From contig NZ_JAKRFD010000001.1 of NCBI RefSeq assembly GCF_022348185.1, positions 496,001 to 560,000 on the forward strand: a DNA stretch of 64,000 nucleotides. Reading direction: 5' to 3'. Source of the stretch: Epibacterium sp. Ofav1-8 (GTDB lineage Bacteria; Pseudomonadota; Alphaproteobacteria; Rhodobacterales; Rhodobacteraceae). The notes beneath the pieces were generated by a model. The model was not told the origin of the DNA, ran no database searches, and worked only from the letters and a program-made list of their open reading frames with translations. Both the position numbers and the translations under genes were made by a program. Of the stretch, positions 1 through 64,000 are shown in pieces; position 1 is the first letter of the stretch, and every line of letters starts with the position of its first letter.

Positions 1-344
1 CCGTCACGGGTTTTCAGCGTGTAAGACGTGTAATATTTGAACGCGCCGAGGAAAGACGGGAAGCGGAATTTCTTGCCATAGGCCGCATCCCAGATCTTGC
101 GCTGGAAATTGAGCGAGTATTGATCCAGCACTTCGGGTTCGTAATAACCTTCCTCAACCAGGTAGCGCAGCTTCTCGTCCAGCGAGTGGAAGAAGACGGT
201 GTTCTGGTTCACATGCTGAAGAAAATATTGCCGGGCCGCCATGCGGTCAGCCTCGAACTGGATGTTGCCCTCGTCATCGTAGAGATTCAACATCGCATTC
301 AGCGCGTGATAGTCGAGGTCGGCGGTTACGCTTGCGTCAAGCAT
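1..344 (-). CDS. nrdE: Class Ib ribonucleoside-diphosphate reductase alpha subunit, N-terminal part (cut by window edge)
   Basis: This is the catalytic large subunit that reduces ribonucleoside diphosphates to deoxyribonucleotides in the cytoplasm. Only about the first 114 residues are present; the gene runs off the left edge. The translation begins [19 protein letters not shown] and continues with the NrdE N-terminal pattern ([15 protein letters not shown], then [19 protein letters not shown] and a [17 protein letters not shown] stretch). The ATG lies inside the 3' end of nrdI (about 19 bp overlap), the usual nrdHIE arrangement. nrdF, the radical-generating beta subunit, would be expected next to the left and is not visible. 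Identity is inferred from the N-terminal sequence and from nrdH-nrdI upstream; confidence is high. Confidence 0.9.
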
Positions 345-748
345 GTCTGCTGCTCCTGTGCCGCCCAGAACCGGGCGAGGCCCGCGCGGATGCGGGCGAT
401 GTCTGTTTCGGTTCCCGCCAACTCAAAGCGGTAGAGGACGGGGACATTGCATTTTTTGGCGATCACATCCCCGGCGAGGGCGAAGGTGGTGCCAAAGTTG
501 CGGTTGCCCCCGGCAATCACGCCCCGCAGAAGGGCACGATTGCGCGCGTTGTTCAGAAATTTGATGACCGGTTTCGGCACCGCGCCACGCCCTTCGCCAT
601 CGGCAAAGGTGGGCGTGACCAAAACATAGGGCGCATCTACGTCCGGGAAAGGCTCTGTCTGCGGCAGCCGCAGAGCCTCCAGCCCCAGTTGCTCCATCAA
701 ACGGGCCGTATTGCCCGAACGGGAGGAGTAGTAGACAAGCCCGGCCAC
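326..748 (-). CDS. nrdI: NrdI flavodoxin-like protein
   Basis: NrdI is a small FMN protein that supplies the oxidant for assembling the dimanganese-tyrosyl radical cofactor of the class Ib beta subunit NrdF. The 140-residue product has the N-terminal flavodoxin phosphate loop ([12 protein letters not shown]), a [10 protein letters not shown] segment, and a central [19 protein letters not shown] stretch typical of NrdI. Length matches the family (about 130-150). It lies 9 bp after nrdH and overlaps the start of nrdE, so the three genes are one transcription unit. It should be controlled with nrdH by the cobalamin riboswitch upstream. Confidence 0.95.
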
Positions 749-757
749 TCTGGTGCC

Positions 758-979
758 TTAGGCCAGCTGGCCGATCAGGTCGGGACGGAATCCTGCCCAG
801 TGATCGTCGCCTGCGACAACGACAGGAGCCTGACGATACCCCAACCCCTGGACCATCTCCATGGCGGCGGCATCCTCGGTCAGGTCGACGAGATCAAAAG
901 AGATCCCCTTGGCCTCCAGCGCGCGGGTGGTGGCGGTGCATTGCACGCAGGCCGGTTTAGAATAGACAGTGATGCTCAT
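758..979 (-). CDS. nrdH: NrdH glutaredoxin-like redoxin
   Basis: NrdH is a glutaredoxin-shaped, thioredoxin-reductase-dependent electron donor for the class Ib reductase. The 73-residue product starts MSITVYSKPACVQCTATTRAL; the redox pair is the CVQC motif (about residues 11-14). The C-terminal GYRQAPVVVAGDDHWAGFRPDLI segment is typical of NrdH. The open frame extends 26 codons further upstream, but the ATG at 979 fits the family start and has a GAGGGGA ribosome-binding sequence 8-10 bp before it. First gene of the nrdHIE unit, 127 nt downstream of the riboswitch. Confidence 0.95.
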   Translation of the reverse strand: MSITVYSKPACVQCTATTRALEAKGISFDLVDLTEDAAAMEMVQGLGYRQAPVVVAGDDHWAGFRPDLIGQLA

Positions 980-1053
980 CTGCAAGGTCCCCTCAGGTGG
1001 TATCTGCTCGTATGTCTGGTCAGGCGAAAACGGACACGAGAACCCGGCGCTGA

Positions 1054-1113
1054 CCAAAGCACCGAACCACGCGTCCGGGCCCTCCGCCTCGGTCGTCGTT
1101 CAGTTGCTTTGGC
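1054..1113 (-). promoter_or_regulatory. Alternative anti-P1 hairpin, candidate riboswitch expression platform
   Basis: The 3' arm of riboswitch P1 (minus strand CCAAAGCA, 1113-1106) is complementary to a second copy of the P1 5' arm, TGCTTTGG, at 1061-1054. The pairing continues past one bulged A with CTGAAC against GTTCGG (six pairs, one G-T), about 14 pairs in all. This helix and P1 cannot form together. A further hairpin, GGTCAG (1055-1050) with CTGACC (1024-1019), shares two bases with it and could compete. No T-run follows, so control by classical intrinsic termination is not evident; translational or Rho-dependent control is an inference. Confidence 0.6.
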
Positions 1114-1274
1114 AGGTCTCCTGACTTTGCGGCTCAGACGCCCGGTCCCCCTTCCCAATGCCGGTCATGCATCAGTGGTCCAGGATAGGCTTGCCGCTTA
1201 CAGTTGCGGGGGCAGCGCCGGATTTCCACCGACTTCCCTCTTCACCCGCGAGTCACCCCGCAGGCACCAAAGCA
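1106..1274 (-). promoter_or_regulatory. Cobalamin (B12) riboswitch controlling nrdHIE
   Basis: Read on the minus strand, this has the landmarks of the adenosylcobalamin aptamer. They are a GGTGCC start, an AAGTCGGTGGAAATCCG block, the GCGCTGCCCCCGCAACTG core, a TAAGCGGCAAGCC segment, a GGGAAGG segment, and the 3' B12 box AGTCAGGAGACCTGCC (1126-1111). Helix P1 closes with TGCTTTGG (1274-1267) against CCAAAGCA (1113-1106). In this class, ligand binding represses the downstream gene. That fits nrdHIE, a B12-independent enzyme that could replace a B12-dependent class II reductase. The class II gene itself is not in this window. Confidence 0.95.
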
Positions 1275-1279
1275 CCCGC

Positions 1280-1309
1280 ATATTGCGTCTTTTGTTAGGG
1301 AACTGTCAA
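1280..1309 (-). promoter_or_regulatory. Candidate promoter of the nrdHIE unit
   Basis: On the minus strand a consensus TTGACA (-35, 1309-1304) is followed after 18 bases by CAATAT (-10-like, 1285-1280), placing a start just before the riboswitch. The -35 sits in an AT-rich CCATATATTGACA block that loosely resembles an NrdR box. This is a by-eye call. Confidence 0.4.
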
Positions 1310-1379
1310 TATATGGTTATTCACACAGGGGGGCATTTCCTGTGGATGAATCACGTGTCGCGCGCAGTCTCCGAGGGGG

Positions 1380-2909
1380 TCACGGCAGCAGGCTGGTCGG
1401 ATCGTCAACGGCAACCAAACGTTTTGCGGTTCCGAACCCCAGTTCGACCAATTGCTCGGACGGGCAGGTGCTGGCAGCGCCACCGGCCTGGCGAAACCCC
1501 TTGAGGCGTCCGATGTCGATCGATTTCATGGCCTCCACCGCGAGACCGTAGTGATGACCGTCCTTTTCCAGGATCATTATGCCGGACTCCGATCCGAACT
1601 GGCCATCGCCGTGCCCGCGGCGGCGCGCGCAGTCATAAACCGGCATCAGGCGGCTTTGATAGGAGAGGTTGGCGAGGTGGCCGTCGTAGTCTGCCCCTGA
1701 GATGCTGTTCGGCAGCCGCATGATCTCGCTGACGGCTTCGATCGGGACGGCAAAGTCCCCACCTGCGGACACCGTAAGATAGCGCCCCGACGCAGAACGC
1801 AGCGCGGCGAGACGGTTTTCATCATACGCCGGTTCCGTGCCGACAGGGTGGTCCGAGGGTTTGCCCTGGGCATCTTTGACCGCGATCTGAGGCGTGGTCT
1901 TGAGGCGATGTGATGTTTCGGCCAGTTGCAACAGGTCCGGGTCCTGACGGCAAGCGGCCACGTCGATCACCAGACACTGCTCATCCTGTTCGTCAATATG
2001 CACACCGCTGAACAGCTCCCGGCGTGAGGTGACACTGGGCGGAAAATCATAGACCGCGCCTGCCTCAATGTTCATGACACTGACAACCTGGTCGACATGA
2101 AAGGCCAGCGCATGATCGTCGGGAAATTCAATAATGATGCCTGCCGCCGCCTCCGGTCTCTCTCCCGTACTGGCGAACCCGAGGTTTTCCAGCGTGTCCA
2201 GCATCGGCATTTCCATGCCGTGGCGCTGAATCAGACCCAGGCAGGAACTGCCGCTTATCGGCCAGGGGCTGAGCGGACTGGTGGGAACCGTGGAGGCGAT
2301 ATCCGACATGGCGATCAGGAAATTCCGCCCGCCCACGCGGAAGCGGATATAGGGCAGGCGCTTGATGCGGGCCCGCTGGCGCGCCGTTTCGGAGATCTCG
2401 TCCGACGGTGCTTGTGGCACATTCAGCAACTCGGGAACCGACAGCATCGAGAAATGCCCGTTGGTTTCGCAGATGTAACCGCCGCTGATCAGAACGTCTT
2501 CATTGTCGGGGAGGTTCTGATGCCAGGTGTCCCCCAGTTGCAGCAGGCAGCGCACCGAATCCACAAGCAGTCCGGCGACTCGTCCTTCGGCGCGGATGAC
2601 GACGATGACACCGTCGGCCGGAGTGGCCCCCTGTGCCGTGTCTTCCGGCGTGATGCCTGCGTGCTGGCTGGCTTCGGCGCCCAGCCTTTGGTGCAGGCTT
2701 TGCACCGGGATCGCCTTGCCACGCAACAGGACCGCCCCGAGGAGATCCGGGTGTTGGCCGGGGAGGCGCTGAAACCGCTCCGGCGCAGGAATGACCTCGC
2801 GCACTTGGTGGATCGGGATTGCGAACAGCATGCCTCCGATCTCGACCACGCCGACCAGCTGGTCCGCGGGGTCGGCGCAGGTGTCCGGTTCAGCTGCGCG
2901 GTCTGACAT
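1380..2909 (-). CDS. Protein with three tandem CheW-like domains
   Basis: CheW domains couple chemoreceptors to the histidine kinase CheA. This 509-residue protein contains three such units in a row. The first, about residues 16-165, begins LVGVVEIGGMLFAIPIHQVREVI and includes LLGAVLLRGKAIPV. The second, about 185-330, begins YIRFRVGGRNFLIAMSDI. The third, about 370-505, begins YLTVSAGGDFAVPIEAVSEIM and includes LMPVYD. Single CheW proteins are about 150-170 residues, so this is a triplication in one chain. No CheA, CheY or CheR lies nearby. Its ATG is 4 bp after the stop of the chemoreceptor gene, so the two are probably translationally coupled and work together. It may be a scaffold holding several receptors or kinases; that is an inference. 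Confidence 0.9.
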   Translation of the reverse strand: MSDRAAEPDTCADPADQLVGVVEIGGMLFAIPIHQVREVIPAPERFQRLPGQHPDLLGAVLLRGKAIPVQSLHQRLGAEASQHAGITPEDTAQGATPADGVIVVIRAEGRVAGLLVDSVRCLLQLGDTWHQNLPDNEDVLISGGYICETNGHFSMLSVPELLNVPQAPSDEISETARQRARIKRLPYIRFRVGGRNFLIAMSDIASTVPTSPLSPWPISGSSCLGLIQRHGMEMPMLDTLENLGFASTGERPEAAAGIIIEFPDDHALAFHVDQVVSVMNIEAGAVYDFPPSVTSRRELFSGVHIDEQDEQCLVIDVAACRQDPDLLQLAETSHRLKTTPQIAVKDAQGKPSDHPVGTEPAYDENRLAALRSASGRYLTVSAGGDFAVPIEAVSEIMRLPNSISGADYDGHLANLSYQSRLMPVYDCARRRGHGDGQFGSESGIMILEKDGHHYGLAVEAMKSIDIGRLKGFRQAGGAASTCPSEQLVELGFGTAKRLVAVDDPTSLLP

Positions 2910-2913
2910 CGGT

Positions 2914-5670
2914 TCAGGCCGCCCGGTTGTCGCCGGACAATTGGCTGATCAGATCGACGACCTGTTTCGACGCCGCAAGCTGGTTTTCCGCCGCCGAGGA
3001 AATCTGATCGACCGACTGGCCCGTCAGGGCGACACTTTCAACGATCCGAGAAAAGGCATCCCGCGCCGCGACCGAGCGGGTGGTCCCCTGATCGACACGG
3101 ACTTCGGACTCGGTGATCAGGCGCGAGATCTTATGGGCGGCTTCGGAACTCCGCTCGGCCAGTTTTCGGACTTCCTCGGCGACGACGGAGAAGCCGACGC
3201 CGTGCTCCCCGGCCCGGGCCGCCTCGATGGCCGCGTTGAACGCCAGGAGATTGGTCTGGTTCGCGATTTCGCCGATCACCTTGACGATCTCCGAGATCTC
3301 GCCCGAAGAGCGCTGCATCAACTCGATCGTTTCGATCGTGTGGTTCAGCGCCTCGAACCCCTGGTTCGCGTTCTGCTCGGTCTCGCCGGCTTTGGTGCGG
3401 GCCTCGCTGGTGGCAAAGGAAATGTCCGAGATTGCTTCGCTCAGCGAGTCTACAACGCGGGTCATTTCCTCCGCCTTTTCGCGGATACGGTGTTCGCGCG
3501 CCACCTGTTCGGTCACATCGGTGGCGTATTCGATCACACCGACCGGCTGCCCGTGCAGGTCCATGAGCGGTGCGTAGGTGGCCTGGATATGAACGTCGCG
3601 GCTGAACTTGCCGACCCTGTGATACCGTCCGGACTGATATTCCCCGCGGTTGAGTGCCAGCCAGAAATCCCGGTACTGCTGGGATTTCAGATAATCCGGG
3701 GTGCAGAACATCGAATGGTGCTGACCGAGAATTTCGCGCAGAGAATAGCCCATGACGCTGAGGAAGTTTTCGTTCGCCGAGATCACGTTGCCATCTAGGT
3801 CGAACTGGACCACCGCCTGGCTGCGATCCATGGCCTGGATCTTGTTGTTGGCATCCACGGCCTGTTTTTTGGTCTCGGTGACGTCGCTGGCGTATTTGAC
3901 CACTTTCACCGGTTCGCCGCGCAGGTCGAAGATCGGATTATAGGTGGCTTGAATCCAGACCTCTTTGCCATCGCGGCCGATGCGGCGGTATTCGCCCGCG
4001 GCAAAGTTGCCGCGCCGCAGTTGCGCCCAGAAGTCGCGATAGGCTTCGCTTTCCGCATAGTCCGGCTCGCAGAACATGGCATGGCGTTGACCGACCACCT
4101 CGTCGGTATCATACCCCATCAGGGACAAAAAGTTCTCGTTGGCACTCAGGATCGTGCCCTGGAGATCAAATTCGATCACCGCCTGACTGCGGCTGACGGC
4201 GTTCAGCTTCGCCTCGAATTCGACGGATTGTTTTTTGGACTCTGTCAGATCGTTGGCGAATTTGACCACTTTGATAGGGTTGCCATCGAGGTCAAACACC
4301 GGGTTGTAGGTGGCCTGGATCCACAGGTCGCTACCGTCCTTGCGCCGGCGCTGATAGACGCCACTTGCAAATTCCCCGGCGCTCAGTTTGCGCCAGAAAC
4401 TTGCATAGTCCCGGCTGGCCACATGTTCTTCGGTGCAGAAGACGCGATGGTGCAGGCCGACAATCTCGTCGCTTGCATAGCCGGTCAGGTCGAGGAAGAT
4501 GTCATTGGCCCACAGCACAGTCCCGTCGAGGTCGAATTCAATCACCGCCTGACTGCGGTTGGCGGCATTCAGGCGGGCTTCCATCTCGGCGCGTTGCTGA
4601 TGTTCGGCGCTTACGTCAGTGGCGAATTTGACGATCTTCAGCAATTCCCCATCAGGTCCGTAGACCGGGTTGTAGGTGGCCTGAATCCAGACCGGAGAGC
4701 CATCTTTGCACAGGCGGCGGTATTCGCCGCGGGCGTGCTCACCACTGGCCAGTTTGCTCCAGAAATTGCTGTAGCCCGCGCTTTTTACGGTGGCAGGGTC
4801 GCAGAACAGGCGATGATGGCGGCCGATGATCTCGTCGCGGGTATAGCCGGTCAGGTCGAGAAAATTCGCGTTGGCCTCCAGTATTGTGCCATCAAGATCG
4901 AATTCGATCACCGCGCTGCTGCGGCTCAGGGCCTCGATCTTGCCGGCGCTTTCCGCAGACTGACGTTTGCTGGCGGTCACGTCCATGGCGTATTCGATAA
5001 TCCGGACCACGTTGCCTTCGCGGTCAAAAATCGGATTGAAGGCCGCGCGCACCCAGATCTGGTTGCCCTTGCGACCAACGCGCTGGTACTCGCCTTCGAC
5101 GCCATGGCCCTTGCACAGATCGCCCCAGAAGGTCAGGTACGGCTCCGGCTTGTCCTGTAGTTTCGGCCACAGAATGCTGTGGTGGGCCCCGATCAGGTCG
5201 CCCTTCTTGAAACCGGTCAGGGCGCAGAAATTCTCGTTTGCCCGCATGATGGTGCCGTCGATGTCATATTCCACGATGGCCTGGGCGCGGTCGATCGCCG
5301 CGACATAGCCCTGTATCGCCTCGTCCGGCTCAACCACGCCCCCGGTCAGGAAGACATGGTCATCATGTGATTTCTGCATGATGCCGAAGAATTGCGGAGA
5401 GGTTGGTGTGTCCTCCAGGCGTACCCTGAATGAGGCGCTGCCTGCGCCGGAGGCGGTCGCCGCAATATCTCGGCGCAGACATCCCTGATCGACCACCAGA
5501 TCCGTCAATGTGCTGGGTTCCGAAGTGCGCAGGCGGGCAAATTCGTCGTGCGCGGTGTCGCTCGCGGCGACAACCTCAAGCGTTTCCGGTTGAACCTTGA
5601 GGATGATCGAGTGGTTCATCAGGGCTTCGCCAGCGCCTTTCAGGTCGATTTCGACGAATTTTTTGACCAT
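2914..5670 (-). CDS. Soluble methyl-accepting chemotaxis protein with five PAS domains
   Basis: A 918-residue receptor with no evident membrane segment, so probably cytoplasmic. After a divergent N-terminal region (about 1-125) come five PAS-PAC units at roughly 122-residue spacing (starting near 127, 247, 369, 491 and 613). Each opens with a variant of [15 protein letters not shown] and contains a [10 protein letters not shown]-type and an IQATYNP-type segment. The C-terminal part (about 725-910) is the MCP signalling domain with the hairpin tip [22 protein letters not shown]. Multi-PAS receptors of this sort commonly bind heme or flavin and sense redox or oxygen; no cofactor is proven here. 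The repeats are very similar, so they probably arose by internal duplication. It is followed by the triple-CheW gene. Confidence 0.93.
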
Positions 5671-5812
5671 ATGTCAGCATCCCTGTTTCTGAGCGCCCGT
5701 TTCAGCGCCGAGGCATCAAGTTGTCGTGCCGGGATTACTGCATGTTCGCGTTTAAGAAGCCGTAAAGCCATGCGTGGTCACATCGTGAAATTCCGCAGAT
5801 TGACCAATGTAT

Positions 5813-5843
5813 GGGAGCAGCAGCTGCGCGCGCCGCTGCTCCC
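5813..5843 (-). terminator. Stem-loop after the GAF gene
   Basis: GGGAGCAGC (5813-5821) and GCTGCTCCC (5835-5843) form a perfect 9-bp stem with a 13-base loop, 14 bp past the stop of the GAF gene. There is no T-run on the minus strand, so it may be a Rho-type or transcript-stabilising end rather than a classical terminator. Confidence 0.45.
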
Positions 5844-5856
5844 GTGGGCGACAGCC

Positions 5857-6345
5857 TCAGGTTGTTGCGGCAACAACGGCCATGGAGGGCAAGCGAAGGA
5901 CCTCATGCGCCTGTGCGACACGCTCGGGCGTGTAAAAACCCTCTTCGTGCAGGATGTTGACCGTGGCCACCATCTTGCCGCCAAGGATCACCGGCAGGTT
6001 GATGACCGATCCGCAGCCCAGTTTGCCGATCAGTTCCGCGTCTGGGAACACGGTGTCGATGTCGGCCAGAGTGTTGGAGACAAAGGTCTCGTGACGGCCA
6101 TGAACCTGCTCGAACCAGCGGTTCATCTCGATTTCCTTGGTGCCTGTTGTGGGGTAATTTTCCGCATCATCCGTGTAAACGCGACGGGCGAGCATGGCGT
6201 CCATGTCAGCGGTCATCACAGTGAACAGCTTTGCCCCCACCGTGGCCTTGGTCAGCGCGCAAAGCGCGTCATAAGCCTGCTCTTCGGTAGTGGCCTCTGA
6301 CAGCGCTTTTTCAAAATCTTGGCGCGCCGTGTTTGTGTCCGTCAT
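5857..6345 (-). CDS. GAF-domain protein of unknown ligand
   Basis: A 162-residue cytoplasmic protein that is essentially one GAF domain: ALTKATVGAKLFTVMTADMDAMLARRVYTDD, then NTLADIDTVFPDAELIGKLGCGSVINLPVILGGKMVATVNILHE. GAF domains bind small molecules such as cyclic nucleotides, chromophores or metabolites. Free methionine-sulfoxide reductases also have this fold, but the cysteine set of that enzyme is not clearly present. It is 3 bp downstream of the last ATPase gene of the peptide transporter and so is probably in that operon. A role linked to the imported compound is possible but unproven. Confidence 0.8.
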   Translation of the reverse strand: MTDTNTARQDFEKALSEATTEEQAYDALCALTKATVGAKLFTVMTADMDAMLARRVYTDDAENYPTTGTKEIEMNRWFEQVHGRHETFVSNTLADIDTVFPDAELIGKLGCGSVINLPVILGGKMVATVNILHEEGFYTPERVAQAHEVLRLPSMAVVAATT

Positions 6346-6348
6346 GTC

Positions 6349-7098
6349 TTAGTCCTTGCGGTCTGGATTGCCGCCCGATGCGGCGTAAAGGGATTGCGTG
6401 TATGGGTCGGTGAAACTGCCATCGTGGAGCGCTGTTGCGGGCGCGATCTCGACGATACGGCCCTTGTTCATCACAGCCATGCGATCGCACATGAAGCTGA
6501 CGACAGGCAGATTGTGGGTGACCATCAGATAGGTCAGCCCCTGCTCACGGCGCAGTTTCTTCAAAAGGTTCAGGATCTCCGCCTGTACCGAGACATCCAG
6601 CGCCGATGTGGGCTCATCCAACAGCATCACCTTGGGTTCGAGCATGAGCGCGCGCGCGATGGCGACCCGTTGGCGCTGCCCGCCCGAAAGCTGGTGGGGG
6701 TAGCGAAAGCGAAACCGCTGATCGAGGCCCACGGCAGCGAGCATCTCAATCACGCGGGCATCGCGATTGCCCAGCCCATGGATCTTGAGCGGCTCGCTCA
6801 GCACCGTGTCCACGGATTTGCGCGGATGCAGCGATCCATAAGGGTCCTGAAACACCATCTGGCAGCGGGTGGCAAAGCCCTGATCCACCGTGCGCCCGCG
6901 GGGCTGTCCCAGCACCGAGATCTCGCCGTTCCAGTCGGGCGCAAGGCCAGCGATGGCCTTGAGGATCGTGGATTTGCCAGAGCCGCTTTCACCGACCAGA
7001 GCAAAGCTCTCGCCCTCGGCGACCTCGATGTTGACGCCCTCAACCACCTTGGTGTGGCCATAGGAAATGTCGAGATTTTTCAAAATGATCGCGCTCAT
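6349..7098 (-). CDS. Oligopeptide/dipeptide-type ABC transporter ATP-binding protein (DppF/OppF-like)
   Basis: Cytoplasmic ATPase of a peptide/nickel-family importer. It shows Walker A GESGSGKST, the signature LSGGQRQRVAIARAL, Walker B VMLLDEPTSALD and the H-loop VTHN. Length is 249 residues with the ATG at 7098, which overlaps the stop of the preceding ATPase as ATGA and has GGAGCGG before it. An ATG four codons upstream is possible but lies inside the neighbour. The C-terminal peptide-family region that follows the nucleotide-binding domain is short (TALHDGSFTDPYTQSLYAASG). It works with the second ATPase, two permeases and the binding protein at 10799. Confidence 0.92.
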   Translation of the reverse strand: MSAIILKNLDISYGHTKVVEGVNIEVAEGESFALVGESGSGKSTILKAIAGLAPDWNGEISVLGQPRGRTVDQGFATRCQMVFQDPYGSLHPRKSVDTVLSEPLKIHGLGNRDARVIEMLAAVGLDQRFRFRYPHQLSGGQRQRVAIARALMLEPKVMLLDEPTSALDVSVQAEILNLLKKLRREQGLTYLMVTHNLPVVSFMCDRMAVMNKGRIVEIAPATALHDGSFTDPYTQSLYAASGGNPDRKD

Positions 7099-7934
7099 GT
7101 GCCGCTCCATGCGCTGCGGTCGAGGACGGGGAGTTCCTCGCGTGTTTCTTCCATCCGCGGCACCGCCGCCAGCAGGCCTTGGGTATAGGGGTGCGTCGCT
7201 TTGTGCAGGTCCTCTGCAGCGCAGCTTTCGACAACTTCGCCCGCGTGCATCACGAGGATGCGGTCGCAGTAGCGCGCCACCAGATTGAGGTCATGCGAGA
7301 TCAGGATCAGCCCCATGCCCTTGTCGCGCACCAGCTCGTCGATGAGGTCCAGAACCTGCGCCTGCACAGAGACATCCAGCGCTGAGGTCGGCTCATCCGC
7401 GATCAGCAGATCCGGGCGCGGGATCAGCATCATGGCGATCATGATGCGCTGGCCCATACCGCCCGAAACCTCATGCGGATAGAGGTTCACCACCCGTTCG
7501 GGATCGTTGATGCGCACGGAATGCAGCATCTCCAGCACCCGGGATTTGACCTCGCTGCGGGCAAGGTTCTCGTGGGTCTTGAGCGCCTCGGCGATCTGCG
7601 CGCCGACGGTCATCACCGGATTGAGCGAGAATTTCGGGTCTTGCATGATCATCGAGATCCGCGCGCCGCGCAGGTCGCGCATCTTGCGTTCCGACAACCC
7701 TTGCAGGTCGATGCCATCGAAGATCATGCGATCAGCCTGCTGGCGTCCCGGTTTACGCACCAAGCGCAGGATCGCGCGGCCCGTCATGGATTTGCCCGAC
7801 CCGCTTTCGCCGACGATGCCCAGGCGTTCGCGACCCAAGGTGAAGGACAGGCCCTTGACCACTTCGACGCGCCCCTGTGGCGTGGGGAAGCTCACGCGCA
7901 GGTTTTCCAGTTCCAAAAGTGGCGTATCGCTCAT
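7095..7934 (-). CDS. Oligopeptide/dipeptide-type ABC transporter ATP-binding protein (DppD/OppD-like)
   Basis: Second ATPase of the same importer, 279 residues. Visible motifs are Walker A GESGSGKSM, the Q-loop MIMQDP, signature VSGGMGQRIMIAMML, Walker B LLIADEPTSALD and H-loop ISHD. The signature is the slightly degenerate form often seen in DppD-type partners. The C-terminus has the family segment HPYTQGLLAAVPRME. Its start overlaps the stop of the permease gene upstream, and its stop overlaps the next ATPase gene, so all four membrane-complex genes are translationally coupled. Confidence 0.92.
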   Translation of the reverse strand: MSDTPLLELENLRVSFPTPQGRVEVVKGLSFTLGRERLGIVGESGSGKSMTGRAILRLVRKPGRQQADRMIFDGIDLQGLSERKMRDLRGARISMIMQDPKFSLNPVMTVGAQIAEALKTHENLARSEVKSRVLEMLHSVRINDPERVVNLYPHEVSGGMGQRIMIAMMLIPRPDLLIADEPTSALDVSVQAQVLDLIDELVRDKGMGLILISHDLNLVARYCDRILVMHAGEVVESCAAEDLHKATHPYTQGLLAAVPRMEETREELPVLDRSAWSGT

Positions 7935-8836
7935 GATTTGCCTCCCTGTTTGGGGTCCAGCACATCGCGCAGGCCGTCACCGAGGAAACAGAAGCCGAGC
8001 GAGACGATGATGATGGCAAAGCCCGGCATGGTAGCGACCCACCACTGATCGAGGATGAAGGCCCGACCGCGCGAGATCATCGCGCCCCATTCGGGCAGTG
8101 GCGGCTGTGCGCCAAGGCCGAGAAAGCCCAGACCGGCTGCGGTCAGGATGATACCGGCCATATCCAGCGTCACCCGCACGATCATCGACGAGGTACACAG
8201 TGGCAGCACATGGCCAGTGATGATCCGCGTGTGCGATGCGCCAAGCAGGCGCATGGCCGAGATGAATTCCGAGTTGCGGAAGGTCAGTGTTTCGGCCCGT
8301 GCGATCCGCGCATAGGCAGGCCAGGATGTGATGGCAATGGCGATGATCGCGTTTTCAATCCCCGGCCCAAGCGCTGCCACAAAGGCCAGCGCGAGGATCA
8401 GCTTTGGCATCGACAGGAACACATCCGTCACACCCATGATGATCTTGTCCGTCCAGCCACCGAAATAGCCGGATACCGCACCGATGAGCAGTCCAAGCGG
8501 TGCGGAGATCACTGCCACCAGCGCCACGATCAACAGAGTGATGCGCGCGCCGTAAATGACGCGGCTAAAGATGTCGCGGCCCAGCTCATCGGTGCCCATC
8601 CAATGCGCGGCAGAGGGGGGCAGCAGGCGTTGACCGAGGTTTTGCCCCAGCGGGCTGTGAGGTGCGATCCACGGCGCAAAGATCGCCGCCAAGATCAACA
8701 CCAAGAGGATCAGCGCCCCGACCACAGCGAGCGGATTGCGCATCAGCATCCGTGTCACGCGGTAGCTGTGACCCAAGGAGGCCTGCAGGCGGGAGCTGGG
8801 AGAATCGTCGAGCAACCAGTTTGTCATCGTTGTCAT
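7931..8836 (-). CDS. ABC transporter permease, DppC/OppC type
   Basis: A 301-residue inner-membrane permease with an N-terminal cytoplasmic tail, a first membrane helix (AVVGALILLVLILAAIFAPWIAP) and the typical HWMGTDELGRDIFSRVIYGAR segment of the DppC family. The coupling loop is RAETLTFRNSEFISAMRLLGASHTRIITGHVLP, followed by the C-terminal LPEWGAMI-DVLDP end. The start at 8836 has GGAGGG six bases upstream. It pairs with the DppB-type permease encoded just upstream on the minus strand. Confidence 0.93.
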   Translation of the reverse strand: MTTMTNWLLDDSPSSRLQASLGHSYRVTRMLMRNPLAVVGALILLVLILAAIFAPWIAPHSPLGQNLGQRLLPPSAAHWMGTDELGRDIFSRVIYGARITLLIVALVAVISAPLGLLIGAVSGYFGGWTDKIIMGVTDVFLSMPKLILALAFVAALGPGIENAIIAIAITSWPAYARIARAETLTFRNSEFISAMRLLGASHTRIITGHVLPLCTSSMIVRVTLDMAGIILTAAGLGFLGLGAQPPLPEWGAMISRGRAFILDQWWVATMPGFAIIIVSLGFCFLGDGLRDVLDPKQGGKS

Positions 8837-8845
8837 GGCACCCTC

Positions 8846-9889
8846 CTATCGGCTGCGCGGGTCGAGAATGCGGTAGAGCACATCCGACAGCTTGTTGATG
8901 AGAATGAAGACCGAGCCGATCACCAAAGTTGCGCCAAGGACGGCGTTCATATCGGCATTGAGCAGCGCCACGGTCAGATAGTTGCCGATGCCCGGCCAGC
9001 TAAAGACCGTCTCGATCATCACCGAACCTTCGAGCAAGGCGGCATAGGAAAGGCCGATCACCGTGATCAGAGGCACGCGAATGGGGCGGAAGCCGTGGGT
9101 CCAGATCACCCGCCATTCCGACACGCCTTTGACGCGGGCGGTGGTGATGTACTCTTGGCCGAGCTGATCCAGCATGAAGCTGCGGGTCATGCGCGCGATA
9201 TAGGCAAGCGAGAAGAACCCAAGGATGGTTGCGGGCAGGATCAGGTGATCCAATGCGCTCCAGAACACATCCATGTCGCCTGCAATGAGGGCATCGACCA
9301 GCAGCAGGCCGGTGTGCGGCTCGACCAGACCCTCGTAGAAGATATCGACACGTCCCGGACCACCGACCCAGCCAAGGCCCGCGTAAAATACGACCAGCCC
9401 CACAAGACCAAGCCAGAAGGCAGGAACAGAGTAACCCAGCAGTGCAAAGACGCGGATCAACTGATCTACCCATGTGCCTTGCCTTGCAGCGGCCCAGACA
9501 CCCAGCGGAACGCCCAAGCCGACGCCGATGATGATCCCAAGCGTTGCCATCTCCAGCGTTGCCGGGAAGACACGCGCCAGATCCTCTGCGACGGGGCGGT
9601 TGGTGGACACCGAATGGCCGAGATCACCCTGAAACACATCGCCCACATAGGTGATGAACTGCACCACCAATGGCTGATCCAGCCCCATGGCGATGCGGGC
9701 GGCGTCGTATTGTTCTTGCGTGGCGCGATCTCCGACCACGGCCAGAACCGGGTCAATCGGGATCACGCGGCCGATGAAGAAAGTGATCGCCATCAATCCG
9801 ACAAACGTCAGGAACGTGACGATGACAAAGCCACCAAATGCGCTGGCGGTTTTCCTCAGCCCGGCGTGTGAAGGCGCGGCTGTACTCAA
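8846..9889 (-). CDS. ABC transporter permease, DppB/OppB type
   Basis: Inner-membrane permease of the peptide-type importer. The open frame reaches 10159, but the upstream part is unlike the family. A TTG at 9889 (MSTAAPSHAGLRKTASAFGG) has AGGGGAC about 8 bases before it and gives 347 residues, close to the family norm of about 335-340. The first helix is VIVTFLTFVGLMAITFFIGR; the periplasmic loop contains RATQEQYDAARIAMGLDQPL; the coupling loop is LDQLGQEYITTARVKGVSEWRVIWTHGFR. It is the first gene of the minus-strand transporter operon, transcribed away from the XRE-cupin regulator. Confidence 0.88.
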   Translation of the reverse strand: MSTAAPSHAGLRKTASAFGGFVIVTFLTFVGLMAITFFIGRVIPIDPVLAVVGDRATQEQYDAARIAMGLDQPLVVQFITYVGDVFQGDLGHSVSTNRPVAEDLARVFPATLEMATLGIIIGVGLGVPLGVWAAARQGTWVDQLIRVFALLGYSVPAFWLGLVGLVVFYAGLGWVGGPGRVDIFYEGLVEPHTGLLLVDALIAGDMDVFWSALDHLILPATILGFFSLAYIARMTRSFMLDQLGQEYITTARVKGVSEWRVIWTHGFRPIRVPLITVIGLSYAALLEGSVMIETVFSWPGIGNYLTVALLNADMNAVLGATLVIGSVFILINKLSDVLYRILDPRSR

Positions 9890-10019
9890 GGGTCTGGTCC
9901 CCTTTTTTCCTCCCAAAGCCCCCGGCAGCCGGGAGATCTGGCATCGTGAAAACTCTGCGCCAGAGAGGCCCCTGACGCGGTGGTTGGTGCAGCAGGCATA
10001 AAACAATTTTCGAAATGTG

Positions 10020-10053
10020 CAAAAAAATTTTTGCCTGACAAAAATTTTTTTTG
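10020..10053. promoter_or_regulatory. Paired AT-rich palindromes between divergent transporter promoters
   Basis: CAAAAAAATTTTTG (10020-10033) and CAAAAATTTTTTTTG (10039-10053) are two near-palindromes whose centres are about 20 bp (two helical turns) apart. They stand out in a GC-rich intergenic region between the DppB-type gene and the XRE-cupin gene. A likely role is the binding site of that regulator; this is inferred from position and symmetry. Confidence 0.55.
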
Positions 10054-10137
10054 TAGCGTGAGCGAGACAACATCCAGGAATGTGACCCTGTCTGATGCTA
10101 CAGACGCAGGGTCCAACCCAAAGTGTGAAGAACAAAA

Positions 10138-10752
10138 ATGCCGCGTGAAAAACCACCACAAGAGCCCAATGTCGGCCCAGCGATTCGCAAGCGCCGCAAG
10201 CAATTGAAACTGACCTTGCAGGCGCTCTGCGACAAATCCGGTGTGTCTGTGGGGTACCTCAGTCAGGTTGAGCGCGACAACGCAACACCTTCGCTTGGGA
10301 CGTTGGCGCAGATTTCAGCGGCGCTGGATGTTGGGCTGGATTATTTCATTTCGGCATCGAAGCCTTCGGATGGTTTGACCCGTGCGGGAACACGTCCGCT
10401 GTTTGCACTGGATGATTCCTCTCTGCGCTACGAGGCGCTGGGCGCGGACTTTCCCGGCTCTGAGATGTCGTCCTATATCCTGCACATCCCGTCTGGCTAT
10501 GTATCGGAAACCGTGAGCCATGAGGGCGAAGAGATCATCTTTGTCCTTGAGGGGGAAATCCAGCAAACGCTGGACGGCCAGTCCTTCGCCATGACCGCGG
10601 GTGACAGCCTGCACTACAGCGGCAATACCCCGCACGCATGGAGCAACCCAACCGATCACACCGCCCGGCTGCTCTGGACCGGGACGCTGACAGTTCTCAA
10701 CCGCAAAGGCGCCATCGAGCTTCCGGAACTGTCCCACAAACAGAACGCGTAA
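10138..10752 (+). CDS. XRE-family regulator with C-terminal cupin domain
   Basis: A 204-residue cytoplasmic transcription factor. Residues about 12-66 form the helix-turn-helix (IRKRRKQLKLTLQALCDKSG, then SVGYLSQVERDNATPSLGTL). Residues about 115-185 form a cupin barrel (SHEGEEIIFVLEGEIQQTLDG, then AGDSLHYSGNTPHAWSNP) that probably binds the inducer. This HTH-cupin layout is typical of local regulators of amino-acid and amine uptake or catabolism. It is divergent from the permease/ATPase operon and 46 bp upstream of the binding-protein gene, so it probably controls both. Confidence 0.93.
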   Translation: MPREKPPQEPNVGPAIRKRRKQLKLTLQALCDKSGVSVGYLSQVERDNATPSLGTLAQISAALDVGLDYFISASKPSDGLTRAGTRPLFALDDSSLRYEALGADFPGSEMSSYILHIPSGYVSETVSHEGEEIIFVLEGEIQQTLDGQSFAMTAGDSLHYSGNTPHAWSNPTDHTARLLWTGTLTVLNRKGAIELPELSHKQNA

Positions 10753-10798
10753 ACCGCGACAGACTGACTAGAAGTTTCATCCAACAAGGAGACCTCCC

Positions 10799-12388
10799 GT
10801 GAAACATCTGAAGACAACATTGCTGGCCAGCGCGCTGCTGTTGCCGCTTGCGGCACCTGCCGTCTTGGCCGACACGCCCGAGGGTGTGCTGGTGGTGGCA
10901 CAGAACATCGACGATATCGTCGCAATCGACCCCGCGCAGGCCTATGAGTTCACCTCTGGCGAGTTGGTCACCAACCTTTATGACCGTCTGGTTCAGTACG
11001 ATGCCGAAGACACCACCGTTCTGGCGGCGGGTCTGGCCTCGGAATGGGTCACCGATCCCGACGCCAAGACCATCACCTTCACCCTGCGCGATGGCGCGAC
11101 GTTTGCCTCTGGCAACCCGGTGACCGCAGAAGACGTGGTCTATTCCTTCTCCCGCGTGGTGAAGTTGAACCTGACCCCGGCGTTTATCCTGACCCAGCTG
11201 GGCTGGACGGCAGACAACATCGGCGAGATGGTCACGGGCGAGGGCAACACCGTCACCGTGAAATACGCGGGCGATTTCTCTCCGGCGTTTGTGCTGAACG
11301 TTTTGGCTGCGCGCCCCGCATCCATTGTCGACAGCAAGTTGGTGCAGGAAAACGAAGTTGACGGCGACATGGGCAATGCGTGGCTCAATGCCAATGCAGC
11401 CGGTTCCGGTCCCTTCACGCTGCAACGCTATTCTGCGGGTCAGATGGTTCGTATGCAGGCGAACCCGACCTATTTCAACGGCGCACCCAAGATCGACAGC
11501 GTGATCATCCGTCACGTTGCCGAAAGCGCCACTCAGCAGCTGCTGTTGGAGCAAGGCGACGTGGATCTGGCGCGCAACATGACGCCGGATCAGGTGGCTT
11601 CGCTCGACAGTGGCGAGATCAAGGTCGAGACCTTCCCGCAGGCGGCTGTCCACTTCCTGTCGTTCAACCAGAAAACCGAGAGCCTGACGCCCCCGGCAGT
11701 CTGGGAAGCGGCACGCTATCTGGTCGACTACAAAGGCATGACCGATACGATCATCAAAGGTCAGATGGACGTGCATCAGGCCTTCTGGCCCAAGGGCTTC
11801 CCCGGTTCGTATGATGAGACCCCGTTCTCTTATGACCCGGAAAAGGCCAAGAGCATCCTGTCCGAGGCTGGCATCGAGACCCCGATCACCGTGTCGCTGG
11901 ATGTGATCAATGCGGCCCCCTTCACCGATATGGCGCAGTCGCTGCAAGCGAGCTTTGCCGATGCGGGCATCAACTTTGAGATCCTGCCGGGCACCGGGAG
12001 CCAGGTGATCACCAAATACCGCGAGCGTAGCCATGAGGCGATGCTGCTGTATTGGGGCCCGGACTTCATGGATCCGCACTCCAACGCCAAGGCCTTCGCC
12101 TATAATTCCGACAACTCTGACGACAATTATGCAGCGACCACCACCTGGCGCAACGCATGGGCCGTGCCGGAAGAGATGAACAAGAAAACCATGGCAGCGC
12201 TGTCCGAGAGCGACGCGGATGCCCGTCTCGACATGTACCGCGAGCTGCAAAAAGAGGTGCAAGCCGAGTCGCCCATCGTGATCATGTTCCAGGCCGCCTA
12301 TCAGGTCGCCATGAACGAGGCAGTATCGGGTTACGTCAACGGCGCGACATCTGACTTTGTGTTCTACCGTCTGGTGGAAAAAGAGTAA
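10799..12388 (+). CDS. ABC transporter periplasmic substrate-binding protein, family 5 (DppA/OppA type)
   Basis: Exported protein of 529 residues that captures the substrate for the permease/ATPase complex encoded divergently. It starts with GTG at 10799, preceded by AAGGAGA. A signal peptide is clear (MKHLKTTLLASALLLPLAAP, cleavage after about PAVLA). The family features include YEFTSGELVTNLYDRLVQYD, TFTLRDGATFASGNPVTAEDVVYSFSR, and VSLDVINAAPFTDMAQSLQASFADAGI. No lipobox cysteine, so it is soluble in the periplasm. The substrate is unknown; family 5 proteins bind peptides, opines, nickel chelates and other compounds. Confidence 0.93.
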   Translation: MKHLKTTLLASALLLPLAAPAVLADTPEGVLVVAQNIDDIVAIDPAQAYEFTSGELVTNLYDRLVQYDAEDTTVLAAGLASEWVTDPDAKTITFTLRDGATFASGNPVTAEDVVYSFSRVVKLNLTPAFILTQLGWTADNIGEMVTGEGNTVTVKYAGDFSPAFVLNVLAARPASIVDSKLVQENEVDGDMGNAWLNANAAGSGPFTLQRYSAGQMVRMQANPTYFNGAPKIDSVIIRHVAESATQQLLLEQGDVDLARNMTPDQVASLDSGEIKVETFPQAAVHFLSFNQKTESLTPPAVWEAARYLVDYKGMTDTIIKGQMDVHQAFWPKGFPGSYDETPFSYDPEKAKSILSEAGIETPITVSLDVINAAPFTDMAQSLQASFADAGINFEILPGTGSQVITKYRERSHEAMLLYWGPDFMDPHSNAKAFAYNSDNSDDNYAATTTWRNAWAVPEEMNKKTMAALSESDADARLDMYRELQKEVQAESPIVIMFQAAYQVAMNEAVSGYVNGATSDFVFYRLVEKE

Positions 12389-12400
12389 TTGTGAACTGAT

Positions 12401-12424
12401 CGGGCCGCCCGCGCTGGTGGCCCG
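12401..12424 (+). terminator. Hairpin between binding-protein and M24 genes
   Basis: CGGGCC (12401-12406) pairs with GGCCCG (12419-12424), loop of 12 bases, 12 bp after the binding-protein stop. Only a short TTT follows. It may lower read-through into the M24 gene or protect the 3' end of the abundant binding-protein mRNA. Confidence 0.4.
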
Positions 12425-12460
12425 TTTCCCCTATCTCTCCCTATAATCCCGGAGCCTTCG

Positions 12461-13564
12461 ATGACCGAATTCCCGCTGACCGCCGCCCGCCTCGCTGCTC
12501 TGCGTGCCCGCATGGAGCTGACAGGCACCGACCTTGTCGCCCTCGGCCCTTCCAGCCATATGGCGTGGCTGTCTGGTGTGCATCCTCATGGCGATGAGCG
12601 CCCGGTGATGCTCTTGGTGAGCCAGTCTTATGCGGGCTTTTTGATGCCGGCGCTGAATGCCGCCGCCGCGCGCAAGGACACGGACCTGCCGTTCCACCCA
12701 TGGCGGGATGACGAAGGCCCGGAGGCCGCTCTGGCCGCACTTCTTGAGGCCTGCGGTGCGACACGCCCGAATCTGTCGGTGGTTCTGGATGAGACCATGC
12801 GCACCGATTTCTCTCTGCGCCTGTTGGACGCGCTGGAGACACCGCGCCGCCGTTTTGCCGATGATACCGTGAGCCTGTTGCGGGCCTCCAAGGACGACAG
12901 CGAGTACCACGCGATCAAAGCCGCGCATCTGACCAACGACAAGGCCGTCAAGGCCGCGTTTGCTGCCCTCAAAGAAGGCGTCACCGAACGTGAGATCGTC
13001 GAACTGATCAAATCCGAATATGCCGCTGCCGGAGCGACGCTGGAGTTCTGCTCCGTGTGCTTTGGCGCCTCTGGGGCCTTCCCGCATCACACACCCGGTG
13101 ACACCCAGTTGACCCGCAACTCTGCTGTGCTGATTGATACGGGCTGCCGTCTGGATGGCTACCCGTCCGACATGACCCGCTGCGGCTACTTTGGTGCGCC
13201 CGAAGAGGGTTATGAGGAGGTCTTTGCCGTGGTCGAGAAGGCCGTTCAGGCCGCACTCGCGGTGGCCAAGCCCGGTGTTGTGGCCAGCGATATCGACAAG
13301 GCCGCGCGCGATGTGATCACCGCCGCAGGCTATGGGGATCGCTTCCTGCATCGCACCGGCCATGGTCTCGGCATCGACATTCACGAGCCGCCCTATATCG
13401 CCGCCAATTCCGACGTGGTGCTGGCCGAGGGCAATGTGTTCTCGATCGAGCCGGGCATCTACCTTGAGGGTAAGTTCGGCATCCGTCTGGAGGAGATCGT
13501 CATCCTGCGCGAAGACGGTGCGGAGATCTTTTCCGAGATGCAGCGCGACATGGTGCGCGTCTAA
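12461..13564 (+). CDS. M24-family metallohydrolase (Xaa-Pro dipeptidase-like)
   Basis: A 367-residue cytoplasmic enzyme of the creatinase/aminopeptidase P fold. The N-terminal domain covers about 1-140. The pita-bread domain carries the dinuclear metal ligands: two Asp in LIDTGCRLDGYPSDMTRCG, His in LHRTGHGLGIDIHEPP, Glu in SIEPGIY and Glu in RLEEIV. The family includes prolidases, creatinases, DMSP lyases and ectoine hydrolases, so the peptide substrate cannot be assumed. It follows the binding-protein gene and ends at an intrinsic terminator. A second M24 gene lies in the convergent cluster, suggesting that both act on the imported compound or its products. Confidence 0.9.
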   Translation: MTEFPLTAARLAALRARMELTGTDLVALGPSSHMAWLSGVHPHGDERPVMLLVSQSYAGFLMPALNAAAARKDTDLPFHPWRDDEGPEAALAALLEACGATRPNLSVVLDETMRTDFSLRLLDALETPRRRFADDTVSLLRASKDDSEYHAIKAAHLTNDKAVKAAFAALKEGVTEREIVELIKSEYAAAGATLEFCSVCFGASGAFPHHTPGDTQLTRNSAVLIDTGCRLDGYPSDMTRCGYFGAPEEGYEEVFAVVEKAVQAALAVAKPGVVASDIDKAARDVITAAGYGDRFLHRTGHGLGIDIHEPPYIAANSDVVLAEGNVFSIEPGIYLEGKFGIRLEEIVILREDGAEIFSEMQRDMVRV

Positions 13565-13594
13565 GCACGCAGCCCCTCAGGGCCAAGGACAAAC

Positions 13595-13628
13595 AGGCGG
13601 CGTGGCTCAGAGCTGCGCCGCCTTTTTT
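13595..13628 (+). terminator. Rho-independent terminator of the binding-protein/M24 unit
   Basis: AGGCGGCG (13595-13602) pairs with CGCCGCCT (13616-13623) and is followed by a run of T to 13628. It lies 30 bp after the M24 stop. Its 3' arm is inside the last codons of the convergent minus-strand gene. Confidence 0.85.
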
Positions 13629-14362
13629 CCAAGCTGCCCCGGCAGCGCCAGATCCCGCAGCGCAAGGCCCGCGAGACTTGCCATGTGCCAGCCGAGGACT
13701 TGATTGGAACTCAGCACCGGCAGGCCCAGTTCCTCTTCGAGCGTCGGAATGACCTCGAGTGTGCGCAGGTTGGTGCAGGACAGGAATATCGCATCCAGTT
13801 CAGCCCGTGATGCAAGCGCATGGGCCGCGGCACGGATGGAGGCAGGTGCGATCCGCGCAACACGGGCCTCAATCTCCTCGCCAAAGCCAATCATGTCGGG
13901 CACCACAAGATCCGCCGCTTCAAATCCTGCGCGGATCGGAGCGGCCACGGAGGCGATATAGGGCGAGACGATCCCGACACGTGTCACATTCAGTGCCCGG
14001 AGCGCGGCAATCGCGGCGCTGAGCGGGTCGCTGACGGCGTGTGTTGTGGCATTGGCATGGATCAGTCCTTTCACCCTGCCTGCGCCGATCAGGCTGGTGC
14101 CGGAGGTGCAGCCATAGGCGATGACCTCAAACCGGGCGGCAGGCGGCAGCAGACGCGCGGCCTGTGGCAAATCCTCTTCCATGGCGGCGATGGTGTCGGG
14201 CGTCAGCTCCGCACCGGAAGGAACGCGACTGATGTGCAGCCGTGCCGCAGGCTGAGGAAACATCTGGCGGAAGTCCTCTTCGATGGTTTCATCCACCTGC
14301 AAGGCAATCAGCCCGAGACGCGGGCGCGGGTCTTCGGTGATCTCATATGGAAAGGATGTCAT
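13607..14362 (-). CDS. Asp/Glu racemase / maleate isomerase-like protein (EutA-like)
   Basis: A protein of about 251 residues of the two-cysteine racemase/isomerase/decarboxylase fold. The two nucleophile-type cysteines are in VIAYGCTSGTSLIG and AIFLSCTNLRTLEV, as in maleate isomerase, arylmalonate decarboxylase and the ectoine-utilisation protein EutA. The N-terminal RLGLIALQVDETIEEDF and the later RVGIVSPYIASV segments fit EutA-type members. Two starts are possible: GTG at 14365, overlapping the upstream stop as GTGA, or ATG at 14362, better spaced from GGAG. It is the last gene of a coupled three-gene unit with an M24 hydrolase and a PLP lyase. The true reaction is unknown. Confidence 0.82.
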   Translation of the reverse strand: MTSFPYEITEDPRPRLGLIALQVDETIEEDFRQMFPQPAARLHISRVPSGAELTPDTIAAMEEDLPQAARLLPPAARFEVIAYGCTSGTSLIGAGRVKGLIHANATTHAVSDPLSAAIAALRALNVTRVGIVSPYIASVAAPIRAGFEAADLVVPDMIGFGEEIEARVARIAPASIRAAAHALASRAELDAIFLSCTNLRTLEVIPTLEEELGLPVLSSNQVLGWHMASLAGLALRDLALPGQLGKKAAQL

Positions 14363-15525
14363 CACCCAATCTCCGGCAGGTCAGAGGGCGCACGGGGCGA
14401 CAGAAGCTCCGCACCACTTTCGCGCAAAACGATGTTTTCCTCATGCACCATGATGCGATCCGGTCCCACTATTGCGCCGGGTTCTAGTGTCAGGACCATG
14501 CCCGCCCGCAGGGGCGTGGTGTCCTTCGGGGTGAACGACGGCCATTCCGTTAGCGTCACGCCCAGCCCATGGCCCAGCCGTCCAGCGCCGGGCGTGACCC
14601 CTTGCGCGATCAGCGCATCGCTCAGGATCTGATGTACATCCCGCGCCAGCATCCCCGGACGCAGCGCCTCAAGACAGGTGTTCGTCGCTGACCAGAGCGC
14701 GGAATGCGTGCGTTTGGCCAGATCCGAGGCCGGACCGATGGCAAAGTTACGGTCGAAGTCGCAGAAATACCCCTCGCGAACTGCGCCAGTGTCGAGCATC
14801 AAAATATCGCCGCGCTCCAACGGCTGCGCGGTGGCCGGAGAGATCACATCGCCGTAACCATCTGCGCCTGCGCCGCCAGCGAGATAGCTCACCCAATCGG
14901 CCCGCTCATCCAGCAACAGAGCCTGAAATGCGCGAAACACCTGATCAAGGGGGCGGCCCACGCCCGCGATCTCTGACACCCGATCAAAAGCGCGCCCGGC
15001 GATGGCGCAGGTGGTGCGGATCTTGGCGATTTCGGCCTCGGATTTGATTTCACGTACCCGCTGGACGATATCGGTGCCATCCATCATCTGCCGCGGGGCC
15101 AGCTGCGCGCAAAGGGCGTGATAACCTGCAAGCGGCATCCGCAGATGTGTCTCTAATCCCATGGGTAGAGCGATTTTTCCCTGCTCTGGGACCAATGACG
15201 CCAGCGTGTCGACCAAGAGGCTCAGCCCGTCATCCGCAGGGTCAGGCGCATCCCACGTCCGGACCTGCCTGATCCATGTGCGCTGCATCAAGGCGGCACC
15301 GATAGAGGGGATGACCGCCACCGGATCGCCAGAGGCGGGCACCACGACGAACCAGGGCCGGGCGGGGCTCTCCCAGAACCGGGTCAGGAAACCGGTGACG
15401 TAAAACACATCCGCCGCCGTGGTCAGCAGCAGCGCATCGGCCCCGGCTGTTGCCATACGGGCCTGCAACCGGGTGATGCGGTTTCGATATTCCCGCGCGG
15501 GAAAGATCAGCGACGTCTCAGGCAT
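14362..15525 (-). CDS. M24-family metallohydrolase (aminopeptidase P / ectoine-hydrolase-like)
   Basis: A 387-residue cytoplasmic hydrolase with a creatinase-type N-terminal domain (about 1-150, including ADALLLTTAADVFYVTGF) and a metal-binding C-terminal domain. Ligands visible are two Asp in LDTGAVREGYFCDFDRN, His in GRLGHGLGVTL, Glu in LTLEPGAIV and Glu in MVHEENIV. It overlaps the PLP-lyase gene by 8 bp upstream and the racemase-like gene downstream, so the three are translated together. The presence of EutA-like and AsnC-like neighbours recalls ectoine utilisation (doe/eut), where the M24 enzyme opens the ectoine ring. The rest of that pathway (DoeB, EutC, ectoine transporter) is missing. 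Confidence 0.87.
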   Translation of the reverse strand: MPETSLIFPAREYRNRITRLQARMATAGADALLLTTAADVFYVTGFLTRFWESPARPWFVVVPASGDPVAVIPSIGAALMQRTWIRQVRTWDAPDPADDGLSLLVDTLASLVPEQGKIALPMGLETHLRMPLAGYHALCAQLAPRQMMDGTDIVQRVREIKSEAEIAKIRTTCAIAGRAFDRVSEIAGVGRPLDQVFRAFQALLLDERADWVSYLAGGAGADGYGDVISPATAQPLERGDILMLDTGAVREGYFCDFDRNFAIGPASDLAKRTHSALWSATNTCLEALRPGMLARDVHQILSDALIAQGVTPGAGRLGHGLGVTLTEWPSFTPKDTTPLRAGMVLTLEPGAIVGPDRIMVHEENIVLRESGAELLSPRAPSDLPEIG

Positions 15526-16564
15526 CCTCTGGCCCCTCGCTCAAGATCGCGAGCACGCGGGCCTCAGCGGGCAGATCAAGCCCGGCAAGCAAGGCCCCGA
15601 TCCCGGCCCCGCCAGAGGGGGTTGTGGCCAGTCCTTCGGTTTGGAGTGTGACCACGGCGGCAGCGGCCTCCTCTTCGCTGAGGGTGACAAACAGATCCGC
15701 ATCGCGCGCCAATCCCTGAAGCGCGATCATCGACGGCGTTTTGCAATCCAGCCGCCCCATCGCAGAAACCGGCCCTTGGGTATCGACCACGTTGCCAGCC
15801 CGGATGCTTTCCATGAGGGCAGGGGCTGCCTCGGGCTCAACGACAATGATCTGTGGGGCGTCGCTCCAGACCTTGCGGGCATGGGCGGCGACCGCGGCCG
15901 CCAACCCACCCACCCCGGCTTGCAGCAGGATATGTGTCGGGGGCGCGGGGATCTGCTGAGCGGCCTCCGCAGCGAGTTGCAGGTATCCCTCCATCACCAG
16001 ATAAGGGAGTTCGGTATATCCGGGCCAAGAGCTGTCAGAGAGCAACGTCCAGTCGTTGCGCGCCGCCGCCGTCTCTGCCGCATCCATGCTGGCCTCGTAA
16101 TCGTTTCCCTCGCGCACCACCTCGGCGCCTTTGGCACGCAAGCGCGCGGCAAAACTCTCGGGCACGGTTTCGGCAAGGTAGATCACCGCCTGCGCCCCAA
16201 ACAGGGCCGCCCCGGCGGCAACGGACAGTCCGTGGTTGCCTGCACTTGCGGTGACGAATGTGCGCCCTGCCAGCGCTTTTGACCAATCGCCACCCTCAAC
16301 CACATCCCACGCGGCGCGGGCAATGGCATGTGCGGCCCCGAGTGCCTTGAAACTGCCAAGCCCCATGCGGTTGCGCTCGTCCTTGAGGTGGATTTGAGCA
16401 ACGCCACATTGCGCGGCCAGCGTGGGCACGGACAGGAGCGGTGTTTCCTGATGCGCAGGGCATTGCCCCAGCAAATCGGCGACCTCTGTTGCATCATCGC
16501 GAGGAAACGGCGCGTCGAGGGCGAGACCCCGACCACGGTGGGGGTTGGCAAATGTCACGGGCAT
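15518..16564 (-). CDS. PLP-dependent lyase resembling diaminopropionate ammonia-lyase
   Basis: A 348-residue fold-type II PLP enzyme. The PLP lysine is in KDERNRMGLGSFKALGAAHA, followed by a TASAGNHGLSVA phosphate-site segment. The DSSWPGYTELPYLVMEGYLQL and THILLQAGVGGLAAAVAAH stretches match diaminopropionate ammonia-lyase better than threonine dehydratase. The usual lyase is about 400 residues, so this is a shorter member. It would eliminate ammonia from a hydroxy- or diamino-acid to give a 2-oxo acid. It is the first gene of the lyase-M24-racemase-like unit and is divergent from the AsnC/Lrp gene, the probable regulator. Confidence 0.82.
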   Translation of the reverse strand: MPVTFANPHRGRGLALDAPFPRDDATEVADLLGQCPAHQETPLLSVPTLAAQCGVAQIHLKDERNRMGLGSFKALGAAHAIARAAWDVVEGGDWSKALAGRTFVTASAGNHGLSVAAGAALFGAQAVIYLAETVPESFAARLRAKGAEVVREGNDYEASMDAAETAAARNDWTLLSDSSWPGYTELPYLVMEGYLQLAAEAAQQIPAPPTHILLQAGVGGLAAAVAAHARKVWSDAPQIIVVEPEAAPALMESIRAGNVVDTQGPVSAMGRLDCKTPSMIALQGLARDADLFVTLSEEEAAAAVVTLQTEGLATTPSGGAGIGALLAGLDLPAEARVLAILSEGPEDA

Positions 16565-16738
16565 AAAGCGGGCTCCTGTTCTTTGATGCCCAGCCTAGCG
16601 CTCTTGCTGTGACGTATCCCGGATTTCTCGGATCGGATCTGGCCGAAAACCGTACCAACCGAGCTACAATGGTCCGAATACCGTCCCGCAGAACCGTTGC
16701 GTCTTACCCAGAGGCCGAATTTCCGCCATTCTGCCGGT

Positions 16739-17203
16739 ATGGATAGATTCGACGCCTTGATACTGGAGGCCATCCAATCCGACGCCCGCATGACCGCCGA
16801 GGCGCTCTCCAAGCAGGTGGGCCTGTCGCCGGATGCCTGCCGCAAACGCCTGGCACGGTTGCGGGCGTCTGATGTGGTGGAAGCCGAGATCACCGTGCTC
16901 GCCCCGGATCAGGTGGGACGCGGGTTGCTGCTGATTGTCGAGGTGACGTTGCAAAACGAGCGGATGGAAGATCTGGACCGCTTCAAGGCGCAGATGCGCG
17001 CCGCGCCGGAGGTGATGCAGTGCTACTATGTGACGGGGAACGCGGATTTTGTGCTGATCATCTCGGCACGCGATATGGCCGATTATGATGACTTCACCCG
17101 CCGTCAGTTCTTTGCCGATGAAAACGTGCTGCGATTTCGCACCAGCGCGGTGATGGATCGGGTGAAAACAGGATTTTCAATGCCGGTTACCGTACCCGAT
17201 TGA
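16739..17203 (+). CDS. AsnC/Lrp-family transcriptional regulator
   Basis: A 154-residue regulator. The N-terminal winged helix (MDRFDALILEAIQSDARM, then TAEALSKQVGLSPDACRKRL) is followed by an RAM effector domain (LLLIVEVTLQNERMEDLDRF, CYYVTGNADFVLIISARDM). The ATG at 16739 fits the family; the frame extends upstream through a TTG at 16697 without recognisable homology. It is divergent from the PLP-lyase operon across about 175 bp, the typical layout for a local amino-acid-responsive activator. Its C-terminal signature is normal, so it is probably functional. Confidence 0.92.
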   Translation: MDRFDALILEAIQSDARMTAEALSKQVGLSPDACRKRLARLRASDVVEAEITVLAPDQVGRGLLLIVEVTLQNERMEDLDRFKAQMRAAPEVMQCYYVTGNADFVLIISARDMADYDDFTRRQFFADENVLRFRTSAVMDRVKTGFSMPVTVPD

Positions 17204-17211
17204 TAAGCCTC

Positions 17212-17248
17212 CTGCGCCGACCGGGGGGGCGATGGCCCCGCGGCGCAG
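17212..17248 (+). terminator. GC-rich stem-loop after the AsnC/Lrp gene
   Basis: CTGCGCCG (17212-17219) pairs with CGGCGCAG (17241-17248), with an inner GGGG/CCCC pairing. It starts 8 bp after the stop. It has no T-run, so it is only a candidate transcript end. The rest of the gap to 17347 shows nothing else recognisable. Confidence 0.4.
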
Positions 17249-17346
17249 CCGGTGTTCAGGAAACCGGGCGCGGCGTGGCCCCGTGCCGCTGCTGGCTCCG
17301 GATGGGTCACACATGCTGTGGGGCGTGACGAGGCCGCAGGGTCTGA

Positions 17347-17919
17347 TCAGGCGCCGTTGAAGGTGACATGTGACAGAATGGTATCAACATCGAGTTCCAC
17401 GGCCTCGCGCGGCATGTCGCGCGGGAAGTTCAGACGGACCGCCGCACGCCGCCCATGCAGTGTGAAATGCTCCGCTGCTCCGTCGAAATCGATTACCGAT
17501 TGGCCGGTGCGGATCTGGACCTGATCGTAGGTCCCTCTGATGTCCGCGGCGAGGTTGGTGAGGCCGATCTCCAAGCTTAGCCCGGCCGGAAGCGACAGCG
17601 TCACATCGGGGTCGCACCAGAACCCCACGCGCATGCGGCCTTTTTCAACTGAGATCTTCAATTGATCGCCAACCGTTTCTACGGTCGATGTAATAGCACA
17701 GCCGATATTGTCCTCGGTGGTGATCCTTGCTTCGCGCACGTCGTCAGCATGAGTGGTCAGCTTCAGCGCGGTGCCGTCCCCATGCAGTATGACCGTGCGA
17801 ATGGCGGCGGACAACGGAATGGACTGATCGTCCTCGGCCTGGACCAGACGCGGGGCGGCGCTCAGGACCACCAGGGCGGCGCTGATCGAGGCGAGCGTGA
17901 TCTTTGTCTTGCGTTTCAT
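17347..17919 (-). CDS. Secreted protein of unknown function
   Basis: A protein of about 190 residues with a clear signal peptide (MKRKTKITLASISAALVVLS, cleavage near RLVQAEDD). The ATG at 17919 has AGGAG seven bases upstream and is preferred over one six codons earlier. The mature part is rich in beta-type alternation (TVILHGDGTALKLTTHADD, ISVEKGRMRVGFWCDPDVTL, TYDQVQIRTGQSVIDFDGAA), like right-handed beta-helix or DUF4097-type putative adhesins. No catalytic motif is seen. It lies downstream of, and in the same direction as, the AraC-type gene, 129 bp away. Confidence 0.75.
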   Translation of the reverse strand: MKRKTKITLASISAALVVLSAAPRLVQAEDDQSIPLSAAIRTVILHGDGTALKLTTHADDVREARITTEDNIGCAITSTVETVGDQLKISVEKGRMRVGFWCDPDVTLSLPAGLSLEIGLTNLAADIRGTYDQVQIRTGQSVIDFDGAAEHFTLHGRRAAVRLNFPRDMPREAVELDVDTILSHVTFNGA

Positions 17920-18048
17920 GCCAATGCTCCTGTGCAAGGGGGCAGCAGGCCCCGTCTTCTGTGCAATGGAGTGTGGCCCCTCCGCCCCCTGTGTGCGACC
18001 TGATGCGCGATAAAGGACGTCCGCGATCGGGTTTCCGGACCTGGGGGC

Positions 18049-19143
18049 TCAGGTCTCCGATGCGGTTTCCTGCACCCGGACCGTGTCAGAGCCGGAGCGG
18101 GGTTCGGAGGTGGTACAGGCACGGCTGCGCCAGGCGCTGGGGTTGAGGCCGGTCACCCGCTGGAATTCGCGATTGAAATTGGATTTGGTGGTGAACCCCA
18201 CGGCAAAGATCACCTCGGTCACCGGCATGTCGGTTTCTTCAAGGATGCGGCAGGCATCGCGAATGCGGAACGTATTGACGTATTTCGGAACATTCATTGC
18301 CCGCAGCGTGTTCACGGCGCTGGACACCTGTCGGGCGGGCACGCGGATCTTGCGTGCGATTTCGTTCAGCGACAGGTTTTCATTTCGGTACAGATGGTTG
18401 GTTTCCATCTCCTGATCCAGCTTTGCAAGGATGCTTTCGGCGCTGGTCTCATCCTCCGGCGACAGGGACTGGGCCTGCGGCGTGGTGGGCTGCGGCCGCG
18501 GGGCCGGGGCAGGGCCGTCATGGCGGGTAAAGAACACCACGATCAGCGCAAGCAGGAAGGTGAGGTTGGAATACCCGACCAGTGCAGGCGAAATCTGACT
18601 GTCGTTGAGCCGGATATCCAGCGCGACCATCACGTCCACTCCGGCCGACAGCAGCAGAATAGTCCCCGCGACCATATAGGCGCGCTGGGTGGGAATGAGG
18701 CTCTGCAAGGGACGGCTTGCCATCCAGTCCAGATCAAGGTTCATGCCGGACCAGATCAGATGCCCGCCAAACAGCAGGTAGACCAGGATCGACATCGTAT
18801 CGACGATATCCTCGATGCCGAGGAGGAACGCGCCATTGGTGATCGCCAGCAACACCGCGATCGCGCCGAATATGACGGGGCGGCTGAAACGTCCGGTACG
18901 GCCTGCCAGTTCATTGAGCGACAACCAAGTCAGTGGCGGCAAGGCGATCGCCAGCGAAATCAGCGGCATTTTGGGCATGTCCTGAATGCCCCAGGACACG
19001 CCAAGCAGCACCGACTGCAACGCAAAGCCCACGACGGTCAGCATGACCACCCAATCAAGCCCCCGCCCGATGAAACGGGCAAGCTGCATGATCACGAAGA
19101 TCAGGAAGAACGCGGTCAGGAACGGCAGGGGGAAAAACAGCAA
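18049..19143 (-). CDS. Membrane-anchored AraC-family transcriptional regulator
   Basis: A 364-residue protein. The first about 220 residues form roughly seven membrane helices (MLFFPLPFLTAFFLIFVIMQ, WVVMLTVVGFALQSVLLGVS, PVIFGAIAVLLAITNGAFLL, YMVAGTILLLSAGVDVMVAL, YSNLTFLLALIVVFF). After a Pro-rich linker, the C-terminal about 100 residues are an AraC double helix-turn-helix (ENLSLNEIARKIRVPARQV and MPVTEVIFAVGFTTKSNFNR, ending GLNPSAWR). Membrane AraC proteins sense envelope or extracellular signals. It lies 139 bp downstream of the last gene of the biosynthetic cluster, in the same direction, and is the only regulator next to it. It may bind the 22-bp-spaced direct repeats at 27971 and 44954 (inference). 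Confidence 0.88.
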   Translation of the reverse strand: MLFFPLPFLTAFFLIFVIMQLARFIGRGLDWVVMLTVVGFALQSVLLGVSWGIQDMPKMPLISLAIALPPLTWLSLNELAGRTGRFSRPVIFGAIAVLLAITNGAFLLGIEDIVDTMSILVYLLFGGHLIWSGMNLDLDWMASRPLQSLIPTQRAYMVAGTILLLSAGVDVMVALDIRLNDSQISPALVGYSNLTFLLALIVVFFTRHDGPAPAPRPQPTTPQAQSLSPEDETSAESILAKLDQEMETNHLYRNENLSLNEIARKIRVPARQVSSAVNTLRAMNVPKYVNTFRIRDACRILEETDMPVTEVIFAVGFTTKSNFNREFQRVTGLNPSAWRSRACTTSEPRSGSDTVRVQETASET

Positions 19144-19282
19144 GGCCTCAGTCTCCGGTCATTGAAGGCGGTCGTCTGGATCATGCGGCATCAGCAGGAC
19201 GGCGGCACAGAACGCAGGGGGCTGCCCCGATCCTGACCCGGTACATATCGCCATATTCGGGCCTCTGTATGACACGTCCATC

Positions 19283-19993
19283 TCAGGCCGCCCTTCCCAT
19301 ATCAACGCGCATATCCAGAACCCGGTGTTTGATTTCAACGGGGTATGCGGTCCATACCACTAAAGCGCTATCAATATTATTACACAACTCCTTATAGGAG
19401 AGTTGAGGGCGGATTGGGACCTCCATGTCACTGCAAAGAAGACGGGGCGCAAAAGGGTCGATGGCAAAACTGTCGAGGGGACAGGCGAGACCCCGGCCAT
19501 CCGCCTTGATATAGGCTTCCTTGAGGACCCAAAGCCGGGCAAAGGCGGCGTCAAACTCCGCAGATCGGAGCGGCAGGAGGCGCGCGCGTTCAGGCTCTGC
19601 AAAGAGCCGTGCTACCAACTGTCGCGCCCGGGGGCGCGCTCGGCGCTGTTCCAGGTCAACCCCAAGCGGGGCGTGTCGGCACAGGGCAATCGCCGCATCT
19701 GCGCCAGAGTGGCTCAGGCTGAAATGCGGGGCGTTGCGACCTTGCAGCACCGGGCGTCCATGAGCCTCGCGGAGAAACCGCAAGGCGTCGGGTGCGCATC
19801 CGCTGGCCGCGCCCAGAATTCGGCGCAGCGCGGCATGGGCGGCGACATATTGCACCCGGTGCGCCGGCATCGAAATGGCTGTGGCCCGCGCGTGTTCCTC
19901 ACGATCCAGCAGGGCCAGATCCTCAGGGCGCAGCTGATCGGGCAACCGGACATGCCAGACCTCGACCGGCAGTGGCGGCAACGCGCAACTCAT
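19283..19993 (-). CDS. Sfp-type 4'-phosphopantetheinyl transferase
   Basis: Transfers the phosphopantetheine arm from CoA to the conserved Ser of carrier proteins. The 236-residue product has the family motifs HFSLSHSGADAAIALC, PLGVDLEQRR (metal-binding Asp and Glu) and FARLWVLKEAYIKADGRGL (Glu and Lys of motif 3). Size is that of a single-domain Sfp/EntD enzyme. It is the last gene of the minus-strand cluster and overlaps the acyl-CoA dehydrogenase stop. It should activate the three free-standing carrier proteins at 32635, 38770 and 43624. The C-terminal about 35 residues (coding 19290-19400) are more AT-rich than the rest. Confidence 0.95.
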   Translation of the reverse strand: MSCALPPLPVEVWHVRLPDQLRPEDLALLDREEHARATAISMPAHRVQYVAAHAALRRILGAASGCAPDALRFLREAHGRPVLQGRNAPHFSLSHSGADAAIALCRHAPLGVDLEQRRARPRARQLVARLFAEPERARLLPLRSAEFDAAFARLWVLKEAYIKADGRGLACPLDSFAIDPFAPRLLCSDMEVPIRPQLSYKELCNNIDSALVVWTAYPVEIKHRVLDMRVDMGRAA

Positions 19994-21147
19994 AGCCCAC
20001 TGGCCATGCTGCGGCCGATCAGGTCCTGAAGGATCTCGCTGGTGCCGCCCCAGATGGACTGCACCGATGCATCGAGAAGATCCTGGCTCGCAGCGGCGCC
20101 GCTGTCCCCGCTGATGCCGCCAGCCCCCCGCAGTTGTACCCCCAGCGCGGCGAGCTTCTTCAGGGTGGCGGTGGTCCGCAATTTTGCAATGCAGGCGCTC
20201 TTGGGGTCAAACCGCCCGTCCTGCACCTGTGGAATGCACTGATCGATGAAACTGCGGTTCACGGCACATTCGCTGTACAGATCCGCCAGGGCAAACCGGG
20301 GGTTTTGGTGATCGAGAAGACTGCCCTGCGGTGTGCGGCGTGCGTCGCAATCCCGGATCAGATCCTGCAAGATCCGCTCACAGCACCCCTGCGCATAGAT
20401 GGCGAGAACCAGCCGCTCCACCCCGAGGAAACTCATCAGGTAGACAAAGCCCATGCCCTCGGCACCGAGGAGGTTGCCGCGCGGAACGACACAGTCCTCC
20501 AGCGAGATCCGACCGGTATCCAGTGCCGGCATGCCGCATTTCTGGATCGCTTGCTGACTGATACCCGGACGTTCGGTCTCCACCAGCACCAGGCTCAGTC
20601 CGGGTTGGTCGCCGATCGCACCACGCGCGCTCTGCGCGGCAACAATCACCACATCTGCGACTGACCCATTGGAAATATGTGTCTTGCATCCGTTCAGAAC
20701 CAGGCTTTCACCGCTGTTGCGGGCCGTGGTGGCCATATCGGACATGGCGCTGCCGCCCTGCGGTTCGGTCAGGGCCAGCGCGCCGAGGGTTTCGCCCTGG
20801 CACAGGGCCGGGAGCAGGCGGTCTTTTTGCGCGTCCGTACCAAGCCGCAGAATGAATGGGGCGACGATATCGCTCTGCAGGCAGGTGAACAGCCCGTGGA
20901 CACGGTGCCGCGCCAGTTCCTCGATCACGATGGCGCTGTCGCGAAAGTCCCGCCCCGCGCCGCCATATTGCCGGGGTATCCCGCGTCCCAGCAACCCGGC
21001 CGCGCCAGCCCGTTGCCAAATGTCACGCGGTGTCTTCTTGTCTGCAACCCAGCGATCATGCTGCGGGACGACCTCGGAGGTCAGGAAACGGGACACCTCG
21101 GCGCGCCAGGCGTCGTGCTCGGGGTCGAAGAGGGTACGATTGAACAT
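19990..21147 (-). CDS. Acyl-CoA dehydrogenase-family flavoprotein
   Basis: A 385-residue FAD enzyme that would desaturate an acyl thioester between C2 and C3. It has the complete fold: N-terminal helices (EVSRFLTSEVVPQHDRWVAD), the flavin/substrate region LGALALTEPQGGSAMSDMAT, NGCKTHISNGSVADVVIVAA, and a C-terminal IWGGTSEILQDLIGRSM. The last motif is the GGT-E type found in long-chain and many secondary-metabolism members. Within carrier-protein pathways such enzymes act on aminoacyl-carrier thioesters (for example prolyl to pyrrolyl). It overlaps the phosphopantetheinyl transferase gene by 4 bp. Confidence 0.92.
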   Translation of the reverse strand: MFNRTLFDPEHDAWRAEVSRFLTSEVVPQHDRWVADKKTPRDIWQRAGAAGLLGRGIPRQYGGAGRDFRDSAIVIEELARHRVHGLFTCLQSDIVAPFILRLGTDAQKDRLLPALCQGETLGALALTEPQGGSAMSDMATTARNSGESLVLNGCKTHISNGSVADVVIVAAQSARGAIGDQPGLSLVLVETERPGISQQAIQKCGMPALDTGRISLEDCVVPRGNLLGAEGMGFVYLMSFLGVERLVLAIYAQGCCERILQDLIRDCDARRTPQGSLLDHQNPRFALADLYSECAVNRSFIDQCIPQVQDGRFDPKSACIAKLRTTATLKKLAALGVQLRGAGGISGDSGAAASQDLLDASVQSIWGGTSEILQDLIGRSMASGL

Positions 21148-21159
21148 GGTGTCTCGCGA

Positions 21160-22182
21160 TCAGCTGAAGGAGGCGGGTTCGGGACGCAGGACCTGCGCAC
21201 CACCGAGCTGCACCGCGCGAAGGCTGTGCTGAAGCTCCGCCTCGCTTTCCGGCACGTCCAGGATCAGCGTGGTATAGCCAAGGGCCCGATACCGGCCGAC
21301 ATAGGCCGCCACCTCGCCGTAGCTGCCGACCAGATAGGGGCAGAATGTCTTGTAGTTGCGCAGGGGAAACAGCCAGTAGGCACCATCGCGCGCCTCGTGC
21401 AGGTCATCCGCTTTTTGCGAGATTTCCTGGTGCCAGATGCTGTCGGTGGTGCCCCGAGCCATCTTGTGGGCGAATTGGCCACGCCGATCCGCCGGGAACC
21501 GCAGGCGTGCCTCCTGCCAGGCCTCGTCGGAGGTTTCACGGGCAATGACGCCAAAGCGCAGGCCGATCTGGCCTTCTCCGGGAAGCGGGGCAAGCGGTTC
21601 GAGATCGTGAGGCGGCTTGGTGTAGCTGAGGCGGGTGGCCCCCAGGGTCGCCGCTGCCGCCGCGCAGGCCTCAGATGCGCCGGAGAGGTAAATCTCGGGC
21701 ATGAGTTCCGGCGGCAGCTCTGGCGAGAGCGTCAGATTGGTCACCTGATAATATGTGCCGCTGAAAGTCACGGATTCTCCGCGCAGCAGCGCCTGTAGAA
21801 TTTGCGTGTACTCCACCAGCCGGTCATAGCGGGCATCATGCTCGGTTGCGTCACCCAGCTGCTCCAGATCGCGGACAAAGCCCCCGGCCACCATGTTAAG
21901 CGCCATCTTGCGCCCATAGAGAAAGGCGAGGGAGGACACCTTTCGCGCGGCAGCCAGGGGAGACATGTAAAGCGGTTGAACAGCGACCAGCGGTACGAAG
22001 CGATGGGTCCGCTCCATCACCGCCTGGGCGACGGTCCACGGGTCCATCAGGCTGTTGTCGGTATAGATCAGCATCCCCTCAACGCCGGCGGTTTCATTCC
22101 ATTGCGCCAGCGTTCCCACGGCATCGAGATAGGCACCGGGCGCGTAGCGGACAGAAGGCGGAGCGGTGGTCAGAAGTTTCAT
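21160..22182 (-). CDS. Luciferase-like flavin-dependent monooxygenase
   Basis: A 340-residue FMN- or F420-type TIM-barrel oxidoreductase. The ATG at 22182 (MKLLTTAPPSVRYAPGAYLD) has AGGAA seven bases upstream; the frame runs 18 codons further without homology. Family features are MLIYTDNSLMDPWTVAQAVM, HRFVPLVAVQPLYMSPLAAA, ALNMVAGGFVRDLEQLGD, and YDRLVEYTQILQALLRGESV. Members in natural-product clusters perform N- or C-hydroxylation or Baeyer-Villiger oxidations. It lies between the FAD monooxygenase and acyl-CoA dehydrogenase genes, so it is probably a tailoring enzyme. It would need a flavin reductase, which is not in the window. Confidence 0.88.
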   Translation of the reverse strand: MKLLTTAPPSVRYAPGAYLDAVGTLAQWNETAGVEGMLIYTDNSLMDPWTVAQAVMERTHRFVPLVAVQPLYMSPLAAARKVSSLAFLYGRKMALNMVAGGFVRDLEQLGDATEHDARYDRLVEYTQILQALLRGESVTFSGTYYQVTNLTLSPELPPELMPEIYLSGASEACAAAAATLGATRLSYTKPPHDLEPLAPLPGEGQIGLRFGVIARETSDEAWQEARLRFPADRRGQFAHKMARGTTDSIWHQEISQKADDLHEARDGAYWLFPLRNYKTFCPYLVGSYGEVAAYVGRYRALGYTTLILDVPESEAELQHSLRAVQLGGAQVLRPEPASFS

Positions 22183-22232
22183 CTTGGTATTCCTTGCCAA
22201 AGAGATGGGAGATCGCAAAGCGGCGCGACGCG

Positions 22233-23609
22233 TCACTCGGCCAGTTCGCTGCAGAGCACGTCGAGCCTGTCCGGCGGATCAAGCAGATGCAGGACGCGGT
22301 CGATCTGGCCACGCATCGCCGGGCGCATGACGGAGGCGGAAAAGGCGAGCCGCAACCGCTCGGCGAGGTGATCGCACTCGGCGTCCGGCTGTTGCCGCAT
22401 CTGCGGGTAGGCGCGATCAACAGCGCCGCCGATGTTCCAGGCCCAGCCAGCCGTCCGGCAGGCTTCTTGCAGATAGGCGCTTTGTGCCATTGCCAGATCT
22501 GGCTGGCGGGTCAGTGTGTTATGCAGCGACAGTGCCTGAAGCGCGGCAACGCTCATGCCCTGTCCAAACAGCGGGTTGAAGGTCGCGATGGTGTCTCCGA
22601 TCGGAAAGTACCCGACCGGCAGGTCCTCTGCGATGTGATCAAAGCGCCGGAAGCGCACCGTCTTGATCGCAAAGCCACGCAGGCGCGAGACCATCGGCGC
22701 ATCTGCCAGTCGGGCGGAGAGCTCTGCGCCGGCGATGGCCTCGAACAGCTGGCGAAAGCTCTGCTCGTCTCGCGGCATCTGGGCGCCGAAACGTCCGGTC
22801 AGGGTGATGATCCAGCGGTTGTGTTCCACCGGCGCCATGACCAGGCTGCGGGTTCCGGGCGCCTGTGCCGGGCGGAGCCAGGCGCTGAGGGCGGTGGAAC
22901 CATCCTGCGCGGTCCTGTCAAAGAAGGCACTGCAGTAGCGGATGTCAGGTGTCCGGGTGTCTTCCGGCGGGAGGCGGCCCGACGCCGCCGCCAGCCATTT
23001 GAGACTGTCGCCGGCCCGCCCCGAGGCATCTATGACGATGTCTGCGGGGACCGGGCGATCCGGTGTGGAGGGAGGCTGCGCTGTGTCCTGTACATGGACC
23101 CCGGTGATACGCGCCGAATGCGGGTCTTCACCCGTCTGAGTCACCAGCCCCCGGACACGGCCGGACATGAGGGTCAGATGTGGTATCCTTCGCACCCGTT
23201 GCCGCAGCGCCTGTTCGAGGAGCGGCCGACTCTGGCTCAGCACCATCGGACCGGTGTCTTCGGGCGTGCACCATTCGTGCCCATCGTGAGTGCGCCATTG
23301 CGACCGGACCTTGAGAGGCAGGCTTCCGGCCCGTTGCAGCGCCGCCCCGATCCCCGGCATCAATTGTTCCAGCGCCTGCCGGCCGCTGTCCAGCAACGCA
23401 TGGACATGCGGGGCCTGCGGGATACGGCGCCTGTAGGTGGCACCGTCGGGGAGGCCGTCGGGCTCGATCAGAATGATCGACGCGGCATGGGGGGCAAGCG
23501 CGCTACAGGCGGCAAGACCGGCAATGCCGCCACCGATGACCACCGCGCGAGGACGCTCTGGGTGCATCCCACGCGGTGGGGGGGAGGTCGAGGGCTGCGG
23601 CAGTGCCAT
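22233..23609 (-). CDS. FAD-dependent monooxygenase
   Basis: A 458-residue flavoprotein. The Rossmann motif is AVVIGGGIAGLAACSAL near residue 22. The distal FAD motif is PVGYFPIGDTIATFNPLFGQGMSV, as in the squalene-epoxidase and aromatic-hydroxylase group. A DASGRAGDSLKWL segment corresponds to the second FAD contact of this family. No halogenase Trp motif was seen. The start at 23609 lies 4 bp after the stop of the permease gene, so the two are coupled; the ATG 14 codons later lacks a ribosome-binding site. It is a probable tailoring oxygenase of the cluster. Confidence 0.87.
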   Translation of the reverse strand: MALPQPSTSPPPRGMHPERPRAVVIGGGIAGLAACSALAPHAASIILIEPDGLPDGATYRRRIPQAPHVHALLDSGRQALEQLMPGIGAALQRAGSLPLKVRSQWRTHDGHEWCTPEDTGPMVLSQSRPLLEQALRQRVRRIPHLTLMSGRVRGLVTQTGEDPHSARITGVHVQDTAQPPSTPDRPVPADIVIDASGRAGDSLKWLAAASGRLPPEDTRTPDIRYCSAFFDRTAQDGSTALSAWLRPAQAPGTRSLVMAPVEHNRWIITLTGRFGAQMPRDEQSFRQLFEAIAGAELSARLADAPMVSRLRGFAIKTVRFRRFDHIAEDLPVGYFPIGDTIATFNPLFGQGMSVAALQALSLHNTLTRQPDLAMAQSAYLQEACRTAGWAWNIGGAVDRAYPQMRQQPDAECDHLAERLRLAFSASVMRPAMRGQIDRVLHLLDPPDRLDVLCSELAE

Positions 23610-23613
23610 CGGC

Positions 23614-24807
23614 TCAGGCCCGTCCGGTCATTGCCGCGCGCAGGGGGACGCGTGTGGCGCGCAATGCGGGCAAGCCGCCGCCGACCGCACCGATCGCAAG
23701 AGCCAGCACCACCGCGCTCACCGCCTGTGGCCAGGACAGGGCGAGCTGAAACGCCAACTGTGCATTCGCGCCGCCCTTTGTCGAGGCACTCCAGCCATCG
23801 AGCCCGATCCAGGCCAGCGCCACACCGATGGCGCAGCCGATCAGTGTCAGAACCAGCGCTTCGACAAGCGTTGCTACAAACGCCGCGCTGCGGCTGAACC
23901 CCAATGCGCGCACGGTGGCGATCTCGATCATCCGGTCGGAGACCGAACTGTACATGGTGGTCATGGCACCCACCGCGGCGCCGAAGGCCATGACGATCGC
24001 CAGGGGCCATCCCAGGAACAGGATGATGCGGCTGATGTCGCTGGCCTGGGCGGCGTAAAAGGCCTTTTCGGTCTGTGCCGCCAGTCCCATGTCGAGCTCG
24101 TCTTCCACATAGGCGCGAAACTGTTCAAACCGCGCTGCATCGGAGAGTTGCACACGCAGGGACTGGATCTGGTTGGGGCGGTTGAATTGCGCCTGTACCA
24201 GCCCCGCATCGGCCAGCAGCTCGCTCTCGAAGACACTGCCCCCGGCCGTGAAGTGCCCGACGACGGTCCATTGCGAGCGCCCGAAGGTGATCGTATCGCC
24301 CACTGCCAGATTGCGGTAGCGCGATGCCAGACGCGCACCAACAACGATCTCGGCAGTGCCGGGGGTCATCATGCGGCCATCGCTGATCTGCACCCGGGGG
24401 CGGAGCGTCAGGCCGGTTTGGTCGATACCACGCAGCGACAGGGTTTCATTCTTGTTGCTGTCCAGTGCGACCGCGTCCACCGGCACCACCAGTTCCCGAG
24501 AGATCAGAGGCGTGCCATCGTCGGTGCGAACAAGGCCGGGGGCCTCTTCAACCAGATGGGCCTGCTGGGTCTCGATCCGGCTCAGGGCCTCGCTGAAGGC
24601 ACCGCGACTGAGCACCAGCGCCACGTTGTCGGCGCCGGTCGACGACAGCGTCTTGCGAAAGCCGTTGGCCATGGCGAGAAAGCCCAGGAGCACCAGCACA
24701 ACGAGGGTCACGGACAGCACCATCGACAGGGAAATCCAGGCCCGGCGCGGCAGGCTGCGCAGGTTGGCGGTCGAGAGCGCGAGGGATTGACGGAGAAAAC
24801 CGAACAT
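23614..24807 (-). CDS. ABC exporter permease, FtsX/MacB type (second copy)
   Basis: A 397-residue inner-membrane protein with one N-terminal helix (AWISLSMVLSVTLVVLVLLGFLAM), a large periplasmic domain (about 60-270), and three C-terminal helices (FLGWPLAIVMAFGAAVGAMTT, FVATLVEALVLTLIGCAIGVALAWIG, ALSWPQAVSAVVLALAIGAVGGG). The ATG at 24807 has AGGTGAT upstream and lies 4 bp after the stop of the other permease gene. The two permeases are paralogous and probably form a heterodimer driven by the LolD-type ATPase. Such systems, with an adaptor protein, move lipids, peptides or toxins out of the inner membrane. Confidence 0.9.
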   Translation of the reverse strand: MFGFLRQSLALSTANLRSLPRRAWISLSMVLSVTLVVLVLLGFLAMANGFRKTLSSTGADNVALVLSRGAFSEALSRIETQQAHLVEEAPGLVRTDDGTPLISRELVVPVDAVALDSNKNETLSLRGIDQTGLTLRPRVQISDGRMMTPGTAEIVVGARLASRYRNLAVGDTITFGRSQWTVVGHFTAGGSVFESELLADAGLVQAQFNRPNQIQSLRVQLSDAARFEQFRAYVEDELDMGLAAQTEKAFYAAQASDISRIILFLGWPLAIVMAFGAAVGAMTTMYSSVSDRMIEIATVRALGFSRSAAFVATLVEALVLTLIGCAIGVALAWIGLDGWSASTKGGANAQLAFQLALSWPQAVSAVVLALAIGAVGGGLPALRATRVPLRAAMTGRA

Positions 24808-24811
24808 TGGA

Positions 24812-25972
24812 TCACCTGTGTTTGAGAGCTGCCGCGATCGGCAGGCGAAGAGCATTGATCGAGGGCAGCGCGCCGCAGGCGAGGGCAAATCCCACCGCCA
24901 GCGCCACCGCCGTGCCAATCACGCGCGGGGTGAGGTAGAGGCCGGGCACGACGCTTTGCAGCGCATCGGCCAGCATGGGGATCACCGCGGCCGTGAGACT
25001 GAGCCCGAGGCACAGCCCCAGCGCAAACAGCACCAGTGTTTCCGCCAGAACGATGCGCATGATCCGCCCGCCGGAAAAGCCGAGGACTTTCAACACGCCG
25101 ATCTCCAGCGTGCGCTCCCGGATGGCAAAGATCATCGTATTGGCGACGATCATCAGGATGGTGGCAAAGGCGACCCCGACGATCAGCCGGACCAAAAGCG
25201 CGATATTGGCAAATTGCTCCAGGAAGGCCGACATGAAGGCGGTTTCGGATTGGGTCCGGGTCTGGGCGCCGGAATTGGCATAGGCGGCGTCAATCTGGCG
25301 GGACAGGGCGTCGGTGTCCGCGCCCGGTTGCGGTTTGATGCCGTAGAGATCGACCCGGTTGCGATTGCGCAGGACCGCGGCGTGGAAATAATCGGACCGC
25401 GCCAGCAGAAAGCTGGTGTCGGTGGTGATCTCGGCCCCGTCGAAAATCCCGGCAATGGTGAAGCGCCAGTTGCGATCCCCGCCGTCGCGGGCGTGCACAA
25501 AGCTGGTCAGCGTCACACTGTCTCCGGTATGCCAGCCCATCCGATCAGCAAGGGTGCGCCCGACCAGAATGGCGGTGCGATCCGCCTCGGCGGCGCGCAG
25601 CATGTCGGGCGTGAAATTATAGGTGTCGGCATAGACCCGGGCGTAGCTTTCAAGATCGACCGCGTTGGCACCGACGATGTTGCGCTCGTTGCCGACAAAG
25701 GCGCGCAGGCGGGTGATGTGGGTGACCTCGGCCACGTCATCAAGTGCTTCGATCTCCGGCAGATAGGACAAGGGCAGCGTCTCGTTGCCGCCGACCTTGG
25801 AGGCGACCACCAGCCGCGCGGTCTGTGACCCGGCCCCTTCAAACCCCTGGCGAAAGCTTGACAGGACGCCAAAGATGAAGAAGGCGACGCCGATGCACAG
25901 GATCAGCAATACGCTGCGCAAGAGCTTGCGCGTCAGGTTCTGACGGATCAGCAGGGACGGGCTCAGGCGCAT
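24812..25972 (-). CDS. ABC exporter permease, FtsX/MacB type (first copy)
   Basis: A 386-residue permease of the same type: N-terminal helix LLRSVLLILCIGVAFFIFGVL, periplasmic domain about 45-255, then C-terminal helices (LIVGVAFATILMIVANTMIFA, VLAETLVLFALGLCLGLSLTAAV, GTAVALAVGFALACG). RERTLEIGVLKVLGFSGGRIMRIV is the conserved FtsX cytoplasmic coupling segment. It overlaps the ATPase gene by 10 bp and is followed by the second permease after 4 bp. Confidence 0.9.
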   Translation of the reverse strand: MRLSPSLLIRQNLTRKLLRSVLLILCIGVAFFIFGVLSSFRQGFEGAGSQTARLVVASKVGGNETLPLSYLPEIEALDDVAEVTHITRLRAFVGNERNIVGANAVDLESYARVYADTYNFTPDMLRAAEADRTAILVGRTLADRMGWHTGDSVTLTSFVHARDGGDRNWRFTIAGIFDGAEITTDTSFLLARSDYFHAAVLRNRNRVDLYGIKPQPGADTDALSRQIDAAYANSGAQTRTQSETAFMSAFLEQFANIALLVRLIVGVAFATILMIVANTMIFAIRERTLEIGVLKVLGFSGGRIMRIVLAETLVLFALGLCLGLSLTAAVIPMLADALQSVVPGLYLTPRVIGTAVALAVGFALACGALPSINALRLPIAAALKHR

Positions 25973-26667
25973 TGCGCGATCTCCTCCGACACGAAACGCC
26001 CCTTGTCGAGGAACACGGTACGTTTGGCCACGCGGGTCGAGCTTTCGTCGTGGGTGACCATGATGATGGTCTTGCCCAGTTTGGTGTTCAGAAGTTGCAG
26101 CAGGTCCAGGATCTCGTCGGCGGACTTGCGGTCCAGATCGCCGGTGGGTTCGTCGCAGAGCAGGATGCGCGGGTCGCTGGCGATGGCGCGTGCGATGCCG
26201 ACCCGTTGCTGCTGCCCGCCGGACAGCAGTGACGGCAGGTGATCGTGCCGATCCGACAGACCGACGATATCCAGGATCGTATGCACCCGCTCGCGCCGTT
26301 CCGACGCGCTGAGGTCGGTCAGCAGGAGCGGCAGCTCGACATTCTGCGCGGCACTCAGCATCGGCATCAGGTTGTAGAACTGGAACACGAAGCCGATCAC
26401 CTCGGACCGCCAGCGCGTCAGGGCGCGGGTGCTCATCTTGTCGAGCATGGTGCCGCCAATGCTGACATGGCCCTTGTCGACCGTATCGATGCCGCCGATC
26501 AGGTTGAGGATGGTGGATTTTCCCGACCCCGACGGCCCCATGATGGCGAGAAAATCGCCATCGGGAATGGACATGGTCAGATCATCGAAGATCGGAATGC
26601 GGGACTTGCCCAGCGGGTAGCTCTTGCAGACGTTGGTGAGTTCGATGTCGTATGAGACAGGGGTCAT
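25963..26667 (-). CDS. ABC exporter ATP-binding protein, LolD/MacB type
   Basis: A 234-residue ATPase with Walker A GPSGSGKSTILNLIGG, Q-loop FVFQFYNLMPML, signature LLSGGQQQRVGIARAIASDP, Walker B ILLCDEPTGDLD and H-loop VTHD. These are the features of the LolD/MacB/FtsE group that drives FtsX-type permeases. It sits between the adaptor gene (3 bp gap) and the first permease gene (overlap), giving a tripartite exporter order of adaptor, ATPase, permease, permease. Confidence 0.94.
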   Translation of the reverse strand: MTPVSYDIELTNVCKSYPLGKSRIPIFDDLTMSIPDGDFLAIMGPSGSGKSTILNLIGGIDTVDKGHVSIGGTMLDKMSTRALTRWRSEVIGFVFQFYNLMPMLSAAQNVELPLLLTDLSASERRERVHTILDIVGLSDRHDHLPSLLSGGQQQRVGIARAIASDPRILLCDEPTGDLDRKSADEILDLLQLLNTKLGKTIIMVTHDESSTRVAKRTVFLDKGRFVSEEIAQCA

Positions 26668-26670
26668 GGG

Positions 26671-27873
26671 TCAGTTGCTCCCGTTGATCCGGAGTTGGGC
26701 CAGCGCCCGGTCCGTGAGGTTGGTGAAAGTAGCTTTGGCAGACATATTGGGCCGCACGCCGTCCAGATCGGTGGTGTCCAGCTTGAGGCGCACGCGGATC
26801 GTGGCTTTTTCCCGCGAGGCGCGCGGATCAATCGCCGACACCTGCGCCGCAAGAATCCGGTCGGGAAAGGCATCGAGACGCACTTCGGCGATCTGATCGC
26901 GGCGGATCGTGGCGATATTGCGTTCCGAGACATCGACATCGACATAGAGCTGGCTGACGTCCATCAGCTCCATCAGCCCGGCCTCGTCGGCACCGCCGTT
27001 GATGCCGGAGGAAACCGTCATGCCGGGGGCCGCTGGCAGATCCACGACCACCGCATCGAAAGGGGCACGCAGCACGTGTTTTTCCAGATCGCTCTGTGCC
27101 CGCTGCAGGGTCAGCCGTGCGGTTTCAAGTTGGCTGCGGGCGATCGAGATGTCGTGGCCGAGGCTGGCCAGTTGAAGCTGTGCGTCTTCCAGCTCGGCGC
27201 GTTTGCCGATGCCGCGGGCTTCCAGCGTTTCCAGACGGCGCAGCGGGGCCGCGGCGGCGGCATGGTCGGCGCGGGCACTGTCGAGCCGAGCCTGGGCCAG
27301 CCGCATGTCTTCGCGCGCCAGATCGAGGGCCAATCGGGCATTGCCGTCTTCCAGCCTCAACACCGGAGTGCCCGCATCCAGACGGCTGCCAATTGTCACG
27401 TCGACACTGTCGACCCGCCCCCCGATCTCCGACATCAGAATGACGGAAGTGGGCGCAACCACAAAGCCTGAACCGACAATCCGCGGCCCCGGTGCCGGTT
27501 TGGGCGGCGCGGCAGAGGCAGAGGCGGTGTCATCATCTGCGGACGCCCGGGCGTGTCGCTCGGCGGCCGGTGGCTCTGCGCCTGTCGCAGGGGTGGCCGG
27601 ATCGGCCTGATCCGGATCGGCTTGGTCCAGCAGCTTCTTGGCCGGCTCCAAAAGGGGGGCGGCCAGCGTGATTGCGCGATCCTGTAGCGCCGGAGACAGA
27701 TAGAGCGCACTCCCCCCGGCCAACAGGACCAGACCCAGACCATAAACCCAGAATGGCGCTGAACGCCGGCCGCGGCGCTCGGATCCTGAACCGGAGGCTG
27801 TGCGCGGGGCAGCGTCTGCCCTGTCGATGGAGAGAGAGCGCAGCCTGGTTTCGAGATCATCGGGATTGGACAT
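26671..27873 (-). CDS. HlyD-type periplasmic adaptor (membrane fusion protein)
   Basis: A 400-residue protein with a cytoplasmic N-terminal tail, one membrane anchor (FWVYGLGLVLLAGGSALYLS, about residues 42-61), a low-complexity Ala/Pro-rich stretch (about 85-135), and a typical adaptor body. The lipoyl halves are GGRVDSVDVTIGSRLDAGTP and HVLRAPFDAVVVDLPAAPGM; between them is an alpha-hairpin rich in Ala/Gln/Arg (about 185-270). It links the FtsX-type exporter to an outer-membrane channel, which is not encoded here. It is the first gene of the exporter block and is preceded by a 191-bp gap containing a repeated operator-like element. Confidence 0.92.
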   Translation of the reverse strand: MSNPDDLETRLRSLSIDRADAAPRTASGSGSERRGRRSAPFWVYGLGLVLLAGGSALYLSPALQDRAITLAAPLLEPAKKLLDQADPDQADPATPATGAEPPAAERHARASADDDTASASAAPPKPAPGPRIVGSGFVVAPTSVILMSEIGGRVDSVDVTIGSRLDAGTPVLRLEDGNARLALDLAREDMRLAQARLDSARADHAAAAAPLRRLETLEARGIGKRAELEDAQLQLASLGHDISIARSQLETARLTLQRAQSDLEKHVLRAPFDAVVVDLPAAPGMTVSSGINGGADEAGLMELMDVSQLYVDVDVSERNIATIRRDQIAEVRLDAFPDRILAAQVSAIDPRASREKATIRVRLKLDTTDLDGVRPNMSAKATFTNLTDRALAQLRINGSN

Positions 27874-27970
27874 TTCGGATCGCTTTCCTCGCGGGGGGCA
27901 GGCCGGTGACGGATTGGTCGCACTCGGGCGACGGGATGGATCGAGCTTGGAACATCAGGGCGGGACGCGA

Positions 27971-28000
27971 GACCTAAATCACAAAGAAGGACGTCCTAAT
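27971..28000 (-). promoter_or_regulatory. Operator-like element, copy C (upstream of exporter genes)
   Basis: A 30-bp stretch on the minus strand containing TAGGAC and TAGGTC as direct repeats 22 bp apart, with TTTGTGATTTAGGTC at its 3' end. It matches 22 of 30 positions with the element at 44954-44983 upstream of the first gene of the cluster. It lies 98-127 bp before the adaptor start, between the adaptor and adenylation genes. Two direct half-sites about two helical turns apart is the usual form of AraC-family sites. Confidence 0.5.
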
Positions 28001-28064
28001 CGGCGTTTTGCTCCGCTTATTAAGGGGTTGAGCGTGATGTTGGTCGTCCCGGAGACGCATCGGA

Positions 28065-29606
28065 TCACACTTTGGCGGATATCTTGGACGTGGCCTCTGC
28101 AAGCAGGGCCCGAGAATCGACTTTGCCATTCACGGTCACCGGCAGGCTGTCGCGGACCCGGATGTCGCGCGGGATCATGGTCTGCGGCAGCAACGCGCTC
28201 AGTGCCTGTGCGCAGTCCGTCGCAGCGAGACTGTGCCCGCATTCCGGTTGCACAAAGAGAATGATATCCCGAAGCTGCCCGGCTTCGCGGACCGGCAAAC
28301 AGGCCGCCTTCTGAACCTGCGCGAGGCTATGCGCAGCCCGCTCGATCTCGTCGAGTTCGATGCGGTTGCCATTCCATTTCACCTGCCGGTCCGCCCGCCC
28401 CAGCAGGATCAGGTTGCCAGCGGCATCGACATAGCCCAGGTCACCGGTCCGATAGGAGCGTTGCCCCTTGTGACGGGAGAAGGCCGCATTTCCGGGGTGG
28501 TCGGCTGGCAGGTAGCCGGTCACGATCTGCGGTCCGGTCAGTTCCACCTCTCCCGGCGTGCCCTCTGGAACGTCGGTGCCATCGGCGTCGACGATCCGCA
28601 TCACATTCTCGGCCAGCGCCGGCCCGAGGGGCAAAATCCCTCCGCGGTCGATCTCGGCATCGGAGAGGCGATGCACATGGCTCATGCAGGTGCCCTCGGA
28701 GGGACCGTAAGCGTGGCGGATGTCGGCCTGTGGAAAGCGCCGTTTCAGATCCTTCACCAGACGGTGCTGCACAGCCTCGCCGCCGACAAAGAAACACTGC
28801 AACCCGGGCAGGGTGCCAGCGTCGAACCGGGGATCGGTGCACATCAGCTGCAACAGCGACGGGGTCGAGAACCAGGAGCGCACAGCCACCTGATCGGGAT
28901 GCGCGATCAGGGCCTCGATATTCTTGTGCGGCATGATGTTGTGCCGGTGGTCGAGCAGGACGACCGGACGCCCCAGTGCCAGCACGGGCCAAAGATCCAG
29001 CATGCCCATGTCGAAGGCGAGACTGGCATGGTTCACATGTGCGCTCTGCCAGGGGGCAAGCGTGCGCCCGGGGATGTCCTGCAACATCGGGCCGTACCAG
29101 TCGTGGAATGCAGCAAAGTTGGCATGGCTGATCGGCACGCCCTTGGGTTCGCCCGTGCTGCCGGACGTGAAGATCACATACAGAAGATCGGCTGGGTCCC
29201 GATCTTGCGCGGCGGTTTCGCCGAGCGCCTGATCCGCTGCGGGCGGGATGCGATGCAAGGTCACGTCAGCGTGCACCTCGGGCGCTTCGTTAGCGTGGAA
29301 CAGGGTCCGCGCGTCTGCCACCCGTTGAATCCGGGCGAGCCGGTCAGGCGGGTTCGAGCGGTCCACGAACACAAATCCCCGCCCGGCACACATGCAGGCC
29401 AGCATGGCTGCCACCACGCCTGGTTCCTTGTGCCCCTGGATCATCACCAGCCCGGTGGTTGCATCCGTTTCCAGCATGTCGAGGACGGCCCGCGCGTGGC
29501 GCCCCAGAGCGCCAAACGACACCACGGTGCCGTCACTGACCAGCGCCGGTGCCTCCGGGTGCGAACGTATGTGGGCGAGGATCTTGGATAGGAAACTCTC
29601 TGTCAT
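28065..29606 (-). CDS. Stand-alone amino-acid adenylation enzyme (NRPS A-domain / DltA-like), first
   Basis: A 513-residue adenylate-forming enzyme that would activate an amino acid with ATP and load it on a carrier protein. Core motifs are FTSGSTGEPKGVPISH (146-161), LAFDMGMLDLWP (FD at 198-199, keeping the Asp that normally contacts the alpha-amino group), YGPSEG, YRTGDLGYVD, GRADRQVKWNGNRIELDEIE, and the C-terminal NGKVDSRALL lysine. There is no attached carrier or condensation domain. The ATG at 29606 follows GGAGG; the frame starts 25 codons earlier without homology. It lies next to the P450-like gene. Substrate unknown. Confidence 0.9.
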   Translation of the reverse strand: MTESFLSKILAHIRSHPEAPALVSDGTVVSFGALGRHARAVLDMLETDATTGLVMIQGHKEPGVVAAMLACMCAGRGFVFVDRSNPPDRLARIQRVADARTLFHANEAPEVHADVTLHRIPPAADQALGETAAQDRDPADLLYVIFTSGSTGEPKGVPISHANFAAFHDWYGPMLQDIPGRTLAPWQSAHVNHASLAFDMGMLDLWPVLALGRPVVLLDHRHNIMPHKNIEALIAHPDQVAVRSWFSTPSLLQLMCTDPRFDAGTLPGLQCFFVGGEAVQHRLVKDLKRRFPQADIRHAYGPSEGTCMSHVHRLSDAEIDRGGILPLGPALAENVMRIVDADGTDVPEGTPGEVELTGPQIVTGYLPADHPGNAAFSRHKGQRSYRTGDLGYVDAAGNLILLGRADRQVKWNGNRIELDEIERAAHSLAQVQKAACLPVREAGQLRDIILFVQPECGHSLAATDCAQALSALLPQTMIPRDIRVRDSLPVTVNGKVDSRALLAEATSKISAKV

Positions 29607-29725
29607 GGGGCCTCCGGTGAAGTGAGAAGGTGAATCCGGGGGCGGCGACAACTGTGTGATGCGCGCGTCCCCCCGTGTCATCGTGCAGTCAGGGCGCAGC
29701 CTGCCTGCGACCCGTTGGTCCGGGC

Positions 29726-31072
29726 CTAGAGCGCCAGGGTTGCGGCCTCTGTCGCGGCAGTGCGATACCTGAAGGCAACCGGAACCGCGCCACGGGGGGC
29801 GAGGGTGGACCGCAGGATGGGGCGCAGATTGCCGCGCTTGCAGTCCGGGGCCAGTTGCAGGTCGAACTCCGCCACCACCGCGCGCACGGCGACGGACAGC
29901 TGATGCTGCAAAAACCGGCTGCGGCTGCGCACACGCGGGCCGATCCCGAACGGCAGATAGGAGTTGCGATCCTCGGGCGGGGTCAGGAACCGGTGACCGT
30001 CAAAGCGATTAGGGGTGTCCCAGTAGCGCCCGTCGCGATGGACCAGCCAAGGGGCGAACAGAATGGTGGTTCGCGGCGGCACATTGTAGCCCTGAACCTC
30101 CATTTCCTTGCTCGTAATCCGGTAGATGAAGGGCAATTCGGGGTAGAGGCGCTGCGCTTCCTGGATCACCGAGTAGCACAGCGGGGTCTCGGTGTCCGGA
30201 GCGTCGTAGAGATCCGTGCATCCGTCGACCTCCCGTGCCATTTCAGGAACGAGATCCGGGCTTTGCGCCAGATGGCACAGGGTCCACAGCAGCCCGAGCC
30301 CGTCAATGTTGAGCTTTTCCAGCAGCAGGCGCCCCAATGTCGGGCGCAGAAAGTCGATCCGCTGTTCCTCACTGAGGGTCTCCGGCAGGCACTTGTTCAT
30401 CGTGGCCAGAACCGTAGAGGTCTCGTCGTTCAGTTGGGTCAGGCCCGCACGCACCGCGCGGTCCAGGAACCCGCGCGCCTGCTGGAATTCGGCGAGCCTC
30501 TCGGGATGTGCAATCTCTTCGGCGTCTTTGGTGCTCATGGCAAAATAGAACTGTTCGATCTGCATCAACCCGTCGACCATGTCCTGGTCGGGCAGGGCGT
30601 CACCAAACAGGGTCGGACAAAGGGCCCGCACGGCCCAGAGGGAGCAGATCGGGCGCAGATCAACAGGCGCCTCGGCAGTGAGGGCAAGATCGCGCACCAG
30701 CGCGCGGGTCGCCGTGGTCAGGCTCCGATGCGCCCAGTCATCCCACCGGGCGTTGACCTCTGCCAGACCACTCCGGCTTGCGTCCCAGATCGCCGCGTTC
30801 TCCGGGCGCTCCAATGCGTCGCCGATGAGAATACGCGTGGTCCCGGCATTGCTGGCGATGTCCCCCAGTTCGGTTTGGAACTGTCCCTGGTGGTTTTTCC
30901 AGTACCGGATGCTCTCTGTTCCCGTCAGCAGCAGCATCTGGCGGCTTTCGCTGGCCCGTATCATCACCACGTCGCCGAGTTTGCGCATGGCGGTTTCGGC
31001 GACCTTCAGCAGGCCAAGGTTCTGGTGAAACTCGGAGCTGGCGTCGAATACGGGGATCTGCGGTTCTGTCAT
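29726..31072 (-). CDS. Cytochrome P450-like protein lacking the heme-ligand cysteine
   Basis: A 448-residue protein with a P450 fold: helix K motif EAQR (E305, R308), the PERF-like region FDGHRFLTPPEDR, and the heme-loop segment LPFGIGPRVRSRSRF. In active P450s the loop is F-G-x-G-x-R-x-C-x-G. Here the Cys position is Arg382 (codon CGC at 29929-29927) and the Gly position is Arg384 (CGC). The helix I acid-Thr pair is also absent (LEKLNIDGLGLLW). Thiolate-ligated heme chemistry is therefore unlikely. It could be a scaffold, like the P450-derived X-domain of glycopeptide synthetases, or a binding protein for carrier-tethered substrate. It lies between two adenylation genes with tight spacing, so it is unlikely to be simple debris. 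Confidence 0.85.
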   Translation of the reverse strand: MTEPQIPVFDASSEFHQNLGLLKVAETAMRKLGDVVMIRASESRQMLLLTGTESIRYWKNHQGQFQTELGDIASNAGTTRILIGDALERPENAAIWDASRSGLAEVNARWDDWAHRSLTTATRALVRDLALTAEAPVDLRPICSLWAVRALCPTLFGDALPDQDMVDGLMQIEQFYFAMSTKDAEEIAHPERLAEFQQARGFLDRAVRAGLTQLNDETSTVLATMNKCLPETLSEEQRIDFLRPTLGRLLLEKLNIDGLGLLWTLCHLAQSPDLVPEMAREVDGCTDLYDAPDTETPLCYSVIQEAQRLYPELPFIYRITSKEMEVQGYNVPPRTTILFAPWLVHRDGRYWDTPNRFDGHRFLTPPEDRNSYLPFGIGPRVRSRSRFLQHQLSVAVRAVVAEFDLQLAPDCKRGNLRPILRSTLAPRGAVPVAFRYRTAATEAATLAL

Positions 31073-31084
31073 CTCTAAGTCCTC

Positions 31085-32638
31085 TCAGCTGAGCGTTTCT
31101 GCATCGGGTTGGCTGTGCACGTGGCGATGGTCTGCGGTTCTGGCCGCTTCGGAGAGCCAGGCGCGGTCAATCTTGGAATTGCGATTGAGGCTGGCTTCGA
31201 AGCCGGCGTACCAAAAGCGCGGCACCAGATAGGGGGGCAGTTCGCGGGACATCTGACCGGCGAGCTGCTTGAGCACATCTGCGGTGTGGTCGCCAAAGAT
31301 GTAGGCATTGAGCGCACGGGCTTCGCCGCGCAGCATGTAGGGCTCCACCACGGCGTCCTCGATCCCGGGCTGGCGGCGGATATGGGCCTCGATGTCGTCC
31401 AGATCGACGCGCATGCCCTGCACCTTGATCTCGCGGTCGATGCGCCCGCCAAAATACCAAAGCCCATCCGCCCGGCGCAGCCCCCGGTCCCCGGTACGGT
31501 AGCAGCCGGGGGCGGGAAAGGCGCGCCCCTGCTTGTCCGGCAGCTTCAGGTAGCCGCGCCCGACCGACGCGCCGCGGATCTCGATCTCGCCCTGGTCCGG
31601 GCCGGGATCTGCGACCAACGCGGTTCCCGGGCGGGCATATCCGATCGGCAAGTCCTCCGGGGCTGCCAGATGATCTGCGGTGATGTCGACCGCGGTGACG
31701 GCAACGGTGCATTCGGTGGGGCCATAGGTGTTCAGCACGCGGCACCCCGGAAACCGGTCGAACAGGCTCTGCACGACCGGCTTGGTCAGGGCCTCGCCGC
31801 AGAACAGAAAGGTCGAAAGCGCGGGCAGTGTGGTGCCATTGAAACGGCGATTGCGCAGCATCAGGCGGGTGATCGAAGGCGTGGAGACCCACAGCCCGAC
31901 CTGATCGGCCGCAAGGCGCCGGATATAGCCGGTGGAGTTGGCAAAATCAGCGTGATTGAGCGCTGTGATCGGTCGCAGCCGCAGCCAGGAATTCCAGAGT
32001 TCGAACAGGGACACATCAAAGCAATGGCGAATGTTGCCGGTCACACCGTTGAAGCTGGCCCCTGCCAGAAGCTGGTCCTGCCAGCGAATGAAGTCCGCCA
32101 GATTGGCATAGGTGACCTGAATGCCCTTGGGCTGGCCCAGCGTGCCGGAGGAGAACATGATATAGGCCACGTCATCCGGCGCGGCGTCGTGCGGTGGCAG
32201 ATCCTGCGCAGGCGCGGCATCGAGGTCCACGCTCCAGACCGGAACGTCGCTCCCTGTCAGCGTCTTGTGCAATTGCGTGGGCGCATTCGGATCGGCGTCG
32301 GCGACCAGGACCACCGACGCATCACATGTCTGCACGATCTGGCGCAGCCGTTCCGCTGGGGTGTCCTGTTCGGCGGGCACCAGGGGCCGGCCCGCCAGCA
32401 GGCAGGCCCAATACGCGACGAGGTAGCGCGGGTCCTTGTGCCCCCAGATCAATACGGGCCGGCTGCACCTCGGGTCTGGCACGCGCGCGAGCGTCTCCGC
32501 CAGTGCCAGGGAGGCGTGGTAAAGGCGATCAAAGCTGAGCGTCTCGGACGTGGTGCGATAGGCCTCCGCACCGCTCCCCGCAAACCGGCGATGAATGTCG
32601 CGGAGCAGCTGGTGTGGATCATCCGCCTGCGGCTTCAT
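31085..32638 (-). CDS. Stand-alone amino-acid adenylation enzyme, second
   Basis: A 517-residue adenylate-forming enzyme. Motifs seen are the A3 variant IMFSSGTLGQPKGIQVTY, CFDVSLFELWNSWL (FD retained, consistent with an alpha-amino acid), STFLFCGEALT, NTYGPTECTVAVT, CYRTGDRGLRRADG, GGRIDREIKVQGMRVDLDDIE, and the C-terminal lysine in NRNSKIDRAWL. The A3 loop has SSGTLG instead of the more usual TSGSTG but keeps the phosphate-binding Ser/Thr/Gly. It overlaps the carrier-protein stop upstream by 4 bp, so it is the best candidate for loading that carrier. Confidence 0.9.
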   Translation of the reverse strand: MKPQADDPHQLLRDIHRRFAGSGAEAYRTTSETLSFDRLYHASLALAETLARVPDPRCSRPVLIWGHKDPRYLVAYWACLLAGRPLVPAEQDTPAERLRQIVQTCDASVVLVADADPNAPTQLHKTLTGSDVPVWSVDLDAAPAQDLPPHDAAPDDVAYIMFSSGTLGQPKGIQVTYANLADFIRWQDQLLAGASFNGVTGNIRHCFDVSLFELWNSWLRLRPITALNHADFANSTGYIRRLAADQVGLWVSTPSITRLMLRNRRFNGTTLPALSTFLFCGEALTKPVVQSLFDRFPGCRVLNTYGPTECTVAVTAVDITADHLAAPEDLPIGYARPGTALVADPGPDQGEIEIRGASVGRGYLKLPDKQGRAFPAPGCYRTGDRGLRRADGLWYFGGRIDREIKVQGMRVDLDDIEAHIRRQPGIEDAVVEPYMLRGEARALNAYIFGDHTADVLKQLAGQMSRELPPYLVPRFWYAGFEASLNRNSKIDRAWLSEAARTADHRHVHSQPDAETLS

Positions 32639-32901
32639 GCCGGGGCATCCTCTTTCATGAACGACGCGATCAGCGTCGACAGGCTTTGAATGGTCGAGAA
32701 CTGTTCCGGGCGCAGCTCGGAGGGGTCGATCTCCAGCGCCGGGAGACGCTCTTCCAGCGCCATGAACAGCTCCAGCAGCAAGCCGCTGTCGAGGCCGAGA
32801 TCATCCTCGATCCGGGTGTCCGGCGTGATCGAACTGCCGTCATCCATGTCCAGAAGCTCTACGATGGCGTCAATGATCTGGGTGTCGATATGCGTGGTCA
32901 T
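32635..32901 (-). CDS. Free-standing acyl/peptidyl carrier protein 1
   Basis: An 88-residue carrier protein. The phosphopantetheine site is Ser in DDLGLDSGLLLELFMALEE (about residue 39). The acidic N-terminal helix (IIDAIVELLDMDDGSSITPD) and C-terminal helix (TIQSLSTLIASFM) complete the four-helix bundle. It overlaps the second adenylation gene. A 40-bp gap separates it from the AMP-ligase gene upstream. Confidence 0.92.
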   Translation of the reverse strand: MTTHIDTQIIDAIVELLDMDDGSSITPDTRIEDDLGLDSGLLLELFMALEERLPALEIDPSELRPEQFSTIQSLSTLIASFMKEDAPA

Positions 32902-32941
32902 GATGGGTCCTTTCAGCTGTCGAGTGGGCGGGGCGGCGGCG

Positions 32942-34519
32942 TCAGTGCGCGGGGCTCAGAGGCCGGGCGCGGGATCTGGGGGCGGCGGTCGGGGCAAGCG
33001 CGTGCAACGCGGCCCTGTCGAGCTTGCCATTCTGGGTGCGGGGCATTTCTGCGTGGATCGCGATCCGGGCGGGCACGGCGTGGCTGTCGAGGCGGGATTT
33101 GCACCATTGAACCAGATCCTGGCTGGTACACTCCGTCCCGGGGGCCAGCGCGACATGCGCCAGACAGATCTGCCCCTGCACCGGATGGTCGGCGCCAAGC
33201 ACGCAGACTTCGGCGACGGCGGAATGGGCGATCAGCGCCGCCTCCACCTCCGAGGGGGCGACTTTCTCACCAGCGATCTTCAGGATGTCGTCATTGCGCC
33301 CGACGAAATAGAGGTATCCCTCCGCATCGAGCCGGCAGGTGTCGCCGGTGTACAAGACCTGCTCGCCGGGCAGGGGGCCGGGGCGCAGGCGCTTGGCAGT
33401 GGCCTCGGGATTGTTCCAATAGCCCTTCATCACCGTTGATCCGCGAATGACCAGTTCCCCGGTGGCGTTTCTGCGCCGGGCCTGTCCTTCGGCATCCACC
33501 ACCCAGAGTTCGGTGTTGGGGATGGCGATGCCGACGCTGTCACGGCGGTGGGTCAGCTGCGAGGGCGGCAAGTAGGTGCAGCGGTGGCACTCCGTCAGAC
33601 CGTACATCGAAAACACCGTCGCGCCGGGGAAGGCGGTTTCCAGTGTGTCGATGAGTTCCGGATGCAGCGCCGCTGCCGTCGAGGAGACCAGCCGGACCGC
33701 ACCGAGGTCGAACCGGTCGGCCAAAGGCGCAATCAATGGCACCATCGTGGGGACTACGGGAAAGACGGTGGCCCGGTTTTGGGCCAGATGCTGAAGCGCA
33801 AAGAGCGGTTGCCCGAACCCCGGTTCGGCAAAGATCTCTGCTCCGGTCAATGCGGCCATGGTGATCTGGTGCAGCCCGTAGTCAAAGGTCATCGGCACGG
33901 CGCAGAAAATTCGATCCTCTGCGTGGTAGCCGAGGTAACTTGCCACCGACCGCGCTGCGCTGGTCATGTTGAGATGCGACAGCATCACCCCTTTGGGCGT
34001 GCCGGTGGAGCCGGAGGTGTAGATGATCGTGGCCAGATCCTGATCCAGAACCGAAGGTGTGGGCAGGTCCTCGCAGGCGGTCTGCGTTGTGCGGGCGGCG
34101 GTGACAGAGGCGTCAATTTCCGCGCAGAGCACCGGTATGGGATCCCCGGTCCGTTCCAGTGCAGTCTCCACGACGTCGCTGGTGGACGGGTCGGCGAGAA
34201 TGGCCGCCGGGGTACAATCCTGCAACACAAACGCGAATTTGCTCGCCGGCGTGCCGGGGTTCAGCGGGACCGCAACTGCACCGCTGGCCAGGATGCCCCA
34301 GTAGCCGGCGACGAACGCGACCGAATTCGGGCAGGACAGAACCACCCGGTCTCCGGCGGTCACGCCCCTGGCATGCAGGGCCCGGGCGATGCGGGTCGCG
34401 GCGTCTTGCAGCTCCGGATAGCTGAGGGTGTGTCGCGCGTCGCTGACGGCAGGCGCATGTGGCCAAGTTCGGGCTGCCTGTGACAGGAAATGAGTCAGGA
34501 GGGAATGAGTTGCGAACAT
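32942..34519 (-). CDS. Acyl-CoA synthetase-like AMP-forming ligase (third adenylating enzyme)
   Basis: A 525-residue member of the adenylate-forming superfamily. Motifs are IIYTSGSTGTPKGVMLSH, PMTFDYGLHQITMAALTGAE, FSMYGLTECHRCTYL, LYTGDTCRLDAEGYLYFVGR, DDILKIAGEKVAPSEVEAAL and TQNGKLDRAAL. The ATG at 34519 follows AAGGAG; the frame begins 53 codons earlier without homology. It resembles fatty-acid or aryl ligases and the AMP ligases of exosortase-associated clusters more than classical A-domains. It may activate an acyl starter. It overlaps the 3' end of the KAS III-like gene by 25 bp. Confidence 0.88.
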   Translation of the reverse strand: MFATHSLLTHFLSQAARTWPHAPAVSDARHTLSYPELQDAATRIARALHARGVTAGDRVVLSCPNSVAFVAGYWGILASGAVAVPLNPGTPASKFAFVLQDCTPAAILADPSTSDVVETALERTGDPIPVLCAEIDASVTAARTTQTACEDLPTPSVLDQDLATIIYTSGSTGTPKGVMLSHLNMTSAARSVASYLGYHAEDRIFCAVPMTFDYGLHQITMAALTGAEIFAEPGFGQPLFALQHLAQNRATVFPVVPTMVPLIAPLADRFDLGAVRLVSSTAAALHPELIDTLETAFPGATVFSMYGLTECHRCTYLPPSQLTHRRDSVGIAIPNTELWVVDAEGQARRRNATGELVIRGSTVMKGYWNNPEATAKRLRPGPLPGEQVLYTGDTCRLDAEGYLYFVGRNDDILKIAGEKVAPSEVEAALIAHSAVAEVCVLGADHPVQGQICLAHVALAPGTECTSQDLVQWCKSRLDSHAVPARIAIHAEMPRTQNGKLDRAALHALAPTAAPRSRARPLSPAH

Positions 34520-35469
34520 GTGGCGCGCTCCTTCGTATGCGCAGAGACGGGGGACTGGGTGATCATGCAGGCGCCTGCAAAGCCGCCCATGCCGATCGAC
34601 AGGATGGCGCAGGACCTGCCCGGGCGCAGATCGGCGTGCTCTTGCTCCAGCAACAAGAAGGGGTCGCTGGTGTAGCAATGGCCGATATCGGGCAGCAGCC
34701 CCAGCCGCAGCCGGGTCTCGGGCAGACCGGTCTCACGGCAGAACATCTGCCAGGCCAGTCGGTTGACGTTATGTGGCAGAAGCGGGCAATCGCCTGCCCA
34801 ATCGAACCCGATCCGCGACAGCGATTGCTGGACGATTCCGGCGTGGGCGGCGAAGAACGCACCCATTTCGGTCGCGGTGCCGGCGCGGCCGCGTGCAAAC
34901 TGGGGGTGCGTGCACATGGCAATCTCGCCCAGTTGCAATCCGCCGTCTGCCCGATCCACGATCATGCCGCAGAAGGCATCGCCCATCAGGGTACAGCCGG
35001 GCACGTAGCGATCTCCCGGCGGCAGGTCGATATGGCTGTCGCCACCCAGCACAACAACGGCGCGGGCCAGTCCGGTCACCAACAAGGTGCGCGCCATGTC
35101 CAGCGCCCAGAACAAGCCGCCGCAATTGTACTGATCGACCTCATAGCGTCGCTCGATCTCTGCCAGGAGGGGGTGGCCGGCGCAGAGATGATGCACCGGA
35201 GAGCGTCCGACCGCATATTGCAGCGGCTGCCCATGCGCATAGATCAGCGCGTCGGGAAGCGGCCCGCGATGACGGGCGGCGAGCTTGCGCACCACCAGAT
35301 CGAACTGGGCTTCCAGCGTTTCCCCGGGGGGCACGGCGGCCACGCGATCCAGACCGAACATACGCTCGAACACACGGGCTTCGGCGGGGCTGCCGCCGGC
35401 TTCGCGTATGATCTCTTCGGCGCCCAGACGCGCGGAGGGCACATGGCTGACGAGGCTCGCAAGGCGCAT
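34495..35469 (-). CDS. KAS III-like condensing enzyme 1
   Basis: A 324-residue thiolase-fold enzyme of the FabH type, expected to join an acyl donor and a carrier-bound acceptor. The nucleophile is Cys116 (VDQYNCGGLFWALDMAR); the catalytic His is His233 (LLPHNVNRLAWQ). Where FabH has the third catalytic residue Asn (YGNTS), this protein has His264 (DIGHCYTSDPFLLL). The ATG at 35469 follows GGAGG and overlaps the stop of the degenerate partner gene upstream as TGATG. The tight pair recalls PqsB/PqsC, where a degenerate chain accompanies an active FabH-like chain. Confidence 0.87.
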   Translation of the reverse strand: MRLASLVSHVPSARLGAEEIIREAGGSPAEARVFERMFGLDRVAAVPPGETLEAQFDLVVRKLAARHRGPLPDALIYAHGQPLQYAVGRSPVHHLCAGHPLLAEIERRYEVDQYNCGGLFWALDMARTLLVTGLARAVVVLGGDSHIDLPPGDRYVPGCTLMGDAFCGMIVDRADGGLQLGEIAMCTHPQFARGRAGTATEMGAFFAAHAGIVQQSLSRIGFDWAGDCPLLPHNVNRLAWQMFCRETGLPETRLRLGLLPDIGHCYTSDPFLLLEQEHADLRPGRSCAILSIGMGGFAGACMITQSPVSAHTKERATCSQLIPS

Positions 35470-36332
35470 CAGGTGCCTCCGTCCTCTGCGGCGAAGCCCA
35501 CGACGCAAAGTTCCTGGTCCTGCCAAGTCATCAACAGGTTGTTGCGCGTCGCAGGCATCCCCATCAGCGCCCGCAGGGGCGCAGCGCACATCTGGCTGGA
35601 GGGAGCCGGGCGCCAGTCGGCGAACCCCTCGTCGAGGCCCCTGAGACGGTCATCGGAAATCAGCACCGTTGCCGACGGATCAAGCCCGAGATCGCGGCAG
35701 CTGGTGTCCAGCACCGCGGGCAGGTCTGCCTCTTCGATCTGGATGTGACGGCGATAGCCCCGATAGCAAAGCCCGGATTTCGCCTCCGACTCCAGCAGCA
35801 ACAGGCTGGCGGAATTCTCCGGTTGCAGCTGTTCGGCGGTTGGTGAGCGATAGAGCAGATGCTTCTGATCCATGGTCATCACCAAGGCGCGGCGGCCCTG
35901 GCGGGTCAGGTAACGCGCGGCGCAGTCAATGGCAAACAGCGGAGCAGACAGCCCCCGGTCCGAGATGGCAAATCCGAACCCGTCGGGCCGATCCATCCAA
36001 TGCAGGGCAAAATTGGTGACCGAGGTTCCTAGGTGCAGGTCGGGCATCCAGTGGGCCAGCAGGACCAGATCGACGTCTTCCAGCGGGTCGTGCTGCCGCA
36101 GCTCGTTCAGCAGTTCCTCCGCCATGGCGGCAAAGGAGGCCCGATCCGGCGCGGATAACCAGTTCTCGACATTGCTCTGTGCGACGGGATCGTATTCCTG
36201 TCCATTGGATCGAAAGAAACGGGCGTTGAAGTCTTCCCAATAGGCATGCTGGTCCGCCGCATCCGCGACCGGCGGTTCCAGTCCGCCGAAGCTGGCGCCA
36301 ACGATCTTGGCCGGGTCCAGGCGCAGGGTCAT
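35469..36332 (-). CDS. Degenerate KAS III-like protein, probable non-catalytic partner
   Basis: A 287-residue protein with weak thiolase-fold features: DVDLVLLAHWMPDLHLGTSV, then the nucleophile-elbow region FAISDRGLSAPLFAIDCAA, then RRALVMTMDQKH. At the elbow the Cys is missing (Gly-Leu-Ser, about residues 127-129), and no PHN-type catalytic His is visible. Its gene overlaps that of KAS III-like enzyme 1. By analogy with PqsB, or the chain-length-factor subunits of type II polyketide synthases, it may shape the active site of its neighbour. The family assignment is by eye and moderate. Confidence 0.6.
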   Translation of the reverse strand: MTLRLDPAKIVGASFGGLEPPVADAADQHAYWEDFNARFFRSNGQEYDPVAQSNVENWLSAPDRASFAAMAEELLNELRQHDPLEDVDLVLLAHWMPDLHLGTSVTNFALHWMDRPDGFGFAISDRGLSAPLFAIDCAARYLTRQGRRALVMTMDQKHLLYRSPTAEQLQPENSASLLLLESEAKSGLCYRGYRRHIQIEEADLPAVLDTSCRDLGLDPSATVLISDDRLRGLDEGFADWRPAPSSQMCAAPLRALMGMPATRNNLLMTWQDQELCVVGFAAEDGGT

Positions 36333-38773
36333 GATGCCACCCCCGCAACATAGGTGCGATAGGCATTGAGCACATGGATATTGGAAGTTCCCTCCATGTA
36401 TTCAAAGCCCTTTGCATCCCGGATCTTGCGACGCAGCAGCGGGTCCGTCAGCATGGCCGCGGGCGCATCGCGGGCGATCCGGGCGGCCAGCGCATCGGAA
36501 AAGGCCACGGCCTGAAACTTGACCTCGCTGATCCGGTGCCCACGCGACCGTCCGCGAAGACCGTCGGCGCAGACTTCCGCCAGGGCCGCGATCAGGGCGC
36601 TGTGGGTGCGGTATTCGCCCGCAAAGGCGCTGGCCTGCCCGTGCTGGCTGAGCCGGTCCAGCATGCCGCGTGCATTGCCAAGCGCCAGCGCAGCCACCAC
36701 CGGGCGGTAACGTTCGAACACGCCATTGATGGCCATGAACCCGTCCCGCAAAGAGGGCTTTTCGGATTGCGCGGCGACAAGATCTTCGTGGCCGACCGGC
36801 ACATCGTGAATGTCGAGCCGACAGAGGTCGGCGCCGGACATTCCGGTCGTGGGCAGGCGTGTGATGGTGAGGTGATCCGCCACCTTTTCCGGTTCGATGA
36901 GCACCAGCGCACTGCGCCCGGAGGCCGCGAACCTGGCATAGACAATACCGATCCGGGCACGGGCAACGTTGCCGATCAGCATCTTGCTGCCCCTCAGCAC
37001 GTAACCTGCGCCGGAGGTCTCCAGCACGGTGGCGCCCGCCGATGCATCGGAGCCGACATCCGGCTCCGTGACCGCAAAGAAGGTGCCTTGCGGGCCGCTG
37101 CGATAGGCGGAAAAGAACCTCTCCTGCTGCGCGGGTGTCCCCACCGCTTCGAGCGCGCCCCCCGCCAGCGACGGACCTTGCAGCGCGAGAATGCAACCGG
37201 CGTCCAACCGCGCCAGCCGTTCGACCAGTGCCACATGCAGATCATGCGGACAGCGCTCCAGACCGAGTGAGGTCTCGGCCAGGGGAAAGCCGTTATAGGC
37301 CTCCGGCACGCCGATCATCGTCAGGGCCTTGACCAGCGGATCGGCCCAGAGATCCCGCCAGGCGTCCGGATCTTCTGCCAGCGTGCCTCCGGTGGTTTCA
37401 AACAGCGTGCGGAGATCCTCAAGCCGCTCCAGCGCCGGATGGTCAAAGGGCGCGGGCAAGGTGATATGCGGCGCCGCGGGCAGTATGGAGATCGGTCGGG
37501 GGATCTGCTCGTCCAGAAATCCCTGCACCCGGGGGCGTTCGCGCACGACGGTGGCGGTGCCCTCATCGACCATGACCTCGACAGGCGCGCCAAATCCGAG
37601 GAAATTCACCGGCGACGCGGTTGCACCATAGGCGCCGGACTGGTGGATGCAGATCAGATCACCCGGTGCGGGCGGGGCGAGCACGACGTCCTTGGCGATC
37701 ACATCCATTGGGGTGCAAAGGGGGCCGGTAATGCTCCAGGGGGCATCAGGGCCATCTGCAGCGTTGCTCCGGGCCGGGTGCGGCACCAGCGAAACCGGGA
37801 AGTTGCGGCGCATGAAGCCCTGTCCCGCGGCGGCGCTGTGGACATTGGACCCACCGTCGCAGACCGCGAAGTTCTCTCCCTTGTTGGCCTTTACCTGCCG
37901 CACCGAGGTGACAAAACGCCCGGCTTCGGCCACCATGTAGCGGCCAAGCTCTATGGCGATCCGCGTGTCCGGATGCGTCTCTGCAAAGGCTGACAGCAGC
38001 GGCTGCATCGCCGATCCGAGGGCATTGAGGTCGAGTGCGATCTCGTCCTCGTAATAGGGCACGCCATACCCGCCACCGATGTCGACAAACTCCAGCGGCG
38101 CGGCAAGGTCGCGGGCCACACGCGCCGCAAGTTCGAGAATGCCGCAGGTATTGGCCAGGATCGTGTCATGGCTCAGGATGCGGGTCCCCATATAGACATG
38201 CAAACCGGCAAGACGCAGGTTGTGGAGATCCTCAACCCGCCGCAACGCGGTGTCCAAGGCGCATTCGTCGATCCCGAACTGTGTCGGACGTCCACTCATG
38301 TTCAGTCGGGCGCCGCTGACCTTGAAATCGGGGTTCACCCGCATGGCAATGGGCTGAGTGCGTTCTGCCCGAGCAGCGATCCGGTTGATCTGTTCGAGCT
38401 CGGGCAGGGATTCCGCGACGATCGCCTTGAGGCCAAGCGATACCGCCCGCTCCAGATCGTCTTCGGCCTTGCCGGGGCCGACCATCAGGATCTGATCGGC
38501 AGGGCATCCCGCTGCCAGTGCGGTTTCCAGCTCCAGCCGCGAACTGACCTCGGTTCCGGAGCCCTGGGCCACCAGCAGGCCCACAAGGCTCAGATTTGGA
38601 TTGGCCTTGAGCGAATAGAAGAACTGCGCCTGCGGCAAGGCCCGCGTCAATGCGCGATAGCGGCCACGAATGGCTGCGGCGTCATAGACATAGAAGGGCG
38701 TGCCGACCGCGTCTGCCAGGCTGTGAAGCTGCGCCGCGTCCTGCGGCAGGATCTCGAACCCCGTCATCGTCAT
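36329..38773 (-). CDS. Fusion of a LysA-type PLP decarboxylase and an acyl-CoA dehydrogenase
   Basis: An 814-residue two-domain enzyme. Residues about 1-415 are a fold-type III PLP decarboxylase. The PLP lysine is Lys56 (QFFYSLKANPNLSL); other landmarks are FVDIGGGYGVPYYEDE, FAVCDGGSNVHSAAAG, SITGPLCTPMDVIAKDV and HQSGAYGATASPVNFLGFG. Residues about 430-814 are an acyl-CoA dehydrogenase (TFFAVTEPDVGSDASAGATV, RGSKMLIGNVARARIGIVYA, and the C-terminal base motif GFEYMEGTSNIHVLNAYR). Separate proteins of these types are about 400 and 380 residues, so both are complete. LysA-like enzymes BtrK and VinO decarboxylate aminoacyl groups while they are bound to a carrier protein. Here decarboxylation followed by desaturation of the same thioester is a reasonable inference. 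It overlaps carrier protein 2. Confidence 0.9.
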   Translation of the reverse strand: MTMTGFEILPQDAAQLHSLADAVGTPFYVYDAAAIRGRYRALTRALPQAQFFYSLKANPNLSLVGLLVAQGSGTEVSSRLELETALAAGCPADQILMVGPGKAEDDLERAVSLGLKAIVAESLPELEQINRIAARAERTQPIAMRVNPDFKVSGARLNMSGRPTQFGIDECALDTALRRVEDLHNLRLAGLHVYMGTRILSHDTILANTCGILELAARVARDLAAPLEFVDIGGGYGVPYYEDEIALDLNALGSAMQPLLSAFAETHPDTRIAIELGRYMVAEAGRFVTSVRQVKANKGENFAVCDGGSNVHSAAAGQGFMRRNFPVSLVPHPARSNAADGPDAPWSITGPLCTPMDVIAKDVVLAPPAPGDLICIHQSGAYGATASPVNFLGFGAPVEVMVDEGTATVVRERPRVQGFLDEQIPRPISILPAAPHITLPAPFDHPALERLEDLRTLFETTGGTLAEDPDAWRDLWADPLVKALTMIGVPEAYNGFPLAETSLGLERCPHDLHVALVERLARLDAGCILALQGPSLAGGALEAVGTPAQQERFFSAYRSGPQGTFFAVTEPDVGSDASAGATVLETSGAGYVLRGSKMLIGNVARARIGIVYARFAASGRSALVLIEPEKVADHLTITRLPTTGMSGADLCRLDIHDVPVGHEDLVAAQSEKPSLRDGFMAINGVFERYRPVVAALALGNARGMLDRLSQHGQASAFAGEYRTHSALIAALAEVCADGLRGRSRGHRISEVKFQAVAFSDALAARIARDAPAAMLTDPLLRRKIRDAKGFEYMEGTSNIHVLNAYRTYVAGVAS

Positions 38774-39048
38774 ACCGCCACATCGTGGGATTTGCGCGCC
38801 GCGATGAATGCAGACAGAGCCGAGATGGTTTCGAATACGCCTGTGCCGCCTTCGAAGCTCTCCATGAACTCAAAGCTTTCCATGCCCGTGCGGTCCGACA
38901 GGGCAACGATGAACTGGACCAGCTCGATCGAATTCAGCAAACCGCCGGTCCCGAACAGAGCCTCGCCTGATCTGGCCCGTTCGATGCGTTGAGGTCCAAG
39001 GCCGATGTCGCTCAGGCTGGCGAGGATGGCATCTGTCATGTCGGTCAT
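38770..39048 (-). CDS. Free-standing acyl carrier protein 2
   Basis: A 92-residue protein with a carrier-type helix after the phosphopantetheine Ser, in GGLLNSIELVQFIVALSD (about residue 40). The motif has Asn before Ser instead of the usual Asp, so it is a divergent member. The C-terminal helix is FETISALSAFIAAR. Its ATG overlaps the stop of KAS III-like enzyme 2 as ATGA, and its stop overlaps the decarboxylase-dehydrogenase start. These overlaps make it the likely carrier for both. Confidence 0.82.
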   Translation of the reverse strand: MTDMTDAILASLSDIGLGPQRIERARSGEALFGTGGLLNSIELVQFIVALSDRTGMESFEFMESFEGGTGVFETISALSAFIAARKSHDVAV

Positions 39049-40016
39049 TGGGAAACTCCAGTTTGCGGGAATGAGAGAGGCAGAGGTGTGTCCGTCACCC
39101 GCAACAGCGCGCAGGATGCGGTCGCGCCGAGGCCGATGCTGAACAGGAGCACCTCGTCGTCGGGCTGCAGCACATCGTCCTGTGCGCCGCGCCAGAGGTT
39201 GAGAAAGGGATCGACACCAAAACAGTGGCCATAGCAGCCGATGGTCGACAGGCGCAGTTTCTGCGTGTCGATCCCGGCGTCTTCGGCCACCTGATACCAG
39301 GAGGGCGCATTGACATTATGCGGCATCACCCATCGCAGATCCTGCGGGGTGCGGCCAAAGTGTCGAAGCGCGTCCTGCAGCGTCTTGCTGGCCAGCTGGA
39401 CATAGGCGCTGTCAAACCCATCGAGGTAGTTCTCGCCACGCAGACCGGTGTTCTTCCAGAATTGCGAGGCATGACGGGTAAAGGTGTCGACCACCTCAAA
39501 GGGCCCCGGGGTGCGACCGACCAGCAAGGCGGCTGCGGCCTCGCCCATGATCGTGGTGTTCTCGATCACGCGGATCGCCGGGTGAAAGGCCTTCTCTCCG
39601 ATCAGGATCAGGCCAGTATCATCAGGGCCGAGCAGGTGATCCAGCATGCCCAGCATGCTCAGCCCGGTTGCACAGTGGTTCATCGTGGCGTCAAAGACCT
39701 CGACCCCCGCGGCGGCGAGTGCCGCAAGATGGCTGGACGCCGGCGTGTCAAAAACCTGCGTCGAGAGCAGCGTGTGACAATGCACAGCATGGCTGAGGGC
39801 GCTTTGGCGGTTCTGGTTGCGATCCATCAGGGCGCCCACCGCCTGGTCGAGCAGGTGGTGCAGTGGTTCCGCGTGGTCGCAATGGAAGGTTTCGAACCCG
39901 AAAAAGCGATCATACATCCGGATCTGGTTGCGTGACAGCGACAGGTCGTCGGCCAGGTCAGCAAGCTTTTCCTGCCGCGCCGGGAACACCACCGAGAGAT
40001 CGAGGAGGGTCAGCAT
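39045..40016 (-). CDS. KAS III-like condensing enzyme 2
   Basis: A 323-residue FabH-type enzyme. The nucleophile is Cys115 (FDATMNHCATGLSMLGML), the catalytic His is His233 (WVMPHNVNAPSWYQ), and His264 (CYGHCFGVDPFLNL) replaces the usual Asn. It shares QIRMYDRFFGF and LIGEKAFHP segments with KAS III-like enzyme 3, so these two are the closer paralogs. The ATG at 40016 has GGAGGG upstream. It overlaps the hydrolase gene upstream and carrier protein 2 downstream. Confidence 0.88.
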   Translation of the reverse strand: MLTLLDLSVVFPARQEKLADLADDLSLSRNQIRMYDRFFGFETFHCDHAEPLHHLLDQAVGALMDRNQNRQSALSHAVHCHTLLSTQVFDTPASSHLAALAAAGVEVFDATMNHCATGLSMLGMLDHLLGPDDTGLILIGEKAFHPAIRVIENTTIMGEAAAALLVGRTPGPFEVVDTFTRHASQFWKNTGLRGENYLDGFDSAYVQLASKTLQDALRHFGRTPQDLRWVMPHNVNAPSWYQVAEDAGIDTQKLRLSTIGCYGHCFGVDPFLNLWRGAQDDVLQPDDEVLLFSIGLGATASCALLRVTDTPLPLSFPQTGVSQ

Positions 40017-40987
40017 GGTGGCCCTCCGCGAGGGGGGGCTGATCGGGCAGGTGGCGTCGGAGGGGTTCCCACGTGCGCCGAGGCGGGGTGGCGCGTGGTT
40101 TCGGGCAGTGCAAAGCACACAATGCCTTCGAACAGGCGCGGGTCATCGAGGATGCTGTGGTGGTTGCAGGCGTCCAGCACCAGCGCGCGCGCGGCGGGCG
40201 CGATGGAACAGATGTCTTCGGCCTCGCTGAGGCGAACCTGCCAGTCACGCCGGGCATGAATGACCATGAGCCGCGACCCCATGCGGGCAAAAAGCTCCGG
40301 CCCGATTTCATGCGGGGGGCGCCCCTCACGGCGCGCCGCCCGCGAAAGCAGCGCATCGGTCACTGCGATTGGGGCTGAGATGCGACACAGATACGCTCGC
40401 AGCAGCGTTTCCATCGAATATGGCGCGCAGATCGTGACCAGACGGGCCGCAGTCAGCCCGGCCTCGATCACCTGCGCGGCGATCAACCCGCCGGCGGAAT
40501 GCCCGATGACCGTGTCGATGTCCTCATCGCGATACTGGGCGGCCAGAATCCGGGCCTTGGCGCTGAAACTCATCGGGCGCGCCGGGTTGCAGCCCTCCCC
40601 CGGCAGGTCCGGCAGAATGACGCGCGCGCCGCTCGCCGCGAGGGCCAGCGCCAGGGGCGTCATCATGGCGCTGCGGGCATTCCAACCGTGCAGAAGCAGC
40701 ACGCGCGGCCCGTTTTCCGGTCCGAACCGGCGTTCGGCAAGGCAGCCTGCGGTACGGGCATCCGGGGCCTCCTGGGCGGTGTCTGGGGTCATGCGTTCAA
40801 ACCGGTGCAACGCCAGCATCGCGCCCCATTCGGGGTTGAGCGCGGTCAGTACATTCAGCTCCTGCCGACGCATCCGACCCCGCACAGCGCGAAAGGCGAA
40901 CATGGGCCCCGCAGGTGTCGGGCGGCGCATGGCGCGGCGCCACAGCGCCAGCGCACAGAGACCGGGATAGGCGAGTTCAAACAGCAT
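40010..40987 (-). CDS. Alpha/beta hydrolase
   Basis: A 325-residue hydrolase with the oxyanion motif VLLLHGWNARSAMMTPLALA, nucleophile elbow VIGHSAGGLIAAQ, a lid with LLRAYLCRISAPIAVTDALL, and the catalytic His in LVLDACNHHSILDD. It could release or edit products as a thioesterase, though it lacks type II thioesterase signatures. The ATG at 40987 is chosen because the extra 18 upstream codons lie inside the MATE gene. A Pro-rich C-terminal tail (TRHPASAHVGTPPTPPARS) has no homology. It overlaps genes on both sides. Confidence 0.85.
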   Translation of the reverse strand: MLFELAYPGLCALALWRRAMRRPTPAGPMFAFRAVRGRMRRQELNVLTALNPEWGAMLALHRFERMTPDTAQEAPDARTAGCLAERRFGPENGPRVLLLHGWNARSAMMTPLALALAASGARVILPDLPGEGCNPARPMSFSAKARILAAQYRDEDIDTVIGHSAGGLIAAQVIEAGLTAARLVTICAPYSMETLLRAYLCRISAPIAVTDALLSRAARREGRPPHEIGPELFARMGSRLMVIHARRDWQVRLSEAEDICSIAPAARALVLDACNHHSILDDPRLFEGIVCFALPETTRHPASAHVGTPPTPPARSAPPRGGPPC

Positions 40988-42341
40988 GGGCCCGCCCCAG
41001 GCTGCGCAGAAGCAGCAGGAACTGCACCGCGAAGAGACCAAAGCTGCCAGCTGCTGCCGCGATCAGGACGTCAAGGATGAGCCCCATGCCCGCGCCCTGC
41101 ATCATCGCCCAGAGCACAGCGGCGCAGGTCCCGGCCTCGATCAGGAAGGTGATGACCAGCACCTGAACACCGCGCCCCAGCTGCTCCAGGATCACCTGCA
41201 GCATGGCGGAGCCGGAAATCAGGAAGAAGGTGATCAGCAGCTCGGTGAACATCTGGTTGGTGGCCGCGCGCAGCGCTTCGGCCTGTTCAGGAACCAGCAG
41301 ATCGAGCGCCCCTGTCCACTGTGGCAACAGCGCGGTCACGATCGCATACAGGCAGAGCATGAAGGGCACACCGATGATCAGATAGCGCAGGCGCTGGGCG
41401 GTTTGACCCTGCTCGGCGAGCTGGTTGACCAGGATCGCGATGGCGGATCCGATCGCGATTGCGGGGATCATGAAGGCAATGCGATAGCGCAGCACCACAA
41501 AGAAGGCAGAGGCGCTGTCCTCGCCTATCTTGGACAGGATCGGAAACACCACCGAGGCGCTGACAAACCCCACCACGATCGAGCTGAACACGGGGATGCC
41601 GACGCCGATCTGGAGCTGCCGGATGCGGATGCGGAAGGGTTCTTCCGGGCTGTCTTCCCCATCGCGCAGCTCGCGCCGCAACAACAGGGCGATGACCGGC
41701 AGCATCAGGATCGGACCAACGAGATTGCCGATCAGAACCGCTTCGAACCCCCAGCCGTATTGTGACACCAGCACGTAGGTTGTGGTCAGGTCGATCGCGA
41801 CAAGACCGACAAAGGGCACGAGCCCCAGCAGGACCTTCCCTTGTCCGCGCATGGCGCCATAAAAGATGTCGAACACGACGAAGGGCACCAGCGACAGCAT
41901 GAACAGCGGAAAATGCGCGAGGATCAGGCGGATCTCCGGGTCCTGGACAGGCAGAGTTTCGGCCGCGGCATAGCCAACTGCGGCGACGATCACGAACAGG
42001 ATCACGCCATTGCGGCACAGGCGCAGCACCGCGCGCTGGGTGCCACGGCGGGGCCAGTTGTGACGCGAGCGGGCGCTGAACACCTGCGCGGTGATGGCCA
42101 AGCCCTCCATGATGGCCAAGGCCAGGATGAAGCTTGGTTGCAACAGCGACAGCGTGTTCAATGCGCCGGTGTCCGGCACACGGGCCAGCAGCGCAACTTT
42201 GCCCAGATTCAGCGTCGAGGTGGCGGCGGCACCAACGGCAAAGGGAATGGCAAGCAGCAGAATGCGGGAAAGCGTTTGCCAGACCGTGGGTCTGGCCGCG
42301 TCGAGCAGGGCGTCGGCGGTGGGAGTTGCGGGTTGCATCAT
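40977..42341 (-). CDS. MATE-family efflux transporter
   Basis: A 454-residue inner-membrane protein with about twelve helices, for example ILLLAIPFAVGAAATSTLNL, LALAIMEGLAITAQVFSARS, ILFVIVAAVGYAAAETLP, VFSSIVVGFVSASVVFPILS and LVITFLIEAGTCAAVLWAM. MATE proteins export drugs and metabolites using a Na+ or H+ gradient. It lies inside the biosynthetic block, overlapping both neighbours, so it probably exports the product or an intermediate. It is the second exporter of the cluster besides the FtsX-type ABC system. Confidence 0.92.
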   Translation of the reverse strand: MMQPATPTADALLDAARPTVWQTLSRILLLAIPFAVGAAATSTLNLGKVALLARVPDTGALNTLSLLQPSFILALAIMEGLAITAQVFSARSRHNWPRRGTQRAVLRLCRNGVILFVIVAAVGYAAAETLPVQDPEIRLILAHFPLFMLSLVPFVVFDIFYGAMRGQGKVLLGLVPFVGLVAIDLTTTYVLVSQYGWGFEAVLIGNLVGPILMLPVIALLLRRELRDGEDSPEEPFRIRIRQLQIGVGIPVFSSIVVGFVSASVVFPILSKIGEDSASAFFVVLRYRIAFMIPAIAIGSAIAILVNQLAEQGQTAQRLRYLIIGVPFMLCLYAIVTALLPQWTGALDLLVPEQAEALRAATNQMFTELLITFFLISGSAMLQVILEQLGRGVQVLVITFLIEAGTCAAVLWAMMQGAGMGLILDVLIAAAAGSFGLFAVQFLLLLRSLGRAHAV

Positions 42342-42976
42342 TGGCTCCTGATGGGCGTTGCGGCGAGGGGGACGGCGGCCTGTGCCCGGCGCTGGCTGAG
42401 ATCAACGGCGCGATCCCGGGTGCCAAGCAGCGCATAGCGCAAGGGGCGCGTGGGGCGCGGTCGCGGGGTGAGCCGCTCGGTGGGATCGCGCAACACCAGC
42501 GACAGGCTGCTGTTCGCGGTCATCGCGCGGGCGAGGGCCATCGCATCTTGCAGCGATTTGCGACACTCCACCCGCAGCGCATGCACCGGCCCGTGGTGAT
42601 CCAGGGTCTGCAACAGGTATTGCAGGATCGGGCTTCGGGTGTCGGGTTGATGGCCGCAGTGCAGATAGACCAGTAGCGGAGTATCCGTTTCGGCGCAGAG
42701 GCGCCGCCAATCATCCCGCAGCCGTTGGGAATGCAGGTCGGGCACCGCGTCCGCGTTCGAGAACAGATGCATCGCCGGCGGGGTAGAATCCGTGGACGAC
42801 TGGAGGCGCTTCCAGGCGTCCAGTCGCTGCTGAAGGCAAGGGTCGAACGGATGCTCTCGGGCGGCGCTGTCCTCTCCGGTGTCGCAGGAATACAGGATTG
42901 GACGCGCCGAAGCGCGATCAGGCAAGGTTCCGGATGCCAAGAGCCGAACTTCGGCGAGACTGGGTTGAAGCGCCAT
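42338..42976 (-). CDS. Short degenerate KAS III-like protein (N-terminal half only)
   Basis: A 212-residue protein not recognisable at first sight. Its central part, PLLVYLHCGHQPDTRSPILQ and VHALRVECRKSLQDAM, lines up with KAS III-like enzyme 3 (GLVVYCKTQTHNTRTDQNWL and VHALSMTSCASALACL). It keeps a Cys at or near the nucleophile position. The C-terminal half of the fold, with the catalytic His, is missing. It may be a remnant or a regulatory partner. The ATG at 42976 lies 4 bp after the stop of the dehydrogenase-like gene, and the stop overlaps the MATE start. Confidence 0.55.
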   Translation of the reverse strand: MALQPSLAEVRLLASGTLPDRASARPILYSCDTGEDSAAREHPFDPCLQQRLDAWKRLQSSTDSTPPAMHLFSNADAVPDLHSQRLRDDWRRLCAETDTPLLVYLHCGHQPDTRSPILQYLLQTLDHHGPVHALRVECRKSLQDAMALARAMTANSSLSLVLRDPTERLTPRPRPTRPLRYALLGTRDRAVDLSQRRAQAAVPLAATPIRSQ

Positions 42977-42980
42977 CCGT

Positions 42981-43631
42981 TCACACCCCGCTGTGCGACG
43001 ACGGGACCAGGGTCGCACGGATCAGGGTGGAGAGGTACTCCAGCCCATGCACGGCCCCCTCACGCAGGCCGTGGCCGCCCATGAGTTTGGCGACCTGCAC
43101 CATATGTGTGTCGATCTCGGTGTGCAGCCGATCACAGCCTTCGATGTCGCCCCGGGGGTCTGACAGGATGAGTTCGCGGCGCAGCTGGTTCACAAACATG
43201 CTGCTTGCGGAAAACCGTGCCTTGACCAGTTGGTGATGCAGCGTTTTCTGCCCCAGGCTCTCTCTGGTTTCGAGATGGGCAAAGGCCATGTCCATGGCGT
43301 GCGCGAGGATCCCGGCGCGCAGGGCCAGGGTCGCCAGGGCGACAGAGGCCGGACGCGGGTGCAACGGCCGGGGGGCGACCTCCGACAGCACCAGCCCGAA
43401 ACAGGCGATGCCATGTTCCGTCCGCGTGGATCGGGTGCCGACGTCGGCTGCCGGCTCTGCCGGATCAACCAGTGGCGTATCCGGCAGATGGATCGCATGG
43501 CTGCGACCGGCGAGGAAACCGTCCCGTCCGGTGACCAGAAGGCACGCGGATTGCAGGGCCTGCGCCGGGGGCGCGCGCCGGGCGGTCTCGAAGATCTGCT
43601 CCGTGAGGGGGCCGGTTGCTGAATCAAGCAT
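42981..43631 (-). CDS. Truncated acyl-CoA dehydrogenase-like protein
   Basis: A 216-residue protein. The C-terminal about 120 residues resemble the helical domain of acyl-CoA dehydrogenases (VALATLALRAGILAHAMDMA, HLETRESLGQKTLHHQLVKA, DTHMVQVAKLMGGHGLREGA). The N-terminal helical domain and most of the beta-domain are absent, and no E-G-T base motif is seen. It may be a non-catalytic partner of a full dehydrogenase. The ATG at 43631 overlaps carrier protein 3. The alternative upstream start gives 40 extra residues without homology. Confidence 0.65.
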   Translation of the reverse strand: MLDSATGPLTEQIFETARRAPPAQALQSACLLVTGRDGFLAGRSHAIHLPDTPLVDPAEPAADVGTRSTRTEHGIACFGLVLSEVAPRPLHPRPASVALATLALRAGILAHAMDMAFAHLETRESLGQKTLHHQLVKARFSASSMFVNQLRRELILSDPRGDIEGCDRLHTEIDTHMVQVAKLMGGHGLREGAVHGLEYLSTLIRATLVPSSHSGV

Positions 43632-43893
43632 GTGCCTGCTCTCCCTGGGCAAGGCTTGCTTCGATGTGCTCCACCAGCTTTTCCATGGTGTTGAACCCGG
43701 CCTGACCAATGGTTTCGGGGTCGAACCGCAGCCCCGGCAACTTGTCCTCAAGGCCCAGGAGGAACTGCACGAACATGTAGCTGTCGAGGTCGAAGTCCCG
43801 GTCGAACCGCATGTCAGGGCGAATGCCGGTAACAGGGCGTTCCAGAACCTCGGAGAGAACCTCGGAAACGGCAGTGGAAATGGTCTTGTTCAT
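43624..43893 (-). CDS. Free-standing acyl carrier protein 3
   Basis: An 89-residue carrier protein. The phosphopantetheine Ser is in DRDFDLDSYMFVQFLLGLED (about residue 37). The N-terminal helix is MNKTISTAVSEVLSEVLERP and the C-terminal helix is TMEKLVEHIEASLAQG. The ATG at 43893 has AAGGAA eight bases upstream; the frame runs further upstream through the KAS III gene but without homology. It lies directly after KAS III-like enzyme 3, repeating the KAS-carrier order seen at 39 kb. Confidence 0.92.
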   Translation of the reverse strand: MNKTISTAVSEVLSEVLERPVTGIRPDMRFDRDFDLDSYMFVQFLLGLEDKLPGLRFDPETIGQAGFNTMEKLVEHIEASLAQGEQAHA

Positions 43894-43928
43894 GGAAGGC
43901 TTCCTTATGCTTCGGGCAGTGAGTGGGA

Positions 43929-44864
43929 TCAGGGGGCGGGGCAGGCGGGGGGATCTCGGTCCAGCAAACAGGCGGAGAAGGTCACGCCGGTCCCTGCCGC
44001 CAGCAGCAGGACCTGCTGGACCGGACCAGTGTCTGAGACAACCGCCTCCAGATTGACGAACGGATCTGAGCAATAGGCATGACCGGTTCCTGCGATGTCG
44101 CCCTGGAAGGTCCGGTCCTGCCAATCGAATGCCCGGATCAGGGCATCGGTCAGCGGACGGTTGAGATTATGCGGCACAAAGATCATGTCGCGGCTCAGCA
44201 CCGCTGCATGGCGATCCAGAAAGGAGGCCACAAATTGCGTGAGCCCCGGCGCATACGCCTGTTGCAGGGCAAGTCGGTCCTCCGGGCCCATCGCTTCGGG
44301 GTTGATGTGAAATCGCGGCAGGTGCCGGACCGCTGTGCCGTGCACGTGCCAGGACCCGGGACCGGCATTCAGAACCGCTGCGGTGGGAACCTCCGCCAGC
44401 AGGCCGACCGTCAGGCGGGACACCGAAGGATGGAAGGCCTTTTCCCCGGTCAGCACGATGACTGGGGCCTCAGTGCCGCACTGCGTGACGAAATGAAGAC
44501 AGGCCAGCGCGGAGGCGCAGCTGGTCATCGACAAGGCATGCACGTCCCAATGGGCCAGCCCGTGCTGATCGACCATCTGCCGCAGCCAGTTCTGGTCGGT
44601 GCGCGTGTTGTGTGTCTGGGTCTTGCAATACACGACCAGCCCCGCGGACCGGCCGCGGTCTGGCAAACTGTCGATGGCGCCTTGCAGGACCGGGGACAGC
44701 ATCCCAGTCTGTGCGTCCCGGTGACGCGTGACGGATTGCAATCCGAAAAAACGGTCATACATCTTGGCCGAGGTCGGGGTCAGCCCATGACTGGGACCGA
44801 GCTCTTGCAGAGGTATCTTTGTGCCACCGTCCGGGGACAGCGCGATGTGACACAGGGTTGTCAT
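43929..44864 (-). CDS. KAS III-like condensing enzyme 3
   Basis: A 311-residue FabH-type enzyme and the first gene of the 25-kb minus-strand cluster. The nucleophile is Cys116 (ALSMTSCASALACLHF), the catalytic His is His232 (FVPHNLNRPLTDAL), and His262 (GTGHAYCSDPFVNLEAV) stands where FabH has Asn. It shares AKMYDRFFGL and LTGEKAFHP segments with enzyme 2. A 566-bp gene-free stretch with operator-like elements lies upstream, so this is the probable start of the main transcript. Confidence 0.88.
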   Translation of the reverse strand: MTTLCHIALSPDGGTKIPLQELGPSHGLTPTSAKMYDRFFGLQSVTRHRDAQTGMLSPVLQGAIDSLPDRGRSAGLVVYCKTQTHNTRTDQNWLRQMVDQHGLAHWDVHALSMTSCASALACLHFVTQCGTEAPVIVLTGEKAFHPSVSRLTVGLLAEVPTAAVLNAGPGSWHVHGTAVRHLPRFHINPEAMGPEDRLALQQAYAPGLTQFVASFLDRHAAVLSRDMIFVPHNLNRPLTDALIRAFDWQDRTFQGDIAGTGHAYCSDPFVNLEAVVSDTGPVQQVLLLAAGTGVTFSACLLDRDPPACPAP

Positions 44865-45430
44865 TGGGCCGATCCTCTTTCCTGTCGCCGCAATGCGGGG
44901 CGACCTGAAAAAGCGTTACAAACTGACCGAAAATGGGGCGTCCAATTTCATGAACTAGGACGGGCTAGATTGTGAATCAGGTCTTTGGACAGCCAGGTCC
45001 CGTCAGGCCTAGATCACGATAATATATTGCGATTTATGGATATTTTTATGGCGTGACCGGCCCGGACGCCGCATGCGATTTTTTTCGCCGTCCGCCCGGT
45101 TTGTCTGCTGCGCGGGTGATGGGCTGCCGGTGTGAGGCAGGCGAACAAAATCCTGTGTTCCTATTTTTGTGATGCACACAACCTGAAATACGCCCGCCGC
45201 GAATCTGTCAGATGGAAATCAGGTCGTGTCCCCGCGCGGCAAAATGCAGCGCTGATGCCATGTGCTGGCGGGAGCCGCGTCTTCCGGGGGGCGGCAAGCT
45301 GCCGATGCCCGTGGTGAGGAGGCCCGGGACAGATCTACTGGCCCGGCTCCCCCTTCTCAGGGATCTGCGAGTGGTCCGCCGCCGCAAGCAAATATTCCAG
45401 AGGCTGCGCCCGCTTGCCCCGCCGCCGATT
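44865..45430. other. Gene-free region between the biosynthetic cluster and uxuA
   Basis: About 566 bp without a supported gene. The left 160 bp hold the operator-like elements and an AT-rich stretch (45018-45050) suitable for a promoter of the cluster. The right half contains a moderately paired CCCGG/CCGGG stem (about 45322-45346) that could end the uxuA transcript. A 61-codon frame at 45132-45317 has no recognisable features. Confidence 0.6.
44954..45019 (+). promoter_or_regulatory. Operator-like elements, copies A and B (upstream of the cluster)
   Basis: Copy A (44954-44983, plus strand) contains TAGGAC and CAGGTC 22 bp apart and ends ATTGTGAATCAGGTC; it matches 22 of 30 positions with copy C at 27971. 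Copy B (45006-45019) reads TCGTGATCTAGGCC on the minus strand, matching 11 of 14 positions of the TTGTGAWTYAGGTC part, and faces copy A. They lie 90-156 bp before the start of KAS III-like enzyme 3. Copy A is oriented opposite to copy C relative to its gene. Confidence 0.5.
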
Positions 45431-46597
45431 TTATGTCGCGGCGCTGTGGGCCAGCGTGTGCAGGATACCGCGCAGTTCGGCCAGACCCCGGAGACGCCCG
45501 ATATAGGGGTAGCCGGGTGTGCTGGTCGTGCGTTGGTCATGGGCCAGCATATGCCCATGGTCGGGCCGGAACGGAAGCGCGCGCCCTTGTGCGGTTTCCG
45601 CTTCCAGAGCCGCCTTGCAGATCGCCACCATGTCCACGTCCCCCGCCAGATGCGGCGCTTCATGGAAACTGATGCCATCGGCTTCGCGCAGGGTTGCCCG
45701 CAGGTGGAGGAAAGCCACCCGCGGGCCGAACCGTGTCAGCATTGCCGGCAGATCATTGTCCGCGCGCACCCCGAGCGAGCCGGTGCAGAAGGTCAGACCG
45801 TTGGCCGGGCTGTCCGCCATGTCGAGGATCGCCTGAAGGTCCTCTGCCGTGGAGACCACCCGTGGCAAACCGAAGATCGGGAACGGCGGATCATCGGGAT
45901 GAATCCCAAGCGTGACGCCCACCTCTTCGGCGACGGGGACGACACGGCGCAGGAAAGCCGCCAGATTTGACCGCAGCCGGGCTGTATCGATCCCGTCATA
46001 CATCGCCAGATGAGCGCGAAAGCTGTCGAGGTCGAAGCTCTCTTCGGCACCGGGAAGGCCCGCGATAATGGTCCGCGTCAGCTGCTGGCAGTCCGCTTCG
46101 CTCATTGCGGCGTGGCGCGTCGCCGCGCGGGCTGCAATCTCCGGATTGTGGTCGGCCGCGGCGGCCTCTCGGCCAAGGATGTGAATGTCGAACACCGCTG
46201 CATCTACTGCATCATAGCGCAGGCAGAGCGCGCCATCCGGCAACGCATGGGTCAGGTCGGTGCGGGTCCAGTCCAATAGCGGCATGAAGTTGTAGCACAC
46301 GGTCCGGATGTCGCAGGCGGCGAGATTGCGGATCGACTGCGCCCAGGCGTCGGCCTTGTCCTCCCAACCCGGAGCGCCGCGCTTGATGTCCTCATGTACC
46401 GGAACGCTCTCGACCACCTCCCATTTGAGACCTGCTGCTGCAATCATGTCGCGGCGCTCGGCGATGGCTTCCACGGACCAGACGGTGCCGTTCGGCTGGT
46501 CATGCAGGGCAGTGACAATACCGGTCGCACCGGCCTGGCGGACATCCTCCAGCGTCACGGGGTCATCGGGGCCGAACCAGCGCCAGGTTTCGATCAT
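45431..46597 (-). CDS. uxuA: Mannonate dehydratase
   Basis: Dehydrates D-mannonate to 2-keto-3-deoxy-D-gluconate in hexuronate breakdown. The 388-residue product begins MIETWRWFGPDDPVTLEDVR, the classical UxuA start, and continues with GATGIVTALHDQPNGTVWSV, ICYNF-type segment VCYNFMPLLDWTRTDL, LGIHPDDPPFPIFGLPRVVS, and the metal-site regions GSLGVRADNDLP and RPDHGHML. Length matches the family (about 390). The ATG at 46597 has AGAGGAT upstream. Last gene of the dctP-uidA-regulator-uxuA transcript. Confidence 0.95.
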   Translation of the reverse strand: MIETWRWFGPDDPVTLEDVRQAGATGIVTALHDQPNGTVWSVEAIAERRDMIAAAGLKWEVVESVPVHEDIKRGAPGWEDKADAWAQSIRNLAACDIRTVCYNFMPLLDWTRTDLTHALPDGALCLRYDAVDAAVFDIHILGREAAAADHNPEIAARAATRHAAMSEADCQQLTRTIIAGLPGAEESFDLDSFRAHLAMYDGIDTARLRSNLAAFLRRVVPVAEEVGVTLGIHPDDPPFPIFGLPRVVSTAEDLQAILDMADSPANGLTFCTGSLGVRADNDLPAMLTRFGPRVAFLHLRATLREADGISFHEAPHLAGDVDMVAICKAALEAETAQGRALPFRPDHGHMLAHDQRTTSTPGYPYIGRLRGLAELRGILHTLAHSAAT

Positions 46598-46649
46598 GCG
46601 ATCCTCTTGTTCTTTGTCTTCGTGGGCAGGAAAGGCCCGGACTGCGCCG

Positions 46650-47381
46650 TCAGCCCGGCGCGGAGATGGGTTGGAACAGGTAGCCGTCAAAGGCGGGGTC
46701 ATCCACATCCGACAGCTCCATCAGGGTTTCACGAACATGTGCGAGGTGCTGCCACATCGCAGCACGCGCCCCGTCTCTGTCCTTCGTGCGCAGCGCGGCG
46801 AGGATTTTCTGGTGATCCTCCAGCCAGTTGCGTCGATAGTCCGCGTCAAAGATCCGGTCGTGCAGCTTGGCCCACATCGGGCTTTGTTCGCGCTTGCGCC
46901 AGAGCTCGTCGACCATGTCCACCAGCACCGAATTCTGTGTCGCTTCGGCGATCAAACGGTGAAAGAGCTCGTCTCCGGAGTGGTCGGCACTGCCGGATTC
47001 GATCTGCTGGCGCTCCATCTCCAGGGCTTCGCGCATGCGGGTGATGTCGTTCTTGGTGACCATTTCTGCGGCAAAGGCTGCGATCGAGCTTTCCAGAAGC
47101 TGCCGCGCCTGCAACAGCTCGAACGGACCGATGTCGTCGCGCACCGGCGGTGCGGTGGTCGCAGACGGAGCGGCGAGATAGATGCCGGAGCCCTTGCGGA
47201 CCTCCACCAGACCATCAATCTCCAGCATGATCAGCGCCTCGCGCACCAGGGAGCGCGACACCGACAGCCGTTCCGACAGTTGCCGTTCGGGCGGCAGCCG
47301 GTCCCCCACGGCAAAACCTTCGTCCCGGATCACGACCCGCAGGGCCTGTGCCACATCCTGATAGCGCCTGTATTGGCTCAT
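46650..47381 (-). CDS. GntR-family regulator with FCD domain (UxuR/ExuR-like)
   Basis: A 243-residue repressor-type protein. The N-terminal winged helix is ALRVVIRDEGFAVGDRLPPE and RQLSERLSVSRSLVREALIM, with the wing LEIDGLVEVRKGSGIYL. The C-terminal FCD domain (LLESSIAAFAAEMVTKNDIT, HRLIAEATQNSVLVDMVDEL) binds the effector, probably a hexuronate. It overlaps the uidA stop as ATGA. The palindromes ATTGGTCGACCAAT and ATTGGTTGACCAAT in the divergent promoter region match the TTGGT-ACCAA pattern of UxuR-type sites and are its probable targets. Confidence 0.92.
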   Translation of the reverse strand: MSQYRRYQDVAQALRVVIRDEGFAVGDRLPPERQLSERLSVSRSLVREALIMLEIDGLVEVRKGSGIYLAAPSATTAPPVRDDIGPFELLQARQLLESSIAAFAAEMVTKNDITRMREALEMERQQIESGSADHSGDELFHRLIAEATQNSVLVDMVDELWRKREQSPMWAKLHDRIFDADYRRNWLEDHQKILAALRTKDRDGARAAMWQHLAHVRETLMELSDVDDPAFDGYLFQPISAPG

Positions 47382-49189
47382 GCTGTCTCCCCGCTGGTTT
47401 GCGTCGCGCGGCTTTCTTCTGCCGCGCGTTCGGCATAATAGGCGGCGAGCCGGTGAAAGGCGGGTTTTTTCGTCGCTTTATCGGCGGCGATCAATCCTTT
47501 GCGGTTCCAGCCCCGTTGAAAAATGCCCTGACGCCGCTCGACCCGGAAATCATAGAGGATCCAGGGCGACATGCCCTTCACATAGTCCAGCGCGCGCAGG
47601 GTGGCGATCTGCCTTGCGTAGACTTCGTCCTGATAGGCGAGGCTGAACAGCCCGCGTTCGGGTCCGTGTTCGGTGCTGTCGCCATCGGCGCCGGTTTCGG
47701 AGATCACAACCGGGCGATCCGGCGCGGAGTTGCGGCCGATCTCGCCCAACTCGTCAAAGTTCTCTTCGTACCAGCCGTAGTATTCATTGAGGCCGATCAC
47801 GTCGATATGCGCGGCCAGACGGTCTTCGATCTTCAGCTTGGCGTGGTTCACCAGGCAGGCGGCCGAGGTCAGGCGGGTCGGGTCTTCGGCCTTGGCCAGA
47901 TCCGCAAGACCGCGCATGAAGTCGAGACGGGCGTCGGTGTCGGGGTTCTCGTTTCCGACCGACCAGATAATGACGCTGGCGCGGTTGCGATCCCGGCGGA
48001 TCAGTTCGCGCAGCTGGTTTTCGGCATCGCGCCGGGTGGCCGGATTGGCAAAATCAATCGCCCAATACACCGGGACCTCTTCCCAGAGCATCAGGCCCAT
48101 CTCGTCGGCAATCTCTGCCGCGCGTTCATGATGCGGGTAATGCGCCAGCCGCAGGAAATTGCAGCCCAGTTCCTTGGCGTGGGCAAAGCGGCGGCGGATG
48201 TCGGTCTCACCCGTGACCTTGCCCTGAGTTGCGTCATCCTCATGGACAGAGATGCCACGCAGGAAGATCGGCGCGCCGTTGAGCAGAATTTCAGTGCCCG
48301 CGCGCGCGATGGTGCGGAACCCGACGCGGTCCTGCACCCGGTCCCCGCCGGCACTGAGGATCACGTCGTAGAGTTTCGGAGTGTCCGGTGACCACAGCTC
48401 TGGTGCGGCATCCAAGGTGATCTCGCCCTTGCCCTCGGACAGGGGCAGTTCGGTGTCGATACCCAGTTCTGGGATCGCCAACCGGGCAGAGGCACAGTCT
48501 CCATCCACATCGACAGAGGCACGGATCGCGCCGTTCTCGAGCCGGACAAACAGGTCGCGGATCACCACCGGCGGGAGATCATAGAGCGTCACCTCGCGGT
48601 AGACACCGCCGTAGTTGAACCAGTCGGTGTTGCGCATGGGCACGCGGTCCAGCGTGCGGGTGTTGTTGACGCAGAGCATCAGCCAATTCTGGCCCGGCTT
48701 CAGGGCCTGGGTCAATTCCACACAGAACGGGGTGGAGCCGCCGTAGTGGTTGCCCAGGAATTCGCCGTTCAGGAACACCTTGCAATCATACTGTGCCGCA
48801 CCGATCCGCAGCACCTGCCGCCGGTCTGGGGCAGGGTCGTGCAGGAGGGGGCGGGTGTACCAGGCAGAGCCCTCGAAGAAGTACCACTTCTCCTTTTGCA
48901 TCTGCCAGCAGGAGGGCACAGGCACCGTCTCGCCCATATAGGGATCATAATCCCAGGGCTCGATCCGGTCCTCGGGAGCCTCGGGCAGCATGGCGTACCA
49001 TTTCTGCCGAAGCCCGGTGTCCAGAAGATCGACGCAGAAATTCCAGTCTCCGTCCAGCGACTGCCCCTGGCGGCCACGGGTGAAGATCAGCGTTTCGGCG
49101 TTGAGGTTCTGCGTGTTGAAGGGACGGTCATAGTCCTCGTCGTGCAGGGCCTGCAACGCGTTGTCTGCGAGTTCGGATCGTTCCAGCAT
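47378..49189 (-). CDS. uidA: Beta-glucuronidase, glycoside hydrolase family 2
   Basis: Cytoplasmic enzyme (no signal peptide) of 603 residues that releases glucuronic acid from glucuronides. It has the GH2 three-part layout: jelly-roll domain (about 25-200, with SLDGDWNFCVDLLDTG and YYGG-type TRTLDRVPMRNTDWFNYGGV), immunoglobulin-like domain (about 200-290), and TIM barrel (about 290-590). The acid/base Glu is in IIWSVGNENPDTDARL and the nucleophile Glu in PVVISETGADGDSTEHG. LRLAHYPHHERAAEIADEMGL is the typical substrate segment. It lies 18 bp downstream of dctP, so uptake and cleavage are co-expressed. Confidence 0.93.
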   Translation of the reverse strand: MLERSELADNALQALHDEDYDRPFNTQNLNAETLIFTRGRQGQSLDGDWNFCVDLLDTGLRQKWYAMLPEAPEDRIEPWDYDPYMGETVPVPSCWQMQKEKWYFFEGSAWYTRPLLHDPAPDRRQVLRIGAAQYDCKVFLNGEFLGNHYGGSTPFCVELTQALKPGQNWLMLCVNNTRTLDRVPMRNTDWFNYGGVYREVTLYDLPPVVIRDLFVRLENGAIRASVDVDGDCASARLAIPELGIDTELPLSEGKGEITLDAAPELWSPDTPKLYDVILSAGGDRVQDRVGFRTIARAGTEILLNGAPIFLRGISVHEDDATQGKVTGETDIRRRFAHAKELGCNFLRLAHYPHHERAAEIADEMGLMLWEEVPVYWAIDFANPATRRDAENQLRELIRRDRNRASVIIWSVGNENPDTDARLDFMRGLADLAKAEDPTRLTSAACLVNHAKLKIEDRLAAHIDVIGLNEYYGWYEENFDELGEIGRNSAPDRPVVISETGADGDSTEHGPERGLFSLAYQDEVYARQIATLRALDYVKGMSPWILYDFRVERRQGIFQRGWNRKGLIAADKATKKPAFHRLAAYYAERAAEESRATQTSGETA

Positions 49190-49207
49190 GGTGCCTGTGC
49201 CTATCGC

Positions 49208-50182
49208 TTATTGTGCCGCTTTGATGCGATCAATCAGATCGGCGAGGTGCTCCGACTTCGCCGCGACTTCTTCGTGCATCGGCAGAACAGCCTCGGAGAA
49301 GGGGGCCTTGTCCACCTCGTGCACGTTCACGTTCAGCGTTGCCTTGGCTTCGTCGATGGCGGCGGCAGAGGCCGCATTCCACGCTTCGCGATGCGCAGCC
49401 ATGGAGTCTTGCGCCGACGTGCGCAGCGCCTCCTGCTGCGCTTCGGTCATTGCGTCCCAGGCACAGTTGGAGATCACCACCACGGAGGGGATCATGGTGT
49501 GCTCATCAAGGGAGAAATCGGTGACGACCTCGCCATGACGGGCGGTGGTCAGCGCGGTCGGATTGTTTTCTGCCGCATCGACAACACCCTGCTGCAAGGC
49601 GCTGTAGAGTTCCCCCCAGGAAATCGGGGTCGGGTTGCCCCCCAGCAGCTCAACCATGCGGATGGCAGAGGGGCTCGGCTGTACGCGCACCTTCACGCCT
49701 TCCAGGTCGGCGGGCGACATGATCGGCTTCTGGGCATAGAAAGAGCGGGCACCTTCGGTGTAGAAGGCGACGCCACGGAACCCCTGATCGACAGAGGCGT
49801 TCAGGATGTCCTGCCCGATGTCGCCGGTGATAACGGTGTTGAAATGCTCTTCGGAGGAAAAGATGTAGGGCAGGTTCAGCGCCGAGTAGCTCTCCTCGAA
49901 GGCTTCGAGCTCGGAGGCGTTGGAGCGGGCCATCTCCAGCGCGCAGTTCTGCACCAGCTCCATGGATTCGCGTTGGGTGCCAAGCTGGGCATTCGGGAAA
50001 ATCTGGATCTTGATCTCGCCATCGGTCAGTTCCGCCACGCGGTCGGCCATGACCTGCATGGAGATGTGAACCGGGTGATCCGGCGGGTTATTGTGGTTCA
50101 GTTTCAATGTCGCGGCAGCGCCAACGCCAGCAGACGCCGCCAGCGCCAATGCGGACAGGGCCGTGGTCAATGTCTTGGTCAT
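49208..50182 (-). CDS. TRAP transporter solute-binding protein, DctP type
   Basis: A 324-residue periplasmic binding protein with a signal peptide (MTKTLTTALSALALAASAGV, cleavage after about GAAA). The ATG at 50182 has GGAGGAG upstream; the longer frame is not supported. Features are LKLNHNNPPDHPVHISMQVM, ELTDGEIKIQIFPNAQLGTQ, and the carboxylate-binding region GVKVRVQPSPSAIRMVELLGG. In the uronide context it probably binds glucuronate or a glucuronide. It is transcribed away from dctQ/dctM, with operators between. Confidence 0.93.
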   Translation of the reverse strand: MTKTLTTALSALALAASAGVGAAATLKLNHNNPPDHPVHISMQVMADRVAELTDGEIKIQIFPNAQLGTQRESMELVQNCALEMARSNASELEAFEESYSALNLPYIFSSEEHFNTVITGDIGQDILNASVDQGFRGVAFYTEGARSFYAQKPIMSPADLEGVKVRVQPSPSAIRMVELLGGNPTPISWGELYSALQQGVVDAAENNPTALTTARHGEVVTDFSLDEHTMIPSVVVISNCAWDAMTEAQQEALRTSAQDSMAAHREAWNAASAAAIDEAKATLNVNVHEVDKAPFSEAVLPMHEEVAAKSEHLADLIDRIKAAQ

Positions 50183-50221
50183 GGTCTCTCCTCCCAAGGT
50201 GCTTTGGTCTGACCTGTCAGA

Positions 50222-50235
50222 ATTGGTCGACCAAT
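50222..50235. promoter_or_regulatory. UxuR-type operator, dctP side
   Basis: Perfect palindrome ATTGGTCGACCAAT about 40 bp before the dctP start. It matches the TTGGT-ACCAA core recognised by UxuR/ExuR-type GntR regulators. The GntR gene lies in the operon it would control. Confidence 0.8.
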
Positions 50236-50313
50236 ATTTGAGGAAACTTCCCCATCTTTTCGATTCAGTCAACCAAAACTTCGAAATTGCAACGTGGGTG
50301 TGGAAGTTTTTAG

Positions 50314-50331
50314 AAATTGGTTGACCAATTT
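50314..50331. promoter_or_regulatory. UxuR-type operator, dctQ side
   Basis: AAATTGGTTGACCAATTT is an 18-bp near-perfect palindrome, about 103 bp before the dctQ start. Its core is the same as the operator at 50222; centres are 94 bp apart (about nine helical turns), which would allow looping. A third half-site AGTCAACCAA lies at 50267-50276. Confidence 0.8.
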
Positions 50332-50433
50332 GGATTCCTGCGCGAGTGTCTGGCGCAGATCTCACATGGTTGTCGCGGGGAGGGGACCTATGACGTGGAG
50401 CGTATCAGCCCGTTGGGGCAGGGCAGGCCGCAG

Positions 50434-50949
50434 ATGAGGTGGGCGGTCGATCTATTGCTCAAGACGGTCCTCACGGCGATTTTCGTCGTTCTGGTGGCCT
50501 GCGTCAGTTGGCAGGTCATAAGCCGCTACATCCTGGGTGTGCCAAGCACGGTGACGGATGAGCTGGCGCGGTTCCTGTTCATGTGGCTTGCGCTGATCGG
50601 TGGAGCCTACACGATGGGATTGCGGCGTCACCTGGCCATTGATCTGTTGACACAAAAGCTCAGTGGCTGGGCGCGGAGCGTTGCCGAGGGGTTCAGTCTC
50701 TGCGCCATTGCGGGGTTTGCGGCCCTGGTCATGATCAAGGGCGGCGGTCAGCTGGTGCTCAAGACCTTTGCCTCGGGGCAGGTCACTCCGGCCCTGCAAA
50801 TCCCGATGGGCTATGTCTACGGCGCGATTCCTTTCGCCGGGGCGATTATCTTTTTCTACTGCGTGATTTTTCTGGTTGAGCTTTGGCGAAATGGGCCGGG
50901 CACGACGGACCCCGGGGCTGACGCCCCTGTGGGCGGACCACTGGACTGA
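50434..50949 (+). CDS. TRAP transporter small permease, DctQ type
   Basis: A 171-residue inner-membrane protein with four helices (LLLKTVLTAIFVVLVACVSW, FLFMWLALIGGAYTMGLRRH, AEGFSLCAIAGFAALVMI, GAIPFAGAIIFFYCVIFLVE) and the family segment YILGVPSTVTDELARFLFMW. The ATG at 50434 places the first helix where expected; a GTG at 50395 in the same frame, preceded by AGGGGAC, is an alternative start. It works with the DctM-type subunit encoded 13 bp downstream. Confidence 0.9.
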   Translation: MRWAVDLLLKTVLTAIFVVLVACVSWQVISRYILGVPSTVTDELARFLFMWLALIGGAYTMGLRRHLAIDLLTQKLSGWARSVAEGFSLCAIAGFAALVMIKGGGQLVLKTFASGQVTPALQIPMGYVYGAIPFAGAIIFFYCVIFLVELWRNGPGTTDPGADAPVGGPLD

Positions 50950-50962
50950 GGGCGGAACTGAC

Positions 50963-52264
50963 ATGACACTGGCCATTATCCTGCTGTTCGGCAGTTTTGC
51001 CCTCTTGATGGCGCTGGGGGTTCCGATCGCCTTTTCCATCGGGATTGCCACCACCGCGACGTTCCTGCTGTTCATGGGCTTCGATCAGTCGTTGTTCATC
51101 GTGGCGCAGCAGATGGCGTCCGGGCTGGACAGCTTTACCCTGCTCGCCATTCCGTTCTTCATTCTGGCGGGCAACATCATGAACCGTGGCGGTATCGCCA
51201 TGCGCTTGATCAACTTCGCCAAGGTGCTTGGCGGGCGGTTGCCCGGGGCACTGGCCCACTGCAACGTCATTGCAAACATGATGTTTGGCTCGATCTCGGG
51301 CTCGGCCGTGGCCTCCGCGGCGGCGGTCGGTGGTGTCATGTCCCCGTTGCAGAAGAAAGAGGGCTATGACCCGGCATTCTCGGCGGCGGTGAACATTGCC
51401 TCCTGCCCGACGGGGCTGTTGATCCCGCCCTCCGCAACGCTGATCGTCTACTCGCTGATCACCGGCGGAACCTCGATCGCGGCGCTCTTTGTGGCCGGAT
51501 ATCTGCCGGGTATCCTGATGGGGCTGGGGCTGATGATCGTCGCAGGCATCATCGCCAAACGTCGCGGCTACCCGGTGGCACCGCGCCCGGCGCTGCGTGA
51601 GGTGCTGGTGTCCGCCCGCGATGCGGCGCTGCCCCTGGGGCTGATCGTCATTGTCATGGGCGGCATCATCACCGGCGTTTTCACCGCCACCGAAGCCTCT
51701 GCCGCCGCGGTGATCTACACGCTGCTGTTGGCACTTGTGTGGTATCGCGAAATCACGGTCAAGGACCTGCCCGCGATCCTGATCGAAAGTGCCGTGACCA
51801 CTTCGGTCGTGCTGCTGATGATCGGCGCTTCCATCGCGATGAGCCGGGTGATGGCCTTTGGCGGTATTCCGTTTGCGATTTCGGACTTCCTGCTGGGGCT
51901 GTCAGAGAATCCGCTGGCGATCCTGCTGGCGATCAATATCGCGCTGCTGGTGGTGGGCACTTTCATGGACATGACGCCGGCACTGCTGATCTTCACACCG
52001 ATCTTCATGCCGGTGGTGCAAGGGCTGGGCATGGATCCGGTCCATTTCGGAGTTGTCATGACCTTGAACCTTTGCATCGGCATCTGCACGCCCCCGGTCG
52101 GGTCGGCGCTCTTTGTCGGCTGCTCGGTGGGGGGCACGTCGATCGCCAAGGTGATCCGCCCCTTGTTGCCCTTTTACGCGGTGTTGTTTGGTCTGTTGAT
52201 GCTGGTGACCTACGTGCCTGAGATCAGCCTGTTCCTGCCGCGACTTCTGTTGGGATACCAATAA
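50963..52264 (+). CDS. TRAP transporter large permease, DctM type
   Basis: A 433-residue inner-membrane protein with about twelve helices that forms the ion-coupled channel of the TRAP importer. Diagnostic segments are MTLAIILLFGSFALLMALGV, FFILAGNIMNRGGIAMRLIN, GSISGSAVASAAAVGGVMSP, CPTGLLIPPSATLIVYSLIT and LCIGICTPPVGSALFVGCSV. The ATG at 50963 is preferred over the in-frame start inside dctQ. It overlaps the GH31 start by one base. Confidence 0.95.
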   Translation: MTLAIILLFGSFALLMALGVPIAFSIGIATTATFLLFMGFDQSLFIVAQQMASGLDSFTLLAIPFFILAGNIMNRGGIAMRLINFAKVLGGRLPGALAHCNVIANMMFGSISGSAVASAAAVGGVMSPLQKKEGYDPAFSAAVNIASCPTGLLIPPSATLIVYSLITGGTSIAALFVAGYLPGILMGLGLMIVAGIIAKRRGYPVAPRPALREVLVSARDAALPLGLIVIVMGGIITGVFTATEASAAAVIYTLLLALVWYREITVKDLPAILIESAVTTSVVLLMIGASIAMSRVMAFGGIPFAISDFLLGLSENPLAILLAINIALLVVGTFMDMTPALLIFTPIFMPVVQGLGMDPVHFGVVMTLNLCIGICTPPVGSALFVGCSVGGTSIAKVIRPLLPFYAVLFGLLMLVTYVPEISLFLPRLLLGYQ

Positions 52265-54636
52265 TGAAATGCCTGAAATCATGGGTGCTGGAGGCCGAGA
52301 CGGCCTCCGGTGCCACTCTGCGTGTCGAAGAACGGCACCTCCTGCACATCTCCGTTTTGGAGGACGCGCTGTTTCGCGTGTCGCTGCAAAAGGATGCAGC
52401 CTGGCGGCTTGGGCGCACATGGACGATTGCGCCGGGAGGGAACGCCCCCTGGGAAGGGCGGCGGCGGGAAGATCTTTCGGGTTTCACATGCCCGCCACCG
52501 GTCGTTTCGGCGGCAGAGGGCGCGCTGACCATCGCGACAGAGACGCTGCGGCTTCGTGTGCTGCAGCCGCTGCAGATGGTCTGGGAGGCAAAGATCAACG
52601 GTGCCTGGCAGACTTTCGCCACGGATCGGGCGACGGGGGCGTTCCACCTGGGCCTGCGCGACCACGCTCATGCGCATTTCCTGTCCCGTACCGCGGGTGA
52701 GCCGGTCTATGGCCTGGGTGAGAAAACCGGGCCGCTGAACCGCGCGGGCAAGCGCTACGAGATGCGAAACCTGGATGCGATGGGCTATGACGCCGAAAGC
52801 ACCGATCCGCTCTACAAGCATGTGCCCTTCACGATGACCCGCACGCAGGGTGCGGGATGCTGGTCGATCTTCTATGACAATCTTGCCGGCTGCTGGTTCG
52901 ATCTCGGCAATGAACTCGACAACTACCATGCCCCCTATCGCGCCTATCGGGCCGAGGATGGCGATCTCGATTTCTACATGTCCTGGGCGCCGCAGCTGCT
53001 GGATCTGGTCAAGCGGCAGGAGCAACTGACAGGCGGCACCGCGTTTCCACCACGCTGGAGCCTGGGCTACTCCGGCTCGACCATGTCCTATACCGACGCG
53101 CCCGACGCGCAGGCGCAGCTCGAAGGGTTCCTCGCCAGGATCGAGGAGCATCAGATCCCCTGCGACAGCTTCCAGATGTCGTCGGGCTACACCTCCATCG
53201 GGGCCAAACGGTATGTGTTCAACTGGAACGATGACAAGATGCCGGACCCTGAGAGCATGGCGGCGAAGTTTGCCGATCAAGGCATCCATCTGATCGCCAA
53301 CATCAAGCCCTGCCTGTTGCAAGATCACCCCCGCTATGACGAGGTGGTGGAGGCGGGTCTGTTCATCCGCGCGAGTGCCGAGGCCGATGCCGCCTGCGGG
53401 CCGGAGCGGTCGGTGTTCTGGGATGATGAAGGATCTCATCTCGATTTCACCAATCCGGATACGGTTGCGTGGTGGAAGGCCAACGTGGCCTCGGCGCTTC
53501 TGGCGCGCGGCATCGGGTCGACCTGGAACGACAATAATGAGTACGAGATCTGGGATCGCCACGCCCGTTGTGCCGGCTTTGGCGAAGAGGTGGATATTGC
53601 ACTGATGCGCCCGGTGATGCCGATCCTCATGACCCGTGCCTCGATGGAGGCGCAATTGGAACAAGCGCCGGACAAACGTCCCTATCTGATCAGCCGGTCC
53701 GGGGCGCCCGGGTTGCAGCGCTATGCCCAGACCTGGAGTGGCGACAACCGCACGGACTGGAAAACCCTGCGGTGGAACCAGCGCACGGGCCTCGGGATGA
53801 GCCTGTCGGGATTTTATAACATCGGCCACGATGTCGGCGGTTTCTCCGGTCCGCGCCCCGAGCCGGAGCTGTTCGTGCGCTGGGTCCAGAACGGGGTGTT
53901 CCACCCGCGCTTTACCATCCATTCGTGGAACGATGACGCGACGGTGAACGAGCCCTGGATGTATCCGGAGGTCACCGATCTGATCCGGAACGCAATCCGC
54001 TTGCGCTACAGGCTCTTGCCCTATCTCTATACCTGCCTCTGGCAGGCGGCGGCGCAGAGCGAACCGATGCTGCGGCCGCTGTTTCTTGACTTTGACCATG
54101 ATCCGCAGGCCTGGCAGGAGACTGACAGCTTCCTGCTCGGGCGGGATCTTCTGGTGGCGACGGTGCTGGACAAGGGCATCGACAGCCGCCCCGTTTATCT
54201 GCCCGAGCATGCCGGGGGCTGGTGGGATTTCCACACCGGGATCTGGCACCAGGGCGGCCAATGGCTTGAGGTGCCCGTGACGCTTGAGACGATCCCGCTC
54301 TTTGTGCGTGGTGGCAGTGTCATCCCCTTGTCGGAAGGTGCTGATCGCGCCGCGCCATCCGCTGACCTTCGCCGCAGCCTTGCCCTGTTTCCTGCGGCGG
54401 GCGACGCGGTGGGGACGAGCCTTATGTACGAAGACGATGGTGTCTCGGTTGATCCCGTCTGGTGTGTCACCCATCTGGAGATGTCCAGCGACTTCGATGA
54501 GGTCACACTTCTAACGCAGCGCGAGGGGCCGGGCGCCCCGAATGTCCCACTCGCCGAGGTGGTGCTGCCCGCGGGGGAGCGCCGCAGTCTTATCTTGTCC
54601 AACCCCACTGAACCTGACGGGAGGATCCACCTGTGA
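52264..54636 (+). CDS. Glycoside hydrolase family 31 (alpha-glycosidase)
   Basis: A 790-residue enzyme without signal peptide, so probably cytoplasmic. GH31 features are the N-terminal beta-sandwich, GEPVYGLGEKTGPLNRAGKR, the nucleophile Asp in GIGSTWNDNNEYEIWDR, the acid/base Asp in QTWSGDNRTDWKTLRWNQ, then GHDVGGFSGPRPEPELFVRW and FTIHSWNDDATVNEPWMYPE. The family includes alpha-glucosidases, alpha-xylosidases and sulfoquinovosidases, so linkage specificity is open. The gene is embedded between the TRAP permease (1-bp overlap) and uxuB (GTGA overlap). This suggests that it removes an alpha-linked sugar from imported uronic-acid-containing oligosaccharides. Confidence 0.92.
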   Translation: MKCLKSWVLEAETASGATLRVEERHLLHISVLEDALFRVSLQKDAAWRLGRTWTIAPGGNAPWEGRRREDLSGFTCPPPVVSAAEGALTIATETLRLRVLQPLQMVWEAKINGAWQTFATDRATGAFHLGLRDHAHAHFLSRTAGEPVYGLGEKTGPLNRAGKRYEMRNLDAMGYDAESTDPLYKHVPFTMTRTQGAGCWSIFYDNLAGCWFDLGNELDNYHAPYRAYRAEDGDLDFYMSWAPQLLDLVKRQEQLTGGTAFPPRWSLGYSGSTMSYTDAPDAQAQLEGFLARIEEHQIPCDSFQMSSGYTSIGAKRYVFNWNDDKMPDPESMAAKFADQGIHLIANIKPCLLQDHPRYDEVVEAGLFIRASAEADAACGPERSVFWDDEGSHLDFTNPDTVAWWKANVASALLARGIGSTWNDNNEYEIWDRHARCAGFGEEVDIALMRPVMPILMTRASMEAQLEQAPDKRPYLISRSGAPGLQRYAQTWSGDNRTDWKTLRWNQRTGLGMSLSGFYNIGHDVGGFSGPRPEPELFVRWVQNGVFHPRFTIHSWNDDATVNEPWMYPEVTDLIRNAIRLRYRLLPYLYTCLWQAAAQSEPMLRPLFLDFDHDPQAWQETDSFLLGRDLLVATVLDKGIDSRPVYLPEHAGGWWDFHTGIWHQGGQWLEVPVTLETIPLFVRGGSVIPLSEGADRAAPSADLRRSLALFPAAGDAVGTSLMYEDDGVSVDPVWCVTHLEMSSDFDEVTLLTQREGPGAPNVPLAEVVLPAGERRSLILSNPTEPDGRIHL

Positions 54637-56048
54637 GCGTGATCAGACATCCCAGCACCCTTGACCGGGCCAGCCTCAAACCCCGCATCCTGCATATCGG
54701 GTTTGGCGCCTTTGCGCGGGCGCATCCGATGGTCTACCTGCAAGAAGGAATCGAGACTGCAGGAGGCACCTGGGGGGTGGTCGCGGCGCGCCTGAACTCC
54801 GGTGTCGAAGACCTGGATCGCCTGGCGGAGGCGGATCATCTGTATCACGTGGCCGAGGCGGATGGCGATCAGACGCAGTTGCGCGAGATTGGTGTGCTCT
54901 GCGGCACCTGTCACCCCGCGCGCGATGGGGCCGACGCGCTGCCGGCCCTGATTGCCTCGGGCGATTTGTCGGTGATCCTGCTGACCATCACCGAAAAAGG
55001 CTATTGCACGTCGGGTGGTGCGCTCGATCTGACCCATCCTGGAATTCGGGCCGACCTTGAGGGGGCTGAGGCGCCGCGCACGGCGATCGGCGTCCTTGTG
55101 GCCGGGCTGGCGCGGCGGCGCGCTGCGGGGCAGGGCGGGCTGACGATCCTGTCCTGCGACAATCAGCCGGCCAACGGCAGGCTCACCCGCCGTGCCGTCG
55201 TTGGATTTGCCCGGGCGCAGGACCCGGAGCTGGCGGCCTGGATCGAAGGCACAGTGCGCTTTCCCTCCTCGATGGTGGACCGGATCGTGCCCGCCATGAC
55301 CGACAGCAGCCGTGCCGAAGTTGCAGAGGCACTCGGGCGTGATGACGCCAATGCGATCCTGTGCGAGCCCTTCCGCCAATGGGTGGTCGAGGATGACTTC
55401 GCCGGCGAAGCGCCGCCCTTTGCTGCCGGTGGAGCACTCCTCGTCCCAGATGTGGAGCCGTTCGAGGACATGAAGCTACGGCTCTTGAACGGCGCTCATA
55501 CCACGCTTGCCTGGGCGGGGCAGCTTCTTGGCTATGAAACCGTGGCCGAGGCGATGACGGACGTGCCCCTGTGTGCGGCGGTCCGGCGTCTGATGCTGGC
55601 AGAACAAGCGCCGACCCTGGATTTGCCGGCGGGCGTGGATGTTGCGGACTATGCCGAGGATCTGCTTGCGCGGTTCACCAATACCCGGCTGCATCACCGT
55701 CTGGACCAGATTGCGACCGACACGAGCAACAAGATGCCCCAACGGCTGTTTGCGCCCGTCGAGCAGTCGATCACAGCGGGGCGACCCTGGCCGGTGGCGG
55801 CAGTGGCCATCGCCTGCTGGGTCACGGGATTGCAAAGGCTTGCCCCGATCGCCGATCCACGGCAGGAGGCGCTGCGCGCGGCTGCCGCCTCGGACCGGCC
55901 GGTTGCCGGGGTGCTGGCGGTGCCCGGTGTGATCCCGCCGACGCTGGCGCATTCTTCTGAATTCGAAAGCGAGGTGACGGCGGCCTATGACCGGATCGAG
56001 GCGCAGGGGCTGTCTTCCGTCCTGTCCGCTCTGATGGAGGCGACATAA
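54633..56048 (+). CDS. uxuB: Fructuronate reductase (mannitol dehydrogenase family)
   Basis: NAD-dependent reductase that converts D-fructuronate to D-mannonate, the substrate of UxuA. The 471-residue product has the nucleotide-binding start RILHIGFGAFARAHPMVYLQ, TILSCDNQPANGRLTRRAVV, TVRFPSSMVDRIVPAMT, and the catalytic region MKLRLLNGAHTTLAWAGQLL with Lys-x5-Asn-x2-His. It starts with GTG overlapping the GH31 stop as GTGA. Mannitol or altronate specificities exist in this family, but the uxaC and uxuA neighbours make fructuronate the best call. Confidence 0.9.
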   Translation: MSVIRHPSTLDRASLKPRILHIGFGAFARAHPMVYLQEGIETAGGTWGVVAARLNSGVEDLDRLAEADHLYHVAEADGDQTQLREIGVLCGTCHPARDGADALPALIASGDLSVILLTITEKGYCTSGGALDLTHPGIRADLEGAEAPRTAIGVLVAGLARRRAAGQGGLTILSCDNQPANGRLTRRAVVGFARAQDPELAAWIEGTVRFPSSMVDRIVPAMTDSSRAEVAEALGRDDANAILCEPFRQWVVEDDFAGEAPPFAAGGALLVPDVEPFEDMKLRLLNGAHTTLAWAGQLLGYETVAEAMTDVPLCAAVRRLMLAEQAPTLDLPAGVDVADYAEDLLARFTNTRLHHRLDQIATDTSNKMPQRLFAPVEQSITAGRPWPVAAVAIACWVTGLQRLAPIADPRQEALRAAAASDRPVAGVLAVPGVIPPTLAHSSEFESEVTAAYDRIEAQGLSSVLSALMEAT

Positions 56049-56051
56049 CCC

Positions 56052-57452
56052 ATGGCCAGATTTTTAGACCAGTCCTTCCTGCTGGATACGGAGACCGCAA
56101 GGCGGCTCTATTTTGAGGTCGCGCAGGATTTGCCGATTATCGATTATCACAACCACCTCCCGCCGGCGGAAATCGCGGCTGACCGGCGGTGGGACACGCT
56201 TGGCGAAATGTGGTTGGCGCATGATCACTACAAATGGCGGGTGATGCGCTGGGCCGGCATCGACGAGGCGCGCGTCACGGGGGCAGCCAGTTGGCGCGAG
56301 AAATTCGATGCCTTTGCCTCTGCCATGCCGCGCGCGGTTCTGAACCCGGTGCACCATTGGTCCCACCTCGAACTCTGGCGCTATTTCGATCTGGACGGCA
56401 CGGTGCTGACACCGGACACCGCGGATCGCGTCTGGGCGCAGGCCAATGCAAAGTTGGGCGAGGACGGGTTTTCCGCCCAGGGGCTGTTGCGCCGGATGAA
56501 GGTGGAACTGGTGGGCACTACCGATGATCCATTGGATACGCTGGAGCATCACGCGGCGCTCTCTGGCGCCGATATCCGGGTGGTCCCGACCTTCCGGCCC
56601 GACAAGTCTGTGCAGATCGAAGCGGACGGGTTCGCCGCGTATCTCGACCGCCTCGAAGCACTGACCCATCCGATCCGCAGCTTTGAGGATCTGGTCGCGG
56701 CGTTGCTCCTGCGTCTGGACCATTTTGTCGCCCATGGCTGCAAGGCGGCCGATCATGGCATCAATCACCTCGATGCTGCCGAGATCCCCGGCGCGGCGGC
56801 GCTTGACGGGGCGCTTGCGACTGCGCGGGCCGGGCGCGCAGTCTCGCCGGAGCAGGCCGCGGGCCACCGGGCGGCATTGTTTGATGCCTTGGGGCGGGCC
56901 TATGCGGCGCGCGGGCTGGTGATGCAATGCCACATGAACGTGGTACGCAACGGGTCCAGCAGATTGCTGCACCGCATCGGCCCCGATGCAGGCGGCGACT
57001 CGCTGCGCGACACCGACATGGCCGGGCCGCTCAACCGGTTGCTGGACCGGCTGGATCGCGACGGGCAATTGCCACGGATGGTGCTCTATGGGCTTGATCC
57101 AGGCCGCAACCCAGTGCTGGCGGCCACGGCGGGGACCTTCCAGGACGGATCCGTCCCCGGCAAGGTGCAGGCCGGCGCGGCCTGGTGGTTCAACGATACG
57201 CTGGATGGCATGGAAAGCCAGATGCGCAGCCTGGCGCAGGTCGGGCTGTTGTCCACCTTTCTCGGCATGCTGACCGACAGCCGCTCTTTCCTGTCGTTTC
57301 CGCGGCATGAGTATTTCCGGCGGCTGCTCTGCGGTATGATCGGACGCTGGTCGGAAACCGGCCATCTGCCGGATGACGAGGCGCTGTTGCATCAGCTGGT
57401 GCGGGGCATCTGCTACGAGAACGCACGCGACTGGTTTGTGGAGGCGACATGA
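56052..57452 (+). CDS. uxaC: Glucuronate isomerase
   Basis: Isomerises D-glucuronate to D-fructuronate (and galacturonate to tagaturonate). The 466-residue product has the family start FLLDTETARRLYFEVAQDLP and IIDYHNHLPPAEIAADRRWD with the amidohydrolase-type HNH residues. Further segments are KVELVGTTDDPLDTLEHHAA, VVPTFRPDKSVQIE, LVMQCHMNVVRNGSSRL, and LSTFLGMLTDSRSFLSFPRH. Size equals the usual about 470. It follows uxuB by 3 bp and overlaps kdgK. Confidence 0.96.
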   Translation: MARFLDQSFLLDTETARRLYFEVAQDLPIIDYHNHLPPAEIAADRRWDTLGEMWLAHDHYKWRVMRWAGIDEARVTGAASWREKFDAFASAMPRAVLNPVHHWSHLELWRYFDLDGTVLTPDTADRVWAQANAKLGEDGFSAQGLLRRMKVELVGTTDDPLDTLEHHAALSGADIRVVPTFRPDKSVQIEADGFAAYLDRLEALTHPIRSFEDLVAALLLRLDHFVAHGCKAADHGINHLDAAEIPGAAALDGALATARAGRAVSPEQAAGHRAALFDALGRAYAARGLVMQCHMNVVRNGSSRLLHRIGPDAGGDSLRDTDMAGPLNRLLDRLDRDGQLPRMVLYGLDPGRNPVLAATAGTFQDGSVPGKVQAGAAWWFNDTLDGMESQMRSLAQVGLLSTFLGMLTDSRSFLSFPRHEYFRRLLCGMIGRWSETGHLPDDEALLHQLVRGICYENARDWFVEAT

Positions 57453-58336
57453 TGCGCATTGCCGTGATCGGGGAGTGTATGGTGGAAATGGCGCCTGTCG
57501 ACGGCGGGCTCTACCGCATGGGGTTTGCCGGGGACACGTTCAACACCGCCTGGCACCTTCGCCGCCTGTTGGATGACCAGCATCAGATCGACTATGTGAC
57601 AGCCATCGGGGATGATGCGACATCGACGCGGATGCGCGACTTCATCGCTGCTTCTGGCATCGGTGTCGATCACGTGCAGCGCCTGCCCGGGGCATCACCG
57701 GGCCTGTACCTGATTGGGCAGGAGCAGGGGGACCGGGTGTTCAGCTACTGGCGCAGCCACTCCGCCGCGCGTCGCCTGGCTGACGATGAGGCAGCACTGG
57801 CGCGGGCTCTGGAAGGGGCGGCGCTGGTGTATCTGTCCGGCATCACCCTGGCGATTCTGAGCCCGGAGGCCCGGGTGCGGCTATGGGCCGTGATCGCGGC
57901 ATCCGGGGCGCGTGTCTGTTTTGATCCAAACATCCGCCCGCGCTTGTGGGACAGCGCCGAGCAGTGCCGTGACGTCTTGTCTGATGCTGCGGCACGGTCT
58001 TGGTGTGTTCTTCCGAGTTTTGGCGACGAGCAGGCACTGTTCGGGGATGACATCCCAGAGGCAACCCTGGCGCGCTATCGCCAAGCTGGGGCCGAGGTCG
58101 TGGTGGTCAAGGATGCGGAAAACCCCGTGTTGATGGATGTGGCGGGTCACAGATGCCAGGTCGCACCGCCCATGCTGGCGGGTGGTGTCGTTGATGCGAC
58201 TGGTGCGGGAGACGCTTTCAACGCAGGCTGGATCGCGGCATATCTGTCTGGACAGGATCCGCAGGCGGCCGCGCATCAGGCCAACGCCCACGCCGCCAAA
58301 GTCCTCAGGGTCGCCGGAGCATTGCTGACAGCGTGA
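57449..58336 (+). CDS. kdgK: 2-keto-3-deoxygluconate kinase (PfkB family)
   Basis: Phosphorylates 2-keto-3-deoxygluconate to KDPG for cleavage by KDPG aldolase, which is not in this window. The 295-residue product has the PfkB start MRIAVIGECMVEMAPVDGGL and GFAGDTFNTAWHLRRLL (substrate-binding region), VCFDPNIRPRLW, and the C-terminal ATP/catalytic motif VVDATGAGDAFNAGWIAAYL with the catalytic Asp. The ATG overlaps the uxaC stop as ATGA. It is the last gene of the plus-strand uronate transcript. Confidence 0.94.
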   Translation: MMRIAVIGECMVEMAPVDGGLYRMGFAGDTFNTAWHLRRLLDDQHQIDYVTAIGDDATSTRMRDFIAASGIGVDHVQRLPGASPGLYLIGQEQGDRVFSYWRSHSAARRLADDEAALARALEGAALVYLSGITLAILSPEARVRLWAVIAASGARVCFDPNIRPRLWDSAEQCRDVLSDAAARSWCVLPSFGDEQALFGDDIPEATLARYRQAGAEVVVVKDAENPVLMDVAGHRCQVAPPMLAGGVVDATGAGDAFNAGWIAAYLSGQDPQAAAHQANAHAAKVLRVAGALLTA

Positions 58337-58350
58337 AGGGTGTTTCACGC
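58331..58350 (+). terminator. Stem-loop at the end of the uronate operon
   Basis: GCGTGAA (58331-58337) pairs with TTCACGC (58344-58350), loop of six bases, spanning the kdgK stop codon. It lies between convergent genes and lacks a T-run, so it is a weak candidate for a two-way transcript end. Confidence 0.4.
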
Positions 58351-58368
58351 GGCGCGCAGCACAGCGTT

Positions 58369-58857
58369 TCAGGACGCGGTGAGTGTCGCCTCCCAGGTGA
58401 CATAAAAGCTGGTCGGTTGCAGGGCGCCAACCGTCACTTCGATCTGGATCTGATATTCTTCGGTCCCGGCAGCCATTGCCTGCCCGATCCAGTAGCTTCC
58501 CGGTGCCAGCCCCTTTGGTGGAGGTTCGGCCCGGGGGTGCCCGGCCCCGGTGAACACATCATCACCGCCTTGCAGTGCAAAGGACGTCAGCGCGGCGCTG
58601 TCGCCGCTTGTGCCTGCGGCGTTGATCGGAAGCACCTGAAACCCGATCAATGCGCCCACGTTGCAGACCGTATGGAGGTCGATGCGGCCCTCATGGGCAG
58701 AGCCGTTGCGGACCTGATTGTCCATCATATACACGCCGCTCGTGATTTTGCCGTCCTGCACGGCTGCAATCGCGGCCGTGTCGACCGCGATTGCAATGCT
58801 CACAGAAGGGGTGAGGGCAGCCGAGACGGGACGCGCCGGGGATACAAATGCCGACAT
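58369..58857 (-). CDS. AidA/PixA-family protein, copy 3
   Basis: A 162-residue protein of the family that includes the Xenorhabdus inclusion-body protein PixA and the quorum-regulated AidA of Burkholderia/Ralstonia. Features are VSIAIAVDTAAIAAVQDGKI, a SGVYMMDNQVRNGSAHEGRI segment, NVGALIGFQVLPINAAG, and the C-terminal EYQIQIEVTVGALQPTSFYV followed by TWEATLTAS. No signal peptide or membrane helix. It is the third of three tandem paralogs. Function of the family is not established; some members form crystalline inclusions in stationary phase. Confidence 0.8.
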   Translation of the reverse strand: MSAFVSPARPVSAALTPSVSIAIAVDTAAIAAVQDGKITSGVYMMDNQVRNGSAHEGRIDLHTVCNVGALIGFQVLPINAAGTSGDSAALTSFALQGGDDVFTGAGHPRAEPPPKGLAPGSYWIGQAMAAGTEEYQIQIEVTVGALQPTSFYVTWEATLTAS

Positions 58858-58898
58858 GGGCGTTTCTCATCCTCCGCTTTCGGCCCCGCTTCAGGACC

Positions 58899-59387
58899 CT
58901 AGCGGGCCGTGATGAACGGATCCCAATTGATGAAGTAGGAGACCGGTTGCAGCTTGCCGACGGTCACTTCGATCTGGATCTGGTAGGTTTGTTCGCCCTG
59001 ATGCATGGCCTGACCAACCCAATAGGCGCCCTGGGGTTCACCCTTGGGGGATTCCTGCTGGCGGGGTTGGCCCGCAGCGGTGAACACGGACCCTTGGGAG
59101 ACGGTGAAGCCGGTGATGACGACCTCATCGCCGGAGGTGCCAAGGGCATTGATGGGCACCACGTTGAACCCGATCAGGTCGCCGTTGTTGCAGACGGTGC
59201 TCAACTCGAGGGTTCCCTCGCCCGTCGAGCCATTCCGCAGGCGGTTGTCCATCATGTAGATGCCCTTGGACACATTCTGCCCCTGTTGCGCGGCAACATA
59301 GGCGGTATCCACGGCGATGGTGATACTGGTTTGGGGTTGCAGGCCGCTCTTCCGGCCGGTGGAGACTTGTGCGACGGCTTCAGACAT
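58899..59387 (-). CDS. AidA/PixA-family protein, copy 2
   Basis: A 162-residue paralog closely similar to copy 3: TSITIAVDTAYVAAQQGQNV, KGIYMMDNRLRNGSTGEGTL, NNGDLIGFNVVPINALGTSG, and TYQIQIEVTVGKLQPVSYFI ending NWDPFITAR. The C-terminal Y-F-x-W-D-P-x-I pattern is the clearest family mark. It lies 41 bp upstream of copy 3 and 33 bp downstream of copy 1, each with its own ribosome-binding site, so the three are probably co-transcribed. Confidence 0.85.
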   Translation of the reverse strand: MSEAVAQVSTGRKSGLQPQTSITIAVDTAYVAAQQGQNVSKGIYMMDNRLRNGSTGEGTLELSTVCNNGDLIGFNVVPINALGTSGDEVVITGFTVSQGSVFTAAGQPRQQESPKGEPQGAYWVGQAMHQGEQTYQIQIEVTVGKLQPVSYFINWDPFITAR

Positions 59388-59420
59388 TTTGACTTCCTTT
59401 TTCCAGAGGTGAGGCTTGCA

Positions 59421-59831
59421 TCAATGCACGCTGAGCGTCGGGTCGACCGACGTGGTGATGCCGGACTTGCCGGGGATCTGGGCGGAGAAATTGATCGCAT
59501 AGCGATCTTCGCCCTGTGCCTGCACGGTTCCGGTCCAGGTGGTCGCATTGACCTGCTGCGGCGTGCCGCTGGCACCGAAGACACCCGCGTTGCCAAAGTT
59601 CTGAATGCTCAGAATCGTGTCAGAGGTCGGGTCGACGTTCAGCAGGGACCAGCAGATGTTGGTGCCGACCGGCACCGCGGTCATCAGGTTCACGCTGCCT
59701 TCGTTGGCACTGCCGTGATTGAGGTTGTTGTCGACGAGATAGACCCCGGTGGTCTGACCGTTGACCAGCGCATCTGTGTCGACCCAAATCTGGACAAAGA
59801 TAGTGCAGTCACTGGGTTGAATGGCGGACAT
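59421..59831 (-). CDS. AidA/PixA-family protein, copy 1 (shorter)
   Basis: A 136-residue paralog: CTIFVQIWVDTDALVNGQTT, GVYLVDNNLNHGSANEGSVN, PVGTNICWSLLNVDPTSDTI, and YAINFSAQIPGKSGITTSVD. It is more divergent than copies 2 and 3 and lacks the W-D-P end. The ATG at 59831 has AAGGAA at good spacing; an ATG two codons earlier abuts that site and is less likely. It is the first gene of the minus-strand set, about 145 bp downstream of a pair of 11-bp-spaced repeats. Confidence 0.75.
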   Translation of the reverse strand: MSAIQPSDCTIFVQIWVDTDALVNGQTTGVYLVDNNLNHGSANEGSVNLMTAVPVGTNICWSLLNVDPTSDTILSIQNFGNAGVFGASGTPQQVNATTWTGTVQAQGEDRYAINFSAQIPGKSGITTSVDPTLSVH

Positions 59832-59976
59832 CGTCATTTCCTTTCTGTGACGCCGGTTCCGAAGCGGCCAGCAGGTGGCCGGCTCCGTTGGGACCGGAGG
59901 GTTCTGATTGAGGTATGGACGCCGCGGGGCTGGCCCGCTGACAGCACCCAGTCTGGGACCACCGCCGCCGATAATC

Positions 59977-59995
59977 CTGAAACGCAGGCGAAATC
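59977..59995 (-). promoter_or_regulatory. Two 11-bp-spaced repeats upstream of the AidA/PixA genes
   Basis: On the minus strand GATTTCGC (59995-59988) and CGTTTCAG (59984-59977) start 11 bp apart and resemble the GATTTCAG unit found three times at 60088-60117. Direct repeats at one-turn spacing are typical of OmpR-type winged-helix activators. The 365 bp between copy 1 and the plus-strand gene at 60197 holds no gene. Confidence 0.45.
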
Positions 59996-60087
59996 TGCAA
60001 AGGGCGGCGCGAGCGATCTGATAACGCACGACATTCCCTGCCCTTTGTCCCACCCACGGCCGAGGGGTGCCGTGGCGGTCACAGGGA

Positions 60088-60117
60088 GATTTCAGAGCGA
60101 TTTCAGTTTGATTTCAG
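60088..60117 (+). promoter_or_regulatory. Three direct GATTTCAG repeats at 11-bp spacing
   Basis: GATTTCAG occurs exactly at 60088-60095, 60099-60106 and 60110-60117. The strict 11-bp period puts all units on one face of the helix. It lies 80 bp before the plus-strand gene at 60197. The winged-helix protein encoded at 60835 is the obvious candidate to bind it. Confidence 0.6.
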
Positions 60118-60196
60118 GAAATCTGCGCCGGAGAGCCGCATGCTGCAAGACAGCTGAACGCAGCGCCCTTGCAAATGAACCAAAGGACCCGCCCGG

Positions 60197-60841
60197 ATGG
60201 AAAGCCGTACTGTCACATCCGTGCAGGTGTTTCCCTATATTCCCGGTGTCGTTTGCGATGCAGAGCCGGTGGTGCTCAATGCCTCCGGCACCTATTCGAG
60301 CGCGCGCATCATGCACTCCCACATGCATCTTCTGCATCTGGAGCCGGGCTGTGCCGTGTCGCGCTTGCAGGTCGGCGCGAGTTACAGCTGGAACGGCGTC
60401 TCTCAGTCGGGTCAATCGCTCAGCTCACATTGGTTGTATTGCACGTCCCTGGGCAATGGGCTGACCTTTGGCACGGTCCTGAACCTGGAGCGACGCATGC
60501 AGGCGGCGCCGCTTCCGACGCAGGCCTCTGTCGAACCGATAAAGTTGGAAGCCCTGGCGGATCTGACTTCGATCGAACGATCCCCCAATCCGGTATTCGA
60601 TCACGTCCAGGTGCAGCTCGGCAGTGAAGGCTGGCTCGTTATGACACATATGACCGTCCCGGCCTGCATCGGCATATTGCTTCCGTCCACGGCGTTGCCT
60701 GCTGGATTTACGGTCGGGGCGGCGCGCCTCACGATTGCGGCGAAATCGAAACGCACATTGCAGTCGATCGTCATGGACGAACTCTACTGCGCCCATATCG
60801 GCGAGGACGTCCTGTTTCTGAAGTCGGTGGACCAATGCTGA
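60197..60841 (+). CDS. Conserved-looking protein of unknown function
   Basis: A 214-residue protein without signal peptide, membrane helix or recognisable motif. It has a His-rich stretch (RIMHSHMHLLHLEPGC, about residues 37-52) and several beta-like segments (VQVQLGSEGWLVMTHMTVPA, GFTVGAARLTIAAKSKRTLQ). Its stop overlaps the start of the winged-helix regulator by 7 bp, so the two are co-translated and may work together, for example as a sensor or chaperone partner. The start at 60197 has AAAGGAC upstream. Confidence 0.7.
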   Translation: MESRTVTSVQVFPYIPGVVCDAEPVVLNASGTYSSARIMHSHMHLLHLEPGCAVSRLQVGASYSWNGVSQSGQSLSSHWLYCTSLGNGLTFGTVLNLERRMQAAPLPTQASVEPIKLEALADLTSIERSPNPVFDHVQVQLGSEGWLVMTHMTVPACIGILLPSTALPAGFTVGAARLTIAAKSKRTLQSIVMDELYCAHIGEDVLFLKSVDQC

Positions 60842-62664
60842 ATCTCCCGCATAAAGAGTTGGATGGCAGTGAAGTTTTCCCTAGGGTTGTATCGATAGGT
60901 ATGCCCGCCCGCGAAAGCGAGCGTCAGGGGAGAGTAGGGGCTGTCATGCGCAGGCCAACAGCAGAACCAGCGCAAGAGATCTCGAAGGGCAAGGGCGGAT
61001 CTGAGCAGCGCACGATGGCTGCGTCGGATCCCGGCTCGGGGTCGGTTGCAATCGGCACTGCGTCTTATGTCACGGCAACACGCCGGTTGTTCGATGCCAG
61101 AGGTGAAGAGATTTTCCTTCGCGCTCAATCCGCTGAAATTCTTCATTTTCTCGTCCTGAAGCTGGGAGAACTGGTATCGCGTGACGCCCTGATTGAGCGG
61201 GTCTGGCATGATGTTGCGGTCACGGATGACAGTCTGACCCAGTGCATTCGCGACGTGCGAAAGGCGATCAGGGATCGGGGCCGTGAGACCCTGGTGACCA
61301 TCCCCAAGCGTGGCTACCTGTTGAAGGGGCGCAGGATCGATGGACCGGACGCGACGCGGGACATCGTCTTTGGGGCGGAGGCGCGCCCCCAGCCCACAGC
61401 CGAAACAGCCGCAGCCGACAATCGCGTTGATCATGAAAATGCATCGCATATTTCTGCCGAGCTTGACCCGCGGGACGTTCTGCCCACTCTGGCGATCCTG
61501 CCGTTCAAGGCCGGAGAGAACACCTCCGCCGCCACCTATGGGATCTTTCTCGCGGATGAAATCGCCAAACTGCTGAGCATGAACGCCGACGTCAACGTGA
61601 TTTCACGGATGTCGACCGGGACTTTCGGAGGCGAAGGCATCACGCCGCAGGTGGCCCGTGACAGGCTGCGGACGGATTTCCTGCTGTCCGGCTTCGTGGT
61701 GCAGCGGGCGGACAAGGTTGCGTTGTCGATCGAGTTCTCGGAGGCCGAGACAGGTTTTGTTCTCTGGGCGGAGCGCATGCAGATCCCCTTTGATCCGATG
61801 GCACCGGAAACCGAAGGGCTTGATCTGGTTGTGGCTAATATCCGGCGTGCCATCACGCTCAACGAGGTGCGGCGCGTCGCCTCCCGCCCGTTGGGGGAGT
61901 TGCGGCGTTTCAGCATCCTTCATGGTGCGGTCGGGTTGATGCATCGCCTGTCGGTCCGTGACTTTCGCAAGGCGCATGGGTTGCTGGAGCACCTCCAGTC
62001 TGTCGCGCCGAAGCATCCCGCCCCGCTTGCCTGGCTGGCCCGGTGGCATGTGTTGAACTCCGCCCAGGGGTGGGCGCCCGATCCCAAGGTCGAAGCGCAA
62101 ACGGCGCAGGATCTGACGGCCCGTGCACTCGACATCGACCCGTTCCACACGCTCGCCCTTGTGTGCGAGGGGCAGGTGCAGATGCATCTGGTCAAGGACC
62201 TGCAAGCCGCAGAGCGAAGCTATGACTCGGCGCTGTCGGTCAATCCGAACGATGCCAATGGGCGCAGTCTGCGTGGCATGCTGCTGGCGTTCAGCGACCG
62301 GGGATCTGCGGGCCGGCGCGACACGGAACGGGCGCTGCATCTGACACCGCTGGATCCGCATCGCTTCATGTATCTTGCGCTTGCCGCAGGGGCCTGCATC
62401 GCCAACGAGGACTACGAGCGCGCGCTGGTTCTGACCAAGGAATCCCTGCGCCTGAATCCGGCGCATGCCTCCAGCCTCCGCATGCTGCCCGTGGCGCATC
62501 TGGGCTGCGATCAGGAAGCCAAGGCGCGTGCGGCGGCGCAGGATCTGATCGCCCGGCAGCCGGATTTGACCGTCAGTGCCTGGCAAAAAGGCGCGCCGAG
62601 CGGTGCGTTCAGAAATGGCCAACGGTTCGCCGAGATGCTCCGTCATCTCGGCATCCCGGAATAG
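60835..62664 (+). CDS. Winged-helix transcriptional regulator with TolB-like and TPR-like C-terminal region
   Basis: A 609-residue protein. Residues about 75-165 are an OmpR/CadC-type winged helix (RAQSAEILHFLVLKLGELVS, RDALIERVWHDVAVTDDSLT, then TLVTIPKRGYLLKG). Residues about 215-330 resemble the TolB-N-like domain of cyclase- and CadC-associated proteins (TLAILPFKAGENTSAATYGI, FLADEIAKLLSMNADVNVIS). Residues about 380-600 are helical TPR-like repeats (YDSALSVNPNDANGRSLRGM, ALVLTKESLRLNPAHASSLR). No membrane helix is evident, unlike CadC. The first about 60 residues are low complexity and the true start could be later (for example Met60). Probably regulates the AidA/PixA and neighbouring genes. 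Confidence 0.85.
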   Translation: MLNLPHKELDGSEVFPRVVSIGMPARESERQGRVGAVMRRPTAEPAQEISKGKGGSEQRTMAASDPGSGSVAIGTASYVTATRRLFDARGEEIFLRAQSAEILHFLVLKLGELVSRDALIERVWHDVAVTDDSLTQCIRDVRKAIRDRGRETLVTIPKRGYLLKGRRIDGPDATRDIVFGAEARPQPTAETAAADNRVDHENASHISAELDPRDVLPTLAILPFKAGENTSAATYGIFLADEIAKLLSMNADVNVISRMSTGTFGGEGITPQVARDRLRTDFLLSGFVVQRADKVALSIEFSEAETGFVLWAERMQIPFDPMAPETEGLDLVVANIRRAITLNEVRRVASRPLGELRRFSILHGAVGLMHRLSVRDFRKAHGLLEHLQSVAPKHPAPLAWLARWHVLNSAQGWAPDPKVEAQTAQDLTARALDIDPFHTLALVCEGQVQMHLVKDLQAAERSYDSALSVNPNDANGRSLRGMLLAFSDRGSAGRRDTERALHLTPLDPHRFMYLALAAGACIANEDYERALVLTKESLRLNPAHASSLRMLPVAHLGCDQEAKARAAAQDLIARQPDLTVSAWQKGAPSGAFRNGQRFAEMLRHLGIPE

Positions 62665-62695
62665 CCACAGTGAATTTTGTCTGGAAGGAACGAGA

Positions 62696-63859
62696 ATGGC
62701 CGGTCGAGAAAACGCCTATAATGCCTACAATGCGTATAACGCTTACAACGCCTACAATGCCTATAACGCCTACAATGCCTACGGCAGTGACGCGCCCGCG
62801 GATGCCTTGGCGCTGCTCACCAACCGCGATGGTATCGTCAGCAGCCAGATCGAGCACATTACGCCACCGCGACCGGCCAGCGCGGGCAATCCGGAAGCGC
62901 TCAAACGGCTGACGCCGGAACAACAGGCCGCGATCTACATGTCGGTTCTGGCACCCACGATTGATGTCACGTCAGAGGCCGGTGCCTCGGAGTGCGTTTC
63001 GGCGACGGTCTGGCGCCGATCTGGTGCGACGGGTAACGGGGGCGGTTTGAAATACACCGAGATGCTGCGGATGAAAGCGCCCGCAATCGATCAGCTTGTC
63101 CAACAGCTCAACTATGTCGCCGGCTATGCGCAGATACGCGGCGACAGGACGGCCGAAATCCTCACGCAGCTGAGCCTGCCGTTCCCGTTCTTCCAGAGCA
63201 TCGGATACATCGATCCCGCACGCACGCCTCGGACGTTGGAGCTCCTGGGCCTGGCGGCGGCATTTGCCTTCTCCACGATCCAGCGGTTGAAGTTTGCATT
63301 GGCAGTCAAACGGCCCATCGAATTCTCACCACAGGTGCAACCGATCATTCCAACGCCGACCCATGCGTCCTTGCCCAGCGGGCATGCGACAGAAGCCTTC
63401 CTGATCGCGCGGCTTATCTGGAAACTGATGCGGCAGAGCGAGGCGCCCCAATATGGCGATCACGCCTACTGGGGGGACATGCTGATGCGTCAGGCCGCGC
63501 GTATCGCAATCAACCGGACGGTGGCAGGCGTGCACTTCCCCGTCGACAGCGCCGCCGGCGCAATGCTCGGCCTTGTACTTGCAGAGCACATGCAGAATGT
63601 CACGCGAGGGGGCGGCTGGGAGTCCGCCGACTTTGATGGGCCGGGTTTTGAGGGCAGGCTCGATTTCGACTGGCACGCGCTTTATGAGCCGGCAACGGAT
63701 CGCCTGCACCGAAAGGTCGTGACTGACGGCTGTCGCTGGGGGACATCAAAGGCGCACAAGGGCGCTCGGGATACTCCGTCCGACATTTTGAACTGGCTCT
63801 GGGAGGCCGCCGTCGCCGAATGGCGCGATCTGCCGCCCGCCTTTGCAGTGGCAGGATAA
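62696..63859 (+). CDS. PAP2/vanadium-haloperoxidase-like protein with N-terminal Asn-Ala-Tyr repeat
   Basis: A 387-residue protein. After MAGRE come eight Asn-Ala-Tyr triplets (residues 6-29). The rest has the phosphatase/haloperoxidase motifs in order: KFALAVKRP (K-x6-R-P), SLPSGHATEAF (P-S-G-H), and RTVAGVHFPVDSAAG (R-x5-H-x3-D). Size and the HFPVD form fit the vanadium-dependent haloperoxidase-like group more than short membrane phosphatases. No signal peptide or strong membrane helix is seen. The ATG at 62696 has AAGGAA upstream and lies 31 bp after the regulator stop. Whether it is a phosphatase or an oxidant-producing enzyme cannot be told from the motifs. Confidence 0.88.
   Translation: MAGRENAYNAYNAYNAYNAYNAYNAYNAYGSDAPADALALLTNRDGIVSSQIEHITPPRPASAGNPEALKRLTPEQQAAIYMSVLAPTIDVTSEAGASECVSATVWRRSGATGNGGGLKYTEMLRMKAPAIDQLVQQLNYVAGYAQIRGDRTAEILTQLSLPFPFFQSIGYIDPARTPRTLELLGLAAAFAFSTIQRLKFALAVKRPIEFSPQVQPIIPTPTHASLPSGHATEAFLIARLIWKLMRQSEAPQYGDHAYWGDMLMRQAARIAINRTVAGVHFPVDSAAGAMLGLVLAEHMQNVTRGGGWESADFDGPGFEGRLDFDWHALYEPATDRLHRKVVTDGCRWGTSKAHKGARDTPSDILNWLWEAAVAEWRDLPPAFAVAG
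62711..62782 (+). repeat. 9-bp tandem repeat coding for (Asn-Ala-Tyr)8
   Basis: Eight in-frame copies of a 9-bp unit, AA(C/T)GC(C/G/T)TA(C/T). The amino acids are identical in all copies while third codon positions vary, so the repeat seems to be kept by selection on the protein rather than by recent slippage. Confidence 0.95.
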
Positions 63860-63863
63860 GCCG

Positions 63864-64000
63864 ATGGCGGTTTCATCAGCATCTGAGAGCGCTCGCGCGG
63901 CGAACATCCTCAGCCAGGAGGCGGATTTCCGGCTCACACGGCATCCGCATGCAAATCCCGAGAGCCAGATCGCCAAATGGTGGTCCGTGCTGTTGCAGAT
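63864..64000 (+). CDS. Start of an unidentified gene (cut by window edge)
   Basis: An open frame from ATG 63864, 4 bp after the PAP2-like stop, to the window end. It encodes about 45 residues beginning MAVSSASESARAANILSQEA and continuing with RHPHANPESQIAKWWSVLLQ. No family is recognised from this fragment. The tight spacing suggests it belongs to the operon of the PAP2-like gene. Confidence 0.65.
   Translation, partial: MAVSSASESARAANILSQEADFRLTRHPHANPESQIAKWWSVLLQ

Follow-up and report, generated by a model that had tools for sequence, protein, structure and literature searches.

A candidate condensation-domain-free peptide pathway with dissociated carrier proteins in Epibacterium sp. Ofav1-8

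Organization of the locus

How might a product be assembled at a locus that encodes free carrier proteins and adenylating enzymes, and in which neither a condensation domain nor a modular synthase is recognised? The question is raised by positions 19283 to 44864 of the window, the 64-kb stretch of Epibacterium sp. Ofav1-8 DNA analysed here. A sequence-only reading had described about 25 genes on the minus strand, mostly overlapping. In agreement, a reading-frame check gave 24 open genes, all on the minus strand; 13 of the 23 gene junctions overlap and the largest intergenic gap is 191 bases. An AraC-type regulator (18049..19143, minus strand; Pfam HTH_18) lies outside the 24 and is a frequent neighbour, with a profile match in 11 of the 15 family loci.

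The Pfam scan covered 20 of the 24 genes; the HlyD, ABC and both FtsX genes were named through annotated T. mobilis orthologues. The components named in the sequence-only reading were largely recovered. Matches to Pfam, NCBIfam and PDB confirmed three adenylating enzymes, three KAS III-like proteins and a decarboxylase-dehydrogenase fusion of 814 aa; the hydrolase and the phosphopantetheinyl transferase were confirmed by Pfam, and the two flavin enzymes proved to be one luciferase-type and one FAD-type flavoprotein. A profile search of the whole genome found no condensation domain (PF00668), a profile with matches in 4 of 14 control genomes, over the cut-off in 3. No multidomain NRPS/PKS synthase was found among the cluster genes scanned with Pfam and NCBIfam, no polyketide synthase was recognised in the cluster, and the scan of 20 of the 24 genes revealed none with a recognisable malonyl-loading role.

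Carriers and adenylating enzymes

Three free carriers had been proposed, and all three stand. ACP1 (43624..43893) and ACP3 (32635..32901), both on the minus strand, pass Pfam PP-binding (1.7e-7 and 3.6e-9). ACP2 (38770..39048, minus strand) has no Pfam match and an NCBIfam phosphopantetheine-binding match of 1e-4, below its cut-off. The Ser of ACP1, in a DLDS motif, is conserved in all 13 loci, and that of ACP2 in all 12 where ACP2 was found. A 4'-phosphopantetheinyl transferase is encoded at 19283..19993 (minus strand; Pfam ACPS 1.9e-13). ACP2 adjoins the fusion gene and is the probable carrier of beta-alanine; the pairing of amino acids with carriers is suggested here by gene order only.

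A1 (32942..34519, minus strand) is a VinN-type amino-acid ligase. The best PDB match of its 211-aa core is 3wv4/3wvn (E 3e-43), which we take to be VinN; a search with whole-length A1 instead ranked linear gramicidin synthase, the scores of two domains being added together, above VinN. Alignment to VinN showed that Asp230 and Arg331 are retained in A1 of all 13 loci and that Ser299 is replaced by Thr in the same 13, while the residue preceding Arg331 is His in A1 and Lys in VinN. These residues suggest that A1 probably activates L-Asp via its side-chain carboxylate, with methylaspartate or glutamate as conceivable alternatives. The other two enzymes, A2 (31085..32638) and A3 (28065..29606), both on the minus strand, are DltA-like, their NCBIfam DltA subfamily matches (2e-96 and 6e-93) falling below the cut-off. 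The pocket motifs of A2 are near-invariant across 13 loci, and its substrate may be a small amino acid. The earlier suggestion of a molecule built from two activated amino acids and an acyl starter is thus altered: the cluster encodes three adenylating enzymes, of which one probably acts on L-aspartate destined to become beta-alanine, and an acyl starter is no more than a possibility.

KAS III-like proteins

KS1 (43929..44864, 311 aa; Pfam ACP_syn_III_C), KS2 (39045..40016; Pfam 9e-13) and KS3 (34495..35469; Pfam just under the curated cut-offs), all on the minus strand, are KAS III-like predicted acyltransferases. A Cys-His-Asp acyltransferase triad (alignment columns C115, H264 and D269) is present in these and in every other aligned KAS III-like protein, 32 of 32 in total; the column of the FabH Asn holds His throughout, with Asp at +5. 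KS1 to KS3 were therefore not classed as Claisen-type synthases of the FabH kind, which have Cys-His-Asn. The spacing of five between His264 and Asp269 is the same as in ChlB3, for which the available text of PMC9573744 gives the acyltransferase triad as Cys113/His296/Asp301, and PDB profile matches of the KAS III-like alignment include both ChlB3 and CerJ. As first read, two of the three KAS III genes adjoin carrier genes, at 39 kb and at 43-44 kb.

Two degenerate KAS III-like proteins had also been proposed, which we took to be the products of 35469..36332 and 42338..42976 (both minus strand). The first, KSdeg1, is KAS III-like without the active Cys (hhalign 83%, E 9e-6, 193 columns; FabH match E 0.0037). 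The second, deg2, was rejected as such: hhalign to the KAS III profile gave 0.4%, and there was no PDB, Pfam or NCBIfam match, leaving a conserved protein whose fold is not recognised.

Decarboxylase-dehydrogenase fusion, tailoring and export

The fusion protein (36329..38773, minus strand) joins a BtrK-type PLP decarboxylase to an acyl-CoA dehydrogenase. BtrK (7ru7) is the best solved match of the decarboxylase half, with an E value of 4e-85, whereas the best diaminopimelate decarboxylase reached 9e-45; the PLP Lys, CTPxD and ELGRY-type motifs are conserved. In the dehydrogenase half the Glu of EYMEGT is retained, so that an acyl-CoA-dehydrogenase homologue with a catalytic-type Glu is present in the cluster, but this half lacks an R...G...Q stretch that is found in a separate protein, acadC. 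Two more dehydrogenase-type proteins had been claimed. One, acad1 (19990..21147, minus strand; three Pfam domains), is a full acyl-CoA dehydrogenase; its ER motif was found in 7 of 7 sequences, and its catalytic-Glu position is presumably of the isovaleryl-CoA dehydrogenase type. The other, acadC (42981..43631, minus strand), proved to be only a C-terminal fragment, with RESxGQK and KLMGGHG motifs and a profile match to the isovaleryl-CoA dehydrogenase C-terminal domain (E 3e-4). It occurs, conserved as a fragment, in all 14 family loci whose sequence spans its place; the contig of the remaining one, G1120, does not reach there.

An alpha/beta hydrolase (40010..40987, minus strand; Pfam Abhydrolase_1 1.7e-13) is predicted to be a possible release enzyme. 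The luciferase-type flavin monooxygenase is encoded at 21160..22236 (minus strand; Pfam Bac_luciferase 1.3e-33). The FAD-dependent oxidoreductase (22233..23609, minus strand; Pfam/NCBIfam) is accessory, as it occurs in 5 of the 15 family loci, of which some are incomplete. Its Gemmobacter counterpart is annotated as 'tryptophan 7-halogenase', an identity that we rejected: the halogenase motif WxWxIP is absent from 5 of 5 sequences, two of which are from T. mobilis strains. Both predicted exporters were upheld. One is of MATE type (40977..42341, minus strand), named solely through a Rahnella orthologue annotated MatE (322 bits), as Pfam gave a single sub-threshold match. The other comprises, all on the minus strand, an HlyD-type periplasmic adaptor (26671..27873; T. 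mobilis orthologue annotated efflux periplasmic adaptor), an ABC exporter ATPase (25963..26667) and FtsX-type permeases 1 (24812..25972) and 2 (23614..24807; 783-bit match).

The P450-like protein noted earlier is present (29726..31072, minus strand; Pfam p450 1.1e-26), to which we add that it has no heme-ligand Cys: PFGIGPRVRSR stands at the heme-Cys motif. The Cys is absent in 9 of the 9 fused clusters examined, a loss common to 12 P450-like sequences from 10 loci, and the protein was therefore not classed as a cytochrome P450 monooxygenase. Two sequences were kept out of the P450 tree: an unrelated P450 that G075 encodes away from the cluster (Cys present, 80 bits), and the copy from T. mobilis L009, a species already represented by strain F1926. 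The G361 protein is incomplete in the tree and was read whole for the Cys check. DesVIII and EryCII, P450-like helper proteins of glycosyltransferases, are family members that likewise lack the heme cysteine. Their partners are glycosyltransferases, a class of enzyme that the scan of 20 of the 24 genes did not reveal here.

Distribution in other genomes

The cluster recurs in Rhodobacteraceae and Rhizobiaceae, with a rearranged version in Rahnella. Five plasmid records were read, and in three genomes (G302, G075 and G316) the contigs that bear the cluster measure 3.7 to 4.8 Mb. The Phaeobacter contig begins after KS1. Five family genomes have only the ligase/decarboxylase pair in the stretch read, which in one case is a 3,850-base contig. 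Rows for A3 and acad1 that were paralogues were left out when family profiles were built. The comparison supports the prediction of a real dissociated carrier-protein pathway, kept as a unit across other genomes. Absence of co-occurrence, named earlier as a ground for refutation, fails as an objection, since the cluster is conserved as a unit elsewhere.

The antiSMASH clusters of T. mobilis AK171 include an NRPS-like one without known similarity, according to the available text of PMC11225332. For Rahnella, a link to the 'antibacterial substance' of strain HX2 was rejected, as the accessible part of PMC4263746 names gluconic acid; the portions of PMC9015054 and PMC5665550 available to us name no such cluster.

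Proposed pathway and alternatives

From the observed gene set, conservation and residue patterns, we consider it reasonably probable that the locus encodes a fully dissociated, condensation-domain-free peptide pathway; the substrates, order, product and every reaction are predicted as follows. The phosphopantetheinyl transferase would activate all three carriers. The VinN-type ligase would attach L-aspartate, or methylated aspartate, by its side-chain carboxylate to one of the carriers (probably to ACP2), and the BtrK half of the fusion would decarboxylate the bound aspartate to a beta-alanyl-carrier, while the two DltA-like enzymes would charge the remaining carriers with two more amino acids. 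Through their Cys-His-Asp triad the KAS III-like acyltransferases would transfer an aminoacyl or peptidyl group onto the amine that the following carrier-bound residue presents, thereby standing in for condensation domains; some bonds may be formed by adenylating enzymes, as in afc. Once N-acylation has taken place, the fusion's dehydrogenase half would generate a dehydro-beta-alanine enamide, probably assisted by acadC, which would supply the FAD-contact motif absent there. The second dehydrogenase and the flavin oxygenases would modify the peptide, the hydrolase would perhaps free it and the two exporters would secrete it, with the Cys-less P450 as a heme-free or non-oxidising scaffold. The expected product is a short peptide that contains (dehydro-)beta-alanine derived from aspartate.

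The KAS III-like enzymes might instead join carrier-bound amino acids to an acyl starter by Claisen-type carbon-carbon bonds; the product would then be an aminoketone, a pyrrole or a small molecule resembling a tetramate. Their fold and the two carrier-adjacent genes are compatible with this, and KAS III-like proteins are known to pair, as PqsB does with PqsC, so that gene adjacency would allow such a pairing of KSdeg1 with KS3. Acyl transfer nevertheless appears the likelier from sequence, because all 32 proteins have the acyltransferase triad and the scan of 20 of the 24 genes brought up no recognisable malonyl-loading acyltransferase. We therefore consider carbon-carbon condensation unlikely, and with it the paired condensing steps proposed earlier if meant in that sense, with the caveat that KAS III-like enzymes carrying a Cys-His-Asp triad can form C-O, C-S or C-C bonds.

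Other explanations concern the cluster as a whole. Bol-type starter genes are shared with the bolagladins, which bind iron according to the available text of PMC7756342, and a siderophore pathway resembling that suggested for these compounds might be envisaged; with six TonB-receptor matches in the genome and none within the 64-kb window, exporters of the MATE and HlyD/ABC/FtsX types, and no citrate-type gene in the scan of 20 of the 24 genes, we judge it highly improbable. Just as little credit can be given to a role in decorating surface polysaccharide with a beta-alanyl or similar group, as by exosortase-associated ligase/decarboxylase pairs. The exosortase-associated families TIGR03098 and TIGR03099 are the top NCBIfam matches of the ligase and decarboxylase, both below cut-off, and the five pair-only genomes fit such a role, but the scan of 20 of the 24 genes yielded no glycosyltransferase, and a large gene set is co-conserved with exporters. 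That the cluster is a decaying remnant, its Cys-less P450 and truncated proteins being pseudogenes, is scarcely credible. In favour of decay, the P450 Cys is missing, a KAS III-like protein and a dehydrogenase are truncated, and pN/pS reaches 0.47 for acadC versus T. mobilis, the least constrained gene in that comparison, and 0.51 for the P450-like gene versus G302. Yet all 24 frames are open, the Cys loss is shared among loci, and pN/pS versus T. mobilis is 0.14 for the P450-like gene, 0.25 for KSdeg1 and 0.33 for deg2.

Condensation-domain-free peptide pathway thus remains our preferred reading. A broader form of it, which is doubtful and offered tentatively, would make the cluster one of a patchily spread, transferable family for secreted peptides with three carriers, in which all amide bonds would be formed by the three KAS III-like acyltransferases, aspartate would be converted to dehydro-beta-alanine by a fusion whose FAD site is split with its truncated partner, and the heme-ligand-less P450 would be an essential carrier-docking scaffold. 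We found one in vitro-reconstituted case of condensation-domain-free peptide assembly with a KAS III-like enzyme, AFC-BC11, which uses one carrier; if the proposal is true, the principle would be widened to three carriers and at least two bacterial classes. The combination of BtrK-type decarboxylase, VinN-type ligase and GHxxxxD KAS III would offer a mining signature, the freestanding enzymes could be used for engineering, and the P450 and split dehydrogenase would be testable cases of former enzymes retained in another role.

Comparison with known systems

No published description of the exact gene set was found in the open-access literature (MIBiG was outside the scope), and to that extent the earlier claim that no such pathway is described stands. 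Its logic, however, is not unprecedented and appears to be shared with AFC-BC11 and bolagladin biosynthesis, for which the available text of PMC12186527 and PMC7756342 describes a VinN-type ligase, a free carrier, a BtrK-type or PLP-dependent decarboxylase, a dehydrogenase and KAS III-like enzymes. The locus has the features of condensation-domain-free KAS III peptide pathways of the afc kind: a VinN-type ligase, a BtrK-type decarboxylase, Cys/His/Asp KAS III-like proteins and no condensation domain.

Compared by description rather than alignment, the afc cluster of Burkholderia resembles the locus in its VinN-type ligase, free carrier, decarboxylase acting on carrier-bound Asp, dehydrogenase genes, Cys/His/Asp KAS III-like enzymes and lack of a condensation domain. 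In the accessible part of PMC12186527, AfcQ and AfcP are supported in vitro and AfcL both in vitro and by deletion, AfcE as the dehydro-beta-alanine-forming dehydrogenase is an expectation, and some bonds are made by adenylating enzymes. As described there, afc encodes a single carrier together with a fatty acyl-AMP ligase, a citrate synthase and a methyltransferase, whereas the present locus has two DltA-like enzymes, three Cys-bearing KAS III-like proteins, the fusion, the P450-like protein and flavin oxygenases. With three carriers and three ligases, one VinN-type and two DltA-like, in place of a single carrier and a fatty acyl-AMP ligase, it was therefore not filed as an afc cluster.

The bol cluster of Burkholderia gladioli, likewise compared by description, offers VinN-like BolO, carrier BolC, BtrK-like BolN, the dehydrogenase BolQ, which leads to dehydro-beta-alanine, and KAS III-like BolM and BolP; deletions of bolN and bolQ support that route (PMC7756342, available text). 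It differs in feeding a modular NRPS and in having Ser or Thr for the KAS III Cys, which the three proteins here keep. The beta-amino acid starter route of vicenistatin and fluvirucin (VinN, VinL, VinO), as outlined in the accessible parts of PMC7756342 and PMC12186527, shares the types of ligase and decarboxylase and the carrier-bound decarboxylation, whereas the present locus has no recognisable polyketide synthase and its decarboxylase is joined to a dehydrogenase. CerJ and ChlB3 share the Cys-His-Asp triad; according to the available text of PMC9573744 they transfer to a sugar hydroxyl and to a carrier, whereas the acceptors here would probably be carrier-bound amines. Set against these systems, the three carriers, the decarboxylase-dehydrogenase fusion, the truncated dehydrogenase with a motif that the fusion lacks and the Cys-less yet conserved P450 look new.

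Gene content and layout

The window sits within a contig of 578,929 bases, and its minus strand carries 24 open genes, read from 44864 to 19283, that overlap at 13 of their 23 junctions and are nowhere separated by more than 191 bases. An AraC-type gene (18049-19143) comes after them. Pfam placed 20 of the 24 genes in families and NCBIfam 19; the others were named through annotated orthologues. No condensation domain was detected in the whole genome, while the same search gave matches in 4 of 14 control genomes, 3 of them above the cut-off.

Upstream of the cluster lie uronate-type catabolic genes (45431-50365), the first encoding a UxuA-like mannonate dehydratase and the rest, judged by eye from their translations, a GntR-like regulator, a beta-glucuronidase-like enzyme and a TRAP-type binding protein. 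A separate minus-strand run (13607-16564) encodes an arylmalonate-decarboxylase-like protein, an M24 peptidase and a PLP enzyme (PALP), beside a plus-strand AsnC-type regulator gene (16697-17203).

Aspartate branch

The ligase core of A1 (32942-34519) has as its top solved match 3wv4/3wvn (E 3e-43), which we take to be VinN; over the whole length of A1, linear gramicidin synthase entries outscore VinN when their two domains are summed. The residue corresponding to VinN Ser299 is Thr in all 13 loci. The fusion gene (36329-38773) joins a decarboxylase to an acyl-CoA dehydrogenase, and its decarboxylase half matches BtrK at 4e-85, compared with 9e-45 for the best diaminopimelate decarboxylase. 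For the bolagladins, the same trio is proposed to convert L-Asp into a beta-alanyl-carrier; a bolN deletion mutant no longer made the product, and loss of bolQ, which encodes a dehydrogenase homologue, led to dihydro products in which beta-alanine replaces dehydro-beta-alanine (PMC7756342). For AFC-BC11, in vitro reconstitution of the ligase and decarboxylase is reported (PMC12186527). The likeness of A1 and the fusion to the enzymes of these two clusters is drawn from published descriptions rather than from sequence alignment. Given both precedents, including the bolN and bolQ deletions, the dehydrogenase half of the fusion would be the former of dehydro-beta-alanine.

In six family genomes (L017-L021, and L022 at G302 C1:306416-307618), an A1-like ligase gene adjoins a BtrK-like decarboxylase gene with no such cluster around them in the stretch read. 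This lone couple may correspond to the exosortase-associated pair and may have supplied the starter module.

Fused and truncated dehydrogenases

The Glu of the EYMEGT motif in the fused dehydrogenase, presumably catalytic, is kept in 18 of 18 aligned homologues covering the site, and the residues around it vary (EYTEGT, EFLEGT, EYMEGA or EYMEGV in some). The R...QG...Q stretch of acyl-CoA dehydrogenases contacts FAD across the dimer interface. It is kept in the full dehydrogenase acad1 (19990-21147) and is missing from the fusion and from four unfused homologues. The truncated dehydrogenase acadC (42981-43631) retains R-ES-GQK and KLMGGHG, has a match at E 3e-4 to the isovaleryl-CoA dehydrogenase C-terminal domain, and is present in 14 of the 14 family loci with sequence covering its place. 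We infer that acadC and the fused dehydrogenase form a heteromeric enzyme; against this, acadC is the least constrained cluster gene in comparison with T. mobilis (pN/pS 0.47).

A weak acadC match (40 bits) comes from a plasmid of Streptomyces decoyicus, in a cluster that also encodes a BtrK-type decarboxylase. That locus (L043, 17680-26929) encodes a KAS III-like protein, the decarboxylase, a carrier, and truncated and full dehydrogenases beside a large NRPS, and is possibly a dehydro-beta-alanine lipopeptide cluster.

P450-like protein

Among the P450-like protein (29726-31072) and its relatives, 12 sequences belonging to 10 loci lack the heme cysteine: the window, two T. mobilis strains, Phaeobacter, G302, G075, G361, G1120, Rhizobium (two copies) and G583 (two copies). 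The cysteine is kept in 5 sequences from 4 loci, namely G316 (two), Agrobacterium vitis, Rahnella HX2 and G519; of the ten Rahnella records matched by the P450, this count covers HX2. Residues at the cysteine position vary, and therefore no substitute ligand is apparent. The two groups are split with support 1.0 in a 15-tip tree, in which G361 is partial. Within the cluster, the 9 loci with the fused gene have only cysteine-less copies, while 4 of the 5 with split genes have a cysteine-bearing P450 and none was found in the fifth, G010.

Between the window and T. mobilis F1926, with synonymous sites near saturation, pN/pS for the P450 is 0.14, lower than for KS1 (0.32), A2 (0.32) and A3 (0.30) and similar to that of the cluster's luciferase-type protein (0.12). 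Against G302 it is 0.51, among the higher values. We read the P450-like protein as retained, not decaying.

Distribution and relatives

Matches to the fusion protein at E 1e-60 were found in 11 of 394 genomes drawn from the family. Six of these, the window's own counted, carry the cluster; in the stretch read, the other five have only an A1-like ligase adjoining a BtrK-like decarboxylase, one of them on a 3,850-base contig. The profile of KSdeg1, a degenerate KAS III-like protein (35469-36332), matched 4 of 398 phylum genomes and 2 of 385 class genomes (own counted in both), and the P450 was found in 3 of 18 genus genomes, again counting its own. KSdeg1 also occurs in 16 of 72,556 plasmid records (10 Rahnella, 3 Tritonibacter, and 1 each of Gemmobacter, Rhizobium and Agrobacterium). 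The cluster is present in all five named plasmid records read, and in G302, G075 and G316 it lies on contigs of 3.7 to 4.8 Mb.

Profile searches assigned the shared core in 14 loci. The Rhizobiaceae and all Rhodobacteraceae but G010 share the gene order exactly or nearly, apart from a shifted A3, P450 or KS1 in some; G010, Rahnella HX2 and G519 have a rearranged order. In a tree of five concatenated proteins, Rhizobium sp. and G583 stand beside the window's group (support 0.991) and Agrobacterium vitis pairs with the Rhodobacteraceae genome G316 (support 1.0), groupings that would fit horizontal transfer of the cluster.

In Agrobacterium vitis VAR03-1, a grapevine isolate, a 649 kb plasmid carries a related cluster in which the decarboxylase and the dehydrogenase are encoded separately. 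In Rhizobium sp. pMK-3 (7385-8892 and 23531-25491), annotation divides the A3 homologue between two overlapping reading frames, and homologues of KSdeg1 and KS3 are open frames that do not appear in the gene table, which is incomplete by design.

Predicted product

The adenylating enzymes A2 (31085-32638) and A3 (28065-29606) are DltA-like by NCBIfam, with scores below the family cut-off. Because the A2 pocket motifs are nearly invariant over 13 loci whereas A3 is more variable, the cluster family probably shares one Asp-derived and one A2-derived residue. There are two exporters, and no TonB receptor was found within the window; for these reasons a secreted bioactive compound is likelier than a siderophore.

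KAS III-like proteins, probable acyltransferases

KSdeg1, related to KAS III and lacking the cysteine, could pair with its neighbour KS3 (34495-35469). In Rahnella aquatilis HX2 and in G519, two degenerate KAS III-like proteins each adjoin a KAS III-like gene, and in HX2 the genes beside the degenerate copies have the cysteine; this neighbourhood suggests heterodimer pairs in those loci. Four loci combine a split decarboxylase with a cysteine-bearing P450 (G316, A. vitis, Rahnella and G519); each of them has a further KAS III-like gene, which is found in none of the nine fused loci, of which the Phaeobacter locus is incomplete.

In the open-access literature consulted we met no direct precedent for a KAS III-like enzyme acylating an amine that is bound to a second carrier. 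Across 32 aligned KAS III-like proteins of the window and its relatives, columns C115, P232, H264, D269 and G295 are invariant, and the position of the FabH Asn is occupied by His in all 32. ChlB3 is reported to use Cys113, His296 and Asp301, with the same His-Asp spacing of 5 as in the 32 proteins (PMC9573744). AfcL, which has a Cys/His/Asp triad, was found in the AFC-BC11 study to hold a peptidyl thioester and to use lysyl-CoA, but not free lysine, as the acceptor (PMC12186527). Given the invariant Cys/His/Asp, the spacing shared with ChlB3 and the peptidyl transfer by AfcL, amide formation by KS1 (43929-44864), KS2 (39045-40016) and KS3 is the leading reading.
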